From contig JAIQFH010000007.1 of NCBI GenBank assembly GCA_020073385.1, forward strand, positions 62,001-126,000: DNA of 64,000 bases, given 5' to 3'. The DNA comes from Terriglobia bacterium (lineage in GTDB: Bacteria; Acidobacteriota; Terriglobia; Terriglobales; Acidobacteriaceae). The notes beneath the pieces were generated by a model. It was not told the DNA's origin. It searched no databases and saw only the letters and a program-made list of their open reading frames with translations. A program made the position numbers and the translations under genes. The first letter of the stretch is position 1, and each line of letters starts with the position of its first letter. This document shows, piece by piece, positions 1 through 64,000 of this stretch.

Positions 1-948
1 GAACTCGAGCGTACCCTCGAGACCCGTAAGATTGCCGGATTGTTTCTCGGCGGCCAGATCAACGGCACGTCCGGCTACGAGGAAGCGGCATGCCAGGGGT
101 TGATGGCCGGAATCAATGCGGCGCTACAGGTCAAGCAGCAACCACCACTGATTCTCGACCGCACCGAGGCCTACACGGCGATCCTGATCGACGACCTGAT
201 CTCGAAGGGCACCAACGAGCCCTATCGCATGTTCACCTCGCGCGCCGAGTTTCGCCTGCACCTGCGCATCGACAACGCCGATCGCCGCCTAACGCCACAC
301 GGCCGCCGCGTAGGATTGATTTCCGACGAGGCCTGGGCTGACTTCCAAGCCAAGCAGGAACGACTAGCCCAGATGAAAAAAATGCTGGAGGGAACGCGCC
401 TAACTCCTGAAGTGCTGGAATCGATAGAAAAGCAGAAGGTAGGCAACACTCATGTGGGGACAGCCGCCCCCGACTGTCCGGCCGAGCAAAGCTCGGCAGG
501 CTTTTCTTCTGCCATAGGCCAAACGCTGGCACAACTCTTGAAGCGTCCCGAAGTCACAGTTGAGCAGTTGGTTCCGATTCTGAGCGTGTTGGCTGGGGAC
601 TTCTTCGCCCGAAGTTTCTCCGTGACCCCTGTGGTGAAGCTTTCTTCCGAAGTCCGCAACGAACTGAAGTCGGTCGAAACCGAGATCAAGTACGAGGGCT
701 ACCTGCTGCAGCAGCAACGAGCCATGGAGCGCCTGAAGAAGTCCGAGCAACACTCGATCCCCGAATGGTTCGACTATCGCTCTGTCAGCGGCTTATCGCG
801 CGAGATGCAGGAGAAGCTGACAAAGGTCCGTCCCCGTACCATCGGCCAGGCGTCGCGCATTCCAGGCGTGACCCCGGCCGCCGTCTCGCTGGTGAATGTC
901 TACATCGAAATCCAGGCTCGGCGCCGGGAACAAGCCGCCGCGCTTTAG
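1..948 (+). CDS. mnmG: MnmG (GidA), tRNA uridine-5-carboxymethylaminomethyl modification enzyme, C-terminal part
   Basis: The reading frame is open from base 1, so the 5' part of the gene lies outside the window. The first residues contain the MnmG block [18 protein letters not shown], followed by [21 protein letters not shown] and [10 protein letters not shown], all typical of the region after the FAD domain. The C-terminal helical domain that contacts MnmE and tRNA ends at the TAG at 946-948. MnmG works with MnmE to modify U34 of certain tRNAs; mnmE itself lies at 5801-7231. About 20 residues around codon 150 of this fragment ([15 protein letters not shown] and following) do not look like MnmG and coincide with a family A palindromic repeat. 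The gene overlaps the convergent TPR gene by 4 bases. Confidence 0.95.
452..513 (+). repeat. Family A palindromic repeat, inside mnmG in frame
   Basis: Two successive stem-loops are visible: GACAGCCGCC against a GACTGTC-type arm, then GCCGAGC-AAA-GCTCGGC. The start ATGTGGGGAC matches the starts of the copies at 7006 and 60750. The element adds about 20 codons to mnmG without a stop or frame change. Confidence 0.8.
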
Positions 949-1994
949 TTCTTAGCGTGGCTCTGCAACTGCTCCGCCAGCTGAAGTTCGCTCTCGGCGT
1001 CTTCTTTTCTTCCCATATCGCGGTAAGCCTGCCCTAGCAGATGATGCGTCGTCGGATTATTCGGGTCCATCGATGCGGCCCGTTGCAATGCTCGAATGGC
1101 TAGCTCGAACTCGCCTTTCTTCTCGAGCACTTTGCCCATAAGGATGTAGGGCCCGGTGGTTGTGGCATCGAGCCAGATCGAGCGTTGTAAGAGCCGCTCC
1201 GCCTCGTCGTATTTCTGCACCCGCGAATATGCGTCGGCCAGCTTGTAGTAGGTGGCTGCATTAGCAGGACTAATGGCAAGTTCTTTCTGAAGTTCCGCGA
1301 TCGCCTCAGGAATTCTGGACTTATAGATGTAAAGTTCACCGAGAAGAAAATGAACCAGCGGCAGCTTTGGATCCAGCTCCGCAGCCTTTTTCGCATACTC
1401 TTCGGCGATGGGGTCGTACTCCTGCCGAAACAGCATTCTGGCGGTGAAAAGGTACGCTGCCGCAGAATCGCCAGGGACGTCGAACATCTTGCCGAAAGAC
1501 TTGCGCGCCTGATCGTAATTTTTCAGCCGGATATAACAGACGCCCAGAATGTAGGCCGCGTCCACATTCGCGCGCGAATACCATCCCTGCACTTGCTCCA
1601 GTAGCGGAATCGCCTCTGCAGGATGTCCGCTGAGGTAATACGAAAGGCCCAATAGCTGCGTCGCTTCCTCATTGGTGGGGTCAGTCGAGATTGATTTCTT
1701 GTAGTAATCGACGGCTTTTGAATAGTCACTCTTCTTGTAGTATGCAGTACCCATCTCGAATGCCAGGCCCTTGGCATTCGGATCGCGCCCCTCTATGCCT
1801 TGGAGCTCTGCAATAGCCTCATCGACCTTGCCCTGCTGCATCAGCTTCCGGGCATTTGAGAAATCAGGTGCGCTGGTTGTCGAAGCCTTCGGCCCTTCGG
1901 GCGGAGACGATTGTTGTCCAAAAGCAGTGGCCAGGAACGTCAGCAACAGTCCGGCACAACACGCGAAACGCGGTATCACAGATCGCGCTTTCAT
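945..1994 (-). CDS. Secreted tetratricopeptide repeat protein
   Basis: The 349-residue product begins with a signal peptide ([10 protein letters not shown], then a hydrophobic stretch ending TAFGQQ). The rest is TPR repeats: blocks such as [61 protein letters not shown] and [21 protein letters not shown] recur about every 34 residues. TPRs are protein-binding scaffolds, so no enzymatic role is claimed. It is probably periplasmic. It converges on mnmG, the stops overlapping by 4 bases, and lies downstream of the copper monooxygenase/TPR gene in the same direction with a gap of about 90 bases, so the two may be co-transcribed. Confidence 0.85.
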
Positions 1995-2086
1995 ACTGAG
2001 AATTAGAGCACAAAAGGCAGGCAGGTTGCGGATCCGGGAGCCGGTTCTGATTTCTTGCTTCAGACGGACTTGGCGAGATTCAACTT

Positions 2087-3925
2087 CTAGTGCTCAGCCG
2101 TTTCCCTTTTCAGCGCTTCCAGATTCTCCTTGGCAACCGGCTGTTCCGGATCAATTTCCAAAGCCCGTTGCAGGTGCGCCTTAGCCTCCTTAAAGCGCCC
2201 CAATTGCGCCAGCGCCACTCCGAGATTGGCCTCGGCCCCGGCGTCATCCGGCCGTATACCCAACGCGAGTTGAAACTCTTTCGCGGCCCCGGCGAAATCA
2301 TCCTGCCCGGCAAGCGCGAATGCCAGGTTGTAATGCGCATCGAAATAATCGTTGCGCAGTTGAATCGCCTTCCGCAGGAATTCCGTAGCTCGTGCCGCAT
2401 TTCCGCGCGCCACCAACGCCGCTCCCAGCGCGTTGTTTGCTGTGGCATCCTCAGGACGCAGACTCATCGCCTCCTGGTACTCGCGAATCGCCCCGTCCAG
2501 ATCATCCCTGGTCTGCAGCATCGAACCAAGGTTGTAATGAGCCTCGAAATCGCCCTGGTTCTTTTCGACGTTATGGCGCGCCAACGCTTCCTGCAGGGCC
2601 ATACGAGGATCCCCCTTTGCCACATCGAAATTCACCGGCAACATCTGCAGCCAGAGGTGGCACATTTCATCACTTGAACGGTTTCCGCCACGCACGCGCA
2701 CCGGTGGACGATTCGGATTTAGCGGATTTTGGTCCGAGTTGTCATATGTATAGCGGAAGCTCACGGTTGTCCCTTTCGGAAGCCGCACCGGCTCAGCGTA
2801 GCGATACACAGCCTGCCAATTCAGATTCCATTGCGGAATGTGGATGAGCGTCTCTTTCTTTCCGCCGGTAAGAGTAGCGAATGCCTGAATGTCCTTTCCT
2901 AGATAATGTGCGTGCGGATAAATCGCCATCAAGTCCACATCAACCGGAAGAACAAAGTCGTCAGTGACCAGAAAATTTTTTTCGCCCGCTGGAATATCCA
3001 GCTTCACATCGTTTTCGAGCTGCAGAAGCATCGGCAGCTTCGTTGCCGGATGCGAGCTGAAGTAAAGTCCAATGCTCGGCTGGATCACTTCGGGCTTCCC
3101 GGAAGGCTGCAAGTGCGTATTGAGGACAAGGTCGGTGCCTTTATCCAGTCGAAGCTCCATTCCCTCAGGCTCAACGTACGGAACCGTCCCGGGCTTCCAA
3201 AACAAAAGGTGGCTGTCCGGATCGAACACCTGCGACTCGATCCGAATTTCCATTCCCCCAAACCCCGCGCCAGGTTCCTTTTCCTGCCTGCGAGAGGCCT
3301 CTTCCCGATCCACAAGAATGTTGGCGTGATGTACGTATCGCTTGTCGCCAGGCCGAATTTCGACAGCCTTGACCCACTTCGTCTCTTGAATCGGGACGGG
3401 AAAGATGAAGTTCCAGTATGAGTCCGTGCCTTGCGGCGGCAGGGTGAACGGTTTCGTTGCCGTGAGAATCAGATCAGGCTTTCCTAGACGCCAGCCCTCG
3501 ACAAACTTCGGCTGGGGAGGAAGGTCCTGCGGATTCCCTTCTACTGCGCCCTGCTCAACCCAGCGAGCTATGAGATCTATTTCCGCATCGCGCAGCCGCA
3601 ACTCGTCTGCAAACTTGAGCTCTTGCGGCTCCGGCAACCAAGGGGGCATCGCTCGTGATCGCGTGACATCGGCGATCTGGCGCGCGTGTTGCTTGACGTC
3701 TGTATAGGTCAACAGGGAAAACGGCGCCGCCTCGCCCGGCCGGTGGCACGTCGAGCAGGAATGAAAAATGATGGGAGCGATATCGCGGTTGAAAGTAACG
3801 GATTCGCCGGGTTTCGAATCATGAAGCACACGCAACGAAGCAGGCTCGGCCACCAGCACGCCGATCACGCAAGCCGCTGCCACGATCAAGAGCGGCTGCG
3901 TCCCACTGCGCTTAACGAACGTCAT
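2087..3925 (-). CDS. Cytochrome c / copper type II monooxygenase-like protein with TPR tail
   Basis: An N-terminal membrane or signal segment (about residues 10-28) is followed by one haem-binding motif, CSTCH (57-61). The middle carries histidine motifs typical of copper type II ascorbate-dependent monooxygenase-like proteins: HHANI, LNTHLQPSGKP, YPHAHYLGKD and DEMCHLW. The C-terminal 150 residues are TPR repeats (AHYNLGSMLQ, ANNALGAALVARG, AHYNLAFALAGQD). This order is known from large secreted proteins of Acidobacteriota and Planctomycetota, whose substrates are mostly unknown. I chose ATG 3925 because it overlaps the stop of the upstream thioredoxin-like gene as ATGA, indicating translational coupling; an in-frame start at 3946 would add seven residues. 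Confidence 0.8.
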   Translation of the reverse strand: MTFVKRSGTQPLLIVAAACVIGVLVAEPASLRVLHDSKPGESVTFNRDIAPIIFHSCSTCHRPGEAAPFSLLTYTDVKQHARQIADVTRSRAMPPWLPEPQELKFADELRLRDAEIDLIARWVEQGAVEGNPQDLPPQPKFVEGWRLGKPDLILTATKPFTLPPQGTDSYWNFIFPVPIQETKWVKAVEIRPGDKRYVHHANILVDREEASRRQEKEPGAGFGGMEIRIESQVFDPDSHLLFWKPGTVPYVEPEGMELRLDKGTDLVLNTHLQPSGKPEVIQPSIGLYFSSHPATKLPMLLQLENDVKLDIPAGEKNFLVTDDFVLPVDVDLMAIYPHAHYLGKDIQAFATLTGGKKETLIHIPQWNLNWQAVYRYAEPVRLPKGTTVSFRYTYDNSDQNPLNPNRPPVRVRGGNRSSDEMCHLWLQMLPVNFDVAKGDPRMALQEALARHNVEKNQGDFEAHYNLGSMLQTRDDLDGAIREYQEAMSLRPEDATANNALGAALVARGNAARATEFLRKAIQLRNDYFDAHYNLAFALAGQDDFAGAAKEFQLALGIRPDDAGAEANLGVALAQLGRFKEAKAHLQRALEIDPEQPVAKENLEALKRETAEH

Positions 3926-4512
3926 TCCAGATCCGAAATGTAGCAACCCACGCCCCGCACTTCGTTGCGTGCCATCGACTCTCCCGCCGATGCCGCTCGA
4001 ATTGCATCCTCCAATTCATGCGTCGTCGGCGCTGAACGTGCCCACCCCGAGTCGATGTACCAGTCGTCAATGCGGCCGTCATAAACGAGATGGCGGTCGC
4101 GGTTGAACACCGCGACCTCGGGAGTGATTTGCACGTGGCTCAGCTTGACCAGCGCATGTTGCGGATCGCGCAGCACCGGCAGGTGATATCTATATTCTTC
4201 CACGGATTTGCGAATGTCTTGCGCGGTATCGCTCTTGTCCGGATAAATCAGCCAGAAATTCGCCCTGTCGGCGAAGCGCTTGCTGATCTGCTGAACGGCA
4301 GGCGCATAGCGGCCCGAAACCGGGCAGTCCCTTCGGAGAAACACGAGCACCACAACTTTTCCGGAGCCCGTGGCGAGCGGATCTAGCGCGTGCCCGTCGA
4401 GGTCCATCGCAGATTGCTGTCCCCGCGCGCAGGGTAAACAGACCGCGAGTAGGATCAGAACAAAGATCGCTCGAAACCGGAATTCCCACCGCATAGAATC
4501 TTTCGCGTCCAT
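3922..4512 (-). CDS. Secreted thioredoxin-fold (redoxin) protein with CPVS motif
   Basis: The 196-residue product has an N-terminal hydrophobic segment (residues 14-30, FRAIFVLILLAVCLPCARG) and then a thioredoxin-like fold: VVVLVFLRRDCPVSGRYAP, LPVLRDPQHALVK and ITPEVAVFNRDRHLVYDG. The active site reads C63-P-V-S66, so the second cysteine of a classical CXXC is absent; such proteins cannot form the usual intramolecular disulfide. It is coupled by an ATGA overlap to the monooxygenase/cytochrome gene downstream, so a role in that protein's maturation, for example copper or haem delivery, is plausible but only inferred. It is divergent from ruvA. Confidence 0.8.
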   Translation of the reverse strand: MDAKDSMRWEFRFRAIFVLILLAVCLPCARGQQSAMDLDGHALDPLATGSGKVVVLVFLRRDCPVSGRYAPAVQQISKRFADRANFWLIYPDKSDTAQDIRKSVEEYRYHLPVLRDPQHALVKLSHVQITPEVAVFNRDRHLVYDGRIDDWYIDSGWARSAPTTHELEDAIRAASAGESMARNEVRGVGCYISDLE

Positions 4513-4574
4513 GATTCTAAGAGCTCACGTCTGGAGTGTCTACGCCCGATCACGAATTCGCGTGAACCCCAAGA

Positions 4575-4612
4575 CGTAACACCCAAGACCCAACACCCGC
4601 CCTCACCCACTA
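4575..4612. repeat. Low-complexity family E repeat arm
   Basis: The run of CAAGACCCAACACCC-type units upstream of ruvA resembles the short CTTAGG/CTCAGG-type arms at 32252-32287, 33717-33753 and 34243-34318. Only one arm is present, so the assignment is tentative. Confidence 0.35.
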
Positions 4613-4626
4613 CAATGGGCGTGCCT

Positions 4627-5217
4627 ATGATTGCCCACTTGCGCGGAAAACTCCTGGCCAAACATCCCAACCAGGCGATCGTCGAGGCCGCGGGCGTCGG
4701 CTATGACGTCACCATCAGCGTGCCCACGTTTTCCGATCTGCCCGCGCTCGGTTCCGAGGTGGCTCTGCACATCCACACCCACGTCCGGGAAGATGCGCTC
4801 GCTCTTTACGGGTTCCTTCGTCCGTCGGAAAAGGTCCTCTTCGAGAAACTGCTCACGGTTAGCGGGATTGGCCCCAAGCTCGCCATCACCATCCTCAGCG
4901 GCATGGCTGCCGACGAAATGGTAGGTGCCATCCGTGGCAATGACGTGGCGCGACTGACCCGCATTCCGGGTATCGGCAAGAAAACCGCCGAGCGCATGGT
5001 ACTCGAGCTGCGCGACAAGTTGCCGCAATCCGCGCCAACCGCAATGACGGTGGCGCCGCCTGCGAGCGCGGTGGAAGAGGACGTTCTCTCCGCCCTGGTC
5101 AATCTTGGATATCAACGTGCCGCCGCAGAAAAGGCGCTGGAACTCAGCGTGAAAGGTGGCAAAGGCGGCTCATTCGACGCACTCTTTCGCAGCGCACTCG
5201 CCGCGCTCTCCAAGTAA
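4627..5217 (+). CDS. ruvA: RuvA, Holliday junction branch migration complex subunit
   Basis: RuvA binds the four-way junction as a tetramer and loads the RuvB motor during recombination and repair. The N-terminal OB domain begins MIAHLRGKLLAKHP and continues VEAAGVGYDV, as in known RuvA. The middle has the two helix-hairpin-helix motifs, LLTVSGIGPKLA and RIPGIGKKTAERM. The C-terminal RuvB-binding domain (EEDVLSALVNLGYQ) follows a short linker. I chose ATG 4627 because family members start at MI-x-x-L-x-G; an upstream ATG at 4615 would add four residues. ruvB and ruvC are not in the window. Confidence 0.95.
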   Translation: MIAHLRGKLLAKHPNQAIVEAAGVGYDVTISVPTFSDLPALGSEVALHIHTHVREDALALYGFLRPSEKVLFEKLLTVSGIGPKLAITILSGMAADEMVGAIRGNDVARLTRIPGIGKKTAERMVLELRDKLPQSAPTAMTVAPPASAVEEDVLSALVNLGYQRAAAEKALELSVKGGKGGSFDALFRSALAALSK

Positions 5218-5228
5218 GAACAGGAAAT

Positions 5229-5783
5229 TCACTTCTTCGGCTGATCGGCGGAATCTTTTGTGAGTTGCAGGTTGCCCAGCACCAGCTGCGAGATTGGGTG
5301 CGGCCAAGTCTCGAGCCCATTCTTTCCCGCTTTGACGGGCAGAATGCTCGTCTTCAGCACTTCCTTTTTGTTCGGCACACTCATCAGGGCTTCCATGTTC
5401 AGACCGTGCTTCATCTTGTTCTCGATGGCCAGCGTCATACCGACTCCGCCCGGCAGCTCTGGAGGCTGCTCAAATCTGAACCACACGTCGGCCTTTGCGG
5501 GGTCGGGCTGATACTTCACACTCACGATCCGATCGTTCCGGACCGTGATATTCACTCCGAACTTGTCGTCCAGGAATAAATAGACCTCGTTCTCGGACAC
5601 ATAGGGGATACGCCGGTCGTAGCGCTCCTCGGAGAAGTGATCCTTATCTACCTTAAGTTTCAGCGTGAACGGTTTTCGCAACACCGGGCCGTTCGGTTTG
5701 GGCGCCGCAGACTGCCCTGAAACCAACGCCACGCCTGCCACGCAGAGGACCGCCGAAACAATCAACCGATGAACGATTCTCAT
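5229..5783 (-). CDS. Predicted secreted protein of unknown function
   Basis: I do not recognise this 184-residue protein. It starts with a signal peptide (MRIVHRLIVSAVLCVAGVALVSGQ) and continues as a mostly polar beta-rich sequence with no cysteines in the mature part. Blocks such as DDKFGVNITVRNDRIVSV and FEQPPELPGGVGMTLAIE may be useful for homologue searches. It lies just downstream of mnmE on the same strand (17-base gap), so it may be transcribed with it, and converges on ruvA. Confidence 0.7.
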   Translation of the reverse strand: MRIVHRLIVSAVLCVAGVALVSGQSAAPKPNGPVLRKPFTLKLKVDKDHFSEERYDRRIPYVSENEVYLFLDDKFGVNITVRNDRIVSVKYQPDPAKADVWFRFEQPPELPGGVGMTLAIENKMKHGLNMEALMSVPNKKEVLKTSILPVKAGKNGLETWPHPISQLVLGNLQLTKDSADQPKK

Positions 5784-5800
5784 ATGGAGAAAGACTACTC

Positions 5801-7231
5801 CTACTTGCCAATACAGAATGTGCTGAAGATCAAGTTCAGAATATCATCGGTCGTTGTCGCCCCAGTGATCGCATCCAGAGGCCGCAGGGCATTGTAAAGA
5901 TCCAGCAGAAGCATCTCGTGCGGGACCTTGTTCGAAACCGCCGTTTGCGCCGCTCCCAACGCCGCTAGAGAATCCTTGATCAACCCGGAATGCCGGACGT
6001 TCGTGAGAAATCCCGTCTCCTGCATGCCAGTGTCGCCGCCCACGTGGTTCAGAATCTCCGCCCGCAGTTCTGGTATTCCTTCACCCGTTACCGCCGAAGT
6101 GAGAACGGTTTGGGTGCCCCACTTCTCCCTGCCTTTGGGAGCAGTGGGGATTTTCGAACGTTGCCTGTTTAGATCACACTTGTTCTCCACCACGATCACA
6201 GACCGACGTTGCGCCTGACCCAGCAGCTCTTCATCCTCCTTGCTCGGCCCCTCCGAAGCGTCGAAGACCACCAGCACCAGGTCCGCATCGGCCAGCGCCT
6301 CCATCGACTTGCGGATACCAATCGACTCCGCCTCATCGAGCGCATGGCGAATGCCGGCCGTGTCTACAAGCCGGACCGGAATGCCACCGATCGCAACCGT
6401 CTCAGTGACCAGATCCCGCGTGGTCCCCGGAGTCGCCGTCACAATGGCCCGTTCGCGCTCGACCAGCCGGTTGAACAAAGAAGACTTCCCCACATTCGGC
6501 CTGCCAACAATGGCCAGTGTCAATCCTTCATGGACAATTTTTCCATAGGCAAAGCTGGCGCTGAGCTCTTCCAGCGGCTGAAGTACGGCAGCGATGTGCT
6601 CGAGAATCTTCTGGTCCGGCATCACGGAAACATCGTCTTCGGCGAAATCGATGCCTGCTTCGAGCACCGCAATCAACTCAACGAGTCTCTGCTTGATCGG
6701 CAGCAAGCGTCGCGACAGGGATCCATCCAATTGCTGCGCCGCAACCTTCGCTTGATAAAGCGTCTGCGATTCGATCAGATCCCGCACCGCCTCAGCCTGA
6801 GTCAGATCGATGCGCCCGTTGAGAAAGGCCCGCATCGTAAACTCCCCCGGCTCGGCCAGCCGCGCACCGGCAGCCACGCAAATCTCCACAATGTGGCGCA
6901 ACACAACGGGCGACCCATGCGCCGAAATCTCGATGACATCGTCGGTAGTGTAGGAATGCGGTTTGCCGAAGTAGGTAACGACGACCTCATCGATCCGCCC
7001 AGATTGTGTAGGGACGGACGCCTCGTCCGTCCCAGCCGAGCCAAGCTCGGCTGCCTCACTACACGGCTCGATCAGCTCTCCGAAGACGGCCCGACCCGGC
7101 TCCAGTTCGTGATTCAGCCTCAGCATTGGGCCGGCAATCCTCCGCGCCTCAGGCCCGGCAATCCGCACTACGCCAATCCCTCCGCGCCCTGAGGGTGTCG
7201 CGATGGCGACAATCGTGTCATCCAGGTTCAC
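5801..7231 (-). CDS. mnmE: MnmE (TrmE), tRNA modification GTPase
   Basis: MnmE with MnmG installs the 5-carboxymethylaminomethyl group at U34. The N-terminal tetrahydrofolate-binding domain starts DTIVAIATPSGRGGIGVVRI and has the RPGEF-like block AEPGEFTMRAFLNGRIDL. The G domain shows G1 GRPNVGKS (243-250), G2 TTRD, G3 DTAG and G4 NKCD (350-353). The protein ends with the diagnostic CIGK, whose cysteine is conserved. At 476 residues it is longer than the usual 450-460: residues about 57-77 coincide with a family A repeat and about 359-375 with a family D repeat. Both lie in loops, between beta strands of the N-domain and between G4 and the G5 region (LTSAVTGEG). Confidence 0.96.
   Translation of the reverse strand: MNLDDTIVAIATPSGRGGIGVVRIAGPEARRIAGPMLRLNHELEPGRAVFGELIEPCSEAAELGSAGTDEASVPTQSGRIDEVVVTYFGKPHSYTTDDVIEISAHGSPVVLRHIVEICVAAGARLAEPGEFTMRAFLNGRIDLTQAEAVRDLIESQTLYQAKVAAQQLDGSLSRRLLPIKQRLVELIAVLEAGIDFAEDDVSVMPDQKILEHIAAVLQPLEELSASFAYGKIVHEGLTLAIVGRPNVGKSSLFNRLVERERAIVTATPGTTRDLVTETVAIGGIPVRLVDTAGIRHALDEAESIGIRKSMEALADADLVLVVFDASEGPSKEDEELLGQAQRRSVIVVENKCDLNRQRSKIPTAPKGREKWGTQTVLTSAVTGEGIPELRAEILNHVGGDTGMQETGFLTNVRHSGLIKDSLAALGAAQTAVSNKVPHEMLLLDLYNALRPLDAITGATTTDDILNLIFSTFCIGK
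6110..6155 (-). repeat. Family D hairpin repeat, inside mnmE in frame
   Basis: On the + strand GGTGCCCCACTTCTCCC is followed, after a short loop, by GGGAGCAGTGGGGATT, forming a strong stem-loop. Near-identical copies lie at 7291-7331 and, inverted or degenerate, at 27600-27645 and 38027-38073. In mnmE it encodes KIPTAPKGREKWGTQT, between the NKCD motif and the G5 region. Confidence 0.8.
7006..7064 (-). repeat. Family A palindromic repeat, inside mnmE in frame (antisense)
   Basis: The element is bounded by perfect 6-base inverted ends GTGTAG (7006-7011) and CTACAC (7059-7064). Between them are GGGACGGACG-CCT-CGTCCGTCCC and GCCGAGC-CA-AGCTCGGC stem-loops. Read in the mnmE direction it encodes CSEAAELGSAGTDEASVPTQ. 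Confidence 0.85.
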
Positions 7232-7290
7232 GCGCCGATTGTAACGGGTAAACTATGACGGCAACCAAAAGGCTGGGCACCAACATTTCG

Positions 7291-7331
7291 GGGTGCCCCA
7301 CTTCTCCCTGGGTTTGGGAGAAGTGGGGATT
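7291..7331 (+). repeat. Family D hairpin repeat, intergenic
   Basis: GGGTGCCCCACTTCTCCC and GGGAGAAGTGGGGATT form a long stem with a GGTTT-like loop, between divergent mnmE and the carbonic anhydrase gene. It nearly matches the copy inside mnmE 1.1 kb away. It leaves about 20 bases before the anhydrase start and may contribute to that leader. Confidence 0.8.
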
Positions 7332-7354
7332 CTGACTTCGCCAGGAGCAAGCAC

Positions 7355-7858
7355 TTGTCGGTAGCTGATGAACTCTTAAGAGCCAACGAAGAATTCGCGC
7401 GCAACTTCAAGCTGGGAGAACTCTCCGTCCGCCCCAAGCGCCATGTAGCGGTGCTGGCCTGCATGGACTCCCGCATCCTGTTCGAGCATTGTCTGGGACT
7501 GAAGCCTGGCGACGCGCACATGATCCGTAACGCCGGCGGCATCGCCACCGAAGATGCGCTCCGCTCCCTCATCGTCTCCCATCACCTGCTCGACACCCAG
7601 GAATTCATCATCATCAACCACACCGATTGTGGCCTGCTGAAGGTACAGGAATACGAGCTAAGACAGCGGCTGGCCGAAAAGACGGGCGCGATCGCCAGCG
7701 AACCAGCTCACTTCTACGCCTTCGATGATCTCGAAGAGAATGTCCGCCAGCAGATCCACCGCGTCAAATCGCATCCGTGGATCCCGCAGCACATCCCTGT
7801 GCGCGGATTTGTCTACAACGTGAAGACCGGCCGCCTAACAGAGATCAAGCCACATTAA
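7355..7858 (+). CDS. Beta-class carbonic anhydrase
   Basis: The enzyme interconverts CO2 and bicarbonate in the cytoplasm using zinc. All expected zinc-site residues are visible in 167 residues: C36-x-D38-x-R40 in ACMDSR, and H89-x-x-C92 in NHTDCG. The AGG-IAT block (MIRNAGGIATEDALRSL) is also typical. The start is a TTG at 7355, supported by an AGGAG ribosome-binding site at 7343-7347; there is no suitable ATG nearby. The gene is divergent from mnmE with a family D hairpin in the gap. The short length matches small plant-unlike beta-CAs of bacteria and archaea. Confidence 0.92.
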   Translation: MSVADELLRANEEFARNFKLGELSVRPKRHVAVLACMDSRILFEHCLGLKPGDAHMIRNAGGIATEDALRSLIVSHHLLDTQEFIIINHTDCGLLKVQEYELRQRLAEKTGAIASEPAHFYAFDDLEENVRQQIHRVKSHPWIPQHIPVRGFVYNVKTGRLTEIKPH

Positions 7859-7866
7859 GCGCGGCC

Positions 7867-7966
7867 TGTCATCCTGAGCGCCAGCGAAGGACCTGTGCAT
7901 TCTGCTGGAAGCAGCCGAACTGCATAGTTCATCCGGAACGCCAACAGCCCGTTCCTGAGATGACAT
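7867..7966. repeat. Family G repeat (TCATCCTGAG type)
   Basis: The segment begins with GTCATCCTGAGCG and GAAGGACCTGTGCA and ends with a degenerate inverted counterpart CCTGAGATGACA. It lies between two convergent genes. A better preserved paired copy is at 62137-62266. Confidence 0.55.
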
Positions 7967-7992
7967 ACCTTTAGACGGGATTGCTGCACGAA

Positions 7993-8913
7993 CTATCGCG
8001 TGACGACCTTCTCAATCTCCTGCCGCAACTCCCCATACGGCACCGCCCCCGGATGGTACCAGGCGACCTTCCCCGCACGATCCAGAAGCACCAGCGTAGG
8101 CGTGGTCGAAGCTCCATAGGCCTCGAAGTTGAACTTGCTGATGGGCACCGGCATGTCCAACAGACCGCTGTAAAACCGATGCCGCACCGCATCGATGTAC
8201 CGAAGTTCGTCATTCGGTGAAGCGTGCTCGATCTGCGCCGTGTAACCGTAAAAGCGCGTCGGCCCAATCACTTTCAATCCCTTGCCCGCATACTCGGTTC
8301 GCAGCTGGGTAATAATCGGCGCCTCGGCTTTGCAGTCCCCGCACCAGTGTGCCCAGAAAAAGAGCAGCAAGGGCGATCCTTTTAACGAAGCAGCCGCCGG
8401 CAGCGGCATTCCCAGAAATTGATCCGACTTCAACGACGGCGCGATCTTTCCCTGAAACGAGAGCAAATTCAGATTCTTCTGAATTCGATCGTGAATTGAC
8501 GTATCGCCGTATGTCCGCAGCGCCGACTGCAAGAGTGCGATTGCTTGCGTTTTCTGCCCGCGAGCAGCCAGCACCTGCGATTGCACCTCGAGCGCAGCCC
8601 CGAGCGCCAATGGCAAATGCGGCTCTGCATCAAGCGAACGCTGCTTCAGCAGATCCAGCGCCAGACTCTTGGTCTGTTTTGCGTACGCTGCCGCCTGATC
8701 GTACTGTCCCTGGTCGAGCGCGGCGCGTCCCATCCAAGAATAAGCTTCGAGATATTCCGGGTCTGTGCCTCGCTGATTACGATAGGAATTAAGCTGGGCT
8801 TCGGCTGCAGCAAAGTTGTTCTGAGCCAAGGCAAAGCGGACGCTGTCAACAATGCCGGCCCAGCAGGCATTCGCCGACAGCAGAATGACGATTAGAAAAA
8901 TCCGTGAACGCAT
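7993..8913 (-). CDS. Secreted TlpA/ResA-like thioredoxin with N-terminal TPR-like region
   Basis: A signal peptide (MRSRIFLIVILLSANACWAG) is followed by a helical TPR-like region (about residues 25-150) and a thioredoxin-fold domain. The active site is W190-C-G-D-C194 in LLLFFWAHWCGDCKAEAP, with the cis-proline block STTPTLVLLDRAGKV. The order suggests a periplasmic reductant of the TlpA group, working for example on apocytochromes or secreted disulfides; its partner is unknown. The start overlaps the first possible start of the divergent methyltransferase gene. Confidence 0.85.
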   Translation of the reverse strand: MRSRIFLIVILLSANACWAGIVDSVRFALAQNNFAAAEAQLNSYRNQRGTDPEYLEAYSWMGRAALDQGQYDQAAAYAKQTKSLALDLLKQRSLDAEPHLPLALGAALEVQSQVLAARGQKTQAIALLQSALRTYGDTSIHDRIQKNLNLLSFQGKIAPSLKSDQFLGMPLPAAASLKGSPLLLFFWAHWCGDCKAEAPIITQLRTEYAGKGLKVIGPTRFYGYTAQIEHASPNDELRYIDAVRHRFYSGLLDMPVPISKFNFEAYGASTTPTLVLLDRAGKVAWYHPGAVPYGELRQEIEKVVTR

Positions 8914-8921
8914 CCTTTTCT

Positions 8922-9650
8922 ATGATGATTGTTTTCGCAAAAAGTGGCAATTCCGAATTGGGAAACGCGTCGGCGTGGAACAGGATTCTCTGCCCCGTGA
9001 TCCCCACACTCCGCAGTACAATTACTGCTGTGAGTTTTGCTGGTCTGTACTCGGTCGTTGGTGGCTACTTTCGCCGCCGCCGGTATCGCTGGATACTAAC
9101 GGAGTTTCAAGGCTCTGAGTCCGTGGTCGATCTTGGCGGCACGCTTGAGAGTTGGCCCGCGGATAGCTTCCCGAACATTACCCTGGTGAATGTTGCATCG
9201 AACGTCCACCCTCTTCCGAATTGGGCCAGTTTCGTCCAGGCCGATGCCTGCCATGTGCCACTGTGCGGACCATTTGACCTTGCCTACTCCAACTCTGTCA
9301 TCGAGCATATGGGCACATGGGAACGCCAACGCGAGTTTGCCAGTGAAATGTATCGCCTCGGTCGTCGCATCTATTGCCAGACGCCAAATCGCTGGTTTCC
9401 GGTCGAACCGCACTACCTCACTGCGTTTCTCCATTGGCTGCCGCGCCGATGGTTCGGATATATCGCTCATCGCTGGCTCACGCTGCAGGGCTTAACTCAG
9501 AAGCCGTCGCGTGACGAATCGTTTAGTACTCGCCACAAAGAAGGCGTCCGCTTACTTAGCAAGCGCGAACTCCAGAAGCTATTTCCGGATTGCCAAATCA
9601 GGGTCGAACGTTTTCTGGGGTGGCCTAAGTCCTACGCCATTTGGCGTTAG
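8922..9650 (+). CDS. SAM-dependent class I methyltransferase
   Basis: The glycine-rich motif I is VVDLGGTLESW, followed by ITLVNVASN (motif II) and FVQADACHVPL, then FDLAYSNSVIEHMG, as in type 11 methyltransferases. The substrate is unknown; the C-terminal blocks SYAIWR and FLHWLPRRWFGY give no clue. The start is uncertain. ATG 8904 would overlap the start of the divergent thioredoxin gene, ATG 8922 or 8925 is reasonable, and a GTG at 8997 would still leave the full domain. No clear ribosome-binding site decides between them. Confidence 0.75.
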   Translation: MMIVFAKSGNSELGNASAWNRILCPVIPTLRSTITAVSFAGLYSVVGGYFRRRRYRWILTEFQGSESVVDLGGTLESWPADSFPNITLVNVASNVHPLPNWASFVQADACHVPLCGPFDLAYSNSVIEHMGTWERQREFASEMYRLGRRIYCQTPNRWFPVEPHYLTAFLHWLPRRWFGYIAHRWLTLQGLTQKPSRDESFSTRHKEGVRLLSKRELQKLFPDCQIRVERFLGWPKSYAIWR

Positions 9651-9700
9651 GGAATCTCAACGCTCGTAATATCAACAACTTAGCGCGACAACCGTACGAA

Positions 9701-9735
9701 TTCTGTGGCTATTTCTGTGCACTTTCACGTACAAT
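9701..9735 (+). promoter_or_regulatory. Possible promoter of the cold-shock gene
   Basis: A TACAAT -10-like hexamer sits at 9730-9735, with only a weak -35 candidate upstream. This would give a leader of roughly 120 bases before the start at 9864, and long structured leaders are common in cold-shock mRNAs. Weak evidence. Confidence 0.25.
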
Positions 9736-9863
9736 AAAGCTGCGTTTGACTTTAGAGTTCCTTCGCAGTACATGCATCTCCGCTTAACCCAGCGTGTGAC
9801 CTGCCTGCAGAAGAATCCCGAAAGTTTCAGCGCTACATCAAGAAAAAGGAACAGTGCAACAAC

Positions 9864-10064
9864 ATGGAAACAGGAACAGTGAAGTGGTTTAACGACGCTA
9901 AGGGCTACGGTTTCATCAGCCGCCAGAACGGCGAGGATGTCTTCGTGCATTTCTCCGCCATTCAGGCCAGTGGCTTCCGCAGCCTGCAGGAAGGTCAGCA
10001 AGTGCAATTTGACGTGGTCAAAGGCCCCAAGGGCTGGCAGGCAGAGAACGTCAAGGGCGTCTAA
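9864..10064 (+). CDS. cspA: Cold-shock protein (CspA family)
   Basis: This 66-residue single cold-shock domain starts [18 protein letters not shown] and contains the RNP1 motif KGYGFI and the RNP2 motif DVFVHFSAI. Such proteins bind single-stranded RNA or DNA and act as RNA chaperones. An AAGGA ribosome-binding site lies about 15 bases upstream of the ATG. The length is the normal size of the family and a strong terminator follows, so the gene is probably a single transcription unit. Whether it is cold-induced cannot be told from the sequence. Confidence 0.95.
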
Positions 10065-10094
10065 ACACCGCTTCGCAAGTGACAATCCGCATGA

Positions 10095-10127
10095 GGGCGG
10101 CCAGAGATGGCCGCCCTTAGTGTTTTT
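10095..10127 (+). terminator. Rho-independent terminator of the cold-shock gene
   Basis: A perfect 9-bp stem, GGGCGGCCA-GAGA-TGGCCGCCC (10095-10116), is followed by a run of six T at 10122-10127. Confidence 0.85.
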
Positions 10128-10132
10128 TGGGA

Positions 10133-10175
10133 CGTTCCTCTGTGTACCCCTGTGCCCTCCGTGGTGAAAGTTTTT
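10133..10175 (-). repeat. Family F repeat (CACCACAGAGGGCACAGAGG type)
   Basis: The + strand reads CCTCTGTGTACCCCTGTGCC and then CTCCGTGGTGAAAG, the reverse complement of the F consensus found at 27541, 32212, 34640, 39241 and 58797. Confidence 0.7.
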
Positions 10176-10310
10176 CTGCTCGTGATAAGTCCTGGTGGGC
10201 ACGAGCCCGCAGGTTCTCGCGCAGAATCTCCTTCCCGTGCACCCATACATTAGATTGGCGACTTTACCCGGCTCTTAGTGTTCAGGGAGAAACATGCTGT
10301 CGCAGCTGTT

Positions 10311-11158
10311 TCACTCCTCGCGCAGCAATATCAACGGATCAATCGACAGTGCCCGACGCGCCGGTATCCAAGTAGCTAGCAGCCCGAGCAGCGACATCGC
10401 TAGAACAACGCCGGCTAGCACCCAGGGGTCTCGGGGAGTAGCCTGGTACACAATGAAAGCCAGTACGCGGCTGGCCAGGATTCCCAGAATCAATCCCGCA
10501 ACGGAACCGACCGCCAGTAACTTCACGGCACGTCCCAATGCCGTTTGCAATACTTCCTTCCGCTGCGCCCCGAGGGCCAGACGAATGCCCAACTCGCGCA
10601 ATCGCTTGCTGACTGAGTATGCGGCCATTCCAAAGATCCCGGTAATCGACAGGATCGCGCCCATCATTCCCAACACTCCCAGAGACATCGTGGCCATGCG
10701 CGCGGGAAACAAAACGATGTCTAATTGTGCCGTCCAGGTTGCCGTGTCCACCGGCAGCCCCGCATCCAACTGGCGCAACTGGCTCCTGATATCGGCGGCA
10801 AGCTGTTGCGGATCGCGGCTCGATCGGACGACAAGATCCGACGCGCTGGTCGGTGATTGCAGGAATGGCGGAAAGATCGCCGGCTGTTGATCCTCCGTAA
10901 GGCTCATATACTTTCCGTCTTCGACCACGCCCACCACCTGGACGCGCGATCCATCCTGCATCTTGTAATACCGCCCGACTGCGTTGGTGACCGAACCAAA
11001 TATCTTTACGGCGAATTCCCGGTTCACAAGTGCCACCGGAGGAGCGTTCTTGTCGTCATGCCACGTAAGGTCTCGCCCCGCCAGGAGAGCAGTTCCTGCC
11101 GCGCGAAAGTATTCGGGTGAGACGTCGTAACGATAAGGCCTGGCAGCGGCATTCGATG
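10311..11158 (-). pseudogene. Remnant of an ADOP-type (MacB/FtsX-like) permease, C-terminal third only
   Basis: The readable frame shows YRYDVSPEYFRAAGTALLAG, then VALVNREFAVKIFG, three hydrophobic segments (LGVLGMMGAILSITGIFGMA, LLAVGSVAGLILGILASRV, VLAGVVLAMSLLGLLATWIP), the REIGIR-like motif RLRELGIRLALGAQ and the ending ARRALSIDPLILLREE. These are hallmarks of the C-terminal half of acidobacterial duplicated orphan permeases, which are usually about 800 residues. Going upstream, the frame meets a TAG near 11159-11161 with no start codon before the homologous block; the first usable start is GTG 11036, inside the domain. The first two thirds are missing, so I call it a pseudogene. Confidence 0.75.
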
Positions 11159-11572
11159 GCTAAGCTGTCAAGGAGAACCGGCACCCGTGTCGAAGTTTTC
11201 CTTTGATCCCGAGCAGCGTAGCCCAAAGCAGACCTTAGAACTCAGACTTCGGACCTTAAAACGATTCTGGCTTTGGAAGGCGCCGCTAAGACGCTCCCTT
11301 TTCAAAACCATTTATGGACGAGGTCGTACGGCTTCAGAAACACGGGCACCGTTAAGGGCAGCGCCCCATTTGTCCCGGCTCTTGCTTCTGAGTGGCTCCT
11401 TCTCCAATCGTTCCCACCCATTCCCCTCGGAAGGTTAGCCGCGGTTGCAGGAAGGTTGCGTTCCTTCTAGCGTCCCCAACACCTAAGTACCTGATGAGCA
11501 GAAACTCATAATGCGTTCTTCGCTTGCCGCCGATGTGCTGGAAGAGCAATTCATTACTCAAAGGCGGAAGCA
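11159..11572. other. Gap without a recognisable gene
   Basis: No frame here looks like protein. It contains an isolated family E-like stretch (ACTCAGACTTCGGACCTT near 11241) and probably the promoter region of the downstream protease gene, though no clear hexamers were found. Confidence 0.5.
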
Positions 11573-14500
11573 ATGTCATACTCATGCGCATTTTGCAGAC
11601 GATCAGAGCGATCACTCGGCGCCGGCCTGCTGAGCGTATTCATCCTGCTCGCCAGCACTACACTTAGCGGACAAGCCCCCAAGCCCACGGACCTGGAGTA
11701 TCACAAGTTCCGGCCCAAAGTCGCACCCGAGCCCATGGCCTCATCCGCCTTGAACCAGGCGACAATCTCGAACGGGATCAGCGCAAGCGTTCTGCAGCAG
11801 ATGCAGGCGCTGCAACTGGAAAAAATGTCGCGAACGCCGGCGCAGCAAAAGATCGATTCCAACGTTCTCTACACCGTGCGCATGCTTGCCGGAAAGGACG
11901 CTGCGCCCGGGGTCACGTCGCTTTACACCGGAGTGGATCTCGACGCGAGCGACAACCTTATCGTCGACATGGTGGCCAATGTGACGGATGCGCTGCTCTC
12001 GCAACTGAACTCAGCCGGGGCGCAAGTGTTGTATACAAATCGCGCCCTGCGCAGCATTCGCGCCAGTATTCCTCCTCAGACAATCGAGAACATTGCAGCG
12101 TCACCCGACGTTGTGTTTATTTCCCCGAGGCAGGGATCGTCCACACGGCAAGAACTCAGTGGACACATCCGTCCCATCTCTGGACAGAATACAGCCCCGA
12201 CCTTTCGGAAAAGAGCCGAAAAGATCCGGCAGCAATTGTCGGCGGTTGCATCAGTCGCTGGAACCGTACAGATGGGACAAGGCAGCGTGGAGACGGAAGG
12301 CGACATCACTCACCGCACCATGGTCGCCCGGGGAAGCTTCGGCGTGGATGGGTCTCCGCTAAAGATCGGCGTTCTGTCGGACGGAGTCTCCCATCTCGCT
12401 CAGAGCCAGGCCACGGGAGACCTTCCACCAACTTGCGGAACACCGCCGTGCGTGACCGTCCTGCCCGGCCAGACCGGCGCAGGCGATGAAGGCACGGCCA
12501 TGATGGAGATCATTCACGACATGGCTCCGGGAGCCAGCCTTTACTTCGCCACAGCCGACAACAGCATCGTGAGCTTTGCGCAGAACATTCGCGATCTGCG
12601 CGCCGCAGGCTGCGACATCATTGTCGATGACGTCTTCTACTACGTGGAGAGTCCATTCCAGGACGGACAGGCGCCCTCGGTCGTTTCCACCAGCCAGGGC
12701 GGCGTGGTGACGCAGGCTGTCAACGATGTGGTGGCGTCAGGGGCGTTGTATTTTTCGTCCGCGGGAAATGAAGGCAACCTGGATAGCGGCACCTCCGGCA
12801 CGTATGAAGGCGATTTCACTGGCGTGGCAGCGGGCGCGCCTTTGCCGAGCGGCAAAGTCCACAACTTCGGTGGCACGCTGTACGACACAATCACCTCACC
12901 TGGAATGCAGGTCATCGGATTGTGGTGGGCCGATCCGCTGGGTGGATCCTCCAACGACTATGACCTTTACGTTCTGAACAGCACAGGCGCGACGATTCTG
13001 GCGGCATCGACGAACATCCAGACTGGAACTCAAGACCCAAGCGAGTTGTTGGGAAGTGCCAATGTCATTACGAATAATCGCCTGACCGTATTTCAGAATA
13101 CGGGGGCAAGCGACCGTTTCTTTCATCTCGGGCTGTTTCGCGGCAAGCTTGCCGTAAATACCGCGGGAGAAACGCACGGGCATTCGGCTGCTTCGGAAGC
13201 ATACACAGTGGCGGCCACACCGGCGTCTGGAGCGTTCGGTACAGGCTATCCCACGGGACCTTATCCGAATCCGTTTGATGCGAGCAATCTAGTCGAGCTG
13301 TTCACCTCCGACGGGCCGCGGCAGATCTTCTTCAATGGCGATTCGACGGCGATCACTCCCGGGAATCTCTCCTCGAGCGGCGGCTCCATATTGGACAAAC
13401 CAGACATCACCGCGGCTGATGGCGTGTCGGTGACTGGGGTTGGCGGCTTCGGGACTCCGTTCTACGGAACATCGGCGGCCGCCCCAGCGGCAGCCTCCGT
13501 CGCAGCCCTGGTGTGGGCGGCCCAGCCGACACTGACACCGGCGCAGATGCGAACGGTATTGACCAGCAGCGCGGTTGACATTATGGCTTCCGGATTTGAC
13601 CGAGACTCCGGCAACGGCATCGTGATGGCATGGGAAGCCATTAATTCACTTGGAGTCACCGGATACGCGAACCCTGAGTTGGGGAACGTCACCGCCAACG
13701 AGAATCCCGGAGACGGCAACGGAGTCATTGAAGCCGGCGAAGGAGCTGTGGTTGTTATCCCGCTGAAGAATACTTCGGGCGTAAACGCGGCGACCGGAAT
13801 CACTGCAACCCTGACCACTACCACCGCGAACGTCTATGTCACGCAACCAGGAACCAGCGGGTATGCGAGCATGCCCGCCGGTTCGAACGGCGGGAACAAT
13901 CTGTCGCCGTTCACTTTCACTCTCGATCCAGCTTTCGCATGCGGCCAGACCATCGATTTCGCCCTGACCGTCAGCAATACCGGAGGCCCGCAGCGAGTGC
14001 TGAATTTCACGGTTCCGACCGGGCTGCTTTCGATCACCAATACTCTGGGAACCAAGCCTGCCGAAGTGCCCGGCGTGACGACTGCGACCGGCACCCAGAC
14101 CGGCAGAATCAATCGCAATGGCGTGATCAGCGCGTGCGGTACGCCTAAAGCTTTCCCAGGCACCATCGCCGGCAGCCATGCTTTCGATTCCTACACTTTT
14201 ACGGCGTGCCGGTCGGCCTGCATCGAAGTCGGACTTAGCGCGGGCTCTTCCGCGACCAACCTGTTCACGTCGGCATATTCGCCGTCGTACGATTCAGGCA
14301 GCATTGGAACCAACTACGCCGGGGACGCCGGCCTGAGCACCGCCTCGCAGACATTCAGCGTGGATGCGACCGCGGCCAGCACCTACACCCTCGTGGTCAA
14401 CGATGTGGCAGGGAACACTACCGCGAACACGTATACGATTCAGATTCCTGCCTGTGCTTTCAGCTGCAATGTGAATCATCTACCGGTAGCTGTGGCGCAC

Positions 14501-15199
14501 GACGTAAGTGTGATCGCCGCGAATACCGGGGGAACTGCGGCAGTCAATATCGACAACGGATCTTCGGATCCTGATTCCGACGCGATTACGCTCACGCAGA
14601 TTCCGGCTGGTCCGTATCCGGTTGGAACCACAAGCGTGATCCTCACGGTTGTGGACGCGAAGGGCGCTACCGATCAGGCGACGGCGAATGTGACTGTGAT
14701 CGCGCCGGGATTCTCGCTAGCGGCAACTTTGCCCTCGGTGAGCACGACAGCCGGAGAGTCTGCGACCGACCACGTTACCTTCACACCGAATCCAGGGATT
14801 GGGGCAGATATGACTCTGGCCTGCTCCGGATTGCCCGCAGGCGCCCACTGCACGTTTGTCCCAGCAACGGTGGATGGCGGGCAGCGCTCAAACCGATGTC
14901 GTCGTGACTGTGGCCACGGCAGCCTCTTCGGCAGCGGCCCCTCGTCCGCGGATCGTCTACGGGGCGTGGCTTCCGTTCATAGGGATAGGAGTGTTTGGCT
15001 TGATCTTCGCGGTTCCGGCGAAACGACGGCGAGCCTCAGCGGTGATGCTGTTGATCGTCCTCTTTGGTGCAATCGGGTTAATGCCGGCGTGCGGCGGCGT
15101 GAGTACGCCTGCTCCTCCAAAGAGCCACACGTACACAGTCACTGTGACCGGCACTTCTGGGAACGTGACACACACGACGAACTTCAGCCTGACCGTTAA
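11573..15199 (+). CDS. Secreted subtilase-fold (S8-like) protease with C-terminal adhesion-like domains; frameshifted near its end
   Basis: A signal segment (about residues 17-33) precedes a propeptide-like region. The subtilase-like core shows VLSDGVS with Asp270, DEGTAMMEIIHDMAPGA where the usual catalytic His is replaced by a D305-E306 pair, the oxyanion motif SSAGNEGN, and GTSAAAPAAAS with Ser634. Further repeats follow (residues about 690-1090), including a cadherin- or HYR-like stretch (DPDSDAITLTQIPAGPYPVG). After TFVPATVDGG (about 14880) the frame loses its character and becomes Arg- and His-rich; the expected hydrophobic tail continues one frame over to 15203. The gene is therefore frameshifted, by mutation or sequence error. 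Confidence 0.8.
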   Translation: MSYSCAFCRRSERSLGAGLLSVFILLASTTLSGQAPKPTDLEYHKFRPKVAPEPMASSALNQATISNGISASVLQQMQALQLEKMSRTPAQQKIDSNVLYTVRMLAGKDAAPGVTSLYTGVDLDASDNLIVDMVANVTDALLSQLNSAGAQVLYTNRALRSIRASIPPQTIENIAASPDVVFISPRQGSSTRQELSGHIRPISGQNTAPTFRKRAEKIRQQLSAVASVAGTVQMGQGSVETEGDITHRTMVARGSFGVDGSPLKIGVLSDGVSHLAQSQATGDLPPTCGTPPCVTVLPGQTGAGDEGTAMMEIIHDMAPGASLYFATADNSIVSFAQNIRDLRAAGCDIIVDDVFYYVESPFQDGQAPSVVSTSQGGVVTQAVNDVVASGALYFSSAGNEGNLDSGTSGTYEGDFTGVAAGAPLPSGKVHNFGGTLYDTITSPGMQVIGLWWADPLGGSSNDYDLYVLNSTGATILAASTNIQTGTQDPSELLGSANVITNNRLTVFQNTGASDRFFHLGLFRGKLAVNTAGETHGHSAASEAYTVAATPASGAFGTGYPTGPYPNPFDASNLVELFTSDGPRQIFFNGDSTAITPGNLSSSGGSILDKPDITAADGVSVTGVGGFGTPFYGTSAAAPAAASVAALVWAAQPTLTPAQMRTVLTSSAVDIMASGFDRDSGNGIVMAWEAINSLGVTGYANPELGNVTANENPGDGNGVIEAGEGAVVVIPLKNTSGVNAATGITATLTTTTANVYVTQPGTSGYASMPAGSNGGNNLSPFTFTLDPAFACGQTIDFALTVSNTGGPQRVLNFTVPTGLLSITNTLGTKPAEVPGVTTATGTQTGRINRNGVISACGTPKAFPGTIAGSHAFDSYTFTACRSACIEVGLSAGSSATNLFTSAYSPSYDSGSIGTNYAGDAGLSTASQTFSVDATAASTYTLVVNDVAGNTTANTYTIQIPACAFSCNVNHLPVAVAHDVSVIAANTGGTAAVNIDNGSSDPDSDAITLTQIPAGPYPVGTTSVILTVVDAKGATDQATANVTVIAPGFSLAATLPSVSTTAGESATDHVTFTPNPGIGADMTLACSGLPAGAHCTFVPATVDGGQRSNRCRRDCGHGSLFGSGPSSADRLRGVASVHRDRSVWLDLRGSGETTASLSGDAVDRPLWCNRVNAGVRRREYACSSKEPHVHSHCDRHFWERDTHDELQPDR

Positions 15200-15203
15200 C
15201 TAG
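14856..15203 (+). other. Displaced C-terminal tail of the protease, in the shifted frame
   Basis: In frame 3, SAQTDVVVTVATAASS continues the protein lost from frame 2 near 14880. It then gives two hydrophobic segments (FIGIGVFGLIFAVP and AVMLLIVLFGAIGLMPA) separated by KRRRAS, a Cys-Gly-Gly, and TYTVTVTGTSGNVTHTTN before a stop at 15203. The same order ends the NHL protein at 46522-50079, which argues that this is the true C-terminus. Confidence 0.75.
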
Positions 15204-15230
15204 GGATAACCGTCAGCGCCGTGCGAAGGA

Positions 15231-15256
15231 GAGGATCGCCTAACAGGGCGATCCTC
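15231..15256. terminator. Stem-loop between convergent genes
   Basis: A perfect 10-bp stem, GAGGATCGCC-TAACAG-GGCGATCCTC, lies between the convergent protease and trehalase genes. It has no T run on either side, so it may be a bidirectional attenuating hairpin rather than a strict intrinsic terminator. Confidence 0.5.
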
Positions 15257-15283
15257 ACTGCTTCTGGGGGAGAATCTGTGTTT

Positions 15284-17026
15284 CTATTTTGCAGATGGCA
15301 GCGGCTGACTTTGTTCCTGCTCGAGCCGTTGGACCATCGTTGCGGGGAGGTGGTGCAGCAGTTCCAGGAACGCCGCGTTAGTCCAGCCGAAGCCGACTAC
15401 GTTCATGTGATAGCCGAGTTCAGCGTGCGCTTCGGAGGAGCGTGTCACGACGTTGTATTTTTCCCGGATCTCACCGTCGCGGTGGAAATTATCAGCCACG
15501 GTCGACAGAAACTCGTACGAGACTCTGTCCGCGTCCGCATTGTCGCCATAGCGCCGTAGCCCATCGATGGCGATCATCTCGATATTTCCCCAGCCGTAGG
15601 GCAGATCCCACTGCGCGCCGGTCTCTTCCGTGCTCATGGGAATGCCACCCGACTGCTCGAACACCTTCAGATTGCTGAGGACTGCCTTGGCCTGCTCGGG
15701 AGTGGCTAAGCCCGCCCACAGCGGATAAAACGTGCTCGCATACTTGTAGTCCGACATCTGCTTTGTCATGAAGTTGAAATCAAAGAAGAATCCCTGGTCC
15801 TGATTCCAGAGATACTTCGTGATCAGTTTCTTACGCTCTTCGGCGCGCTTGTTCCATCTGCTCGCGTCGTCGGTGTGCCCGAGCCAGCGGCTGATTTGCT
15901 CCAAATCTTTTTCCGTTTTGTAAAGCAGGCTGTTGAGGCACACCGGAGCGTAATGATGCGTCGCCGAACCGAATGCTCCAAAACGAAAGCTGACGTCAAA
16001 TCCGGACTCCCGCATCGAGCGGTCACCCCTGTAGTAGTCCTTACTCAACCTGAATTGCCTGGGCGGCTCGCACTCGGCATGTGCCATGGTCGTCGCAGCA
16101 TCGCACACTTGCAGCGTGTAACCGGCGCCAGCACCCTGTTGCTCCGTTCCCGGCTGAGCCTCCACCAGGTAATGATCCGCCTGCTCGGGATGCAAGAAGA
16201 AGTACTGCGCCACTTTGCGGTAGAAGCCGGTCTCGTCTTTCACCGCCTCCTGAGGCGGCCCGTCGCCAAAGTCGTAGTAGCGCGACAATCCAGTGTCACC
16301 GGCAAGATGCGGCTCACGTGTCCACATCTCGTAGTCCTTGCTCAAATCTGCGTACGCGCGCTCCAGCCAGGCCTTTTCGTCTTTTGCGCCGGGCTGCTTC
16401 CGGGTCGCTTCATAGACGTCGACGAACATCGAACTCAGGAACGGAGGCTGCGAACGCGTCAGGTAGTACGTGCGATTCGCATTCAGCATCGCCCCGTAGT
16501 GCTCGATCTCGAAAAAAAAGTTGTCGACCATTCCTCGCGCCAGTTCCACCCGTTCTGACTGCAGCAGGCCGCGAACGATGAAATAGCTGTCCCAGCCGTA
16601 CATTTCGTTGAAGCGCCCGCCCGGCACGACGTACTTGTTAGGAAGGTAGAGAAGGCCCGGCAGATCGATGTTGCTGGTGGAGATCTCACCCAGTCGATGG
16701 ATTTCCATCGGCAAGTGCTCGACGCGAACGTTGCAGTTCTTGCTCAGCGTCTGCACGGAAGCAGGCTCCGCCATTTCCCTCGGCAGATAGAGCACAGATT
16801 GAGCAGTAATCTTCGGGTCAACAATGCTCTTGCAGTCAGTCATCGAGCGCGTCAGCGTATCCCATCCCGACGAGATGTAGTCGAGGATCGGCTTCAGACC
16901 TTTTGCATCGCCGGCTGCCGCGCTCTGACCTTGGGCAGGCGCAACTGCACAAATTGCGAAGAGAACGAAGAGCGCGAATGTGAACTGCTTTCCGCGACGA
17001 TTAATTAACGAACCGATGAGATTCAT
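15284..17026 (-). CDS. treA: Secreted trehalase, glycoside hydrolase family 37
   Basis: The protein hydrolyses alpha,alpha-trehalose to two glucose molecules. Both GH37 signatures are present: PGGRFNEMYGWDSYF and QWDLPYGWGN. The block NYDFGDGPP-like YYDFGDGPPQE and the ending GEIREKYNVV, GYHMNVVGFGWTNAAFLEL also match. The length of 580 residues is typical. An N-terminal signal peptide (residues about 13-34, ending APAQGQ) suggests periplasmic export, so external trehalose is the likely substrate. It is divergent from the sortilin-type gene, with about 150 bases between them, and converges on the protease gene. Confidence 0.93.
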   Translation of the reverse strand: MNLIGSLINRRGKQFTFALFVLFAICAVAPAQGQSAAAGDAKGLKPILDYISSGWDTLTRSMTDCKSIVDPKITAQSVLYLPREMAEPASVQTLSKNCNVRVEHLPMEIHRLGEISTSNIDLPGLLYLPNKYVVPGGRFNEMYGWDSYFIVRGLLQSERVELARGMVDNFFFEIEHYGAMLNANRTYYLTRSQPPFLSSMFVDVYEATRKQPGAKDEKAWLERAYADLSKDYEMWTREPHLAGDTGLSRYYDFGDGPPQEAVKDETGFYRKVAQYFFLHPEQADHYLVEAQPGTEQQGAGAGYTLQVCDAATTMAHAECEPPRQFRLSKDYYRGDRSMRESGFDVSFRFGAFGSATHHYAPVCLNSLLYKTEKDLEQISRWLGHTDDASRWNKRAEERKKLITKYLWNQDQGFFFDFNFMTKQMSDYKYASTFYPLWAGLATPEQAKAVLSNLKVFEQSGGIPMSTEETGAQWDLPYGWGNIEMIAIDGLRRYGDNADADRVSYEFLSTVADNFHRDGEIREKYNVVTRSSEAHAELGYHMNVVGFGWTNAAFLELLHHLPATMVQRLEQEQSQPLPSAK

Positions 17027-17180
17027 TGTTATGTCAGGAAAAACTTCGCAATCATATATGCGCCAACAGAACTCACCAAACGAATTTGAGGGATTGCGCC
17101 AAATATCCCCACTGCCGGACTCCGATCGCCAGCTCTTTGATTTATCCTATGTACTTTGGTCAGGGATCTGAGGGGGACCG

Positions 17181-20100
17181 GTGAAACTATTCCGCGCAAC
17201 TATTCGTCTATCTCTGTTTTTCGCAGTCTTCCTTTCCGCCCTCCAAGTTTGGACGCAGGTTCCCGAGAGCCTCTACAGCGATCTGCACTGGCGCATGGTC
17301 GGTCCGCTTCGCGGGGGACGCACCCGCGCCGCCGCCGGAGTCCCCAGCCAGCCGAACGTCTTCTATATGGCGCAAGTGAATGGCGGCGTGTGGAAGACGG
17401 ACGACTACGGCCGCACCTGGAATCCCATCTTCGATCATGAATCCACGCAGTCGATCGGAGCGATCGCCGTCGCTCCCTCCGATCCCAACATCATCTATGT
17501 AGCCAGCGGCGAGGGCTTGCACCGTCCCGACCTGTCGGTGGGCAATGGCATTTACAAATCGACTGACGCGGGCAAGACATGGACCCACCTCGGCCTGCGC
17601 GATGGCCAGCAAATCCCCGCTCTCATCGTCCATCCACGTGACCCTAACAAACTCATTGCCGCGGTGCTCGGACATCCCTACGGTCCGAGTGAAGAGCGCG
17701 GAATCTACCGCTCTGCCGATGGCGGCCAGAACTGGCAGAAAGTACTTTCCAAAGACGAAAACACCGGCGGCTCCGACGTCGAGCTTGATCCCTCAAACCC
17801 CGATGTCATCTATGCCTCGATGTGGGAAGTGCGCGAGGGGCCATGGGAAGACGGGAACGAATTCAACGGGCCCGGTGGCGGTCTGTTCAAGTCCACAGAC
17901 GGCGGCACTACGTGGAATCAGCTGAAAAATGGCCTGCCGAACGATCTCTCGCAAATCTACGTTGCCATCGCGCCCAGTGACTTTCGGCGTCTCTACGCAA
18001 CGCTTGCCACAGCGTCAGGAAAACTGGCCGTCTATCGTTCCGATGACGCCGGAGACTCCTGGTCTCAGATCACCAACGATCCCCGTCCCTCCGGCCGCAT
18101 TGGCGGTGGAGACCTGCCGATCCCCCGAGTCGATCCGAAAAATCCCGATGTCGTGATTGTGGCCAGCACCGTCACGATGAAATCGACGGACGGCGGAAAG
18201 ACCTGGTTCGGCTTTCGCGGCGCGCCCGGTGGCGACGATTATCAGAACCTATGGATCAATCCCAACGATGGCAACACTATTCTCCTGGTCAGCGATCAGG
18301 GAGCCATCGTCACCGTGAACGGCGGCCAGACCTGGAGTTCCTGGTACAACCAGCCCACCGCGCAGCTCTACCACGCGATCGCTGACAATTCTTTTCCTTA
18401 TCGCGTCTGCGCCGGGCAGCAGGAGAGCGGTTCCGTCTGCATTCGGAGCCGTGGTAACGACGGCGTCATCACCTTCCGCGACTGGCATCCGGTCGGCGTG
18501 ATCGAATACGGCTACGTCGCTCCCGACCCTCTTGATCCCGATGTTGTCTATGGCGGTGGCAGAACCGAAGTCTCCAAGTTTCACTGGACAACGGGGCAGG
18601 TGCAGGACATCACCCCGATTCCCTTGCGAAGCCAGAAGTACCGCGCCAATCGCACCGAGCCGCTGATGTTCTCTCCGGTCGATCCGCACGTCCTGTATTA
18701 CGCGACCAATGTCCTGTTCAAAACGACCGACGGCGGGAATTCCTGGCAGACCATCAGCAAAGACCTGTCACGCGAAAATCCCGGCGCGCCCGCTAGCGTG
18801 GGCACGCTCATGAACAAGGGTATGGAGAAACAGCGCGGCGTGATCTACGCCCTCGCTCCGTCTTTCAAAGACCTGAATACCTTGTGGGCCGGCAGCGACG
18901 ACGGCTTGATCTGGATCACGCGCGATGGCGGCAAGAATTGGAACGACATCACGCCCAAGGAGCTGACTCCCTGGAGCAAGGTCACGCAGATTTCAGCATC
19001 GCGCTTCGACGAGCAGACTGCCTACGCTTCTGTAAGCCGTTTCCGCATCAACGACATGCACCCGTACCTCTATCGCACGCGCGATGGCGGCAAGAATTGG
19101 ACGCTTATCACCACCGGTCTCCCCGACTTTGGACCCGTCGACACGGTGCGGGAAGATCCCGTGCGAAAAGGTCTTTTGTTCGCTGGGACCGAAAATTCCG
19201 TGTGGGTTTCGTTCGACGATGGCGATCATTGGCAGCCGCTGCAATTGAATCTGCCGCACACGTCGATGCGCGATCTCTGGATTCACGACGACGATCTAAT
19301 CGTGGCCACACACGGCCGCGGCTTCTGGATCCTGGATGACATCGCTCCATTACGCGAGGCTTCGACGACACTCGCGAATTCCACCCACCTGTTCGCTCCA
19401 GCGCCCGCATACCGCGTCCAGCGCGACACGAATACCGACACTCCACTTCCGCCCGACGAGCCGATGGCCGCCAATCCTCCGGATGGCGCGGTCCTCGACT
19501 ATCACCTGCCCGCAGCCGCGAGCAACGTGACGCTTGAGATCCTCGATGCGAAAGGCCAGCTTGTGCGCAGCTTCTCGAACAGCGACAAGCCTGAAATCCC
19601 CGAAGATGAATTGAAAAAACAGCTGATACCGCTCTACTGGGTTCGCGGGCCGCGCCGCCTCTCAACCGAACCGGGCATGCACCGGTGGGTCTGGAATCTG
19701 CACTATCCCCCGCCGGCAAGCATGCGCCATGAATACCCGATCGCAGCCATCCCGCATGACACCCCACGCGGGCCGTTCGGGCCGACCGTGGTGCCCGGAA
19801 GCTACAAAGTTCAGCTGACCGTGGACGGGAAATCGTTCACTGCTCCGCTCACAGTAAAAATGGATCCGCGCGTGAAAACGCCGATTGCAGGTTTGCAGAA
19901 GAAAGAGCAGGCCGAGACGCGCCTGGCTGCGATCATCACCCAGACAACGCAGGCCGTGTTGCAAGCGAACTCAATTCGCGGGCAACTGGAGAAACTGAGC
20001 CAGCCCAACGACGCAACCAAGAATGCGGTTGCGGAGTTTCAAAAGAAACTCACTGCCTTGGTGGGTGCCCCTGCCGGATTTCTTGCTCCACCATCCCCAG

Positions 20101-20360
20101 AGGCCACCCTCAGCCGCGTCAATGGCGACGCCAGCAGCCTCTATCAACAGATCTGGTCGGTCGAGGCGGAGCCGACTTCGGCGCAAATGGAAGCACTGAA
20201 TGCGACGGAACGCGCCGCCGCCGATCTCCTGAAACGCTGGACGGACTTGAAGAACACCAGCGTTCCCGAACTGAATCGCGTGTTGCGCGAGTCGCAGGCT
20301 CCCGAGGTCCGTATTGAGGATCATCCTCCTCAAGTCGAAACCGCGGTCGATGAAGAGTAG
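17181..20360 (+). CDS. Secreted sortilin/VPS10-type beta-propeller protein (BNR repeats)
   Basis: A signal peptide (LFFAVFLSALQVWTQ) is followed by a long propeller built of BNR/Asp-box repeats. S-x-D-x-G-x-T-W is seen again and again: STDAGKTW, SADGGQNW, STDGGTTW, SDDAGDSW, STDGGKTW, TTDGGNSW, TRDGGKNW and TRDGGKNWTL. A C-terminal 250-residue region contains the Ig-like block VPGSYKVQLTVDGKSFTAPL and a helical stretch. Such proteins are annotated as glycosyl hydrolase-like or sortilin-related and are common in Acidobacteriota; catalytic activity is not established. The start is GTG 17181, supported by AGGGGGA at 17171-17177. Confidence 0.85.
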   Translation: MKLFRATIRLSLFFAVFLSALQVWTQVPESLYSDLHWRMVGPLRGGRTRAAAGVPSQPNVFYMAQVNGGVWKTDDYGRTWNPIFDHESTQSIGAIAVAPSDPNIIYVASGEGLHRPDLSVGNGIYKSTDAGKTWTHLGLRDGQQIPALIVHPRDPNKLIAAVLGHPYGPSEERGIYRSADGGQNWQKVLSKDENTGGSDVELDPSNPDVIYASMWEVREGPWEDGNEFNGPGGGLFKSTDGGTTWNQLKNGLPNDLSQIYVAIAPSDFRRLYATLATASGKLAVYRSDDAGDSWSQITNDPRPSGRIGGGDLPIPRVDPKNPDVVIVASTVTMKSTDGGKTWFGFRGAPGGDDYQNLWINPNDGNTILLVSDQGAIVTVNGGQTWSSWYNQPTAQLYHAIADNSFPYRVCAGQQESGSVCIRSRGNDGVITFRDWHPVGVIEYGYVAPDPLDPDVVYGGGRTEVSKFHWTTGQVQDITPIPLRSQKYRANRTEPLMFSPVDPHVLYYATNVLFKTTDGGNSWQTISKDLSRENPGAPASVGTLMNKGMEKQRGVIYALAPSFKDLNTLWAGSDDGLIWITRDGGKNWNDITPKELTPWSKVTQISASRFDEQTAYASVSRFRINDMHPYLYRTRDGGKNWTLITTGLPDFGPVDTVREDPVRKGLLFAGTENSVWVSFDDGDHWQPLQLNLPHTSMRDLWIHDDDLIVATHGRGFWILDDIAPLREASTTLANSTHLFAPAPAYRVQRDTNTDTPLPPDEPMAANPPDGAVLDYHLPAAASNVTLEILDAKGQLVRSFSNSDKPEIPEDELKKQLIPLYWVRGPRRLSTEPGMHRWVWNLHYPPPASMRHEYPIAAIPHDTPRGPFGPTVVPGSYKVQLTVDGKSFTAPLTVKMDPRVKTPIAGLQKKEQAETRLAAIITQTTQAVLQANSIRGQLEKLSQPNDATKNAVAEFQKKLTALVGAPAGFLAPPSPEATLSRVNGDASSLYQQIWSVEAEPTSAQMEALNATERAAADLLKRWTDLKNTSVPELNRVLRESQAPEVRIEDHPPQVETAVDEE

Positions 20361-20539
20361 GTCACAACAGACGACGCTGGCAAGTTGCTGAGAAACTCTC
20401 CCGGGACCACGGGTTATTTCCGTCAGCCGCTAGACCTGTTGGGAAGTGGTCGCTAAGACTTGGGAGGTCAATGAAGGTAAGGGCACTGTCACGCCAATTG
20501 ACCTCTGCGAATTAAGTGTCCCGCAGATATGATGGCCGC

Positions 20540-21247
20540 ATGATCCACAATACTCATTTTGCCGCGATGGCTGGTGTACTGAGTGCCGCTCTTCTGATTC
20601 CCCGCGCTTCGGTAGGCCAAACTTTTGAACTGGATTCTACGAAGGGATTGCACGCCCACGATGTGACGGTCGAGGCAGTGCCTTACCGAGGTCGCAAAGC
20701 GGTACGGGTCCTGCCTGCGGCCGGTGCGGATGCAGAGTTGGTGGCTCCGAAAAACGGCGAGGGTGGTGGACTCGTAGTGCTTGAGGGAACTTCTTTTCAT
20801 GACGGCACGATCGAGGTGGACCTTACCGGAAAGCCACGGGCCGGGGCACCCGCTGATGCGCGCGGGTTCGTTGGCGTGGCCTTCCGGGTAGCCGCTGAGC
20901 CATCAAAGTACGAGTGCTTCTATATCCGTCCCACCAACGGTCGTGCCGACGACCAAGTACGGCGGAATCACTCGACACAATACATCTCCATGCCTGAGTA
21001 CGAATGGTCGAGGCTGCGGAAGGAAGCTCCGGGACAGTACGAATCTTATGTCGATTTGATACCGGGAGAGTGGACGAACATCAAAATCGAAGTGAGCGGA
21101 TTGAAGGCGCGCTTGTTCGTCAACGATTCCACACAGCCCGTGCTGATAGTAAACGATCTCAAACATGGAGACAGCGAGGGTGCCGTGGCGTTGTGGATCG
21201 GGCTAGGAACCGAAGGGTACTTTGCCAATTTGCGCCTGTCGAAGTGA
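20540..21247 (+). CDS. Secreted concanavalin A-like lectin/glucanase-fold protein
   Basis: After a signal peptide (FAAMAGVLSAALLIPRASVGQ) the protein has the blocks FHDGTIEVDLTG, GFVGVAFRV, YECFYIRPTNGR, PGEWTNIKIEVSGLKARLFVND and GAVALWIGLGTEGYFANLRL. These fit the jelly-roll fold of the DUF1080/3-keto-disaccharide hydrolase-like and LamG-like proteins. Substrate and activity are unknown. I prefer ATG 20540 because it begins directly before the signal peptide; GTG 20516 would add eight residues. Confidence 0.7.
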   Translation: MIHNTHFAAMAGVLSAALLIPRASVGQTFELDSTKGLHAHDVTVEAVPYRGRKAVRVLPAAGADAELVAPKNGEGGGLVVLEGTSFHDGTIEVDLTGKPRAGAPADARGFVGVAFRVAAEPSKYECFYIRPTNGRADDQVRRNHSTQYISMPEYEWSRLRKEAPGQYESYVDLIPGEWTNIKIEVSGLKARLFVNDSTQPVLIVNDLKHGDSEGAVALWIGLGTEGYFANLRLSK

Positions 21248-21362
21248 GGCGCGCTTTTTAAGCTGTGGTGAAAGGTGCGGTAGCCCCCATTGACTCGCTT
21301 GCGATTGTGGGCCGTGAGGCTGAGCGAGCGATTCCACGCAGATAGACACCCGCCGAGTGGCA

Positions 21363-23891
21363 CTAGAGAGCAGCTACTCTTTCCTGCAATTCCGCCGCGA
21401 TCGCAGCAGCATTCATCTCCGCGGGAAATTGGGTTGGGGTTCCGATGCGCACCGAAATCTTCCATGGCGGTGCGAACTTCTTCCCTGCCTTTTTGTACTC
21501 AAAGAGTCCGTCAATGCGCATTGGCAAAACCGGAATCCCCAGATTCTCCGCCAACAGCCCAATTCCCGCGCGAAACGGACACAACTTTCCGTCGGTCGTA
21601 TGTCGCCCCTCGGGAAACACAAGGATGCTGTAGCCGCGGTCCACCGCCTCACCGGCATAAGCGAAACTTCGGCGGAATCCAGCCTCGCGCGGCAGCGGGA
21701 ACAAGTTCAGCAAAGACACTCCCAAACTCCACTGCACACGGTCATAGACGCGCAGGAACCAGTTGCGTTCAGCCGAAGGCGATCGCAACGCTTCCAGCGC
21801 CTCTCCGCCGGTGGCAATCGCGAGGTGATGCCGAAACCGCGCGGGCAGAGCCGTGAGAATGAATCCGGGATCGACATCGCCCAGATGATTCGATACCACG
21901 AGCAGCGGCCCCTTGATGCCGCGCAAGTGCTCTCGCCCCAGAATGCGAGGCCATCCCAGCAGCACAATCGCCGGACGCATGAGGAGATAGTGCGCGAGCA
22001 GACGGATCCAGGTCACTGGCCACCGCAACACCCATACCGGATAGTGATACGCCTCGCCCGGAGTAGCTTCCCCGCGCAGCATCCGCTCCACATCACCGAC
22101 CGTCCGCACCGAACTAAACCGTGTTTCGCTGAGGTCCACCTGATAACGATCCTCCAGCGCGCTCAGCAACTCCACACGATCCAACGAACTCAGCCCCAGA
22201 TCGGAATCAAGACTCGACTCCGGCCGCAGATTTGGCACGCTGCGACCCGCGACCCGCGAGATCAGTTCGCCCAAAGGACTGCTCTCAGTCTGACCCGCAC
22301 GGGCCGAGCCTGGCCGTTCCATCTTGGCTCGCACGAAATCGGCAATCGCCTGCCGCTTCGGCTTCTGTGTGTTCGTTCTCGGAAAATCCTCCTGCGGCCA
22401 TTCCATCCACATTCGCATGCGCTGATAGTCCGCCAGGGATTCGTTAGCCCGTCGCACCACAGATTCCAGATCGCTGGCGTCGCGCAGAATCACGACGGCG
22501 CAAGGCTCGGCATTGCCGTCTCTTTCGACTCCCACCACCACGCAGTCCTTCACTTCCGGTTGCTTGAGCAGCGCAGCCTCCAGGTCACCAGGATGTACAT
22601 TGGTTCCGCCCGGCGTAACGATGACTTCCTTCTTTCGTCCCTTGAAATACAGATTGCCCGCCTCATCCAGCGCTCCAATGTCACCCGTGCGATACCAGCC
22701 CCGCTCGTCGGACACGCCATGAGATCCTTCCGAATTCCAATATCCGGCAGCAACGCCGCCGCCCTTAACGAGAATCTCGCCATCCTCTGCCAGCCTCACC
22801 TCGCGCCCCGGCAAAACTTTCCCGATCGACCCTTTCCCCAATCGAAATGGATGATTCACGCTGATCAGTGATGTGGTTTCGGTAAGCCCGTAGCCTTGAA
22901 TCACGGCGTATCCCAACCGCCCCCAAAACTCTTCTGTATCGCTGTCGAGCGCCGCGCCCCCTGAGATAAACGCCAGGAACTTCCACCCGAACTGCCTGCG
23001 AATCGCGCGGAAGATCCACCAGCGCCGCAGAAAGTGTTTGTCCTTCGCCCCCACAAAACGCTGCCGGAACTTTTCCGACTCGCCACGGTCTTCAATGTCG
23101 CGCTCCACTTTATGTTTCAACGATTGCAACACGCGCGGCACGCTCACCAGCACCGAAACGCGCTCGCGGCGAATCGTGTTCATCACTTCCGAAGGCTTTA
23201 GTTCGTTCTGAAAGATCACGGTTCCACCCATCAAAGGCGGCAAGAACATTCCCAGAAACTGCCCAAAGACGTGGCTAAGCGGCAGCAGGTTCAGAAACCG
23301 CACCGGATGCACGAAGCGCTCATACTTCAAATACGCCCGGATCTCTTTCTCGAGTGGACTGATGTTCGCCAACACGTTGCCGTGCGTAATGACGACGCCT
23401 TTGGGATCAGCCGTCGTGCCCGAGGTGAAAACAATCTGCAGAATGTCATCGCGGCCCGGCATGTCCCGCCCACTGGACGCGGGGTCCACAGGCGAGTGCG
23501 GCAATTCTTCGAGACCAAGCATGGGCAAGAGATCGCCGACCTCCTGTCGATGCCTTTCTGAAGCCACAACAAGTTTCGCGCTGACTTGCCCGCACACTCG
23601 GCGCGCGAAATCCGCCGACGCCCCATCATCCATGGGAACAACCACCACGCCGCGGAGCGCGCACCCGAAAAACACTGCCGCCCATTCCGCGGAATTCTCG
23701 GCCCAGAGCATGACGCGATCGCCCTTCGCCACGGAGCGACGCTCAAGTTCCTGCGCGAAGCCAAATGCCCATTCCACGACCTGCCCGTACGTGACTTTTT
23801 CCGTGCGGTAGCCGCGGCGCTGGGCATAGGCACACTCGCGCGCGTGTGTCCGAAAATGCTCCAGGAAGAATTCGGCTATCGATTCCGTCAT
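21363..23891 (-). CDS. Three-domain fusion: acyl-AMP ligase, acyl carrier domain, PlsC-type acyltransferase
   Basis: Residues 1-530 are an AMP-forming ligase: FTSGTTADPKG (155-165), GYGLTETT, WYRTGDIG and the Lys-containing end. Residues about 540-605 form a carrier domain with DSDLGLSSLDRVEL, where Ser569 is the likely phosphopantetheine site. Residues 640-842 are a lysophospholipid acyltransferase with the HX4D motif SNHLGDVD (H669, D674) and FPEGR (759-763). A single chain could thus activate a fatty acid, hold it on the carrier and transfer it to an acceptor. It resembles Aas, but Aas lacks the carrier domain and has the acyltransferase first. A perfect palindrome lies about 86 bases upstream of the start. 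Confidence 0.85.
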   Translation of the reverse strand: MTESIAEFFLEHFRTHARECAYAQRRGYRTEKVTYGQVVEWAFGFAQELERRSVAKGDRVMLWAENSAEWAAVFFGCALRGVVVVPMDDGASADFARRVCGQVSAKLVVASERHRQEVGDLLPMLGLEELPHSPVDPASSGRDMPGRDDILQIVFTSGTTADPKGVVITHGNVLANISPLEKEIRAYLKYERFVHPVRFLNLLPLSHVFGQFLGMFLPPLMGGTVIFQNELKPSEVMNTIRRERVSVLVSVPRVLQSLKHKVERDIEDRGESEKFRQRFVGAKDKHFLRRWWIFRAIRRQFGWKFLAFISGGAALDSDTEEFWGRLGYAVIQGYGLTETTSLISVNHPFRLGKGSIGKVLPGREVRLAEDGEILVKGGGVAAGYWNSEGSHGVSDERGWYRTGDIGALDEAGNLYFKGRKKEVIVTPGGTNVHPGDLEAALLKQPEVKDCVVVGVERDGNAEPCAVVILRDASDLESVVRRANESLADYQRMRMWMEWPQEDFPRTNTQKPKRQAIADFVRAKMERPGSARAGQTESSPLGELISRVAGRSVPNLRPESSLDSDLGLSSLDRVELLSALEDRYQVDLSETRFSSVRTVGDVERMLRGEATPGEAYHYPVWVLRWPVTWIRLLAHYLLMRPAIVLLGWPRILGREHLRGIKGPLLVVSNHLGDVDPGFILTALPARFRHHLAIATGGEALEALRSPSAERNWFLRVYDRVQWSLGVSLLNLFPLPREAGFRRSFAYAGEAVDRGYSILVFPEGRHTTDGKLCPFRAGIGLLAENLGIPVLPMRIDGLFEYKKAGKKFAPPWKISVRIGTPTQFPAEMNAAAIAAELQERVAAL

Positions 23892-23976
23892 TATCCTGAC
23901 CGCAATCCACCCCGACGATGATGCATCACCATCAGCATCAGTCTAGTGGAATCGCGGTCATTCGATTGATGGCACG

Positions 23977-24000
23977 TTGTACAGTTTCGCGACTGTACAA
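23977..24000. promoter_or_regulatory. Perfect palindrome, possible operator
   Basis: TTGTACAGT-TTCGCG-ACTGTACAA has 9-bp perfect arms and a 6-base centre. It lies about 77 bases upstream of the acyl-ligase fusion gene, immediately beside the terminator stem. It could be a repressor site or the base of a longer hairpin. Confidence 0.45.
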
Positions 24001-24036
24001 GGAAAGGCCGCCAAGAGAAATCTCGGCGGCCTTTCC
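24001..24036. terminator. Strong stem-loop terminator downstream of the NmrA-like gene
   Basis: GGAAAGGCCGCC and GGCGGCCTTTCC are perfect 12-bp arms around a 12-base centre that also partly pairs (GAGA/TCTC). It follows the stop of the leftward NmrA-like gene at 24066. T runs are short, so it may act in either direction. Confidence 0.7.
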
Positions 24037-24065
24037 TTTCGCCCGACAAAAGGACAGCATTATCC

Positions 24066-24965
24066 TCAGGCTGCGGCTTGATGTTGATAAGCCGGCACGA
24101 AGATTTCGGCCACGAAAGTTTCGAAGCTCGTGGGCGTAGAGTTCTGCGGTGTCCGCGGTTCCAGGGCACGCATCTTCCCGGAGTTGAGTGCGGCCGTCAT
24201 CTCCAGCAGCAGCCGCGCAACTTGCTCGGACATTCCCATTTGCACCAGAACACTCCGAAACTGATCGTCCGGCACCTGGACATACCCGAGGTCAGGTCTG
24301 CCGATTGCCTTTCCGATAATCGTGGCCACATCGGTATAGGTGAGATCGCTTTGTCCCAGCAGTTCGCGCGTTTGTTTACCGCGAGTCGCCGGGTGCAACA
24401 GGTTGTCGGCCGCCACGTTTCCGATGTCCCGTCTCGCAATCATCGGCACCTTCAGATCCGGACGCAGCGGTCCGGCCACCGACCCCATCTGTCGGATCGC
24501 GTTCACCTGGGGAAGCGTGTTTTCCATGAAGTATCCGGCGCGCAGATTGAGCACGTTGACGCCATTGATCTGATTGAGTTTCTGTTCGAGATTATGAAGC
24601 CCGACCACGGGCCCGGTTCCACTGGCTTGTTCCGCTCCGATGCTGCTAAGAGCGACGACATTTTTTGTCCCCGCATTCTGTACCGCGCTGGCGATTGCGT
24701 CGCTCACCCGGTTCGAATAGCTCAACGGGTTTGTGTTGGTGATGTCGGGTGGAATCATGACGTAGGCCGAGTCTGCCTGCTGGAAGGCTTTGGCGAGAGA
24801 GTTTGCGTCGGTCACATCGGCGATGAACGCCTCCGCACCTTTCGCCGTGAGAGGTTGTAAATGAGCTGCGTTTCGACCGACGACCCGAACTTTCTGCCCG
24901 CGGGCAAGAAGGTTGTTGGCCACTACATGTCCGGTGTTTCCGCTTGCTCCCAGTACGACGTACAT
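24066..24965 (-). CDS. NmrA-like NAD(P)-binding protein / NAD(P)H:quinone oxidoreductase type
   Basis: The N-terminal Rossmann motif is VLGASGNTGHVVANNLLARG, followed by VRVVGRNAAHL and GAEAFIADVTD. Further NmrA-type blocks are AYVMIPPDI, NVVALSSIGAEQASGTGPV and LRAGYFMENTL, and the C-terminal part has the substrate-side sequence GRPDLGYVQVPDDQF. Members are atypical short-chain dehydrogenases that sense or reduce small molecules with NAD(P)H. I chose the start at ATG 24965, where GGAGG sits about 7 bases upstream; the frame runs open further upstream to 25097 but that part is not conserved-looking. Divergent from the CPBP protease gene. Confidence 0.85.
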   Translation of the reverse strand: MYVVLGASGNTGHVVANNLLARGQKVRVVGRNAAHLQPLTAKGAEAFIADVTDANSLAKAFQQADSAYVMIPPDITNTNPLSYSNRVSDAIASAVQNAGTKNVVALSSIGAEQASGTGPVVGLHNLEQKLNQINGVNVLNLRAGYFMENTLPQVNAIRQMGSVAGPLRPDLKVPMIARRDIGNVAADNLLHPATRGKQTRELLGQSDLTYTDVATIIGKAIGRPDLGYVQVPDDQFRSVLVQMGMSEQVARLLLEMTAALNSGKMRALEPRTPQNSTPTSFETFVAEIFVPAYQHQAAA

Positions 24966-25120
24966 AAAGTTACCTCCATGCCCGGCTTGGATGCCGGTGG
25001 CGCCGGTTTGGACTCGACAGCGGGCCACCTCTTTGGACCGCTTCAGTTTGCTTCGCTGTATCCTCGTAACATTGTGGACTCGGCTTTTTGTTAACATTCG
25101 CTCGCCGGAGGACGTTCACC

Positions 25121-25960
25121 ATGCCGTCTCTTGGCCAGAAGATGACTGCCGTTCTAGTGTCCACCGTTCTCGCTTTCCTGATTCTGATGGCCGGACAAAT
25201 TCCCTGGAGTGTGCTGCTCGCTCTCAATTTCCGGGACCGGACATCAGCTGTCCCGTGGTCAGTTGCGGCGATGGCGGTGGTGCTATGGCTCATGTGGCGG
25301 TATCTCGGTGGCAAGGGATGGCCGCGCAGCACATCCGAAAAGCGCCGTCGCCTGCTGCGCGCCAATCCTGTTGCCCCGAAGACGTTCGCTCTCGCATTTC
25401 TCTGCGGCGGGCTGGCGATCATTGCCTTGGCGGGATATTGGATTGTCTTCTTCCAGCTCGTAAAGACACCCGCGAACGTTTTGGCTGAGGCATCCAAATA
25501 TCCTCTGCTGACCGTGATACTCGTGACTGCGATATCGTCGCTGGTTTCACCCATCAGCGAGGAGATCGCGTTTCGAGGATATTGCCAACAAATTTTGGAG
25601 AGCCGGTTCTCCGCAGGCGCGGCAGTGACTCTGTCGTCGCTGCTGTTTATGCTGGCGCACGCGAATCACGGGCTGTACTGGCCCAAACTTACAGTTTACT
25701 TTCTTGCCGGAGTGGTCTTCGGCACCATCGCACTGCTGACGAACTCCATCCTGACTACGTTGCCGGTGCACATCGTCGCAGATGTCACGTTTTTTGTCCT
25801 GATCTGGCCTCGCGACGCAGCGCGCGTGCTGGTGACCCAAGGCGGCGCCGACAAGTGGTTTTGGGTGCACGTATTGCAGGCGATTGTTTTCACGGTGCTA
25901 GTGCTGCTGGGATTCTGGCGCCTGAAAAAACTGGAAGCGCGCATACTAGTCCGTGCCTGA
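25121..25960 (+). CDS. CPBP-family intramembrane metalloprotease
   Basis: The 279-residue protein has six to seven hydrophobic segments and the family motifs EEIAFRGYCQQ (glutamates of motif 1), FMLAHANHG (motif 2 with His) and HIVADVTFF. The CPBP/Abi family includes CAAX-type prenyl endopeptidases and bacteriocin-immunity proteins; the substrate here is unknown. The start ATG 25121 has a GGAGG ribosome-binding site at 25107-25112 and gives an N-terminus beginning in the first membrane helix region. It is divergent from the NmrA-like gene with a gap of about 155 bases. Confidence 0.87.
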   Translation: MPSLGQKMTAVLVSTVLAFLILMAGQIPWSVLLALNFRDRTSAVPWSVAAMAVVLWLMWRYLGGKGWPRSTSEKRRRLLRANPVAPKTFALAFLCGGLAIIALAGYWIVFFQLVKTPANVLAEASKYPLLTVILVTAISSLVSPISEEIAFRGYCQQILESRFSAGAAVTLSSLLFMLAHANHGLYWPKLTVYFLAGVVFGTIALLTNSILTTLPVHIVADVTFFVLIWPRDAARVLVTQGGADKWFWVHVLQAIVFTVLVLLGFWRLKKLEARILVRA

Positions 25961-26146
25961 CGGAATGTTGCAGGCAACGCGCTTCAGGTTTTCTGAAGAA
26001 GCGATGCCGCAAGGAATCGCGGCCGAGCGTCAGGGCTTAGGGGCTTCGTCGCGCTTGCGCTCGGAAGTGCGCTGTTCGAGGATCACGCAAGCTCCTGCGC
26101 CAAACATTCTTTCGCCGCTTCGCGGGTTCTGAAACGGCAATACCAA

Positions 26147-27520
26147 CTAGTGTTTTTTCTTCGTGACTGTGGCATCGATTTGGCCGTGGGCGAGCCGGGC
26201 GGAGATTTCGTCTCCGATTTTTACAGCGTCGGCATCCTTCAGCAGTTTGCCGTTGGAATCGAAGATCAGGGCATAGCCGCGATCGAGAATGGCGAGGGGC
26301 GAAAGCGACTGCAATGCGGTTTCGAGGCGTTCGCTGCGGACGCGGTGCTGCAGCAGGACGTTGCGCATGACAGACGCCAACGCCATGGTGCGGCTGTCGA
26401 GTTCTTTGCGCATGCCGGTGAGGACCAGGCGGACATCATAGTGGCGGACGGCGGCAGAAACGATTTCCCAGCGGCGGCGGGATTTTTCGAGAAGGTTGCG
26501 TTGGGCCAGTTCCACGCGATGGGTAAGGTCGTCAAGTTTCTGCTGGCGCTGGCGGATGACTTCCATCATGCGAGCGAAGGCGCCGTGTTGCGAGAGTTCC
26601 GTCAGGGCCTGGCGTCCCATGAGAAGGCGGTAGCGCATGGCGCGGGTGAGGCGGTCGTGCAAGGCGGCGGCGTTGTCTTCGATGTCCTGGCGCGAACGGA
26701 TGACGAGTTCGGCGGCGGCCGAAGGCGTGGGAGCGCGCAGGTCGGCAACGAAATCGATGATGGTGAAATCGGTTTCGTGACCGACCGCGGAGATCACGGG
26801 AATCGCGGAAGCGGCCACGGTGCGGGCGAGGCCCTCGTCGTTGAAGGGCGCGAGATCTTCGGCGGAGCCTCCGCCGCGGGCGACGATGATCACCTCGACG
26901 CTGTTCTGCTGGCCGAAGAAGCGAACACCGGAGGCGACTTCGAATGAAGCAGCATCACCCTGGACCTGGGCGGGAAAAATCAGCACGTTCGCCGAGCGAT
27001 GGCGGCGCTGCAGGATGTTGAGAATGTCGCGCAGGGCAGCTCCTTGCGGAGAGGTGACGATACCGATGCGGGCAGGCAGTGTGGGGATCGGCTTCTTGCG
27101 GTCAGCGGCGAAGAGGCCTTCGGCTTCGAGCTTGGCTTTGAGCTGCTCGAATGCGAGTTGAAGCGATCCGGCGCCTTTGGGCTCGATGTATTCGGCGGAG
27201 ATTTGCAGCTCGCCGCGATCCTCGTAGATGGTGACGCGGCCGCGGACGACGACTTGCAGGCCGTCAGCGGGACGAAAACGTAACAGACGCGCGGAGGAAC
27301 GGAACATCACGACACGAATCTGCGCGTCTCCGTCTTTAAGGGTGAAGTAGAGATGTCCGGACTCGGGAGCGCGGAAGTTGGAGATTTCGCCTTCGACCCA
27401 GGCGTCGGAGTATTCGCGTTCGATGTGAGTGCGGACGGAGGCGACCAGGTCGCGGACTTTCCACACCCGACGTTCGGGTGGGCGGAAGCTGAAGCCGAGT
27501 TGATCGGAGAGCGAGGACAC
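26147..27520 (-). CDS. xseA: Exodeoxyribonuclease VII large subunit
   Basis: XseA with XseB degrades single-stranded DNA. The OB domain starts VRDLVASVRTHIEREYSDAW and continues GHLYFTLKDGDAQIRVVMFR. The catalytic domain has IGIVTSPQGAALRDIL, the glycine-rich VARGGGSAEDLAPFND and ISAVGHETDFTIIDFVADLRA. A long coiled-coil region (about residues 280-400) and the end LDRGYALIFDSNGKLLKDA complete the family order; 457 residues is the normal length. The start is a GTG at 27520. xseB is not visible downstream; the 190 bases after the gene hold no small-subunit frame. Confidence 0.95.
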   Translation of the reverse strand: MSSLSDQLGFSFRPPERRVWKVRDLVASVRTHIEREYSDAWVEGEISNFRAPESGHLYFTLKDGDAQIRVVMFRSSARLLRFRPADGLQVVVRGRVTIYEDRGELQISAEYIEPKGAGSLQLAFEQLKAKLEAEGLFAADRKKPIPTLPARIGIVTSPQGAALRDILNILQRRHRSANVLIFPAQVQGDAASFEVASGVRFFGQQNSVEVIIVARGGGSAEDLAPFNDEGLARTVAASAIPVISAVGHETDFTIIDFVADLRAPTPSAAAELVIRSRQDIEDNAAALHDRLTRAMRYRLLMGRQALTELSQHGAFARMMEVIRQRQQKLDDLTHRVELAQRNLLEKSRRRWEIVSAAVRHYDVRLVLTGMRKELDSRTMALASVMRNVLLQHRVRSERLETALQSLSPLAILDRGYALIFDSNGKLLKDADAVKIGDEISARLAHGQIDATVTKKKH

Positions 27521-27540
27521 TTAGGGGAGTTTAACGCAGA

Positions 27541-27580
27541 AGGTCCACCACAGAGGGCACGGAGGAACACCGAGGAATTC
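27541..27580 (+). repeat. Family F repeat
   Basis: CCACCACAGAGGGCACGGAGG is present in the short gap upstream of xseA. It resembles the F copies at 32212, 34640 and 58840. Confidence 0.7.
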
Positions 27581-27599
27581 TAGAGTGCTGTTAAGGTCA

Positions 27600-27645
27600 A
27601 TCCCCACCTTGTCGCACAAAACGCGACGAGGGTGGCACCCCTCGT
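27600..27645 (-). repeat. Family D hairpin repeat, degenerate
   Basis: AATCCCCACC with TGTCGCACAAAACGCGACGA and GGTGGCACCCC forms a hairpin. Reversed, it starts GGGGTGCC and ends GGTGGGGATT like the 7291 copy, though the arm centre is different. Confidence 0.6.
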
Positions 27646-27683
27646 TTAGTTGATTTCGAATGAGAAGACATCGGCGATTTTTG

Positions 27684-29576
27684 TCAGAGGATCTGGCGCG
27701 AGTCGCCGACGCGCCGGGTCACTCGCTCGCGGTCGAGGTATTCGAGCAGTGGGATAGCATACTTCCGGCTTACACCCGTCATGTCTTTGAAAGCGGCGAC
27801 GTCGATAGTAGGAGACTTCGCTTTGTGGGCGGCGATCTGGCGGCGGAGTTGGTCGAGGGCGGTGCGGTGAAAGACGAGATCGTCGGAGATTTTGATCAGT
27901 GATTTTTCCCGCAGAAGAAGTGTGACGATCTTTTGGGCGCGGGCTTTGTCGATCTTGAGACCGCCGAGGACTTCGTGGAGAGCGGGGACTTTCAGTCCTG
28001 CGGTGGCGAAGGCATCTTCGATTTTCTTCTTCGATTGCGCTTCCTCGTCTTTCATCATGACACCGTGACCGGGGAGACGGACGATGTCTCCTGCGATCTC
28101 AAGTTTTTGCTCGCGTGCGAGTTGGTCGAGCGCCACGGCGAATACTTCCGGCGAAGCTTTTCCCTGTTCGCGCAATTCTTCTTTCGCCATACCGGGTGAC
28201 AGCGAGTTCTTTTTGTGGAACGCCGCGACAGCCGCCAGTATGAGCGCCTGCAGCGCAGCGAGAGAAACACCGTCGATCAGGGTCTCGCCAACACGATGAA
28301 CCTGCCCTTTGTTGAAGGCTGAAGACAGCGCGGTTTGAATCGAATCACGGCGCCATCCTGTTTCCGCGACCAGTTGAGCGAGAGAGATTCCTGCACGAAC
28401 ACGGCGTTGAATACGGCGTTCCAGAATTGGCGCACGGTTTCCATCTGAGAGTACTTGAAGGAAATCAGCGAGGTCCGGCTGGCGTGGAATAGGAACGGCA
28501 TCGAGGACCGTGCCTCCGCCGATGGTGATGACGGGCGAGAACTGGCGGATGATGAACCGGTCGCCGGGCAGAAGGAGCGCAGCGGCAGGAAGCTTAAGGC
28601 GGGCAAATGCTTCGGTAGCGGGTGCGAGCTCTTTTGTATTGTGCAGGGCGATTTCGGCCACAGTCTCCATGGTGTTGGAGTGGAAGTGGACGCGGCTTCG
28701 GTTCCGCAAGGCCCGCGGCGCTGATTTGAGGAGAGTGAGGCGGACGTCGGCACGGCGCGTGGCAGTGAAGGTGTCGGGCGGAGCCAGCATCATCCCGCGC
28801 GCAAGATCTTCGGTGCTCGCACCGGCCAGGTTCAGCGCGGTGCGCTGGCCGGCGATAGCGCCGTCTGCCGGCTTTCCATGGACCTGCACGCCTCGGACGC
28901 GGACTTTGCGGCCTGAGGGAAAGACCTCCAATTCGTCTTCGTGGTGGATGGTGCCGGAGATGAGGGTTCCCGTGACCACCGTGCCGAATCCTTTCATCGT
29001 GAATACACGGTCGATGGGCAAACGCGGCAGGGCGCGTGAATCGCGCGGTTCGACTTGGGCTGCCGCGGCGGCGATGGCACGCTTCAGATCGTCGAGGCCC
29101 GCGCCGGTAAGTGAACTCACGGGGACGATGGGGCTGTGCTCCAGAAAAGTCCCGAGCAGAAAATCTTCGACTTCGAGGCGGACCACCTCCAGCGTTTCGC
29201 CATCGACGGTGTCGGACTTAGTCAGGACTGTGATGCCGCGCTGGACGCCGAGTAGTCGGAGGATGTCGAAGTGCTCGCGGGTTTGAGGCTTGATGGATTC
29301 GTCGGCGGCGATGACCAGCAGCACCAGATCGATGCCGCCGACTCCGGCGAGCATGTTGCGCACGAAACGCTCGTGGCCGGGGACATCGACGAAACCGATT
29401 TGCAGAGTTCCGCCATCGGGCGTAGGCAACGCCATGTGGGCAAAGCCGAGATCGATGGTGATGCCGCGGCGTTTTTCTTCGGCGAGACGATCGGCGTCGA
29501 TGCCAGTGAGGGCCTTGACCAGCGCGGTTTTACCGTGGTCGATGTGGCCGGCGGTGCCGATGATGATCGATTTCAT
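27684..29576 (-). CDS. selB: SelB, selenocysteine-specific elongation factor
   Basis: SelB delivers Sec-tRNA to UGA codons that carry a SECIS hairpin. The G domain has [34 protein letters not shown] and LTKSDTVDG. Domains II and III follow ([34 protein letters not shown]), and the C-terminal winged-helix region (residues about 380-630) that reads SECIS RNA is full length. The length, 630 residues, is close to the E. coli protein. This implies the organism makes selenoproteins, but no tRNA-Sec or selA is in the window and I did not recognise an in-frame UGA gene. A family B repeat lies just upstream of the start. Confidence 0.95.
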
Positions 29577-29606
29577 CCCTTCGGCATCGTAGCAGGCCGG
29601 GGAGAC

Positions 29607-29671
29607 CGGGCCTAAAGGCCCGATCCATTCTTAGGGCTTAACGCGACCCTCAAGGGGCCGCTCTTCCACCT
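29607..29671 (+). repeat. Family B two-hairpin repeat, intergenic
   Basis: GGGCCTAAAGGCCC is followed by ATCCATTC, then a segment containing CTTAACGCG, and by CCCTCAAGGGG ending CTCTTCCAC. The copy inside purL (31073-31135) has the same order: GGGCTGAAGCCCC, ATTC, GCTAACG, GGCACGGCTGAAGCCGTGCC, CTTCCAC. It lies between divergent selB and purL. Confidence 0.75.
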
Positions 29672-29817
29672 GGAATTGGGCGGGGATGAGGATTCGAAGT
29701 CTGGGCACGACTCGCATCCTCACGCTCGCTTTGCTCGCGGGGCGGACGAAGGCACCCGCTCCTACACGGATTTATTCGCCTACAGGCGGCTCCAAATGCG
29801 ACAATAGAAGCTCTTCC

Positions 29818-32202
29818 ATGCCTACTTCTTTGACCTCTGCCTTCTCTCCGGAGACCATCCGGCAGCACGGACTCACGCCTGATGAATACGAAAAAATCAG
29901 GCAGCTTCTTGGCGGGCGCGAGCCCACGATCACCGAGCTCGGCATCTTCAGCGTGATGTGGAGCGAGCACTGCTCCTACAAGTCGTCGCGGGTGCATTTG
30001 AAGCGGCTGCCGACGCGCAGCAAGCGCGTGCTGCAGGGGCCGGGGGAGAATGCGGGGATCATTGATATTGGAGATGGCTGGGCGTGCGCCTTCAAGATCG
30101 AGTCGCATAACCATCCGTCGTTCATTGAGCCGTTTCAAGGAGCGACCACCGGTGTGGGAGGGATTTTGCGCGACATTTTTACCATGGGCGCGCGGCCCGT
30201 CGCCGTGATGGATTCATTGCGGTTCGGGCCTGTGACGCAGGCTGCCGGGCTTCGCCCTGGCAGGACAGCCGAGGCGGCTGTCGCTACGCAAGATGACATT
30301 CATCGGAATCATTCGATCATGGAAGGGGTGATCAGCGGAGTTGCGTCTTATGGGAATTGCTTTGGCGTGCCCAATCTTGGGGGTGAGACGAAGTTTGAGC
30401 GTTGCTACTCGGGCAATCCGCTGGTGAATGCGTTTGCTCTCGGACTGGTGAGGAAGAATGAAATCTTCTATGCGCGGGCGGCGGGTGAAGGGAATCCGGT
30501 GATTTACGTGGGCGCGAAGACGGGGCGCGATGGAATCCACGGCGCGACCATGGCGAGCGAGGAATTCAGCGAGGCTTCGGAGGCAAAGCGACCGAATGTG
30601 CAGGTGGGCGATCCGTTCCTGGAGAAGCTGCTGCTTGAGGCTTGTCTTGAGGCGATGCAGACGGGGGCGATTGTCGGCATTCAGGACATGGGCGCCGCAG
30701 GGTTGACGTGCTCGACGTGCGAGATGGGTGGACGCGGAGGAGTTGGTATCGACATTGAACTCGATCGCGTGCCGCAGCGCGAGACGGGCATGACTCCGTA
30801 CGAGATCATGCTGAGCGAGTCGCAGGAGCGCATGCTGCTGGTCGCGCAAAAAGGGCGTGAGGAGGAAGTGTTCCGCGTCTTTGAAAAATGGGGGCTTGAT
30901 GCTGTCGAAGTCGGGAAGGTCACGACAGACAACAAACTGCGCGTGCTGGAACACGGGAAGGTTGTGGCGGAGATTCCGAATCCGGCGCTGACCGACGAGG
31001 CGCCGCTGTACAAGCGGCCTTTGGCGCGGTGGGAGCCGCCGGTGGCGCGGGAGATGCCGGAGGAAGTGCGGCAGGGGCTGAAGCCCCTCTCTCATTCAAA
31101 CGCTAACGGCACGGCTGAAGCCGTGCCCTTCCACAATTCGCAACTGAAGCAGCTTTTGGCTTCTCCGAATATTTGCGGGAAGCGGTGGGTGTGGCAACAG
31201 TATGACCACATGGTTCAGACCAACACGGTTGAAACGCCGGGGGCGGGCGATGCGGGAGTGATTCGCATCAAGGGTACGGAGCGAGGGTTGGCGATGGCGC
31301 TCGATGGAAACGGGCGCTGGTGTTACCTGGATCCGAAGCTGGGAGCGGAGCACGCTGTCGCGGAGGCAGCGCGCAAGGTGGCCTTGTCGGGGGCAACTCC
31401 GGTGGGGGCGACGAATTGCCTGAACTTCGGCAATCCCGAGAAGCCGCACATCATGTGGCAGTTCTCGCAGACGATCGACGGCATCACCAAGGCTTGTGAA
31501 GAGTTGGAAATTCCCATCACCGGCGGCAACGTCAGCTTTTACAACGAGACGCTGGGCGAGGGGATCTATCCGACGCCAGTACTGGGCGTGGTGGGAATTC
31601 TTGAGGACGTGCACAAGACGGTGAAGATGCACTTCGCCGCACCCGGACGCACGATCGTGCTATTGCGCGGTGCCGAGCCGGGCGATATCACCGATGCGGA
31701 GACGGAGTTTGGATCTTCGGAGTACGCGAAGGTAATTCTGGGAGCGTTGTGGGGATATCCGCCGGAGCTTGATCTGGAGAAGGAAGCCGGGCTGCAACAG
31801 GCGGTAATCGAACTGGTGAAACAGGGTTTGGTGGAATCGGCGCATGACTGCTCCGATGGTGGCATCGCAGTGGCGCTGGCGGAGAAGGCGTTTCCGGCGG
31901 GAGTAGGAGCGCACGTGAATCTCAAGTCTGGCGGGTTGTTTGCCGAGTATGCGCTGTTCGGCGAGGATGCGAGCCGCGTGCTGGTGTCTTGCGACCCGGG
32001 GAGGGTGGCGCGAATCAAAGAAGTAGCGGGAAAGTACGGGATTGCGGCGGACGCGATCGGAGAAACGATCCCTGAGAAGTTGGAAATTTCATTGGATGGA
32101 AAGGCCGTGGTTGCGGCTACAGTTGCGGAGTTGAGCGGGGCTTACGAAAGTGCGCTGGAAGCGGCTTTGCGGACTGATCCGGAGTTTGTCGGGGTCGACT
32201 AG
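29818..32202 (+). CDS. purL: PurL, phosphoribosylformylglycinamidine synthase subunit II
   Basis: PurL makes FGAM from FGAR, ATP and glutamine-derived ammonia in step 4 of purine synthesis. Recognisable blocks are [37 protein letters not shown]-like [37 protein letters not shown] and [12 protein letters not shown]. The start ATG 29818 begins the conserved N-terminus; the frame is open 132 bases further upstream through repeats. Two insertions are seen: about residues 141-159 ([19 protein letters not shown], family A) and about 419-441 ([19 protein letters not shown], family B). The ATP-grasp-like core is otherwise intact. purF follows 87 bases downstream. Confidence 0.95.
30241..30290 (-). 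repeat. Family A palindromic repeat, inside purL in frame (antisense)
   Basis: Reverse-complemented, it reads GTAGCGACAGCCGCCTCGGC, CTGTCCTGCC, then AGGGCGAAGCCCGGCAG. It has the same two stem-loops as the mnmG, mnmE and 37375 copies. In purL it encodes [18 protein letters not shown]. Confidence 0.8.
31073..31135 (+). repeat. Family B two-hairpin repeat, inside purL in frame
   Basis: AGGGGCTGAAGCCCCT and GGCACGGCTGAAGCCGTGCC are two strong stem-loops joined by TCTCATTCAAACGCTAAC and ending CTTCCAC. They encode [19 protein letters not shown]. Confidence 0.85.
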
Positions 32203-32211
32203 CGTCAACAA

Positions 32212-32287
32212 ATCTCACCACAGAGGAACACAGAGGACGATCCGATTTTTTGGGCTAAGAACTAAAGGCTGAGGGCTAAGAAGGGCT
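32212..32287. repeat. Family F and family E repeat arms between purL and purF
   Basis: CTCACCACAGAGGAACACAGAGG (32215-32237) matches family F. It is followed by GGGCTAAGAACTAAAGGCTGAGGGC, a family E-type arm (32252-32287), ending directly at the purF start. Confidence 0.6.
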
Positions 32288-32289
32288 AA

Positions 32290-33717
32290 ATGCAGATTCC
32301 TGACAAATTTCATGATGAATGCGGTGTGGTTGCGATCTTCGGCCATCCCGAGGCGGAGAAACTTGCATACCTTGGACTGCACGCACTGCAGCATCGCGGT
32401 CAGGAATCGGCGGGGATCGTCACGTCTGATGGTCTGACGGCCCGCGCGCACAAAGCCATGGGCTCGGTCGCGGACATCTTCACCGAAGAGGTGTTGTCGA
32501 AATTGGGCGGCACGATCGCAATCGGGCACACGCGCTATTCCACGGCGGGCGATTCGGCGCTACTGAATGCTCAGCCGATCCTGGTGCAGTCGAATAAGGG
32601 CGCGATCGCAGTCGCCCACAATGGCAACCTGGTGAATGCCACGACGGTCCGCGCGCGACTGGAGAGCCAGGGGTCGATTTTCCAGACCAACAGCGATACC
32701 GAAGTGATCGTTCACCTGATCGCGCTGTCGAAGGAGCACACGCTGCCCGAGGCAATGGCCGACGCGCTGCGACGGGTGGAGGGCGCGTTTTCTCTGGTGA
32801 TGATGAGCAATGACCGTATCTTTGCGGTGCGCGATCCGCGCGGCTTTCGGCCGCTGGCTATGGGACGCATTCCCGCTGTGGAGGGGCAGAAGCGGGATAC
32901 GATTGTGTTCGCTTCCGAGACCTGCGCTTTCGACTTGATCGGTGCAGAGTACGTTCGCGACGTGAAGCCGGGTGAGTTGATCATCGTCAGTGCTGAGGGA
33001 GTCAGCTCGCGGTTCTATTCGACCGCCGCGCCGCAGTCGAGCTGCATTTTTGAGCACGTGTATTTTTCACGGCCGGACAGCCTGGTTTTCGGGCGGCCGG
33101 TGCAAACCAGCCGCGAAGAATTGGGCCGGCAGTTGGCGCGAGAAGCCGGTGTGGAGGCTGATCTTGTCGTTCCGGTTCCGGACTCGGGCGTAACGGCCGC
33201 GGTCGGCTACGCGGCGGAGAGCGGGATCCCGTTTCGCTTTGCTTTGATCCGTAATCATTACGTGGGACGCACGTTCATTGAGCCGAGCCAGAAGGTGCGC
33301 GACTTTGGCGTAAGGTTGAAGCTGAATCCGGTGCGGTCGCTGCTGGAAGGCAAACGGGTGGTCTTGATCGACGACTCGATTGTGCGCGGCACAACCAGCC
33401 GCAAGATTGTACGCATGATCCGCAATGCCGGGGCGAAGGAAGTGCACATGCGCATTTCGTGTCCGCCAACGATTTCGCCGTGCTACTACGGCGTGGACAC
33501 TCCGTCTCGAAAGCAGTTGATCGCGGCCAACAAATCGGTGGAAGAGATTCGTGAGTATATTGGTGCGGATTCGCTGGCTTATCTTTCGCTCGAGGGCCTG
33601 AAGAGGGCTTGCGGCGAGGGAGAGAAAATCTCGTATTGCTCGGCCTGCTATACGGGGAAATATCCGACCGACATTGTCGATATCGACGAGATTCAGCCGG
33701 CGGCGGTGCGACGGTAG
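32290..33717 (+). CDS. purF: PurF, amidophosphoribosyltransferase
   Basis: PurF makes 5-phosphoribosylamine from PRPP and glutamine, the committed step of purine synthesis. The class II glutamine amidotransferase site is the Cys in HDECGVVAIFG (residues 9-19), preceded by a 10-residue propeptide. Blocks ALQHRGQESAGI, GHTRYSTAG and the PRPP site VVLIDDSIVRGTTSRKI are intact. The extra cysteines of the [4Fe-4S] type of PurF are visible: CIFEHVYF, then the C-terminal CSACYTGKYP. 475 residues is normal. The gap from purL holds repeats only. Confidence 0.96.
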   Translation: MQIPDKFHDECGVVAIFGHPEAEKLAYLGLHALQHRGQESAGIVTSDGLTARAHKAMGSVADIFTEEVLSKLGGTIAIGHTRYSTAGDSALLNAQPILVQSNKGAIAVAHNGNLVNATTVRARLESQGSIFQTNSDTEVIVHLIALSKEHTLPEAMADALRRVEGAFSLVMMSNDRIFAVRDPRGFRPLAMGRIPAVEGQKRDTIVFASETCAFDLIGAEYVRDVKPGELIIVSAEGVSSRFYSTAAPQSSCIFEHVYFSRPDSLVFGRPVQTSREELGRQLAREAGVEADLVVPVPDSGVTAAVGYAAESGIPFRFALIRNHYVGRTFIEPSQKVRDFGVRLKLNPVRSLLEGKRVVLIDDSIVRGTTSRKIVRMIRNAGAKEVHMRISCPPTISPCYYGVDTPSRKQLIAANKSVEEIREYIGADSLAYLSLEGLKRACGEGEKISYCSACYTGKYPTDIVDIDEIQPAAVRR

Positions 33718-33753
33718 GTGAGGTCTCAGGTTGTGGGTCTTAGGTCTTAGGCT
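33717..33753. repeat. Family E repeat arm at the purF/prmC junction
   Basis: GGTGAGGTCTCAGGTTGTGG followed by GTCTTAGGTCTTAGG resembles the family E arms inside prmC and between purL and purF. It overlaps the last bases of prmC. Confidence 0.5.
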
Positions 33754-34633
33754 TCCGCGCCTTCACTACGCGTGGGATTGACTGCAGGTCGGGCTTAATC
33801 TGCACGTCTTGCCAGTCTTCCAATAACTTCCGGACTTCTTTCGCGATCGTTCCGCTGATTTCCATGATGAGCCATCCGCCAGGACGCAGGATTTGCCTGG
33901 CTTGCGGGATGAGGCGGGCGATCACTTCGGTTCCGGCTGGCCCTGCGAAGACCGCATTGCGTGGCTCAAACTTACGGACTTCCAACTGCACCTGATCTTC
34001 TTCTGACTCGCCAACGTAGGGCGGATTCGAGACCACAAAATCAAAATCACCCTTCAGGCCTTCGAGTAAATCGCTTTGATGAAAGTAAATCCGATGCTCA
34101 AGTTGATGGCGGGCAGCGTTGGCGCGGGCGATCTCCAGAGCGTCGGGGGAAATGTCGGTGGCGTGAATCTCTGCGTGGGCCAGTTCTTTCGCGAGTGCCA
34201 GCGCGATGCAGCCGGAGCCGGTGCCTACGTCGACGATGCGGACCTTGGACTTCGGACCTCGTACCTCAGAGTTTGTTTTGGCTGAGGTCTGAGGCCTGAC
34301 GCCTGAGGTCTGAATTTCGAGAACAGTTTCGATGACATGTTCTGTCTCCGGGCGCGGGATCAGCACGGCGGGCGTGACGATGACATCCATGCCCCAGAAT
34401 TCCTGGTGGCCCGTGATGTATTGCGCGGGGACGCCTCTTGTTCGCTCGGCAAGCGCGGATTCGTAGCGGGATTCCTCTTCCGTGGTAAGTTCGCGGTCGG
34501 GATGTGCAAACAGATAGGCACGATCGCAGTTCAGAGTGAACATCAGAAGCATCTCGGCGTTCATGCGGGGGGAGGGAACGTTCTCGGTTTTGAGGCGGCT
34601 GATGGCCGCGGAGAGGGAGTCTTTCAGATGCAC
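33740..34633 (-). CDS. prmC: PrmC (HemK), release factor glutamine methyltransferase
   Basis: PrmC methylates the glutamine of the GGQ loop of release factors. The SAM-binding motif is DVGTGSGCIALALA and the catalytic motif is NPPY in VVSNPPYVGES, the signature of N5-glutamine methyltransferases. The N-terminal helical domain has the blocks LLMFTLNCDRAYLF and GVPAQYITGHQEFW, then LIPRPETEHVIE. Residues about 108-130 (QTSGVRPQTSAKTNSEVRG and so on) do not match the family and coincide with a family E repeat, placed just before the SAM domain. It is preceded by a DinB gene and by prfA, whose product is the PrmC substrate. Confidence 0.94.
   Translation of the reverse strand: MHLKDSLSAAISRLKTENVPSPRMNAEMLLMFTLNCDRAYLFAHPDRELTTEEESRYESALAERTRGVPAQYITGHQEFWGMDVIVTPAVLIPRPETEHVIETVLEIQTSGVRPQTSAKTNSEVRGPKSKVRIVDVGTGSGCIALALAKELAHAEIHATDISPDALEIARANAARHQLEHRIYFHQSDLLEGLKGDFDFVVSNPPYVGESEEDQVQLEVRKFEPRNAVFAGPAGTEVIARLIPQARQILRPGGWLIMEISGTIAKEVRKLLEDWQDVQIKPDLQSIPRVVKARKPKT
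34243..34318 (-). repeat. Family E inverted low-complexity repeat, inside prmC in frame
   Basis: GGACCTCGTACCTCAG and CTGAGGTCTGAGGCC are near-inverse arms separated by about 15 bases, followed by another CTGAGGTCTG. The insertion adds about 23 residues rich in Ser, Thr, Lys and Arg. Confidence 0.65.
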
Positions 34634-34639
34634 AGAGAT

Positions 34640-34735
34640 ATTTCACCACAGAGGGCACTGAGGCACACAGAGGAACGACGTTATATTCGGGTTCACGACC
34701 GCAAAAGCTTAAACCGCAGAGGGCGCAGAGAAATG
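34640..34735 (+). repeat. Two family F repeat units
   Basis: TTCACCACAGAGGGCACTGAGG (34640 region) is followed by CACACAGAGG and, after 40 bases, by ACCGCAGAGGGCGCAGAG. They fill most of the gap between the DinB gene and prmC. Confidence 0.65.
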
Positions 34736-34759
34736 CGGCGATCGGACTTCGAATCGCTA

Positions 34760-35236
34760 CTACCTGTCTTCTTGCTCCCGCCTGAGTTCGTAGCCGAGGT
34801 AGATCATCTGGCCGATGTGGTGCTGCATGTGGGCGGCACACTGCACGATCATGTCGAGGCGATTGCTGCAGTTTGTGCCGACTCCGGAATACGGCTTCGA
34901 CCAATCGGCGGATGATTGAGCCCGAATGGTCTGGATCACCATCGCGACTGCGTGGTCCAGCAGCTTCAGAGCCTCCTCTTTCGAAGGCGGATTGGGCTCG
35001 GTGAATTCGCGGGGACGGTCGCGGACGTATCCGGTGTTCGCGATCTGCGCGCCGATGTAGTAATTCAGGTTACCGGTCAGGTGGAGGACGAGGTGGCCAA
35101 AGCTGTTGCCGTAAGGAAAGGGCTTGGTCCAGAACTGTTTTTCTGTGAGCGGCACGGCGAGTTCGCGTACACGCGCCAGGTTCGCGAAGTAGCGATCGGC
35201 AAGAGCTGCGGTTAACGTGGCGTCGAGTTCAGGCAT
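34760..35236 (-). CDS. DinB/YfiT-family protein
   Basis: The 158-residue four-helix protein has a DinB-like pattern: LVLHLTGNLNYYIG with His in helix 2 and CAAHMQHHIGQMIY with HxxxH in helix 4, forming the usual three-His metal site. DinB-like proteins bind a divalent metal and include thiol transferases; the activity here is unknown. It sits between prfA and prmC on the same strand, a position not normally occupied, with 40 bases to prfA and about 127 to prmC. So it may be part of the same transcript. Confidence 0.8.
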   Translation of the reverse strand: MPELDATLTAALADRYFANLARVRELAVPLTEKQFWTKPFPYGNSFGHLVLHLTGNLNYYIGAQIANTGYVRDRPREFTEPNPPSKEEALKLLDHAVAMVIQTIRAQSSADWSKPYSGVGTNCSNRLDMIVQCAAHMQHHIGQMIYLGYELRREQEDR

Positions 35237-35275
35237 TCTCTCCTGCTTCGCGGGCGCATGCGCCCACGTTATCCC

Positions 35276-36355
<1,080 letters not shown>

Positions 36356-36376
36356 GTTGTTGATTCCTGCACTCTT

Positions 36377-36480
36377 CACATCCCGGAGGGATGTCTGATG
36401 GTAGCCCGGCGTTTCAACGCCGGGTCGGCGCGCTCTCAAGCACCCGTCCCGGAGGGACGGCTGAAATGTCACATCGACCG
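36377..36480. repeat. Family C hairpins upstream of prfA
   Basis: CATCCCGGAGGGATG (36379 region), CCCGGCGTTTCAACGCCGGG and CGTCCCGGAGGGACGG are three successive perfect hairpins. The gap from 36356 to 36684 otherwise holds only degenerate repeat sequence (a further GCGGGCTACTTTCAGCAGCC-like piece) and no gene. They lie just upstream of the prfA start. Confidence 0.7.
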
Positions 36481-36684
36481 TTCAGGCGTGCCTCCAGCAC
36501 GCGATCCTCAATTATCGTCGTCACCCGACACCGAAGCGGCGGGCTACTTTCAGCAGCCCCTATCGGGACTGAACCCTTCTGCACTTCTTCGCACGAGAAC
36601 TACGCACTTGGGGGAACACTCGCAAAACGGTCGATCAATTGTAAGCTGAGAACTGATCTGTCAGAAGTATTCGCGGCGGGGCCG

Positions 36685-37782
36685 CTAGGCGATGACCAAT
36701 TCGCCGCCGCGTTCTTTTTCCAGCGACATGGCCTGATCTAACGCTGTGATTGCGCACTGGGCCTGCTCATCGGACGGAGGCTTGGTGGTAATACGCTGGA
36801 GCCAGAGGCCGGGGGCGGTCATCAGGGCGAAGAGGGATCCACGGTGCTTGGCGGCGAAGCGGATGATCTCGTAGGAGACGCCGGCGATGATCGGCAGCAG
36901 CGCGATACGCGAGGCGAAACGCGCCCAGAATGTGGTGAACGGGACCAGCATATAGAAGCCGATCGAGATCAGCATGACCGTCATGAGGAAGCTGGTGCCG
37001 CAGCGGGGATGGAATGTCGGATATTTCTGGACGGCTGTGGTGGTGAGTGGGTCTCCGTTCTCGAAGGCGAAAACTGTTTTGTGCTCGGCGCCGTGATACT
37101 CGTAGACGCGGCGGATATCTTTCCAGAGCGAGACTCCCCAGATGAATAGCAGGAACAGGCCGAGGCGGATGACGCCATCCACGAGGTTGAAGATGATGCG
37201 TCCGCCCAGGGCGGGGTCGATCTTCTTGAGCTCCGTGGCCGCCAGCAAAGGGATGTACTTGTACATGAAGATGAAGAAGGCGATGGAGATGATGACGTTG
37301 ACGGCGGCTAGCCATCCGCTGATGGCGGCGGCTTTTTCGCGGCCTTCCTTTGAAGATGCCGGCGGTTGGGACTGTTCCGCCTCGCTTCGCTTTGGCGGGA
37401 CGGGCGAGACGCCCGTCGCTACATGGTCTGTGCTCATTACATCTTCTATCGCAACGTTCGCGGAGAAGCGTAGGGCGCGGTAGCCTAGCGTCATGGCGTA
37501 GCCTAAGGTCATCACGCCGCGGACGATGGGCCAGGCCATCCATTTATGTTTTTCGGAGGGGCGCTCGAGCGGTTCGCTCAGGGTGACGACTTCACCAGAG
37601 GGCTTGCGGCAGGCGATTGCCCACGCGTGCGGAGAGCGCATCATAACGCCCTCGAGCACGGCTTGGCCGCCGACCAGGGTTTCCTCTCCGCTCTCGAGGG
37701 CGGGGAGTAGCTGGACTGCAGCCAGAAATCGCAGATAGTTCCGCAAGAAACGCACGATTATTAGATGCTCCTGAAGGGGCAC
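36685..37782 (-). CDS. DUF1385 (YqhQ-like) membrane protein
   Basis: The block GGQAVLEGVMMRSPHAWAIA (39-58) and the later YHGAEHKTVFAFENG and HPRCGTSFL identify DUF1385. Five or more membrane segments are visible (about residues 90-105, 155-175, 195-220, 265-300). Function in bacteria is not established. The gene precedes prfA, an arrangement known from other bacteria, with about 330 bases between them. Residues about 119-138 (DHVATGVSPVPPKRSEAEQS) look foreign and coincide with a family A repeat, in a loop before a membrane segment. Confidence 0.85.
   Translation of the reverse strand: MPLQEHLIIVRFLRNYLRFLAAVQLLPALESGEETLVGGQAVLEGVMMRSPHAWAIACRKPSGEVVTLSEPLERPSEKHKWMAWPIVRGVMTLGYAMTLGYRALRFSANVAIEDVMSTDHVATGVSPVPPKRSEAEQSQPPASSKEGREKAAAISGWLAAVNVIISIAFFIFMYKYIPLLAATELKKIDPALGGRIIFNLVDGVIRLGLFLLFIWGVSLWKDIRRVYEYHGAEHKTVFAFENGDPLTTTAVQKYPTFHPRCGTSFLMTVMLISIGFYMLVPFTTFWARFASRIALLPIIAGVSYEIIRFAAKHRGSLFALMTAPGLWLQRITTKPPSDEQAQCAITALDQAMSLEKERGGELVIA
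37375..37424 (-). repeat. Family A palindromic repeat, inside the DUF1385 gene in frame (sense)
   Basis: In gene direction it reads TGTAGCGACGGGCGTCTCGC, CCGTCCCGCC, then AAAGCGAAGCGAGGCGG. The mnmG copy is in the same orientation relative to its gene and in the same reading frame: VATGVSPVPPKRSEA here, [15 protein letters not shown] there. Confidence 0.85.
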
Positions 37783-37909
37783 GACGCAGCTTTTAGGTTA
37801 TCACACGGTGGGGTCATTTAGGATGGGAGCGGGAACTCGTAAGTGACCTGATTTCATGGGGGTTCTCGGCGCTCTCCGCGGGGGTTCTCGGCGACCTCAG
37901 CGTTTAGGA

Positions 37910-37965
37910 GGGGTTTTACCGCAGAGAACGCTGAGGAATTCCGCAGAGGTCGCAGAGCAGGCGGG
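37910..37965 (+). repeat. Family F-like repeat pair
   Basis: TACCGCAGAGAACGCTGAGG and CCGCAGAGGTCGCAGAGC lie in the gap from 37783 to 38099, which otherwise contains GGCGCTCTCCGCGGGGGTTC-like pieces and no gene. Confidence 0.55.
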
Positions 37966-38026
37966 ATCTGGCGGGCGCTCGTGACTCAGATCTACAGACC
38001 GCGAGTTCCACTAGGCTTAGTCCGTA

Positions 38027-38073
38027 GAATCCCCACCTCTGGCAAAATCGGCCAGAAGTGGGGCACCAATTTT
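38027..38073 (-). repeat. Family D hairpin repeat, upstream of the ligase gene
   Basis: Reversed, TTGGTGCCCCACTTCTGGCC pairs with GGCCAGAGGTGGGGATT-like sequence around an ATTTTG loop. The ligase frame is open through it, but no known ligase starts this early. Confidence 0.75.
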
Positions 38074-38099
38074 TGTCGGTCTTGGCAGATCGCAATTTC

Positions 38100-39863
38100 A
38101 TGCAAAGGTTTGCTACAACCTGCGAGGCGATCGCGGCTACCACCAAGAAGCTGCAGAAGACGGGCCTGGTCGCGGAGTATCTGCGTTCGCGGACCGCTGA
38201 CGAGGCGGCGGTGTCGGCTGTGTTTCTATCGGGGCGTCCGTTTCCGGTCTGGGAGGAGACTACGCTGCAAGTGGGCGGGCGGTCGTTGTGGGGCATGGTG
38301 GCGGAACTTGCGGATAAAGAACAGGGCGAACTTACGGCGTCCTACCGGCGGCTGGGCGATCTGGGAGCGGTCGCGGGAGATTTGCTGCCGCAGCGTTCCG
38401 GCCAGGGCTTGGGCGTACTTGAGGTCGAGGCTCTCTTTCGGCAGATCGCGGCGGCGCGGGGCGCGGCAGCGAAGACGGAGATCGTGCGCGAACTGCTTTC
38501 GCAGGCGACTCCGCTTGAGGCCAAGTACATCGTAAAGATCATGACGGGAGATCTGCGGATCGGATTGAGAGAGAGTCTCGTGGAGGAGGCGATTGCGAAG
38601 GCTTATGGAAGCACACCTGCCGAGGTGCAGCGCGCGAACATGCTGCTGGGAGATATCGGGGAGACTGTGCGCCTTGCGGCTAGGGGTCGGCTGAGTGAAG
38701 CGCGGATGCGGCTGTTTCACCCGTTGGGATTCATGCTGGCGAGTCCGGTGGAGTCGACCGAGGAGGGGCTGAGTTATTTTGCCGAGGCGGCGGTGGAGGA
38801 CAAGTACGACGGGATTCGGGCTCAGGCGCATGTTTCCGAGGGAGAGGTCAGGATTTTTTCGCGGACGCGGGATGAGATCACGGAGTCGTTTCCGGAGCTG
38901 CCGCCAGCTCTGGCGGGACTGCCGCAGGATGCGATTCTCGACGGGGAGATTGTGGCGTGGGAATATCCGGCGCGGTTGGAGGCGGCGCAGGCCGTTGTGG
39001 ATGAGCCCGCGTCCGAGGACGGCGAGGCCAACGCAGACAGTCTTGGGCGGGCGCGGCCATTCAGCGTGCTGCAGCAGCGGCTCGGGCGGAGGAAGGTTAG
39101 CGATAAGATGCTGCGGGAGAATCCGGTGGCGTATCTCGTGTTCGACGTGCTGTACGCTGACGGGGCGTTGATGATTGAGAAAACTTTGCGGGATAGGTCG
39201 ATAGTGTTGGATTCGCTGCTGGCCGCACCGCGGGATGCCACTCACCATAGAGGGCACAGAGGCGCACAGGGGAACCTTGCGTTTGAGACTGACGAGGAAG
39301 CACGGATTGACGCCGGCATCATTCGGGCGCCTGTGTTTCGCGCTACTTCGGCGGAAGAACTTGAACAGCTTTTTGTGGCGGCCCGGGCTCGCGGGAATGA
39401 AGGGCTCATGATCAAGGATCTCGAATCGGCTTATTCACCGGGGAAGCGCGGGAAGTCGTGGCTGAAAATGAAGCGCGAACTGGCCACGCTCGACGTGGTC
39501 GTAACGGCGGTCGAGTATGGACACGGGAAGCGGATTGGCGTGTTGAGCGACTACACCTTCGCCGTGTGGGATGGCGACCGGTTGGTGAATATCGGGAAGG
39601 CCTATTCTGGCCTGACCGATGCCGAGATTGCCGAGATGACGAAATGGTTTCTGGAACACACGATTGAAGATCAAGGATTCCTGCGAGTCGTCGAGCCGAA
39701 GGTAGTTTTGGAAGTGGCGTTCAATAACATGATGCGCTCTGACCGGCACGAGAGCGGGTACGCGCTACGCTTTCCGCGAATTGTGCGGCTGCGACCGGAT
39801 AAGTCAGCGGAGGACGCAGATACGATTGAAGGGGCTCGGGAGATTTACGAGCAGCAGGAGTAG
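38100..39863 (+). CDS. ATP-dependent DNA ligase
   Basis: It seals nicks using ATP. The N-terminal DNA-binding domain (residues 1-200, with TKKLQKTGLVAEYLR) precedes the nucleotidyltransferase domain: motif I EDKYDGIRA with Lys235, VFDVLYADG (motif III-IIIa region), EGLMIKDLESAYSPG (IV) and WLKMKR (V). The C-terminal OB-fold ends with ALRFPRIVRLRPDK. Bacteria usually depend on NAD-dependent LigA, so this is likely an accessory ligase. Residues about 379-398 (DATHHRGHRGAQGNLAFET) are atypical and coincide with a family F repeat. I chose ATG 38100; an earlier start would translate a family D repeat. Confidence 0.92.
   Translation: MQRFATTCEAIAATTKKLQKTGLVAEYLRSRTADEAAVSAVFLSGRPFPVWEETTLQVGGRSLWGMVAELADKEQGELTASYRRLGDLGAVAGDLLPQRSGQGLGVLEVEALFRQIAAARGAAAKTEIVRELLSQATPLEAKYIVKIMTGDLRIGLRESLVEEAIAKAYGSTPAEVQRANMLLGDIGETVRLAARGRLSEARMRLFHPLGFMLASPVESTEEGLSYFAEAAVEDKYDGIRAQAHVSEGEVRIFSRTRDEITESFPELPPALAGLPQDAILDGEIVAWEYPARLEAAQAVVDEPASEDGEANADSLGRARPFSVLQQRLGRRKVSDKMLRENPVAYLVFDVLYADGALMIEKTLRDRSIVLDSLLAAPRDATHHRGHRGAQGNLAFETDEEARIDAGIIRAPVFRATSAEELEQLFVAARARGNEGLMIKDLESAYSPGKRGKSWLKMKRELATLDVVVTAVEYGHGKRIGVLSDYTFAVWDGDRLVNIGKAYSGLTDAEIAEMTKWFLEHTIEDQGFLRVVEPKVVLEVAFNNMMRSDRHESGYALRFPRIVRLRPDKSAEDADTIEGAREIYEQQE
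39241..39275 (+). repeat. Family F repeat, inside the DNA ligase gene in frame
   Basis: CTCACCATAGAGGGCACAGAGG and CGCACAGGGGAAC match the F consensus CACCACAGAGGGCACAGAGG. The insertion encodes THHRGHRGAQGN. Confidence 0.75.
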
Positions 39864-39904
39864 GAGGCGGCAGGCAATCACAGCCTGACATCGGATTACA
39901 CCTT

Positions 39905-40837
39905 TCAATGGCTGTGATGCTGGTGGTGTTGTTCGCTCTCGACTACGGGAATCACGCACCCATGTGCCGTTTCGCAGACGGCATGTTCGAATTGGATCGT
40001 CGTGTGGTCGATACGAAAATCCCGCAACAGGCGTTCCTTCACGTCGCGCAAGATGCGCTCGCTGACCGACGGTGGAATATCCGCGATGGAGATGTGGCAC
40101 GACAGCGCGTGGGTTTCCGATCCGATGCTCCAGACGTGGAGATCGTGGACGTCGTTCACTCCGGCGACGGTGCGGATCGCCAGGTCGATTTTCTCAAGCT
40201 TCATGCCGCGAGGCGTGCCTTCCAGCAGGATGTTCAGCGTCTCGCGGACGATGCCTAACCCTGACCAGAGGATCAGCACGCCGATCGCAACCGAAAGGAC
40301 AGAGTCGATCCAATAGTCCTTGGTGAGGAGGATGGCCCAGCCTCCAGCGATGACGGCGGCGGTGGAGAGGGTGTCGCCAACCTCATGGAGCAGGGCGCTG
40401 CGAATGTTCACGTCTCCGCCGGAACGGTAGAGCAACAGCGCGATCACGCCGTTCATGACCACTCCTGCGGCCGCCACCCACATCATCACGCTGGCTTGGA
40501 CGTGCTCTGGATGCTGCAGTCTCTTGAAGGCCTCGTAGAAGATGAAGAAGGAGACTCCAACTAGAGATGTCGCATTGACTAGCGCGGCTAGGACCCCGGC
40601 ACGGTGGTAACCGAAGGTCTTCGTCGAACTTGCGGGACGCGACTGGAAGTACACGGCGACCAGCGAAAGCGCCAGGGCGAGGAAGTCGGAGAGATTGTGT
40701 CCGGCCTCGGAGAGCAGTGCCAGTGAGTGAGCGCGGACTCCGGCCACGACCAGCAGCACGATGTAGGCCAGGGTTACACCCAGCGAGATCTTCAGGACTC
40801 GCGTGGGGCTGCCGTGGCCATGGACGTGGACTTGCAT
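39905..40837 (-). CDS. Cation diffusion facilitator (zinc/cobalt efflux type)
   Basis: Six membrane segments and the two metal-binding motifs HxxxD are visible: SEAGHNLSD in helix 2 and HEVGDTLS in helix 5. The first residues (MQVHVHGHG) and the C-terminal end (VESEQHHQHHSH) are His-rich, as in zinc and cobalt exporters such as CzcD and ZitB. A cytoplasmic domain (residues about 210-300) carries DVHDLHVWSI and HISIADIPP. The metal cannot be decided from the sequence. It converges on the ligase gene with 41 bases between them. Confidence 0.9.
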   Translation of the reverse strand: MQVHVHGHGSPTRVLKISLGVTLAYIVLLVVAGVRAHSLALLSEAGHNLSDFLALALSLVAVYFQSRPASSTKTFGYHRAGVLAALVNATSLVGVSFFIFYEAFKRLQHPEHVQASVMMWVAAAGVVMNGVIALLLYRSGGDVNIRSALLHEVGDTLSTAAVIAGGWAILLTKDYWIDSVLSVAIGVLILWSGLGIVRETLNILLEGTPRGMKLEKIDLAIRTVAGVNDVHDLHVWSIGSETHALSCHISIADIPPSVSERILRDVKERLLRDFRIDHTTIQFEHAVCETAHGCVIPVVESEQHHQHHSH

Positions 40838-40897
40838 TCTCTCTTAAGTCTAAGGGCGCACGCGGCAGGCAGCAAGCGGGGCTGGGGTCATAAAAAC

Positions 40898-40945
40898 CTT
40901 TAACGCAGAGAACGCTGAGACATCTGCCGAGTTCGTGGAGAAGAT
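40898..40945 (+). repeat. Family F-like repeat, degenerate
   Basis: TTTAACGCAGAGAACGCTGAG and CCGAGTTCGTGGAG lie between the efflux gene and the HD-GYP/GGDEF gene. Confidence 0.5.
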
Positions 40946-40963
40946 CAACCCCAATTGCCAGTT

Positions 40964-43798
40964 TCAGTTCTTGGTCAGGCTGTCGAGGTAGCGGTTGTTG
41001 TAGAAGGTTGTGGTCTTCTGGATGAACTCGAGAATGCGGAACATGCGGTCGCGCGCCTCCCGGGTCATTTCGCGGAACTGCACCGCGGCGCCGGCGCCGG
41101 GGTCGAGGCGCGTCACAAAGCCCTCGACAGACAGGGTGGGATCGTCCATGGAGAAGTTGAGCTTGATCTTGCTGCCTGGTCCGAGAATGTTGCTGGTCTC
41201 GATGTAGCAACCGCCCATGCTGATGTCGGTGAGATTGGCGAAAACGGGGACGCCACCATTTTCTGTGCTGAGTTCGATGGTGACACGGCACTTCATGCGG
41301 GGATGGGCGCGGCGGTCTTTGTAGGCGAGCTGCTTCTGCTTCTCGATATACATGCGCCGGTCGGCTTCAGAGAGAAGCTGCTCCGCGTCGTTGCCATCGT
41401 CGGGGAAGACCGCGCGTCCTACGCTGAGTGACAGAATCTCTTCGTTGCAGACTTCCTGGCCGGCGTGGCGGGCGAGGGCACGCATCTGCTCAGCTCTTTT
41501 GCCGGAAGCATCGGCAGCGAGGCCGGGAGCGATGACGACGAATTCATCGCCACCCATGCGGGCCACGTAGTCGTATTCGCGGCAGCTGTCTTTCAGGGCC
41601 TGGGCAAAGAGACGCAGCACACGGTTGCCTTCTAGATGGCCAAAGCGGTCGTTGATCTGCTTGAAGCCGTCCATGTCAGAGACCATCACGGTGAGCGAGG
41701 TGTTATCGCGCTTGCAGCGGGCCAGCTCGCGGTCGAGTTGCAGGAACAGGGAGCGGGCGTTGGGAAGTCCAGTGAGATAGTCGGTGGTGGCGGAGCTTTC
41801 CGCCTGCTGATACTTGAGCGCGTTCTCGATGGAAAGCGCCATTTTGCCGCAGACGGCCAGCAGGATGCGGAGGTGGTCAGAGGTGAAGGCGTCGCGCTCG
41901 GCACGATAGAGCGCCAGGACGCCGATCACCCCGGCAACGCCCTCGAGTGGCACAGCCAAGGCTGAGCGCAGTGTGCTGAATTTCGTGGGATCGTTCAGGT
42001 ATCCGGGTTCGACGGATGGATTCCCGTTGATGATGGGCTTGCGATTATGCGCGACCCAGCCCGACAGTCCCTGGCCAACCGGGATGCGCAGCGAGGAAAA
42101 GAGCCGGTAGTTGTCGCCGTTTACGTATTCGGGGTCGAGCTTCTCGTCGCGGAGCACGTAGATAGCGATGGCATCGTAGGGAACCATCGGCTTGAGCTTG
42201 ATGGAGAAGACGGAGAGGGTTTCGCGCAGGCTCAGAGAAGCGCCAAGGTCCTGGCTCAATTCGAACAGAGCCTGGGCTTCCTGGCGCGCCGCAGCGATCG
42301 AGGAGAGGAAGGTATTCTCGCGACCGACATAATCCTGGCCGCGGGCTTGTTCAAATCCAGCGGCCGGCTCCAGACCGCGTTCGATCTTGATGGCAGTGGA
42401 GAGCGGAGCATTGGGGTCTTCGACCGACTTGGCCACGGCCAGTTCCTCCAGGTGCTCGTAGCGCCTCTGCAGGACTTCCACGACTTTCGGGTCAAACGAT
42501 TTGCCCGACTCGGCGGCCAGCTTTTGCATGACGTCCTTTAAAGGCAAGGCGCGGCGGTATTGGCGGTCGGAGGCAAGCGCATCGAGATAGTCGACGGCGG
42601 AAAGAATGCGGGCGCCAATGGGAATCTCAGCTCCCTTGAGGCCCAACGGGTACCCGGAGCCGTCCCACTTCTCGTGGTGGGCGCGGACGATCGGGACGAC
42701 CGGATAAGGGAAACGAACGCGTTCCAGAATCTCGGCGCCAACCAGCGTGTGAATCTTCATCTTCTCGAACTCTTCCGGAGACAGGCGTCCGGGCTTCGAG
42801 ATGATGTGCTCGGGCACGGCCAGCTTGCCGATATCGTGCAACAGCGCCGCGGCATGCAAGGCTTCAAGTTCGGTGCCGGTCACGCCGAGTTCCTTGCCGA
42901 CCTCGATGGCGTAGACGCGGACGCGTTGCAGGTGTTCGTGAGTGGTGTGATCCTTCGCTTCGATGGCGAGGGCCAGCGCCTCAATCGTGCGCAGATGCAG
43001 GTTGGCCATCTCTTCGACGTGGCGCTTCTCGTCTTCGAGTTTACCCAGATAGAGGCGGTACGAGCGGTAGATGAGGTAGATCACCGGCAAGATGAGGAGC
43101 GATGTTTCCCAGTTGAAGTTGCGGTTGAGCCAGGCGATCGCGCCTGCGATTGCGGCGCCGACGAGGTAGTAGGGAAACGACCAGAAATAGCAGTCCACCA
43201 GGATGCGTTGCAGAGGCCGGCGTTCGGTCAGCGAGATGACGGTGGCGATGGAACCGGCGTTGGCGATGAAGTAGACCGTCGCGGACAGTCCGAGCAGAAC
43301 CGGGCGGCTGTCGATGATCAGATTCATCAGCGGATGATGGAACACAAGGTAGGCGAGCGCGGTAGAGACGGTCCCGGCGCAGACGTTGAAGGTGAACTGG
43401 ATCGCTCGGGGACGATCGGGATAGAGGCACTGCGCCACCATTGAGACGGCACCGAGAATCAAGGTCTCAGAGAAACTGAGCTCAAGAACTCCGATCAGGA
43501 TGAAGAGGAAGTTGACCGAAAGCGTGCCGGTGATCCCCGGCAAATTGACCTTGAGGCGCGAGGCCAGGATGGCAATACCCAGATAGCATATGAATTCAGC
43601 GATGTTCTTGCTGCTCTGGTGGATGCCACCGTAGATCAGAGTGCCCAGACCGGCCATGACGACCAAGGTGATGAACAGCTTGGCTGGGACCGAGAGCTTC
43701 CTCCACGAGCGGGAAGGTTCGGGCAGGGCTATGGCTGTGCCGGATGTGCCAGTCATGCGGTTGAACACACTGAGGGGGATGGAAGCATTCCCCCACAT
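40964..43798 (-). CDS. c-di-GMP hub protein: membrane sensor, HD-GYP, GAF, GGDEF and PilZ domains
   Basis: This 944-residue protein has an N-terminal region of about eight hydrophobic segments (35-250). An HD-GYP domain follows (H321-D322 in LLHDIGKL; HHEKWDGSGYPLGL 374-387), then a GAF domain (about 505-665), a GGDEF domain with intact MGGDEF (748-753) and RxxD I-site (R740, D743) five residues upstream, and a PilZ domain (about 829-930) with RRAHPRMKCR and DISMGGCYIE. HD-GYP degrades c-di-GMP, GGDEF makes it and PilZ binds it, so one polypeptide could do all three. All key motifs look intact. Start uncertain: ATG 43798 or 43756. Confidence 0.9.
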   Translation of the reverse strand: MWGNASIPLSVFNRMTGTSGTAIALPEPSRSWRKLSVPAKLFITLVVMAGLGTLIYGGIHQSSKNIAEFICYLGIAILASRLKVNLPGITGTLSVNFLFILIGVLELSFSETLILGAVSMVAQCLYPDRPRAIQFTFNVCAGTVSTALAYLVFHHPLMNLIIDSRPVLLGLSATVYFIANAGSIATVISLTERRPLQRILVDCYFWSFPYYLVGAAIAGAIAWLNRNFNWETSLLILPVIYLIYRSYRLYLGKLEDEKRHVEEMANLHLRTIEALALAIEAKDHTTHEHLQRVRVYAIEVGKELGVTGTELEALHAAALLHDIGKLAVPEHIISKPGRLSPEEFEKMKIHTLVGAEILERVRFPYPVVPIVRAHHEKWDGSGYPLGLKGAEIPIGARILSAVDYLDALASDRQYRRALPLKDVMQKLAAESGKSFDPKVVEVLQRRYEHLEELAVAKSVEDPNAPLSTAIKIERGLEPAAGFEQARGQDYVGRENTFLSSIAAARQEAQALFELSQDLGASLSLRETLSVFSIKLKPMVPYDAIAIYVLRDEKLDPEYVNGDNYRLFSSLRIPVGQGLSGWVAHNRKPIINGNPSVEPGYLNDPTKFSTLRSALAVPLEGVAGVIGVLALYRAERDAFTSDHLRILLAVCGKMALSIENALKYQQAESSATTDYLTGLPNARSLFLQLDRELARCKRDNTSLTVMVSDMDGFKQINDRFGHLEGNRVLRLFAQALKDSCREYDYVARMGGDEFVVIAPGLAADASGKRAEQMRALARHAGQEVCNEEILSLSVGRAVFPDDGNDAEQLLSEADRRMYIEKQKQLAYKDRRAHPRMKCRVTIELSTENGGVPVFANLTDISMGGCYIETSNILGPGSKIKLNFSMDDPTLSVEGFVTRLDPGAGAAVQFREMTREARDRMFRILEFIQKTTTFYNNRYLDSLTKN

Positions 43799-43962
43799 TC
43801 ACAAGTATCAACTAACTGGCTATAGAAACAATGATTTAGCGTATCTCGGGAAAACTTCCGTAACTTGCCAAGTGGGCTTTTGCACAACCCTGAGGACAGG
43901 GTCTTCCGGGCAGCCAGGGAATGCGGGGCGAAAGGCGGGCAATTCTCGCTAAACAGAAGATT

Positions 43963-44709
43963 TCAAAGGGTGAAAGCGCCACGCTCAAGGTCCGCCGTGG
44001 CCTGAGTTATGTTCTCGGGCTTGCCCAGGTCGCGCCAATGGCACTGATCCGCGCGGAAGGCGAGGATTCTGTGGCCTTCGGCGGCCAGGCGCAGGTAGGT
44101 TGTGACGATCGAGAAAACACCCTGCTCGGTGATCAGGTTGAGTAGTTGCGGAGAAATGATGTGAATCCCGGAGAATGCCAGCGCCGTGGACTGCTGCGAA
44201 GGGCGAACGATCTCGGGAGCGTTCCCTCCAGTTTGCCTTCCGCAAAGGCGACCGCGCTCGTCGAACAGGAGGTGGCGGGAGGTCTCCCGCTGCTGGGTGG
44301 CCAGGGTCGCGAGTGCGTCATTTTCGCGATGAAACGTCAGCATTCGCGCGACGTCGATCGTGCTGATGACGTCAACATTGTGCAGCAGGAACGGGTCTGA
44401 TGGCTGGCGATCCTGAAGGAAGAACCACGCGGCCCGTTTCAATCCTCCGCCGGTGTCGAGCACAACATCGTCTTCGCGAGAGATCTCAACGCGCATGCCG
44501 AAGTTGTCGTGCTTCTTCAGGTAGTCGACAACCATGTCGGCGAAGTGATGAAGGTTGACGATTACTTCCCGGATTCCAAAAGAGGCGAGGCGACGCAGGG
44601 TGATTTCGAGCAGCGTGTGCCCGGCAACTTCCACCAAGGCTTTTGGGCGATCATTGGTCAACGGCCGCAAGCGGGTACCGAGACCTGCGGCGAGGATCAT
44701 GGCCTTCAT
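43963..44709 (-). CDS. MurU-like sugar nucleotidyltransferase
   Basis: The N-terminal block KAMILAAGLGTRLRPLTNDRPKALVEVAG is the signature of NDP-sugar pyrophosphorylases, and LHNVDVISTID carries the metal-binding Asp. The length of 248 residues matches MurU, which converts MurNAc 1-phosphate to UDP-MurNAc in peptidoglycan recycling. It is encoded directly after the AmgK-like kinase gene (stop and start overlap by 4 bases, 44706-44709), as amgK and murU are linked in pseudomonads. Which sugar is used here is inferred. Confidence 0.85.
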   Translation of the reverse strand: MKAMILAAGLGTRLRPLTNDRPKALVEVAGHTLLEITLRRLASFGIREVIVNLHHFADMVVDYLKKHDNFGMRVEISREDDVVLDTGGGLKRAAWFFLQDRQPSDPFLLHNVDVISTIDVARMLTFHRENDALATLATQQRETSRHLLFDERGRLCGRQTGGNAPEIVRPSQQSTALAFSGIHIISPQLLNLITEQGVFSIVTTYLRLAAEGHRILAFRADQCHWRDLGKPENITQATADLERGAFTL

Positions 44710-46163
44710 GTCGCGGCCTTCTCCGCCGCGGAATTCTCCGCTCTCATTCGTTCGAGTTCGCGATGGGTGACCATTACTTCGACCCCGCTGCGACCGCGAA
44801 GGCGCTTCGCAACCTGCTCAGCGAGATACACCGAGCGATGCTGGCCGCCAGTGCAACCGAAGGAAACCATCAGGTTCTTGAATCCGCGTTGTTGGTAGTT
44901 GCTCACGCTGGCGTCGATCAGGGACATCACACTAGCCAGAAATTGGTGAACGCTCTCCTGCTGATTCAGATATTCGATTACAGGCGCGTCTTTCCCGGTC
45001 AGGGCCTTGAAACGCTCTTCCCGCCCGGGATTCGGGAGGTTGCGGCCGTCGAAGATAAATCCTCCGCCGTTTCCGCTTTCGTCTTTGGGCAGACCACGAT
45101 GAAAAGAGAAGCTGACGATGCGCACCACGAGATTGTCGGCGTCGGTGGCGAGGTGCTGGAGTTTTTCAGAAGCAAGCATGCTGTGAAAAGCTTCCAGCAG
45201 AGTAGGCAACGCGATCGGAAGCTTCACGTTGTGCAGCAACCAGCGGAGATTCTTCAGCGCATAGGGCACGCTCTGCAGGAAGTGCACCTTGCGCTCATAA
45301 AATCCCCGGAATCCATAAGCGCCTAACGCCTGCATGATGCGCACGTAAACGTAGGCGTAATAGTGCTGCATGAAGGCTTCGGGCTTGATGTCGATGAAGT
45401 TGCGGAGAGTCGCGAGGTAGTGATCGAGAAGCTGCTGGCGGAAATCCGGAGGCAGGTCGGCTTTCGCGTCGTAGAGAAGAGAGGCAACATCGTATTGCAG
45501 TGCGCCCTTCCGCCCTCCCTGATAGTCGAGGAAGTACGGCTTGCCGCCGGGCAGCATGATGTTGCGGGATTGAAAGTCGCGATAGAGGAAGTAATCTCTC
45601 GGCGCGCTCAGCAGAAACTTTGTGAGGCGGCTGAAATCGTCCTCCAGCGCCTGCTCGCTGAAGGGGATGCCGGCGAGGCGCAGGAAGTAGTACTTGAAAT
45701 AATTGAGATCCCAAGAGATGGATTGGCGGTCGAAGCTTCCGCGCGGGTAGCACAGCTTATAGTTCAGGTCGCGGCCAGCCTCGATCTGGAAGCGAGGAAG
45801 AGTGGCGATGACTTCGCGGTAGGCTTCGGCAACTTTCGGGGCGATGATTTCTCCTTTGCGGTTCTCCGAGAGCAGTTCGAAAAGCGAGGTATCGCCGAGA
45901 TCTTGTTCGAGATAGGCGCCCTGGTCGAGATCTTCAGCGTAAATCTCAGGAACGGGCAGGCCGTGCTTGCGGAAGTGGCGGGAAAATTCGAGGAAGGCGA
46001 CATTCTCTTCGCGGACTCCGTACAGTATGCCGATGGCGCTGGCGCCTTTCGAGGTGAGACGGATGATCTTCCGGCCGGAGCCACCGAGCTCTCCCTGCAC
46101 GGGCTGGACTGAATCCACGGGCGAGTGGAAGTGCTGTTCGAAGAGTCGTTTGAGGACATCCAT
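44706..46163 (-). CDS. AmgK-like sugar kinase fused to a RapZ C-terminal domain
   Basis: Residues about 1-340 are an aminoglycoside phosphotransferase-type kinase: the catalytic loop LYRDFQSRNIML (Asp and Asn) and the metal-binding FLDYQGGRKG match AmgK, which phosphorylates MurNAc or GlcNAc at the anomeric position. Residues about 350-475 match the RapZ C-terminal domain: IVSFSFHRGLP, GGFIFDGRNLPNPG, VSFGCTGGQHRSVYLAE and VTHRELE. In RapZ this domain senses glucosamine 6-phosphate. Such a fusion joins a recycling kinase to an amino-sugar sensor. It overlaps the MurU-like gene by 4 bases, so the two are translationally coupled. Confidence 0.88.
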   Translation of the reverse strand: MDVLKRLFEQHFHSPVDSVQPVQGELGGSGRKIIRLTSKGASAIGILYGVREENVAFLEFSRHFRKHGLPVPEIYAEDLDQGAYLEQDLGDTSLFELLSENRKGEIIAPKVAEAYREVIATLPRFQIEAGRDLNYKLCYPRGSFDRQSISWDLNYFKYYFLRLAGIPFSEQALEDDFSRLTKFLLSAPRDYFLYRDFQSRNIMLPGGKPYFLDYQGGRKGALQYDVASLLYDAKADLPPDFRQQLLDHYLATLRNFIDIKPEAFMQHYYAYVYVRIMQALGAYGFRGFYERKVHFLQSVPYALKNLRWLLHNVKLPIALPTLLEAFHSMLASEKLQHLATDADNLVVRIVSFSFHRGLPKDESGNGGGFIFDGRNLPNPGREERFKALTGKDAPVIEYLNQQESVHQFLASVMSLIDASVSNYQQRGFKNLMVSFGCTGGQHRSVYLAEQVAKRLRGRSGVEVMVTHRELERMRAENSAAEKAAT

Positions 46164-46521
46164 CGGGGCTCGGCTTAGATTCGAGATTCACCTCAAGATA
46201 CCACTGTGACCTGACGTCGGAGAAAGGCAGGCACCTTCCTGCGAAACACCGGATGTGGAGGCATAAACACGACAGGACAAAAGGCGCGTCACTGCCTGCG
46301 TGCTTTCGCACGTTCCTGCTTACCGGGGTCTTGTCGAAGGGGATTTCGAGAACTAAGTTCTTTGCGAGGAGGCGGTCTGCAGCGGATCGCGTACGGAAGT
46401 GACGTCTTGGCTCCTACCTTCGTACACTGAATGGAGGCCAAGCCATCTAATGTCCGGCACCATGCGTGCGACTAGTTCTTCATAGGCACATCTTCCAACT
46501 CAAATGCCTGAGGAGTCTTTA
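46164..46521. other. Gap without a recognisable gene
   Basis: About 360 bases between divergent genes. I saw no gene and no clear repeat; it probably contains both promoters. Confidence 0.4.
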
Positions 46522-49500
46522 ATGTCTCGTGCGCTTAGCCATGTGTGCTCGTCCTTCGTCCCAAAATCTTCCTTTCTGAAAGCGGCCCGGTACGCCATTA
46601 CGGTGTGCCTCGTGGTGTCTTTCGTTTCGACGGTATGGGGAATTGCCCCAACCCGGTTCAACGGCGTTACGACTGTGCTGCCTATTGGCGGTGTAACCAT
46701 CAGCCTGCCTTCGGACATCGCTGTGGATGCGGCGGGCAATGTCTACATTGCGGACACAGGAAACAGTCAGATCGTGAAGATAAATCCGCAAGGTAGCGCT
46801 TCTGTGCTTGCGATCAGCGGATTAAGCACAGCGCTAAGTTTTCCGAAGGGCATCACCGTGGATGGTTCAGGCACGCTCTACATTGCGGACTCAGGCAACA
46901 ACCGGGTCGTGACAGTCACCTCGGCAGGAATTGGGACAGTGGTAAGCACACCGAGCGTGACACTGAGTTCCCCGCAAGGCGTTGCTCTGGACCAATCCGG
47001 AAACCTCTTTATTGCTGACACGAACAACAACTGCATCGTGGAAGTGACCGCTGCAGGCACGGCCTCCATGGTTAGCATTACTGGGCTGGGTACGGCTCTC
47101 AATACCCCGACCGGACTGGCCATCGACCCAACGGGGAATCTGTATATCGCCGACTCGCTCAACAGCCGCATCGTCAAGGTCGCCGCAGGAGGAAGCGCCG
47201 GCTCGCTCCTCGCCATTTCCGGCTTAGGTACGGCTTTAGATACGCCGAGGGGAGTAGCAGTCGACGGACTGGGCAACGTGTACATTGCGGACACGAACAA
47301 CAATCGCATCGTCACCGTGACCAGCGGCGGCGTGGGCTCGCCGCTCAGCACTGGTGCCGTTTCGCTCAGCTTGCCCCAAGGTGTGGCTGTGAGCACGTTC
47401 GGGACAGTCTATATCGCAGATACCAGCAATAACCGAGCAGTAAGCAAAGCATCAAATGCGGTTGGGTTTGGTCATCTGCAGTTGGGAACATCGACGGGCG
47501 TGACCCAGACATTGCCCTTTACGGTGAATGTCGCGACGACACTCGGGGCAGTTAAAGCCTTCACATCCGGCACCGAGAACCTTGATTTCACCGTGGGTGG
47601 TGGAACCACTTGCACCGCAGGAGCTACCAACACGACCTGCACGGTAGACATACAGTATCTGTCGGGCGCTCCCGGTCTGCGCACGGGCGCGGTGGTGCTA
47701 TACGACAACGGAACTCCGCAGGCACCGGTTGTTACCGTTCCTCTCTACGGATTCAGCGATGCGCCTGTCGCAGCGCTATCACCGAATCCAGCAACCTTGA
47801 TCAGCACCGGCGGTGTGATTACGCAATATCCGTTCCAACTCGCTCTGGATGGCGCCGGAAATATGTACGTCGGCAATTACGTCCTATCCGGCACCAATCC
47901 GAAACTAGTGAAAGTACCCGCGGGTGGCGGTAGTGCTTCGGTAATAAGCACTCCGGGTTTCACCCTCAGCGCGATTTGCGGAATAGCTCTGGACGGCGCT
48001 GGCAATCTCTTCATTGGAGATCACGCGAATAACCGAGTCATCGTGCTAACGCCGGGAGGCGTCGCCTCTGAGCTGGCAATTAGCGGCTTGAGTCCGGCTT
48101 TGGGCGAACCCACGGAGATGGCCTTCGATGCAGCGGGCAATCTGTATATTGCAGATTACTCACCCAATGCCAGAATTGTGAAAGTCTCATCCCTGGTAGT
48201 AGCAGGCTCGACTTCTTCCGGAGTTGGAACAACGCTCGCTACCGGAAGCTATTCATTCACAGCCGGCAAGCTGTCGGGCGTGGCCGTATCTCCCGATGGG
48301 ACCGTCTACATTGCCTCAGGCACCGACAATACCAGTCATGTAGTTCAGGTAACCGCGGCCGGCGTCGCCTCCCTGGTGAATTCTTCCAGTCTCAGCTTCC
48401 TGAATCCTCAGGGCCTGACAGTGGACGGCATGCGGAACCTCTACGTAGCGGACTCCAACCACAATCGCATCGTAGAAATCACCACGGCAGGCGTGGCGTC
48501 GGTGGTCAGCGTTCCCGGACTGACCACCCCCTCAACCTTGTCTGCGATCTACGGCATAACCGCAGATGCTTCCGGAAACGTCTATATACCGGATTGGACA
48601 AACAACCGCCTCATCTACCTGAGCGTCGCGGGATCCTCCCTGACGTTTGCCAGCACCAAGCAGGGCTTCACCAGTACCGATAGCCCGAAGACGGCGACCC
48701 TAACCAACCTGGGCAACCAGGATTTGGTTCTTGCAGCTGATCCAACTTACACCGCGGACTTCTCTCAGCCAACTGGGAGCGTCAACCAGTGTCTCTCCGC
48801 CACTTCGCTAACACCGGGTACGACGTGCAATGTCTCGGTACAATTCACCCCACAATCGGTCGGCAGTCTGAGCGCTGCCATCACACTAACCGACAACGCA
48901 CAGAATTTCGCCGGTAGCACACAACAAGTCTCCGTCAGCGGTACTGGCATCACGCCGGGAGATACCACGGCAATGGCGGTCGGAATGAGCGCCTCGCCGG
49001 TCGATATAGCAGAGTCCTTCACGATCACGGCCACGGTGGCCGACACCACAACGGGCCATACGTCGACCATCCCCACTGGCGGAGTGACCTTCTCGGACAC
49101 CGTAGGTTCCTCGTCAGTCTCGCTCAACGGTGGAAGTGCCGTAAATCTCGTCAACGGAGTCGCGACTCTGACCGGCGTTACGCTCAGCGTTTCCGGCTCA
49201 CACACCATCACCGCCAACTATCAGGGTGTCAGCGGATCGTTCCTGGCAAGCACCAACACGGGGGCCGTTTATGTTCGGGCGACGTCCACGGTTTCGCTCG
49301 CCTCTTCAGCGAATCCCGCACTGCTGACGGACTCGGTCACCTTCACGGCGACGGTTTCCTCCGTGTCCGGTTCCCCTTCGGGCTCGGTCAACTTCTATGA
49401 CGGTGCAACGCTGCTGGGCTCGGGCACAATCGCCTCGGGTACGGCGACATATGCAACGTCGACCCTGGCGGTGGGCTCTCATTCCATCACGGCAGCCTAT

Positions 49501-50079
49501 AGCGGAGACACACAGTTCTCCATTTCGAACAGCTCTGCCGTCTCGCAGATCATCTCCGACTTCACAGTGGCCATCGCGTCCGGCGGCAGCTCGTCGGCGA
49601 CTGTCACTGCGGGTGGAACGGCAACGTATGCGCTCACCATCAGTCCTTCGGCAGGGACAACTTTCCCGGCGGCTGCGACGCTGACAACCGCCGGCGCTCC
49701 AACCGGGTCAGTAGTGACGATCACCCCGTCAACACTGGCGGCGGGTGCTAGTGCCACCAACGTCTCAGTCACGATTAAAGTGCCCGCATCAGCGGCAGCG
49801 ATTCACCGCTCAGGCAAAATGGGAGCAGCTTTCGCGTCGATCATGGTGGGCATGTTCCTGCTGCCATGGGGAGGAAGACTCCGCCGGCGTCTGGGCAGTC
49901 GCGGGCTGGCGATGTGCTGCATGCTCGTGGCACTGGTAGCCGCAGGGACGCTGGCTGGATGCGGAAGCGACACTCCCGCTACGCCACCTCCAGCGCAGCC
50001 GAGGAACTACACCATCACACTGACCGCAACCTCGGGAACCGTGACGAACTCAACCACTCTGCATATGACCGTGCAGTAA
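46522..50079 (+). CDS. Giant secreted NHL-repeat and Ig-like protein
   Basis: The ATG 46522 has AGGAG at 46511-46515. After a signal segment (ITVCLVVSFVSTVWG), six NHL repeats follow (for example GVAVDGLGNVYIADTNNNRI), then a beta-rich insert, then six more (GLTVDGMRNLYVADSNHNRI type). This suggests two six-bladed propellers. Next are a HYDIN-like domain (TPGTTCNVSVQFTPQSVGSL) and Ig-like repeats (SPSGSVNFYDGATLLGSG). The end has a hydrophobic segment, an Arg-rich stretch, a second hydrophobic segment, GCGS and NYTITLTATSGTVTNSTT, the same tail order as the protease at 11573. The function is unknown; adhesion or carbohydrate binding is plausible. Confidence 0.85.
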   Translation: MSRALSHVCSSFVPKSSFLKAARYAITVCLVVSFVSTVWGIAPTRFNGVTTVLPIGGVTISLPSDIAVDAAGNVYIADTGNSQIVKINPQGSASVLAISGLSTALSFPKGITVDGSGTLYIADSGNNRVVTVTSAGIGTVVSTPSVTLSSPQGVALDQSGNLFIADTNNNCIVEVTAAGTASMVSITGLGTALNTPTGLAIDPTGNLYIADSLNSRIVKVAAGGSAGSLLAISGLGTALDTPRGVAVDGLGNVYIADTNNNRIVTVTSGGVGSPLSTGAVSLSLPQGVAVSTFGTVYIADTSNNRAVSKASNAVGFGHLQLGTSTGVTQTLPFTVNVATTLGAVKAFTSGTENLDFTVGGGTTCTAGATNTTCTVDIQYLSGAPGLRTGAVVLYDNGTPQAPVVTVPLYGFSDAPVAALSPNPATLISTGGVITQYPFQLALDGAGNMYVGNYVLSGTNPKLVKVPAGGGSASVISTPGFTLSAICGIALDGAGNLFIGDHANNRVIVLTPGGVASELAISGLSPALGEPTEMAFDAAGNLYIADYSPNARIVKVSSLVVAGSTSSGVGTTLATGSYSFTAGKLSGVAVSPDGTVYIASGTDNTSHVVQVTAAGVASLVNSSSLSFLNPQGLTVDGMRNLYVADSNHNRIVEITTAGVASVVSVPGLTTPSTLSAIYGITADASGNVYIPDWTNNRLIYLSVAGSSLTFASTKQGFTSTDSPKTATLTNLGNQDLVLAADPTYTADFSQPTGSVNQCLSATSLTPGTTCNVSVQFTPQSVGSLSAAITLTDNAQNFAGSTQQVSVSGTGITPGDTTAMAVGMSASPVDIAESFTITATVADTTTGHTSTIPTGGVTFSDTVGSSSVSLNGGSAVNLVNGVATLTGVTLSVSGSHTITANYQGVSGSFLASTNTGAVYVRATSTVSLASSANPALLTDSVTFTATVSSVSGSPSGSVNFYDGATLLGSGTIASGTATYATSTLAVGSHSITAAYSGDTQFSISNSSAVSQIISDFTVAIASGGSSSATVTAGGTATYALTISPSAGTTFPAAATLTTAGAPTGSVVTITPSTLAAGASATNVSVTIKVPASAAAIHRSGKMGAAFASIMVGMFLLPWGGRLRRRLGSRGLAMCCMLVALVAAGTLAGCGSDTPATPPPAQPRNYTITLTATSGTVTNSTTLHMTVQ

Positions 50080-50161
50080 GGAGGAGACGACGAGGGCCTT
50101 GCATTTCTGGAATGCGACTTTTGGGGCCGCGTAGTTTAGGGGGCGTACTCGCTTCCAGCGA

Positions 50162-50830
50162 CTAGTACCGTGACCGCGTGATTGTGTAGTCAAAGGTGGC
50201 ACGAGCCTTCCTGCGGGTAAACGTCCATTGGATCGGAAGGTGATGGCGATTCATACGGCGGCTCCAGGCTTGAGTTTCTCTCCGCAGCGAGGTTCGGTCT
50301 GCGATGCGGCGCGAACCCAGGCACTGCCGCGAGAACAAACTGATGGCGATCTCGGCCTGGTTCAGCCAACTGCCGTGCTTGGGGGTGTAGTGCAGCGTAA
50401 ACCGGTCCCACAGCCAGCCTCCCGCCTTCTGGCCGAAGCGCTGCACCACCGCCTTGCGGGTATGCGAACTCAGATTGTCCAGCACCAAATGGATGGTATC
50501 CGCCTCCGGGTAACGGACCGCCACCTCCAGCAGGTAGTCGGCAAACTCCGGCGAGGAGCGGTGTGCTGTCACCTTGGGGAAGTACCGTCCCGCTTTCGGC
50601 TGCACCCCGCAAAACACGTTGGCGGTGCCGCAACGCTGGTATTCGCCGTCGCGGCGCGCCACATGTCCCGGTTGCATTCCTTGCGGCGGGCGAACTTCCT
50701 GGTGCAACACCACCGGCTTCTCGTCCACACACACCACCGGTTCCCGCTCACTCAGCGGCTTTTCGTACACCGACAAGATGTCCTCCATGCGCCGGATATA
50801 TTCCTCATCCAGTTCCGCCACGCACCACAT
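50162..50830 (-). CDS. IS630-type transposase, orfB (DDE catalytic half)
   Basis: The DDE catalytic residues are in VCVDEKPVVL, HLVLDNLSSHTR and SWLNQAEIAI. The frame opens with the MWCVAELDEEY block that in unsplit IS630 transposases directly follows KPWREK. It is therefore probably expressed by slippage from orfA. Translation from its own ATG would lack the helix-turn-helix DNA-binding domain. Confidence 0.9.
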   Translation of the reverse strand: MWCVAELDEEYIRRMEDILSVYEKPLSEREPVVCVDEKPVVLHQEVRPPQGMQPGHVARRDGEYQRCGTANVFCGVQPKAGRYFPKVTAHRSSPEFADYLLEVAVRYPEADTIHLVLDNLSSHTRKAVVQRFGQKAGGWLWDRFTLHYTPKHGSWLNQAEIAISLFSRQCLGSRRIADRTSLRRETQAWSRRMNRHHLPIQWTFTRRKARATFDYTITRSRY

Positions 50831-51352
50831 TTTTTTCCCGCCACGGCTTCAGGTCGTGGCTTTCCAGCAAGATCCGAATCGTTTCCCGTCCCACCCGCGG
50901 CACCAGTTTGCGTTTCACCACCTCTTCGGTCAGCAGGCGCACCGTCCAGCGCGAGCGGCCTTGCGGTGGTGGACCACAGGCCAGTGCCACGATGCGTTGC
51001 CGATGCTGCGCATCCAGCAAGGCCGCTTTCCCCGGCCGTGGCCGTTCGTACAAGGCCCGCTCCAAACCGCCCTGCCGATAGCGTTGGCTGGCCAGCCATA
51101 CCGTCTTCGGGGTTAAGGCCACGTTCTTCGCCACTTGGCGGATGGGTTGACCGTCGGCCAGTTGCCGCAGCGCCAAGGCTCGCAGCACCGTCCGCACGGG
51201 CTGTAACCCACTCTGCAACAGGCGCCTCAACTCCTGCCGTTCCGGCTTGGACAATTGAACTGCAGGTCGCTCTTTCATGTCTCAGCTATAGACATGAACG
51301 GGATTTCAAACAAGTATCTAGTCGCATTACTCTCTATGTGGTCAGAGTACTA
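50163..51352 (-). mobile_element. IS630-family insertion sequence
   Basis: Imperfect terminal inverted repeats are visible: TAGTACCGTGACCGCGT at 50163 and, at the other end read inward, TAGTACTCTGACCACAT. Each outer end is a TA, consistent with the TA target duplication of this family (50163-50164 and 51351-51352). The element is about 1.19 kb and carries two overlapping frames, orfA and orfB. The last codon of orfB lies within the end repeat. Confidence 0.85.
50805..51278 (-). CDS. IS630-type transposase, orfA (DNA-binding half)
   Basis: The 157-residue product has helix-turn-helix blocks (LRALALRQLADGQPIRQVAK, LTPKTVWLASQRYRQGG) and ends just after KPWREKN. A run of seven A on the coding strand (GGGAAAAAAATGTGG) sits at the join. 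A -1 slip there yields KPWREKKMWCVAELDEEY, continuing into orfB. This is the usual arrangement of IS630 elements with programmed frameshifting; a plain frameshift mutation is the alternative. Confidence 0.88.
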   Translation of the reverse strand: MKERPAVQLSKPERQELRRLLQSGLQPVRTVLRALALRQLADGQPIRQVAKNVALTPKTVWLASQRYRQGGLERALYERPRPGKAALLDAQHRQRIVALACGPPPQGRSRWTVRLLTEEVVKRKLVPRVGRETIRILLESHDLKPWREKNVVRGGTG

Positions 51353-51353
51353 G

Positions 51354-51383
51354 GGGCACGAAGCCGACTCGTGCCCATTTTTT
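51354..51383. terminator. Hairpin terminator beside the IS end
   Basis: GGGCACGA-AGCCGAC-TCGTGCCC is a perfect 8-bp stem followed by ATTTTTT. It may end rightward transcription. Confidence 0.65.
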
Positions 51384-51442
51384 GGGTGGAGGTCGCCTCA
51401 TCTTCGAATGTGAAATGAGCGAGAGCTGCTCCGGGATTTGTT

Positions 51443-51519
51443 TGGTGGCGGCGGTAGGACTCGAACCTACGACCTACGGATTATGAGACCGTCGCTCTAA
51501 CCACCTGAGCTACACCGCC
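51443..51519 (-). tRNA. tRNA-Met (CAT anticodon), with encoded CCA
   Basis: Read leftward from 51519 it starts GGCGGTGTAGCTCAGGTGG, has the anticodon loop CTCATAA, GTTCGAGTCC in the T arm, and ends CGCCGCC-A-CCA. Acceptor pairs are G-C, G-C, C-G, G-C, G-C, T-G, G-C. The D arm has AGCTCAGGTGGTTAGAGC. The sequence resembles elongator Met tRNA; a CAT anticodon can also be an Ile tRNA after lysidine modification. There is a T-T mismatch at the last pair of the anticodon stem (31-39). Confidence 0.9.
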
Positions 51520-51685
51520 ACTTGCCTGAAACAGGGAAGATGCGAAAACGACTGTGCGCCGGGTGGGCCGGCACCTTCGCGGCAGGAAACAACGCGATCT
51601 CTGAGCGTTGTACCCAATTTGATTTTAGAGGCGGTGCGGAAATAGGTCAAACCTGGCGTCGGGCGTCCATCCACCTAAGGAAGAT

Positions 51686-51732
51686 TCTAACCGCTGAGGA
51701 CGCGGAGAAATCCCGCAGAGATCGCTGAGGGA
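51686..51732 (+). repeat. Family F-like repeat
   Basis: AACCGCTGAGGACGCGGAG and CCGCAGAGATCGCTGAGG resemble the pair at 37910-37965. The gap from 51520 to 51789 otherwise shows no gene. Confidence 0.55.
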
Positions 51733-51789
51733 ACAGCCGAAAACCCGACACCATCTGCGCTCGACTGCGAGAGGCGTATACTCTGCGGC

Positions 51790-52176
51790 ATGATTTTTGG
51801 CGCGCACATTCTGTTATATAGCCAAGACCCTGGAGCGGATCGCGCATTCTTCTCCGACGTCCTCGGACTTCGCTCTGTCGATGTGGGACATGGGTGGCTG
51901 ATCTTCGGCCTGCCTCCGGCGGAAGCGGCGATTCATCCTGCCGACGGCGACTCTTCACAGACCCACGCCGGGCACGAACTTATGGGCGCGGTGCTCTACT
52001 TGATGTGCGACGACCTGAAGGCGGAGATCGCGGCGCTGCGCGGGAAGAACGTTCAGTGCACCGACATCCAGGAAGCGCCTTGGGGCATGAGCACGACAAT
52101 TCCTCTGCCCAGCGGGCGCGCCATCGGACTGTACCAGCCCAGGCACGAGACTGCTTTGAAATTGAATTCGAAATAG
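51790..52176 (+). CDS. VOC-superfamily (glyoxalase/bleomycin-resistance-fold) protein
   Basis: The 128-residue protein shows one pair of beta-alpha-beta-beta-beta modules: IFGAHILLYSQDPGADRAFFSDVLGL at the start, then GWLIFGLPPAEAAIH, GAVLYLMCDDLKAEI and IPLPSGRAIGLYQP. These positions hold the metal ligands in active members. The substrate and activity cannot be told. It lies 27 bases upstream of kdsB. Confidence 0.82.
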   Translation: MIFGAHILLYSQDPGADRAFFSDVLGLRSVDVGHGWLIFGLPPAEAAIHPADGDSSQTHAGHELMGAVLYLMCDDLKAEIAALRGKNVQCTDIQEAPWGMSTTIPLPSGRAIGLYQPRHETALKLNSK

Positions 52177-52203
52177 CCGCGATCTGCAATAATCGAAAAG
52201 TCC

Positions 52204-52923
52204 ATGAAAGCCATTGCTGTGATTCCGGCGCGCCTGGCTTCAACGCGCCTGCCGCGCAAGATGCTGCGCGAGATCGGTGGGAAGCCGCTGATCGGGGTGG
52301 TGTATGAAGCGGTGCGATCGTCGCCGCTGCTGGCCGATGTCATTATCGCCACGGATTCGGACGAGATCATGACCGCCTGTCGCGAACATGGATGGAAGGC
52401 GCAGATGACCGCAGGTACTCACAGAAGTGGCACCGAGCGCGTGCACGAGATTTCCTGCCGCGAGCGGGCGGACGTGTACATCAACGTGCAGGGTGACGAG
52501 CCGATGGTGCGGGCCGAGCAGATCGCTTCGCTGCTGCGGGTGATGGAGAATCCTGAGGCTCAGGTTGGCACGCTGATGACACCGGCAGCCGCGGTCGACA
52601 TTCAAAATCCGAATGCGGTGAAGGTTGTGACGGACCTCGCCGGGCGAGCTATGTACTTTTCTCGCGCTACGATCCCGTTCGATCGCGACCAGACAAATCC
52701 GCGTTACTTCAAGCACCTCGGGCTCTACGCGTATCGCAAGGCGGCGCTGGACCGCTTCGTGACCCTGCCGGAATCCTCGCTCGAGAAGAGCGAGCGACTC
52801 GAACAGCTCCGATTTCTAGAAAATGGAATCTCGATCTTTTGCGGGGAGACGCCGCATGACAGCGTTGGCGTCGATACAGAGGAAGATCTGCAGCGGGCGA
52901 TCGAGATCCTGAAAAAGCGGTGA
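52204..52923 (+). CDS. kdsB: KdsB, 3-deoxy-manno-octulosonate cytidylyltransferase
   Basis: KdsB activates KDO with CTP for lipopolysaccharide. The blocks IPARLASTRLPRKMLREIGGKPLI, TDSDEI, INVQGDEPMV and the ending DSVGVDTEEDLQRA match the family; 239 residues is close to normal. The presence of KDO synthesis indicates an outer membrane. It converges on the metallo-beta-lactamase gene with only 7 bases between. Confidence 0.95.
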   Translation: MKAIAVIPARLASTRLPRKMLREIGGKPLIGVVYEAVRSSPLLADVIIATDSDEIMTACREHGWKAQMTAGTHRSGTERVHEISCRERADVYINVQGDEPMVRAEQIASLLRVMENPEAQVGTLMTPAAAVDIQNPNAVKVVTDLAGRAMYFSRATIPFDRDQTNPRYFKHLGLYAYRKAALDRFVTLPESSLEKSERLEQLRFLENGISIFCGETPHDSVGVDTEEDLQRAIEILKKR

Positions 52924-52930
52924 GGCCGCC

Positions 52931-53830
52931 TTATTGCTTGCCCTCGCTCTCTAGTCGTTGCCGAAGTTTCTCGCGCGCGCCCTCCGCAAGTTTGTGACAG
53001 GCGCCTGAATCTATGAAGGCATCAGGCTTTACGCCTTTCTCCCGCAGGGCCAGACGGTCCCAAAATCCCGAGACTTCCGGGTGCGCGGTGATCAGAACAT
53101 CGCAGGGTGTGGCCTCAAAGAAGGCAAAACTCTTTTCGAAGTCCTCGATTGCATGTGGATACTCACGACTCTTCGTGAACCGGAAGCCGGGAGCGGAGAT
53201 CGGATTCAGGCTATCGGCGTAGACCATGTTGTAACACACCGCTCCTTCGCAGGTCTTCCACGTCCAACTCGTTCCGCCTGGAGTGTGCCCCGGCGTCAGG
53301 TGCGGGGTTATGGTGATCTCGCCGACGTGAAGGCTTTCGCCATCGTGGAATGTGGTCACATTCTTGACCGCCGCAAGCGGCGGTAAGCTTCCGTATTGTG
53401 GATCGCCTTTCCCCACTTCGCCTTTTCTCAGGACCTCCGCGCTCCACTTGCTGGCTGCCACTTGCGCGCCGCTTCGACGCTGCAGGTCGGCAATGCCGCC
53501 CGCGTGGTCGAAGTGCACATGCGAGTTCACGATCAGCTTCACGTCTTCCACGCGAAAGCCGAGCAACCGGATGTTGCCGGCGATAAGTCTGGCTGATTCC
53601 GGCAGGTCTCCGTCAATCAGCACGTGCCCAGCCGGCGAAGTGATCAAGATGGAACTCAGTCCATGAGGGCCTACGTAGTAGGTATTGCCGAAGATGCGGA
53701 AGGGAGGCTGCGCCTTATTCCAAGTAACGCAGTTCGCGCATGATGTCGCCTTCTGCCCTAAAGCCATGCCGTAACAGATCACGGCAAGGAGGCAAGCGAA
53801 TACCCCATGCTTTATTGGATGCCAACTCAT
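52931..53830 (-). CDS. Subclass B3 metallo-beta-lactamase-like enzyme
   Basis: After a signal peptide (FACLLAVICYGMALG), zinc ligands are H104-x-H106-x-D108-H109 in NSHVHFDHAGG, H182 in TPGHTPGG and H250 in ITAHPEVSGF. The blocks ADSLNPISAPGFRF, YPHAIEDFEKSF and PCDVLITAHP match subclass B3 enzymes, including the ISAPG region. B3 enzymes hydrolyse penicillins, cephalosporins and carbapenems, but not every B3-like protein is active. The start ATG 53830 overlaps the stop of the Ste24-like gene as ATGA; an earlier start lies inside that gene. Confidence 0.88.
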   Translation of the reverse strand: MSWHPIKHGVFACLLAVICYGMALGQKATSCANCVTWNKAQPPFRIFGNTYYVGPHGLSSILITSPAGHVLIDGDLPESARLIAGNIRLLGFRVEDVKLIVNSHVHFDHAGGIADLQRRSGAQVAASKWSAEVLRKGEVGKGDPQYGSLPPLAAVKNVTTFHDGESLHVGEITITPHLTPGHTPGGTSWTWKTCEGAVCYNMVYADSLNPISAPGFRFTKSREYPHAIEDFEKSFAFFEATPCDVLITAHPEVSGFWDRLALREKGVKPDAFIDSGACHKLAEGAREKLRQRLESEGKQ

Positions 53831-54978
53831 AGACGTGGGCTTGCGCTCTGAGACTTGCTCCACGATTCCGCGGCGGCGAGTCGCCTGGAAATCGACGGAT
53901 GCGAGTGGAAGAACCACTCCACCCACTTCGAAGGCACGCGCTCAGCCAGGTTCTGCTCCGCGAGTTTGTTCATCGAAGATACAAAGGGTTCGACGCTGGC
54001 AATCGATTCGAAGGCGTAGCGGTCGGCCTGGCGCTCGTTGTAGCGCGAGTAGGCGTTGAGCGCGGGCATCAGCACGAGCGAAAGCACGACTGAAACCAGC
54101 GCCAGCAGCGGCAAGTTGGCGAAGTCGGAGAGCTCCTCGAACATGTGATGGTCGACGGCGTAGTGCAGGGTCCAGTTCGCGGCCCAGAATCCAACGAAGG
54201 TGATCGCAGCCTGCACGAAGATGCTCTTCAGGATGTGACGGTGGACGTGATGTCCCAGTTCGTGGGCGAGCACGGCTTCGATCTCGTCCGGAGTGTAGTT
54301 GTCGAGCAAGGTGTCGGCGAGAATGATTCTTCGCGTTCTGCCCAGGCCGGTGAGGGCGGCGTTGGCCTTCTTGCTCTTCTCCGACAATTTCCAGCGATAG
54401 ACTCCGCGGACGTGAGTGCCCGCGCGCTGGCCGAGCATAACGAGGCGCCGCTTCAGATCTTCGTCGTCGAGCGGTTCGAATTTGTAGAAGATCGGGAACA
54501 GGAGGACCGGGGCAAGTTGCGCGAGCAGGATGAACAGGCCCATGAACAGGGCCCAAGCCAGGAGCCACCAGTTTTGCGGCCATTGCCGGATCGTGAAATA
54601 CAGCAACTCGATCACAATGCTGCCGAGAACCAAGCCGACCAGAAATCCTTTGACGTCGTCCCACAACCAGGAGCCGAACCTCTGGTTCGAGAGCTTATAG
54701 CCCCGCTCTACGCGAAATCCGTAGTAGTCGAGACCGATGCCGAGCACCTTGCTGATGCCGAGCAAAAGTAAGATGTACATGAACAGGGACAACTCGTAGT
54801 TCCCGAACCCCATGTGGCTGGCCAAACTCTTCAGGGAACCGGACCAGCCCGTAGCTAGCAGCACAACCAGAAACACGAGTCCGACGCCGAAATCGGCGAT
54901 GCCGAGCCATCGCCGGATGCGGTTGTAGCGGCGCGCCTCTGGCGAATCACTCTGGGCCGGAATGGGTGCGTCTGGCAT
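53827..54978 (-). CDS. M48 family (Ste24-like) membrane zinc metalloprotease
   Basis: The zinc site is H239-E-L-G-H243 in VLAHELGHHVHRHIL, with the third ligand in NERQADRYAFES. About six membrane segments surround it (30-45, 60-80, 110-130, 135-165, 255-275, 285-310). The block WKLSEKSKKANAALTGLGRTRRI is typical of Ste24/CAAX-type M48A members. In bacteria the role is often membrane protein quality control. It is translationally coupled to the metallo-beta-lactamase gene. Confidence 0.9.
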   Translation of the reverse strand: MPDAPIPAQSDSPEARRYNRIRRWLGIADFGVGLVFLVVLLATGWSGSLKSLASHMGFGNYELSLFMYILLLLGISKVLGIGLDYYGFRVERGYKLSNQRFGSWLWDDVKGFLVGLVLGSIVIELLYFTIRQWPQNWWLLAWALFMGLFILLAQLAPVLLFPIFYKFEPLDDEDLKRRLVMLGQRAGTHVRGVYRWKLSEKSKKANAALTGLGRTRRIILADTLLDNYTPDEIEAVLAHELGHHVHRHILKSIFVQAAITFVGFWAANWTLHYAVDHHMFEELSDFANLPLLALVSVVLSLVLMPALNAYSRYNERQADRYAFESIASVEPFVSSMNKLAEQNLAERVPSKWVEWFFHSHPSISRRLAAAESWSKSQSASPRL

Positions 54979-55001
54979 TGTCTAATTGATTATCGCCCAC
55001 A

Positions 55002-56423
55002 TTAGGCACTGCTTCTCACAAATTGCTCGCCGGTCACGAGTAGTTCCTGCACCAGTTCCTTGGAAGCGGCTTCGGTGTAGAGCCGCAGCAAGTGCTCGGT
55101 TCCCGATGCACGGAACAGCGCCCAAGCTTCGGCCCCGTTTCCGTTCGTCGGCGCATCGAGAAAGAACTTTACGCCGTCCATGTACTCCTTCTTGAGCACT
55201 CTGTACTTGCCGAGACTCTGAGTGCTTTCGGAACGTGCGCGCTGGATTGCGCTTTGCTTCATCTCGTCCGGAATGTGCAAGTCTCGGCGGCCGTAGTAGT
55301 GCGGGCCGAATTCGCGCTGGAGATCGGCGACGAGTTGCCCCAGCGGCTTGCCTTCCTCGGCCATAGCGTTGGCCAGTAAGAGAGAGTTCAGAACGCCGTC
55401 GCGTTCGGGGAGAAAACGTGAATATCCAATGCCACCAGATTCTTCGCCACCCATCAGGATTTCATGGTCCATCATCAGGTCGGCCACGTACTTAAAGCCG
55501 ATGGAAGTCTCGTGCATTTTACGCCCGTATTTGGCAGCGATGCGGTCGATCATGCGGGTGGTATTGAAGGCGCGAACGACGTCGCCCGGCCACCTCTTGC
55601 GTTCCAGCAACCAGCGCAGCAGCACGCAGAAAATCTTGTGCGAGTCGACGAAGCTGCCGTCCTCGGCTACCGCTCCGATGCGGTCGGCGTCGCCGTCGGT
55701 GGCGAGGCCCGCATCGCACTTCTCGCGAACGACTGTTTCCTGCAACATGGCAACATGCGGTTCGATCGGCTCAGGATTAATGCCGGGAAAGAGCGGGTTC
55801 AGTTCCTGACGGATCGCGACACAGTGCACTCCGCGTTCGGCGAAGATTCCAGTCAGAACACCGCGCCCCGAGCCGTACATCGCGTCGACGGCGAACTTGA
55901 ATTGCGTTTTCGCAATGAGGTCCATGTCGGCGAAGGCGCAGACGGCTTTCACATATTCCTTCTTCAGATCGACTTCTTCGATCTTCGCCTTCGTTCCTTT
56001 GGGCTCCGCCCCGGCGGCGAGCTCATCTTCGATCTTCTTCATGATCGCCGGAGTGGCCGAGCCGCCGAAGTTGCCCTTGAACTTCACTCCATTCCAGTTC
56101 CAGGGATTGTGGCTGGAGGTAACCATCACACCGCCGGCCGCGCCTTGATGCTTCACCGCGTAGGAAACGGCTGGAGTAGGGGTGTAGTCGTTAGCCAGTT
56201 TGACCGGAATGCCGGCTTCGGCGAGCACTTCGGCGACGATCTGCGCGGCGCGGGGAGAGGCGAAACGAGCGTCGTATCCGACGATGACGCCACGCTGCGG
56301 TTGTTCGTTCTTCAGCACGTAACCGGCAATTGCGCCCGCGACGCGGCGGACGTTGTCGAAGGTGAAGTCGTCGGCGATGAGGCCGCGCCAGCCGTCGGTG
56401 CCGAATTTGATTTCTTGGCTCAT
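55002..56423 (-). CDS. Phosphohexomutase (phosphomannomutase/phosphoglucomutase type)
   Basis: The four domain signatures are present: catalytic TSSHNPWNWNG with its Ser, metal-binding DGDADR, sugar-binding GGEESGG and phosphate-binding RASGTEHLLRLY. Length 473 residues. The context between manC and manA-linked genes suggests conversion of mannose 6-phosphate to mannose 1-phosphate, but the family also includes glucose and glucosamine mutases. It lies 88 bases downstream of manC, with a hairpin repeat in the gap. Confidence 0.9.
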   Translation of the reverse strand: MSQEIKFGTDGWRGLIADDFTFDNVRRVAGAIAGYVLKNEQPQRGVIVGYDARFASPRAAQIVAEVLAEAGIPVKLANDYTPTPAVSYAVKHQGAAGGVMVTSSHNPWNWNGVKFKGNFGGSATPAIMKKIEDELAAGAEPKGTKAKIEEVDLKKEYVKAVCAFADMDLIAKTQFKFAVDAMYGSGRGVLTGIFAERGVHCVAIRQELNPLFPGINPEPIEPHVAMLQETVVREKCDAGLATDGDADRIGAVAEDGSFVDSHKIFCVLLRWLLERKRWPGDVVRAFNTTRMIDRIAAKYGRKMHETSIGFKYVADLMMDHEILMGGEESGGIGYSRFLPERDGVLNSLLLANAMAEEGKPLGQLVADLQREFGPHYYGRRDLHIPDEMKQSAIQRARSESTQSLGKYRVLKKEYMDGVKFFLDAPTNGNGAEAWALFRASGTEHLLRLYTEAASKELVQELLVTGEQFVRSSA

Positions 56424-56429
56424 CGGAAG

Positions 56430-56513
56430 CAGTTTCGAGTTTCAGGTTTCAAGTTTCGAGAAAACGTCGCAGATGAGTTGTATATTCTCGAAGCCCGAAA
56501 CTGGAAACTTCTA
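56430..56513. repeat. Inverted low-complexity repeat between manC and the phosphohexomutase gene
   Basis: AGTTTCAGGTTTCAAGTTTC and CGAGAA on one arm pair, with mismatches, with TTCTCGAAGCCCGAAACTGG. The loop is about 22 bases. It resembles the family E and 57627 repeats in design. Confidence 0.6.
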
Positions 56514-57620
56514 CGTCAGCTTGTGCAATTTCCTTTCGTCCAGAAACTTCACCACCTTGCCTACGTCCTGCGCGTGCTGACGCGTCGTGATCAACAAGGC
56601 GTCCGATGTTTCTACCACGACTACATCGCTCACCCCCACTGCTGCTACGAATTTTCCGGGGGCATGCACGTAATTGCCGCGGGCGTTCAGAACAAAGGTG
56701 CCGGCGGCGTCGAACAAGTTGCCTTCCGGCGGAGTGCTCTTCGCCGTGTGATGTTCGTGCAGAGCCGTCCAGGAACCGAGGTCGTTCCATCCAAAGTCGG
56801 CGGGGAGACAGAAGATGTTGCTGTCTTGTTCGCCCTTGGCGGAGCGCGGTTCGAGCAAGGCGTAGTCGACGCTGATGTTTTCGCACTTCGGGTAGAGCTT
56901 GCGGAGCGTGGCGGCGAATCGTGCGGTCCCGAATTTCGACGCGATCTCTTCGAGGATGAGCGCTGTCTTGGGCAGATGCTCGCGCAGGGCGTCAGCCAGG
57001 GTTCGGGCGCTCCACAGGAACATTCCGCTATTCCAGAAGTAGTTCCCCGCTGCGACAAACTCGGCAGCCGTATCGTCATTCGGCTTTTCGGTGAACCGCC
57101 GTACGCGGAGTGCCTCGCCTTCATACAACCCGCCAACTTCGATATACCCGTAGCCGGTTTCCGCGCGAGTCGGACGGATGCCCAGGACCACGATGTTGGC
57201 TCCGGTGGCGGCAATTTCGATCCCGCGCTCCAGCGTCTCGCGATATCGCTTCTCGTCGGCGATCACGTGGTCGGAAGGGAACAGCCCGATTACGGCATCA
57301 GGATCTTTACGCAAGAGTAAGAATGCAGCCAGACCGATCGCCGGGGCTGTGTTGCGACCAACCGGTTCTGCCAACAGTTGTGGCTTCGGCAGCTTGGGAA
57401 GTTGCTTGACGATGGCAGGGCGGAGGTCATCGTTGGTGATGACCCAGAATTTCTTCGAAGGAGCCAGCGGCAAGAGGCGCGCGACGGTCTGCTGGATCAT
57501 GGTCTGCTTGCCGTCGAGCGCCAGCAGTTGCTTGGCTCGCTTCTTGCGGCTGAGGGGCCAGAAGCGGGTGCCGCGGCCGCCGGCGAGAATCACGGGATAG
57601 AAGTTGGGGTTCTTGCTCAT
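56511..57620 (-). CDS. manC: Mannose-1-phosphate guanylyltransferase
   Basis: ManC makes GDP-mannose from mannose 1-phosphate and GTP. The nucleotide-binding loop PVILAGGRGTRFWPLSRKKRAKQ, FPSDHVIADEKRY, GYGYIE, RFTEKP and NSGMFLW are all characteristic. At 369 residues it is the short type without a C-terminal isomerase domain; a separate manA is encoded just upstream. GDP-mannose may feed surface polysaccharide. Confidence 0.94.
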   Translation of the reverse strand: MSKNPNFYPVILAGGRGTRFWPLSRKKRAKQLLALDGKQTMIQQTVARLLPLAPSKKFWVITNDDLRPAIVKQLPKLPKPQLLAEPVGRNTAPAIGLAAFLLLRKDPDAVIGLFPSDHVIADEKRYRETLERGIEIAATGANIVVLGIRPTRAETGYGYIEVGGLYEGEALRVRRFTEKPNDDTAAEFVAAGNYFWNSGMFLWSARTLADALREHLPKTALILEEIASKFGTARFAATLRKLYPKCENISVDYALLEPRSAKGEQDSNIFCLPADFGWNDLGSWTALHEHHTAKSTPPEGNLFDAAGTFVLNARGNYVHAPGKFVAAVGVSDVVVVETSDALLITTRQHAQDVGKVVKFLDERKLHKLT

Positions 57621-57626
57621 GCTTGC

Positions 57627-57720
57627 GATTTCAGACTGTAGATTTCAAATTGCAGACTGTGTCCATCGTTCACAATTTACTCAAGATTCAATCTGAAATC
57701 TAAAATCTGCAATCTGAAAT
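57627..57720. repeat. Inverted low-complexity repeat between manA and manC
   Basis: ATTTCAGACTGTAGATTTC and CAAATTGCAGACTG form one arm; CAATCTGAAATCTAAAATC and TGCAATCTGAAAT form the imperfect inverse arm, about 32 bases each. It fills the 104-base gap. Confidence 0.65.
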
Positions 57721-57724
57721 ATCC

Positions 57725-58723
57725 TTACATTCTCGTTTCCGGCTCGGGCAGTGCTCTTCCGGGCACATAGGCCCGGAGGAATTCCACGGCCCACTGCGGC
57801 CGCACACCAAAATCCCCCACAGATGCGGGAATCACGACGGCGTCACCTTTCGCCAGTGTCACGGGCTCAAATCCCGGGGCCTCGATGACTCCGCAGCCCT
57901 CCACTGCAACTAGAATCTGCGCCGAACTCTTTCCGGAATCGTCGCGAACCGCGAATTGCAGCGCATCTTTCGCTTCGAACATCTCGACCACGAAGTAGGG
58001 AGCGGCGACAAGTGGTGCGCGACGGCTCTTGCTGCGGATCTGCTCGGGCGCGGGACGCAGAACCTTTCCCGACTTAACGTTTTCTTTGACAGCGGCCATG
58101 CCGTCTTTCAGGTGCAACTCCCGCGGGCGGCCGTAATCGTAGAGGCGATAGGTCATGTCGGACTGCTGTTGCGTTTCGACGATGATTGATCCCGGACCTA
58201 GCGTGTGGACAGTGCCTCCGGCGACGTAGATCATGTCTCCGGCATAGACGTCGATCCAGTTGAGCACTTCCTCGGCACGGTTCTGATGAATCGCTTCTTC
58301 CAGCTGCGCGGCAGTGACGCCGGGCTTGAGTCCCAGCGCAATCTGGGCGCCCGGTTTGGCGTACGCGACGTACCAGCATTCAGTCTTACCCCAAGGTTGC
58401 CCGACGCGCATGGCCTGCGCGTCGTCGGGATGCACCTGCACCGATAGCTTTTCGTGGGGAAAGAGGAACTTGAGCAGTAGGGGGAATCGTTTGGGATCGC
58501 GGGCTGCTTCGCCCACTAAGTCGCGCTGATATTCCTCGCTGAGTTGAGCTAGGCTTTTGCCTTTGAGCGGACCGTTCGCGACTTTGCACTCGTCGCCGGT
58601 CAGCCAGGATTCGCCGATCTTCTGGTCGAACCGGTGGTTGGGGTAGATCGGGGATAAATCCTGCGTCCCCCAGGGGCGCGGGTCGAATCCCGGTTGCATC
58701 AGAAGCGGATAAAGACTTTCCAT
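57725..58723 (-). CDS. manA: Mannose-6-phosphate isomerase
   Basis: The enzyme interconverts fructose 6-phosphate and mannose 6-phosphate. The zinc ligands are visible in LSVQVHPDDAQ (His), GKTECWYV (Glu) and GGTVHTLGPG (His), and the N-terminal MQPGFDPRPWGTQ fits the type I small isomerases. I chose ATG 58723 (MESLYPLLMQPGF); the frame is open to 58825 but the added residues run into a repeat. It heads a leftward manA-manC-mutase order. Confidence 0.92.
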   Translation of the reverse strand: MESLYPLLMQPGFDPRPWGTQDLSPIYPNHRFDQKIGESWLTGDECKVANGPLKGKSLAQLSEEYQRDLVGEAARDPKRFPLLLKFLFPHEKLSVQVHPDDAQAMRVGQPWGKTECWYVAYAKPGAQIALGLKPGVTAAQLEEAIHQNRAEEVLNWIDVYAGDMIYVAGGTVHTLGPGSIIVETQQQSDMTYRLYDYGRPRELHLKDGMAAVKENVKSGKVLRPAPEQIRSKSRRAPLVAAPYFVVEMFEAKDALQFAVRDDSGKSSAQILVAVEGCGVIEAPGFEPVTLAKGDAVVIPASVGDFGVRPQWAVEFLRAYVPGRALPEPETRM

Positions 58724-58741
58724 GTGAAAACTTGCGTCCAC

Positions 58742-58772
58742 AAAAAAAGGCCGCTCACCAACAGAACGGCCT
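58742..58772 (-). terminator. Intrinsic terminator of the aminotransferase gene
   Basis: In leftward direction AGGCCGTT-loop-GAGCGGCCT is followed by seven T. It is located between the aminotransferase stop (58877) and the manA start. Confidence 0.75.
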
Positions 58773-58796
58773 GCGCCGAGCCAGATCAGGATTTTC

Positions 58797-58870
58797 CCTG
58801 TGCCCTCTCTGTCCTCTGTGGTCAAAGATTTTCCAGAAACTCACCACAGAGGACACAGAGGAGCATGGAG
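58797..58870. repeat. Family F inverted pair
   Basis: CCCTGTGCCCTCTCTGTCC with TCTGTGGT faces ACCACAGAGGACACAGAGG, making a large imperfect hairpin with a loop near AAAGATTTTCCAGAAACTC. It contains the only complete head-to-head F pair in the window. Confidence 0.75.
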
Positions 58871-58876
58871 TAAAAG

Positions 58877-60073
58877 CTACAGCGCGGCGAAGAACTTCCG
58901 CATGCGCTCGAGACCGCGGTCCAACTCGGCCTTCGAGGTCGCATACGAAACGCGGATGTGATCGGTCGTGCCAAATCCTTCCCCGGGAACGGTGGCTACG
59001 TGCGCTTCGCGCAGGAGCCTTCCGGCCACATCAGATGCAGATTTCAGGCCTCCGCGACCGAGAAAGGACGAAATATTCGGATAGGCATAGAACGCGCCCT
59101 CCGGCTTCGTACAGGTCACGCCCGGGATCGAGCGCAACCCGTTCACCACGTGATCGCGAAGTTGGATATACTCCCGCCGCATCTGCTCGACGCACTCCTG
59201 CGGTCCTTTCAGAGCGGCGACCGCAGCCTTCTGCACAATCGACGTCGGATTCGAAGTCGACTGGCTTTGCAGCTTGGCCATCGCGCTGGTGACTGCCGCC
59301 GGAGCCATCGCGTAGCCCAGGCGCCATCCTGTCATGGCGTAGGTCTTCGAGAGCGACCCGAGGACGACGAAGCGTTCCTTGCATTCGCGCAGCGAGCCGA
59401 CCGAGAAATTCTTCCCGCTGTAGTTGAGATACACGTAGCACTCGTCGGACAGCACCCAGATGCCGCGCTGGTGCGCCAGGCGAATCACTTCGGTCATGTC
59501 TTCGGGCTTCATGACGGCGCCAGAGGGATTCGAGGGCGAATTCAGGATGATCACCTTCGTCCTCGGTGTGATCAGACGGGCGACCATCTCAGCGGTGACG
59601 CGGAATCCCTGCGCCTCGTCGGATTGCAGCAGAACACAATTCCCGCCTGCATAGCGAATGATGTCCTTGAACGAAACCCAGTACGGGACCGGCAGAATGA
59701 CTTCATCGCCGTGATCGACAAGAACCTGAATAGTATTAAAAAGTGCGTGTTTGCCGCCGACGGAGGCGATGATCTCTTCGCGGCGATAATCGGAATCAAA
59801 ATCGACGTTATGACGGTGTGCGACCGCGTCGCGTAATTCGGCTGTGCCGGCGACGGCTGTGTACTTGCTGAAATTTGCTTGAATGGCTGCAATGGCCGCT
59901 TCCTTGATGTGCTGCGGTGTGGAGAAATGTGGTTCGCCGGCGCCGAAATCGACGACGTCGATGCCCTGCGTTCGGAGTTTGTCCGCCTCCGCGACGACCG
60001 CCATCGTGGCGGAAGGTTCGATCCGGTTGATCCTTTCCGTAAGTTTCACTGCTTCCATGGTTGCCGTGGTCAT
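58877..60073 (-). CDS. PLP-dependent class I aminotransferase (aspartate aminotransferase type)
   Basis: Residue K243 in GSLSKTYAMTGWRLGY is the PLP lysine. The blocks NSPSNPSGAVMKPEDM, SDECYVYLNYSG and the ending EGFGTTDHIRVSYA fit subgroup I-beta aspartate-like aminotransferases; the substrate is not certain. 398 residues is normal. The start ATG 60073 overlaps the stop of coaD as ATGA, so the two genes are coupled. Confidence 0.92.
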   Translation of the reverse strand: MTTATMEAVKLTERINRIEPSATMAVVAEADKLRTQGIDVVDFGAGEPHFSTPQHIKEAAIAAIQANFSKYTAVAGTAELRDAVAHRHNVDFDSDYRREEIIASVGGKHALFNTIQVLVDHGDEVILPVPYWVSFKDIIRYAGGNCVLLQSDEAQGFRVTAEMVARLITPRTKVIILNSPSNPSGAVMKPEDMTEVIRLAHQRGIWVLSDECYVYLNYSGKNFSVGSLRECKERFVVLGSLSKTYAMTGWRLGYAMAPAAVTSAMAKLQSQSTSNPTSIVQKAAVAALKGPQECVEQMRREYIQLRDHVVNGLRSIPGVTCTKPEGAFYAYPNISSFLGRGGLKSASDVAGRLLREAHVATVPGEGFGTTDHIRVSYATSKAELDRGLERMRKFFAAL

Positions 60074-60615
60074 GCTTTTTTCTTCCTTCTCCTGGGCACT
60101 TCTGCGAGTTGCGTCCCGCCCAGCTTGTAGGCTGGGTCCAGTTTCTCGCGCAACTTCTGTTCGACAATTTCCGGGACGAGTCCCTTTACGGGGCCGCCCG
60201 CCTGCGCCACTTCCCGCACCAGCCGCGAACTAACGTAGGAGTACTTGTCGGCCGGCATCATGAAGACCGTTTCCAGAGTGGGCTCCAGTTTGCGATTCAT
60301 CAGCGCCATCTGGAGCTCGTATTCATAGTCGCTGATGGCGCGAATGCCGCGCAGGACGCACATCGCGTCAATCGATTTCGCGTATTCGACCATCAGACCG
60401 TCAAAGGTGTCGATCCGAACGTTGCTCAGGTCGGCAGTCAGCGCGCCCAGCATCTCCCGGCGCTCGGCTACGCTGAACATCGGGACCTTCTCCGAGTTCC
60501 TGAGGATGGCAACGACCAACTCCTCAAAAATCTTGCTGCCTCGCTGAATCAGGTCGAGGTGCCCGTTCGTGGGTGGATCAAAGGAACCCGGGTAAATGGC
60601 CCTGCCTTTATTCAA
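60070..60615 (-). CDS. coaD: CoaD, phosphopantetheine adenylyltransferase
   Basis: CoaD transfers AMP to 4'-phosphopantetheine, the next-to-last step of coenzyme A synthesis. The N-terminal YPGSFDPPTNGHLDLIQRG holds the nucleotide-binding TxGH, RGIRAISDYEYELQMALMN and the ISS-like YSYVSSRLVRE follow. The start is a TTG at 60615 with GAGG just upstream. The end (PRRRKKKA) is unusually basic and longer than the E. coli enzyme by about 20 residues. Confidence 0.93.
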   Translation of the reverse strand: MNKGRAIYPGSFDPPTNGHLDLIQRGSKIFEELVVAILRNSEKVPMFSVAERREMLGALTADLSNVRIDTFDGLMVEYAKSIDAMCVLRGIRAISDYEYELQMALMNRKLEPTLETVFMMPADKYSYVSSRLVREVAQAGGPVKGLVPEIVEQKLREKLDPAYKLGGTQLAEVPRRRKKKA

Positions 60616-60749
60616 TCGTCCTCAATCGAAGCCCGCCCGCTTTGGCTACACGAGCAGCGGCGCAGTAACTTAGAGATTCTATGCGGGTGAGAGCAGGGAT
60701 GGCAATGGAATGTGGGGATAGCACCGCAGTGTGGGCATTTGCAGAGGGA

Positions 60750-60815
60750 TGTGGGGACCGCCGCCTCGGCTGTCCGTCGAGCGAAGCTCGAGTGGCGAGG
60801 ATGGCGGCGCTACGG
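60750..60815 (+). repeat. Family A palindromic repeat, intergenic
   Basis: TGTGGGGACCGCCGCCTCGG, CTGTCC and GTCGAGCGAAGCTCGAG match the mnmG and mnmE copies. It lies in the 267-base gap between coaD and recA. Confidence 0.75.
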
Positions 60816-60882
60816 TTGGGATGCAGCTGAAGGGAGGCCCGGGCGCGACTCACGGATGAGCCGCACCCGGTGGCAACGAAAC

Positions 60883-61989
60883 TCAGCGTCTGGCCGCGAC
60901 GATTGGAGCCTTGGGTGTATCGGTCGCCGCTGGCATGGTAGTCACTCTGCCCGTTGGAGCTGTGGTCCCCGCCGCGGCGGTCGGCTGTGCCGGCGCAGCG
61001 ATCAATCCCAGCGCCTTTCGCACTTCGGTGTCCAGCTTGGCCATCACGTCTTTGTTGTCTTTCAGGAACTGGCGGGCATTTTCGCGTCCCTGGCCGATGC
61101 GCTCGCTCTTGTAGCTGAACCACGAGCCGGACTTTTCAAGGATGTTGTTGTTGACCGCCAGATCGAGCAGATCGCCTTCGCGGGAGATGCCTTCACCGTA
61201 GAGGATGTCGAACTCCGCCTCGCGGAACGGGGCGGCAACTTTGTTCTTCACGACTTTGACCTTCGTGCGGGATCCGGTGACAACGTCGCCCTCTTTGATG
61301 GCCGCGATGCGGCGGATGTCGACGCGGACGGAAGAGTAAAACTTGAGAGCGCGACCACCCGTGGTTGTCTCGGGGTTGCCGAACATTACGCCGATTTTTT
61401 CGCGAATCTGGTTGATGAAGATCAGGCAGGTGCGCGACTTGGACACCGTGCCCGTCAATTTGCGGAGGGCTTGCGACATCAGGCGCGCCTGCAGGCCCAT
61501 GTGGCTGTCGCCCATCTCGCCATCGAGTTCGGCCTTGGGCACGAGGGCCGCGACCGAATCGACCACCAGCACGTCAATTGCGTTGGACCGCACCAGCGCC
61601 TCGGTGATTTCCAGCGCCTGCTCGCCGTAGTCGGGCTGCGAGACCAGCAGGTTGTCGACATCGACGCCGAGTTTCTTGGCATAGGCAGGATCGAGCGCAT
61701 GTTCAGCATCGACGAAAGCGGCCATGCCTCCGGTCTTTTGTGCTTCAGCAATGACCTGCAAGGTGATGGTCGTCTTGCCTGACGATTCCGGCCCGAACAC
61801 TTCCACTACGCGGCCGCGGGGGAATCCGCCGACGCCCAGCGCTGCGTCGAACGAGATGGAGCCTGTCGAGATCACTGCGATCGGGACAATAGCTTCCTTC
61901 GACCCCAACCGCATGATCGAACCCTTGCCAAACTGCTTTTCGATTTGAGATACCGCCAACTCGATCGCCTTGCCCCGCTCGTCCGCCAT
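60883..61989 (-). CDS. recA: RecA recombinase
   Basis: RecA drives strand exchange and the SOS response. The Walker A motif is GPESSGKTT, and [46 protein letters not shown] and the L2 region are intact. The C-terminal tail is Ala/Pro-rich ([16 protein letters not shown]), as in some other acidobacterial proteins. No typical SOS box of either the E. coli or Bacillus type was seen upstream. Confidence 0.97.
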
Positions 61990-62043
61990 GGAAGTGGCTC
62001 CTTTGAAGAGTGCGAAATATTAGTGCTGTCTAAGTTTGGTCGG

Positions 62044-62049
62044 ATTATA
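62044..62049 (-). promoter_or_regulatory. Possible -10 box of recA
   Basis: Read leftward, TATAAT occurs about 55 bases upstream of the recA start. There is no strong -35 match at the right distance. Confidence 0.4.
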
Positions 62050-62136
62050 CATAGGAACGGAAGCGAAGAAAAGGCGAATCAAGAACATTACTGTGGAAAG
62101 CGTTCCGAAATGGCACCGTTTTGTGTCATTCCAGAC

Positions 62137-62266
62137 CTTTGTCATCCTGAGGCCCGCGATTTTTGCGGGCGGAGGACCTATGCACTGTTGCCCGGAGCGC
62201 GAACAAAACAGGCACGATGCATAGGTCCTCCGGCGCAAAGAACGCGCCTCAGGATGACCAAGAGGG
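62137..62266. repeat. Family G large inverted repeat between thyX and recA
   Basis: GTCATCCTGAGGCCCGCG and GGAGGACCTATGCA face, in reverse, CTCAGGATGAC and TGCATAGGTCC, with arms of about 50 bases and a loop near TTGCCCGGAGCGCG. It nearly abuts the stop of thyX and may end its transcript. Confidence 0.8.
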
Positions 62267-62269
62267 ATA

Positions 62270-63958
62270 CTACCTCTGCAGCAAGTCCACCGGCGCCGTC
62301 ACGTCGTGCACGCGGAAATACTTCGCGAGCGCGGGATACTTTCTCGCTACCGCCTCGTACATCGCGTAAGCAACGTTGCGATAGGAAATGTGCCCGGCTG
62401 GAGTCGTGCGCAGCTCAGAAATATAGACCGCCTCAGCGAAGTCCATCTTGAATAGCGCTCTCTTTTTGAACGCCAGCGGGATCGCGTATTGCGAATTTTC
62501 TTCGGCCTCGGAGTTCTTGCCAGCACCTAGAGCAGCCAGAGTCTGGACAGCCGTTTGCACGCGGCGCATCGCCGCATCGAAGCGTCCGCGGACGCCGGCA
62601 TCTTCCATGTCGAGCAGCATTTCGTAGCCGTGCGCGGTGGTAAAGGACTGCATGACTTGAATGCAGCGGCGGTGGCGGTGCATGTCGCGGAATCCGCCGG
62701 TATCCATGAGAATGTCGAAGCGGAACTGCTGGCCGGCCCGGAACCCGCGCAACATTTCGTCGTGCTTGCCGCGATGGCGCAGGCCGAGGTCGATGATCTC
62801 GCGGCGGCGGCGCTCGCCCGCCACCTGCACGGCCTGGCGAATCTGGCGGTAGGAATGATGGCAGTGCTCGTAAAGCAGAGTCGTTGCGATCTCGACTTCT
62901 AGCGGCTCGTCGTCGAGCAGATCGACGATGGCTTTCGACGGAGCCAGCGGCTCCTCGGCCATCAACTCGCGGGCGGCCTGACGCAGTTCCTTCCGCGTCT
63001 CCATCTCGTACGGATTCGGGTCTGCATACTTCACCAGCGTTGGCGCAACGCGGACTTCGTGCAACAACTCCTGCTCGGCCCGCGCGCCTAATTCCGGATT
63101 CACGGCGCGAATCTCCTCGACCAACGTCCGCAAGGAATCCGAATTCACGTTGTAAGCGGCGCCTGTCGCTGCCTTCTTCAGGGATTCGCCGAGCCCGCGC
63201 ACCTCTTTGTGGGTGTGCGACAACAAATGAGCCACTTGATTCTCAAGCGTGCGCGCATTCACAATCTCGCCCAGCGAAGTGTTGGTCGCGAGCGGCAGCA
63301 GGTAGCGCGTGATGTCGAATGCCCGGGCCTTGAGCGTGCGCTCGTAGGCGTCCTGCTTCATGTCGCCGGGTTTCGGCGTGATGCTGATCAGGTAATCGGT
63401 CATGTACGCCGAGAGCGCGTCGTACTCGGCGAACAGAAAGTCGACAGTGTCGCGGTAGAGCTTGCGGGCTTCGTCGTCGCCAAAGTCGGGCGTGTAGTAT
63501 CCGCTCTTGCGGAAGTCCTGATAGCGCGTGGAGCGCTCCTGGCCGTCCCAGCGCTGCTCATCCGCGACTTCGATGGCGGCGAGAATCGACAGGCGCTCGA
63601 TGGCCAGCGCGATGTGCGCCAGGTCGGCGATCGAGCGGTGGCCGTACTGGAAATAGAACGTGTTGAGGAACTTTTCCGCCTTCTGCGTGCTGATCTCGCG
63701 CAGCGATTCCTTCATCGAGAGCGCCGAGCGCGAATACTTCGCCATAGCGTAGGCCTGGATTTCCGGCTCAACTCCGAAAACGGCAAACACTTCCGTCGAA
63801 GGCTCCGGCGACGCGGCGCTCCCGGGTTGAGCCTCAGGCTTCAGCGCGGGCACGGGCGACGTGCGATGCGTCGATCGGTGGCCGCCAGCCGGGGACTCGG
63901 TGGACTTCTTGTCGGAAGGATCGGGCATGGTGATGACGTTGGTTGCAGGTTGGGACAT
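62270..63958 (-). CDS. thyX: Double-domain ThyX-like flavin-dependent thymidylate synthase
   Basis: ThyX makes dTMP from dUMP using FAD and methylene-THF. The 562 residues carry two ThyX-like halves. The first has ALSMKESLREIS, FQYGHRSIAD, RWDGQERSTRYQDF (signature with S-x-R-Y) and RAFDITRYLLPLATNTSLGE. The second has HCHHSYRQ, DMHRHRRCIQ (the RHR part) and AIPLAFKKRALFKM. Ordinary ThyX is about 230 residues per chain. Residues 1-55 are a Pro/Ser-rich extension; the start may be nearer residue 55. The gene is the last leftward one before the window end. Confidence 0.88.
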   Translation of the reverse strand: MSQPATNVITMPDPSDKKSTESPAGGHRSTHRTSPVPALKPEAQPGSAASPEPSTEVFAVFGVEPEIQAYAMAKYSRSALSMKESLREISTQKAEKFLNTFYFQYGHRSIADLAHIALAIERLSILAAIEVADEQRWDGQERSTRYQDFRKSGYYTPDFGDDEARKLYRDTVDFLFAEYDALSAYMTDYLISITPKPGDMKQDAYERTLKARAFDITRYLLPLATNTSLGEIVNARTLENQVAHLLSHTHKEVRGLGESLKKAATGAAYNVNSDSLRTLVEEIRAVNPELGARAEQELLHEVRVAPTLVKYADPNPYEMETRKELRQAARELMAEEPLAPSKAIVDLLDDEPLEVEIATTLLYEHCHHSYRQIRQAVQVAGERRRREIIDLGLRHRGKHDEMLRGFRAGQQFRFDILMDTGGFRDMHRHRRCIQVMQSFTTAHGYEMLLDMEDAGVRGRFDAAMRRVQTAVQTLAALGAGKNSEAEENSQYAIPLAFKKRALFKMDFAEAVYISELRTTPAGHISYRNVAYAMYEAVARKYPALAKYFRVHDVTAPVDLLQR

Positions 63959-64000
63959 GGGAGTGCTGGAATGTTACGCGCCGTGCTTGTGGATTAGCAA

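What the first reader, a model, noticed from the sequence alone, without database searches (positions are those of the whole stretch)
452..39275. Palindromic repeats inserted in frame in at least six housekeeping genes
Short hairpin repeat families that are also found between genes occur inside mnmG, mnmE (twice), purL (twice), prmC, the DUF1385 gene and the DNA ligase gene. Each adds about 12-23 codons without a stop or frame shift, at loop-like positions absent from known family members. It resembles Rickettsia palindromic elements, which I know only from Rickettsiales and Wolbachia; I know of no report in Acidobacteriota. The repeats seem able to spread into coding DNA and survive as peptide insertions. 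Direct observation: repeat sequence and ORF; inference: mobility and tolerance.
Basis: partly seen in the sequence, partly recalled or inferred. Interest (0 to 1): 0.93.

Follow-up and report, generated by a model that had tools for sequence, protein, structure and literature searches.

The report
Repeat DNA translated inside essential proteins
In a group of soil bacteria (Candidatus Sulfotelmatobacter and its kin), short repeats of a mobile type have landed again and again in the same loops of everyday enzymes, in frame, so they seem to be read as extra stretches of protein instead of breaking the gene; this was known in outline from Rickettsia and some other bacteria, and the new part is that unrelated repeats keep filling the same loops.

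Summary
The repeat-like inserts are present in mnmG, mnmE (two), purL (two), prmC, the DUF1385 gene and the DNA ligase gene. Four (mnmG, mnmE site 1, purL site 1, DUF1385) are one family, F2: a GTAG-tagged REP with 105 copies in the 8.2-Mb genome (reversed-pattern control 1), found on both sides of a REP-associated transposase (RAYT) gene. The parallel with Rickettsia palindromic elements fits the outcome, not the family: GTAG REPs inside coding regions of other bacteria were published in 2013. Some details fail: the ligase repeat is not a palindrome and adds no net codons, and the prmC copy is weakly repeated. The comparative result goes further. In relatives the same loops carry different, unrelated repeats; 119 of 287 distinct inserts match at least 3 non-orthologous places (controls 5 of 1435); 333 of 333 distinct site occurrences with both flanks found are in frame without a stop; 126 repeat-derived segments lie in the nine examined sites, 15 elsewhere in the same six genes. 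Best reading: small repeats, F2 probably moved by its RAYT, insert widely; selection removes most coding insertions and keeps in-frame ones in tolerant loops. Transposition and protein expression are inferred, not shown.

The parts
451..501 (+). F2 (GTAG/GTGG REP plus second hairpin) inserted in frame in mnmG (C-terminal part 40-948 +); reads [17 protein letters not shown]
   Evidence: 73 non-orthologous matches; the same site in same-genus genomes holds F8, F9, F7 or F2
7005..7053 (+). F2 inserted in mnmE site 1 (gene 5801-7231, strand -); read on the opposite strand as AAELGSAGTDEASVPTQ
   Evidence: (exact core at C17:69008-69032 = window 7008-7032); same-genus genomes hold F2, F1 or F7 here; falls where the aligned T. 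maritima TrmE chain 1xzp has only a few residues
6112..6152 (+). F1 hairpin repeat (GGTGCCCCACTTCTCCC...GGGAGcAGTGGGG) in mnmE site 2, soon after the NKCDL (G4) motif
   Evidence: (30 copies in genome); same-genus genomes hold F1, F12 or F10 here, or none
30241..30290 (-). F2 inserted in purL site 1 (gene 29686-32202 +); reads [17 protein letters not shown]
   Evidence: (exact core 30263-30287); empty in the purL found in the nearest tree neighbour's genome and in L057 but filled in its sister L063
31073..31132 (+). F3 double hairpin (GGGGCTGAAGCCCC...GGCACGGCTGAAGCCGTGCC) in purL site 2; reads [19 protein letters not shown]
   Evidence: only the window and L056 of 35 near rows carry it
34241..34312 (-). 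F4 (CAGACCTCAG-type, arms inverted) in prmC (33740-34633 -)
   Evidence: only 1 non-orthologous match for the window copy; predicted low-confidence loop 112-127; other species are labelled F7, F13, F14, F9 or F2 here
37377..37425 (-). F2 in the DUF1385 gene (36685-37782 -); reads HVATGVSPVPPKRSEAE
   Evidence: (exact core 37398-37422); F2 in 14 of 35 rows, the window among them, so probably inherited
39243..39274 (+). F5 (CACCACAGAGG-type, not palindromic) in the ATP-dependent DNA ligase gene (38058-39863 +); reads HHRGHRGAQGN
   Evidence: F5 in 15 of 33 near rows at this site; no clear net length gain in the window
7291..7333 (+). F1 copy outside the gene, upstream of mnmE
38026..38067 (-). 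F1 variant upstream of or at the start of the ligase ORF

Best explanation
Several families of small interspersed repeats, the largest seen here a GTAG-tagged REP (F2: CAY-GTAGSGACRGNCGNCTCGNCYGTCC plus a second hairpin), spread through Sulfotelmatobacter genomes, F2 probably moved by its REP-associated Y1 (HUH) transposase. Most copies sit outside genes. Copies that land in genes survive when they add a multiple of three bases, open no stop, and fall in a loop that tolerates a longer, flexible peptide. They are then translated as part of the protein. Because the same few loops are the tolerant ones, different repeats land there independently in different species, and inserts are gained, lost and replaced over time. 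Shown here: repeat identity, in-frame placement, unrelated families at the same sites, filled and empty sites, a RAYT gene with F2 on both sides. Inferred: transposition by that RAYT, translation, neutrality, loop position in most of the proteins.
For: Multi-copy DNA: of 287 distinct inserts of 10 aa or more (8 sites, all orthologues; lig1 left out; one duplicate dropped) 138 have at least 1 and 119 at least 3 non-orthologous matches, against 27 and 5 of 1435 same-length segments of the same genes (first version 139 and 125 of 288 vs 40 and 5 of 1440). Frame: 333 of 333 distinct site occurrences with both flank peptides found, without requiring one ORF, are in frame and stop-free; 132 of them bear a repeat label (339 of 339 with 6 duplicates). 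Recurrence: 3 family labels at mnmE1, 4 at mnmE2, 4 at mnmG, 6 at prmC over all orthologues; fewest state changes on insert-masked trees 9 (17 rows), 7 (17), 7 (16) for mnmE1, mnmE2, mnmG and 10 (23), 14 (27), 8 (35), 11 (31) for purL1, prmC, DUF1385, ligase. Hotspots: 126 segments inside sites vs 15 elsewhere, the sites being 7-13% of each gene. Filled/empty sisters: L063/L057, 90% identical DNA over four genes, differ by 51 net bases with F2 at purL1. Mobiliser: RAYT ORF L018 11134-11634 (-), NCBIfam REP_Tyr_transpos 79.4 bits (cut-off 80), with an inverted F2 pair on each side. Wider: 7 further recognisable proteins carry F2 in frame (menaquinone-type decarboxylase, NrdJ twice, ValS, Dpp5-like, SelD, cysteine-desulfurase-like, MsbA-like). 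Selection: 19 of 165 own-genome copies of the families searched are in frame in genes against 38% of 1500 random positions. Distribution: F2 pattern in 25 of 25 genomes of the genus and 0 of 16 outside it in that sample. Loop: prmC insert largely below pLDDT 50.
Against: No RNA or protein data. No transposition seen; F2 copies are mostly single (4 opposite-strand pairs within 400 bases among 94 copies, two of them at the RAYT), although dimers are called predominant in GTAG REPs (PMC3733652). PF01797 genes occur in 33 of 41 genomes searched, also outside the genus, and two genus genomes with F2 (G008 and G022, 86% and 76% complete) show none, so such a gene does not predict F2. F2-labelled inserts also occur in rows outside the genus sample (for example prmC 2 of 46 and mnmE1 1 of 12 distant rows), so one search's sharp border is that of its sample. 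Some inserts are old: DUF1385 F2 is shared by many relatives. 149 of 287 inserts have no detectable repeat match: old, or not repeats. Only 11 of 93 own F2 copies are intragenic in frame, so genes are not preferred. Parsimony counts merge unclassified with empty and may be inflated; the family library was drawn up after seeing the inserts, and labels held by one or two rows (F9, F13, F14) are weak.
Confidence: 0.82

Rival explanations
1. Ancient vertical inheritance: one insertion per site in the ancestor of the group, which then diverged or was exchanged between species by homologous recombination; current mobility is nil.
For: DUF1385 F2 in 14 of 35 rows, read in the same frame in all 16 F2-core rows; F5 in many ligases at one site; L063's purL1 insert lies in a short tract of raised divergence whose right edge resembles other species.
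Against: Unrelated families, and F2 in opposite reading orientations, at the same site; insert-free orthologues nested among filled ones.
Confidence: 0.1
2. Adaptive insertion: the hairpins or peptides are kept because they regulate translation or change the enzymes.
For: All in frame; F2 cores are read at these sites in only two of five stop-free frames (26 of 26 rows, but only six site-by-frame states), and in the genome in 9 of 11.
Against: Different families and absence at the same sites in relatives; the frames used encode small neutral residues, as expected from tolerance; overall depletion in genes.
Confidence: 0.05
3. The ribosome or an RNA process skips the hairpin, so it is not in the protein.
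For: Strong hairpins in the transcript for several inserts; no proteome available.
Against: 333 of 333 keep frame and lack stops; skipping would not need that.
Confidence: 0.02
4. Chance low-complexity loops, or assembly artefacts.
For: 149 of 287 inserts lack a repeat match.
Against: Controls 5 of 1435 against 119 of 287; independent assemblies share the sites.
Confidence: 0.01

Closest known systems
GTAG-tagged REP elements and RAYT REPtrons (PMC3733652; passages, section 15, part 1 of section 17 read)
   Same: GTAG end tag, short hairpin, tens to hundreds of copies, inverted pairs around a tyrosine transposase gene, mostly intergenic, some inside ORFs, with the same argument about flexible loops
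   Different: here mostly single units with a second hairpin; several unrelated families fill the same loops in related species (that paper notes about the same site for recB in two Xanthomonas species); host in Acidobacteriota, for which the passages I saw mention only Koribacter transposase genes flanked by other inverted repeats
Rickettsia palindromic elements (recalled, and as summarised in passages of PMC10969869; the 2002 paper was not held)
   Same: palindromic repeats in frame in unrelated genes
   Different: RPEs are given as about 150 bases and, as recalled, are confined to Rickettsiales; F2 is about 50 bases with a GTAG tag and a RAYT; RPE sequences were not compared
REP-like structures of class 3 TnpA genes in Solibacter usitatus (PMC6006769, passages read)
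   Same: Acidobacteria, about 600 copies, tied to HUH transposases
   Different: the passages I saw do not speak of coding frames; sequence not compared
Intragenic small mobile sequences of enterobacteria (PMC2759123, PMC2229807; search listings only)
   Same: small mobile repeats found in ORFs
   Different: longer (103-168 bases in the listing), other families

Membership tests
GTAG REP superfamily (F2) | GTAG tag at one end, outside the stem | tested here: met
   G 1.00, T 0.98, A 0.71 (G 0.28), G 0.99 at positions 0-3 over 94 copies; the copies were found with a pattern that begins GTAG, two mismatches allowed
GTAG REP superfamily (F2) | short palindromic stem with small loop | tested here: met
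   core GACRGNC-GNCTC-GNCYGTC in 94 copies; folds
GTAG REP superfamily (F2) | many interspersed copies, mostly intergenic | tested here: met
   105 copies; 11 of 93 intragenic in frame
GTAG REP superfamily (F2) | association with a RAYT gene | tested here: met
   L018 ORF 11134-11634 between two inverted F2 pairs; NCBIfam REP_Tyr_transpos 79.4 bits, just under its cut-off of 80; no Pfam match at 1e-8, but PF01797 over its cut-off at that place
GTAG REP superfamily (F2) | dimers predominant (Table 1 of PMC3733652) | tested here: not met
   4 opposite-strand pairs within 400 bases among 94 copies; a common, not a required feature, since the table speaks of the superfamily as a whole
Rickettsia palindromic elements | in-frame insertion in unrelated protein genes | tested here: met
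Rickettsia palindromic elements | host in Rickettsiales | tested here: not met
   nearest named records are Candidatus Sulfotelmatobacter and Acidobacteria
Rickettsia palindromic elements | sequence similarity to an RPE family | not tested
   no RPE sequences were compared
MITE with terminal inverted repeats and target duplication | target-site duplication | tested here: inconclusive
   filled/empty pairs are too diverged at the junctions to define edges

The most novel reading that the evidence does not exclude
A few protein loops act as standing landing pads: in this genus several housekeeping enzymes have one or two loops that unrelated repeat families fill, lose and refill, so that repeat turnover is a main source of new peptide sequence in core proteins, with the reading frame of each repeat filtered for harmless peptides.
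Probability: 0.35. Interest if true: 0.8.

Novelty: new variant of a known kind. Interest (0 to 1): 0.64.

Why it matters
It gives a replicated natural insertion experiment in soil bacteria with large genomes: the same enzymes, the same loops, different inserts, in dozens of genomes. That makes it possible to measure how often repeats enter genes, which loops of core enzymes tolerate new peptide, and how fast selfish DNA becomes protein. It also warns that alignments and annotation of these proteins contain repeat-derived segments.

Tried and rejected
Reading by Rickettsia-type elements alone: rejected after PMC3733652. Ligase site 1 (38970-39074): a stretch of about 25 aa that many near relatives share, with no repeat match in 18 of 18 near rows of 10 aa or more (6 of 11 distant rows do match), so left out of the finding. 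The first multi-copy test did not exclude partial orthologues and its controls were inflated; repeated with stricter exclusion and again with overlapping loci masked and duplicates dropped. PurL structure prediction failed (mean pLDDT 42) and is not used. Target-site duplications could not be defined. Two literature searches gave mostly unrelated papers. No report of in-frame repeats in Acidobacteriota was seen in the listings of the four searches aimed at that phylum or genus (13 of 13, 20 of 24, 20 of 55 and 0 of 0 papers listed) nor in four searches on intragenic palindromes (capped lists); only listings and the passages named were read, and most subscription papers are not held.
Full report
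What was claimed and what is there. The window lies in an 8.23-Mb genome (G000:C17:62001-126000) whose best-matching named records are Candidatus Sulfotelmatobacter, Acidobacteriaceae and other Acidobacteria. All eight inserts are where stated. The family names F1-F15 are my own labels.

Repeat families. F2 (mnmG, mnmE1, purL1, DUF1385) has a core with 105 copies in the genome at up to two mismatches and one match for the reversed control. Over 94 held copies the consensus is CAY-GTAGGGACAGCCGCCTCGGCTGTCC followed by a variable second hairpin; only four opposite-strand pairs lie within 400 bases, two of them at the RAYT gene. F1 (mnmE2) has 30 copies. F3 (purL2), F4 (prmC) and F5 (ligase) were counted only in held DNA, where F3 and F4 are rare and F5 has 27 own-genome copies. 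F5 is not a palindrome. Non-orthologous matches of each window insert, with overlapping loci masked: 73 mnmG, 56 mnmE1, 75 purL1, 39 DUF1385, 5 mnmE2, 7 purL2, 4 ligase, 1 prmC.

A likely mobiliser. PF01797 (Y1 transposase) matches 7 places in the genome and occurs in 33 of 41 genomes searched. One copy, L018 11134-11634 (-), 166 aa, has an inverted F2 pair on each side and scores 79.4 bits against NCBIfam REP_Tyr_transpos (cut-off 80). Another, in L036, is flanked by hairpins of the type I call F12, and F12-labelled inserts sit in mnmE site 2 of two same-genus genomes. That these transposases move the repeats is inference; two genus genomes with F2 (both incomplete) show no PF01797 match.

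Relatives fill the same loops with other repeats. Orthologues came from 80 named loci and from searches of 31 and 25 genomes with MnmE and MnmG. At the mnmG site same-genus genomes carry F8 (TGTCATTCCGAGG type), F2, F9 or F7; at mnmE1 F2, F1 or F7; at mnmE2 F1, F10, F12 or none; at prmC, over all orthologues, F4, F7, F13, F14, F9 or F2. Of 287 distinct inserts of at least 10 aa at eight sites (ligase site 1 excluded; the window's included), 138 match at least one and 119 at least three non-orthologous places; of 1435 control segments from the same genes, 27 and 5 do. In the earlier run without masking the numbers were 139 and 125 of 288 against 40 and 5 of 1440, and the five controls that matched three or more places were themselves short repeats lying in mnmG or ligase outside the sites. 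The remaining 149 inserts have no match and may be old or not repeats; at purL2, 33 of 35 near rows have none.

Sites, not genes, are hit. Repeat-derived segments (depth of at least three non-orthologous matches) fall 126 times inside the nine sites, which are 7-13% of each gene, and 15 times elsewhere in the same six genes (the window's own inserts, ligase site 1 and one genome's mnmG held twice are included in the 126). Because the sites were chosen from the window, the test is whether other genomes agree with it, and they do. Fewest state changes on trees built without the insert columns are 9 over 17 rows at mnmE1, 7 over 17 at mnmE2, 7 over 16 at mnmG, and 10 over 23, 14 over 27, 8 over 35 and 11 over 31 at purL1, prmC, DUF1385 and ligase. 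These counts merge empty with unclassified and the trees have weak forks, so they are rough; several families at one site is the firmer evidence.

Frame. Flank peptides of each site were located in the held DNA of other genomes without requiring one ORF: 333 of 333 distinct occurrences keep frame and have no stop, 132 of them with a repeat label; six duplicates were dropped, and in 24 locus-site cases only one flank was found, which could not be judged. This is strong evidence of selection for translation through the insert. F2-core inserts at the sites use only two of the five stop-free frames (26 of 26 rows, only six site-by-frame states, 16 of the rows at DUF1385); in the genome 9 of 11 do. 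The two frames encode mainly Ala, Gly, Val, Thr, Pro and Ser.

How common in genes. By a codon-usage classifier 11 of 93 own F2 copies (94 held of 105; one at an edge) lie in frame in a gene, three of them in the window; the mnmG copy is too diverged to be in that count. The other eight are in seven proteins recognised by profile, with NrdJ hit twice. For the families searched, 19 of 165 own copies are in frame, against 38% of 1500 random positions. Coding positions are thus about threefold depleted, as expected if most coding insertions are removed. The sample is centred on F2 copies and includes the window. The relatives' sample (33 of 65 in frame) is biased by how the loci were chosen and is not used.

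Change over time. L063 has F2 at purL1 with 51 net bases while its sister L057 has none; the two are 90% identical in DNA over four genes. The short tract around the insert is more diverged, so recombination is possible. The nearest row on the tree (L055, 92% protein identity) shares the DUF1385 insert with about 30 extra bases, and the purL found in its genome has an empty site 1; that purL is broken in frame and its divergence is uneven, so its binning is uncertain.

Structure. AlphaFold2 gives PrmC at mean pLDDT 82; residues 112-127, within the insert site (107-131), fall below 50, between helix 97-110 and strand 132-136. Residues 207-220 and 224-228, outside the insert, are also below 50, so low confidence is not peculiar to it. 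In MnmE the first insert falls where the aligned Thermotoga TrmE chain has only a few residues, and the second follows the NKxD motif. The PurL model failed. Loop position in the other proteins is inferred from alignment gaps.

Relation to known systems. PMC3733652 already reports GTAG and CGTC REPs inside coding regions of several bacteria and notes about the same site in recB of two Xanthomonas species. PMC10969869 (passages) summarises RPEs and calls similar events in other prokaryotes conceivable. PMC6006769 (passages) reports about 600 REP-like structures in Solibacter. In the searches made (listings) I saw no report of in-frame repeats in Acidobacteriota. F2 is filed as a GTAG REP; it works like an RPE but is not claimed to be one.

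Verdict. Real, and broader than claimed, but a variant of a known kind. The new part is recurrent, independent occupation of the same loops by unrelated repeat families in related species.

Noticed in passing
38970-39074: About 25 aa in the ligase gene that many near relatives share and that matches no repeat there; distant rows have other lengths, some with repeats (lig1).
   Followed up: partly
L032 3213-6320 (-): Class II ribonucleotide reductase gene with two in-frame F2 copies, about 1 kb from another PF01797 gene that has its own flanking repeat (CGTGGAAGAGCGGCGC type).
   Followed up: partly
L037 1803-2440: PF01797 gene flanked by long inverted repeats of 53 and 35 bases, recalling the TIR-flanked transposases described for Koribacter.
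   Followed up: no
27684-29576 (-): SelB gene in the window, and a SelD gene elsewhere in the genome carries an F2 insert (L022 1244-2326): a selenocysteine pathway is likely.
   Followed up: no
prmC of L094, L097, L098, L106, L112, L116: In these relatives the same PrmC loop holds Gln/Asp/Glu/Lys-rich tracts (such as QDQDQKQEQ) next to a REP-like insert, apparently simple-repeat growth.
   Followed up: no
G041 (L211, L213): purL of the nearest row's genome is split over frames with uneven divergence; degenerate gene, error or mis-binning.
   Followed up: partly
G001 (L121, L146): Two MnmE genes in one genome at 83% and 72% identity to the window's; both have repeat-like stretches in both loops, F2 read in opposite orientation at site 1 and different families at site 2; the bin is 9% contaminated.
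   Followed up: no
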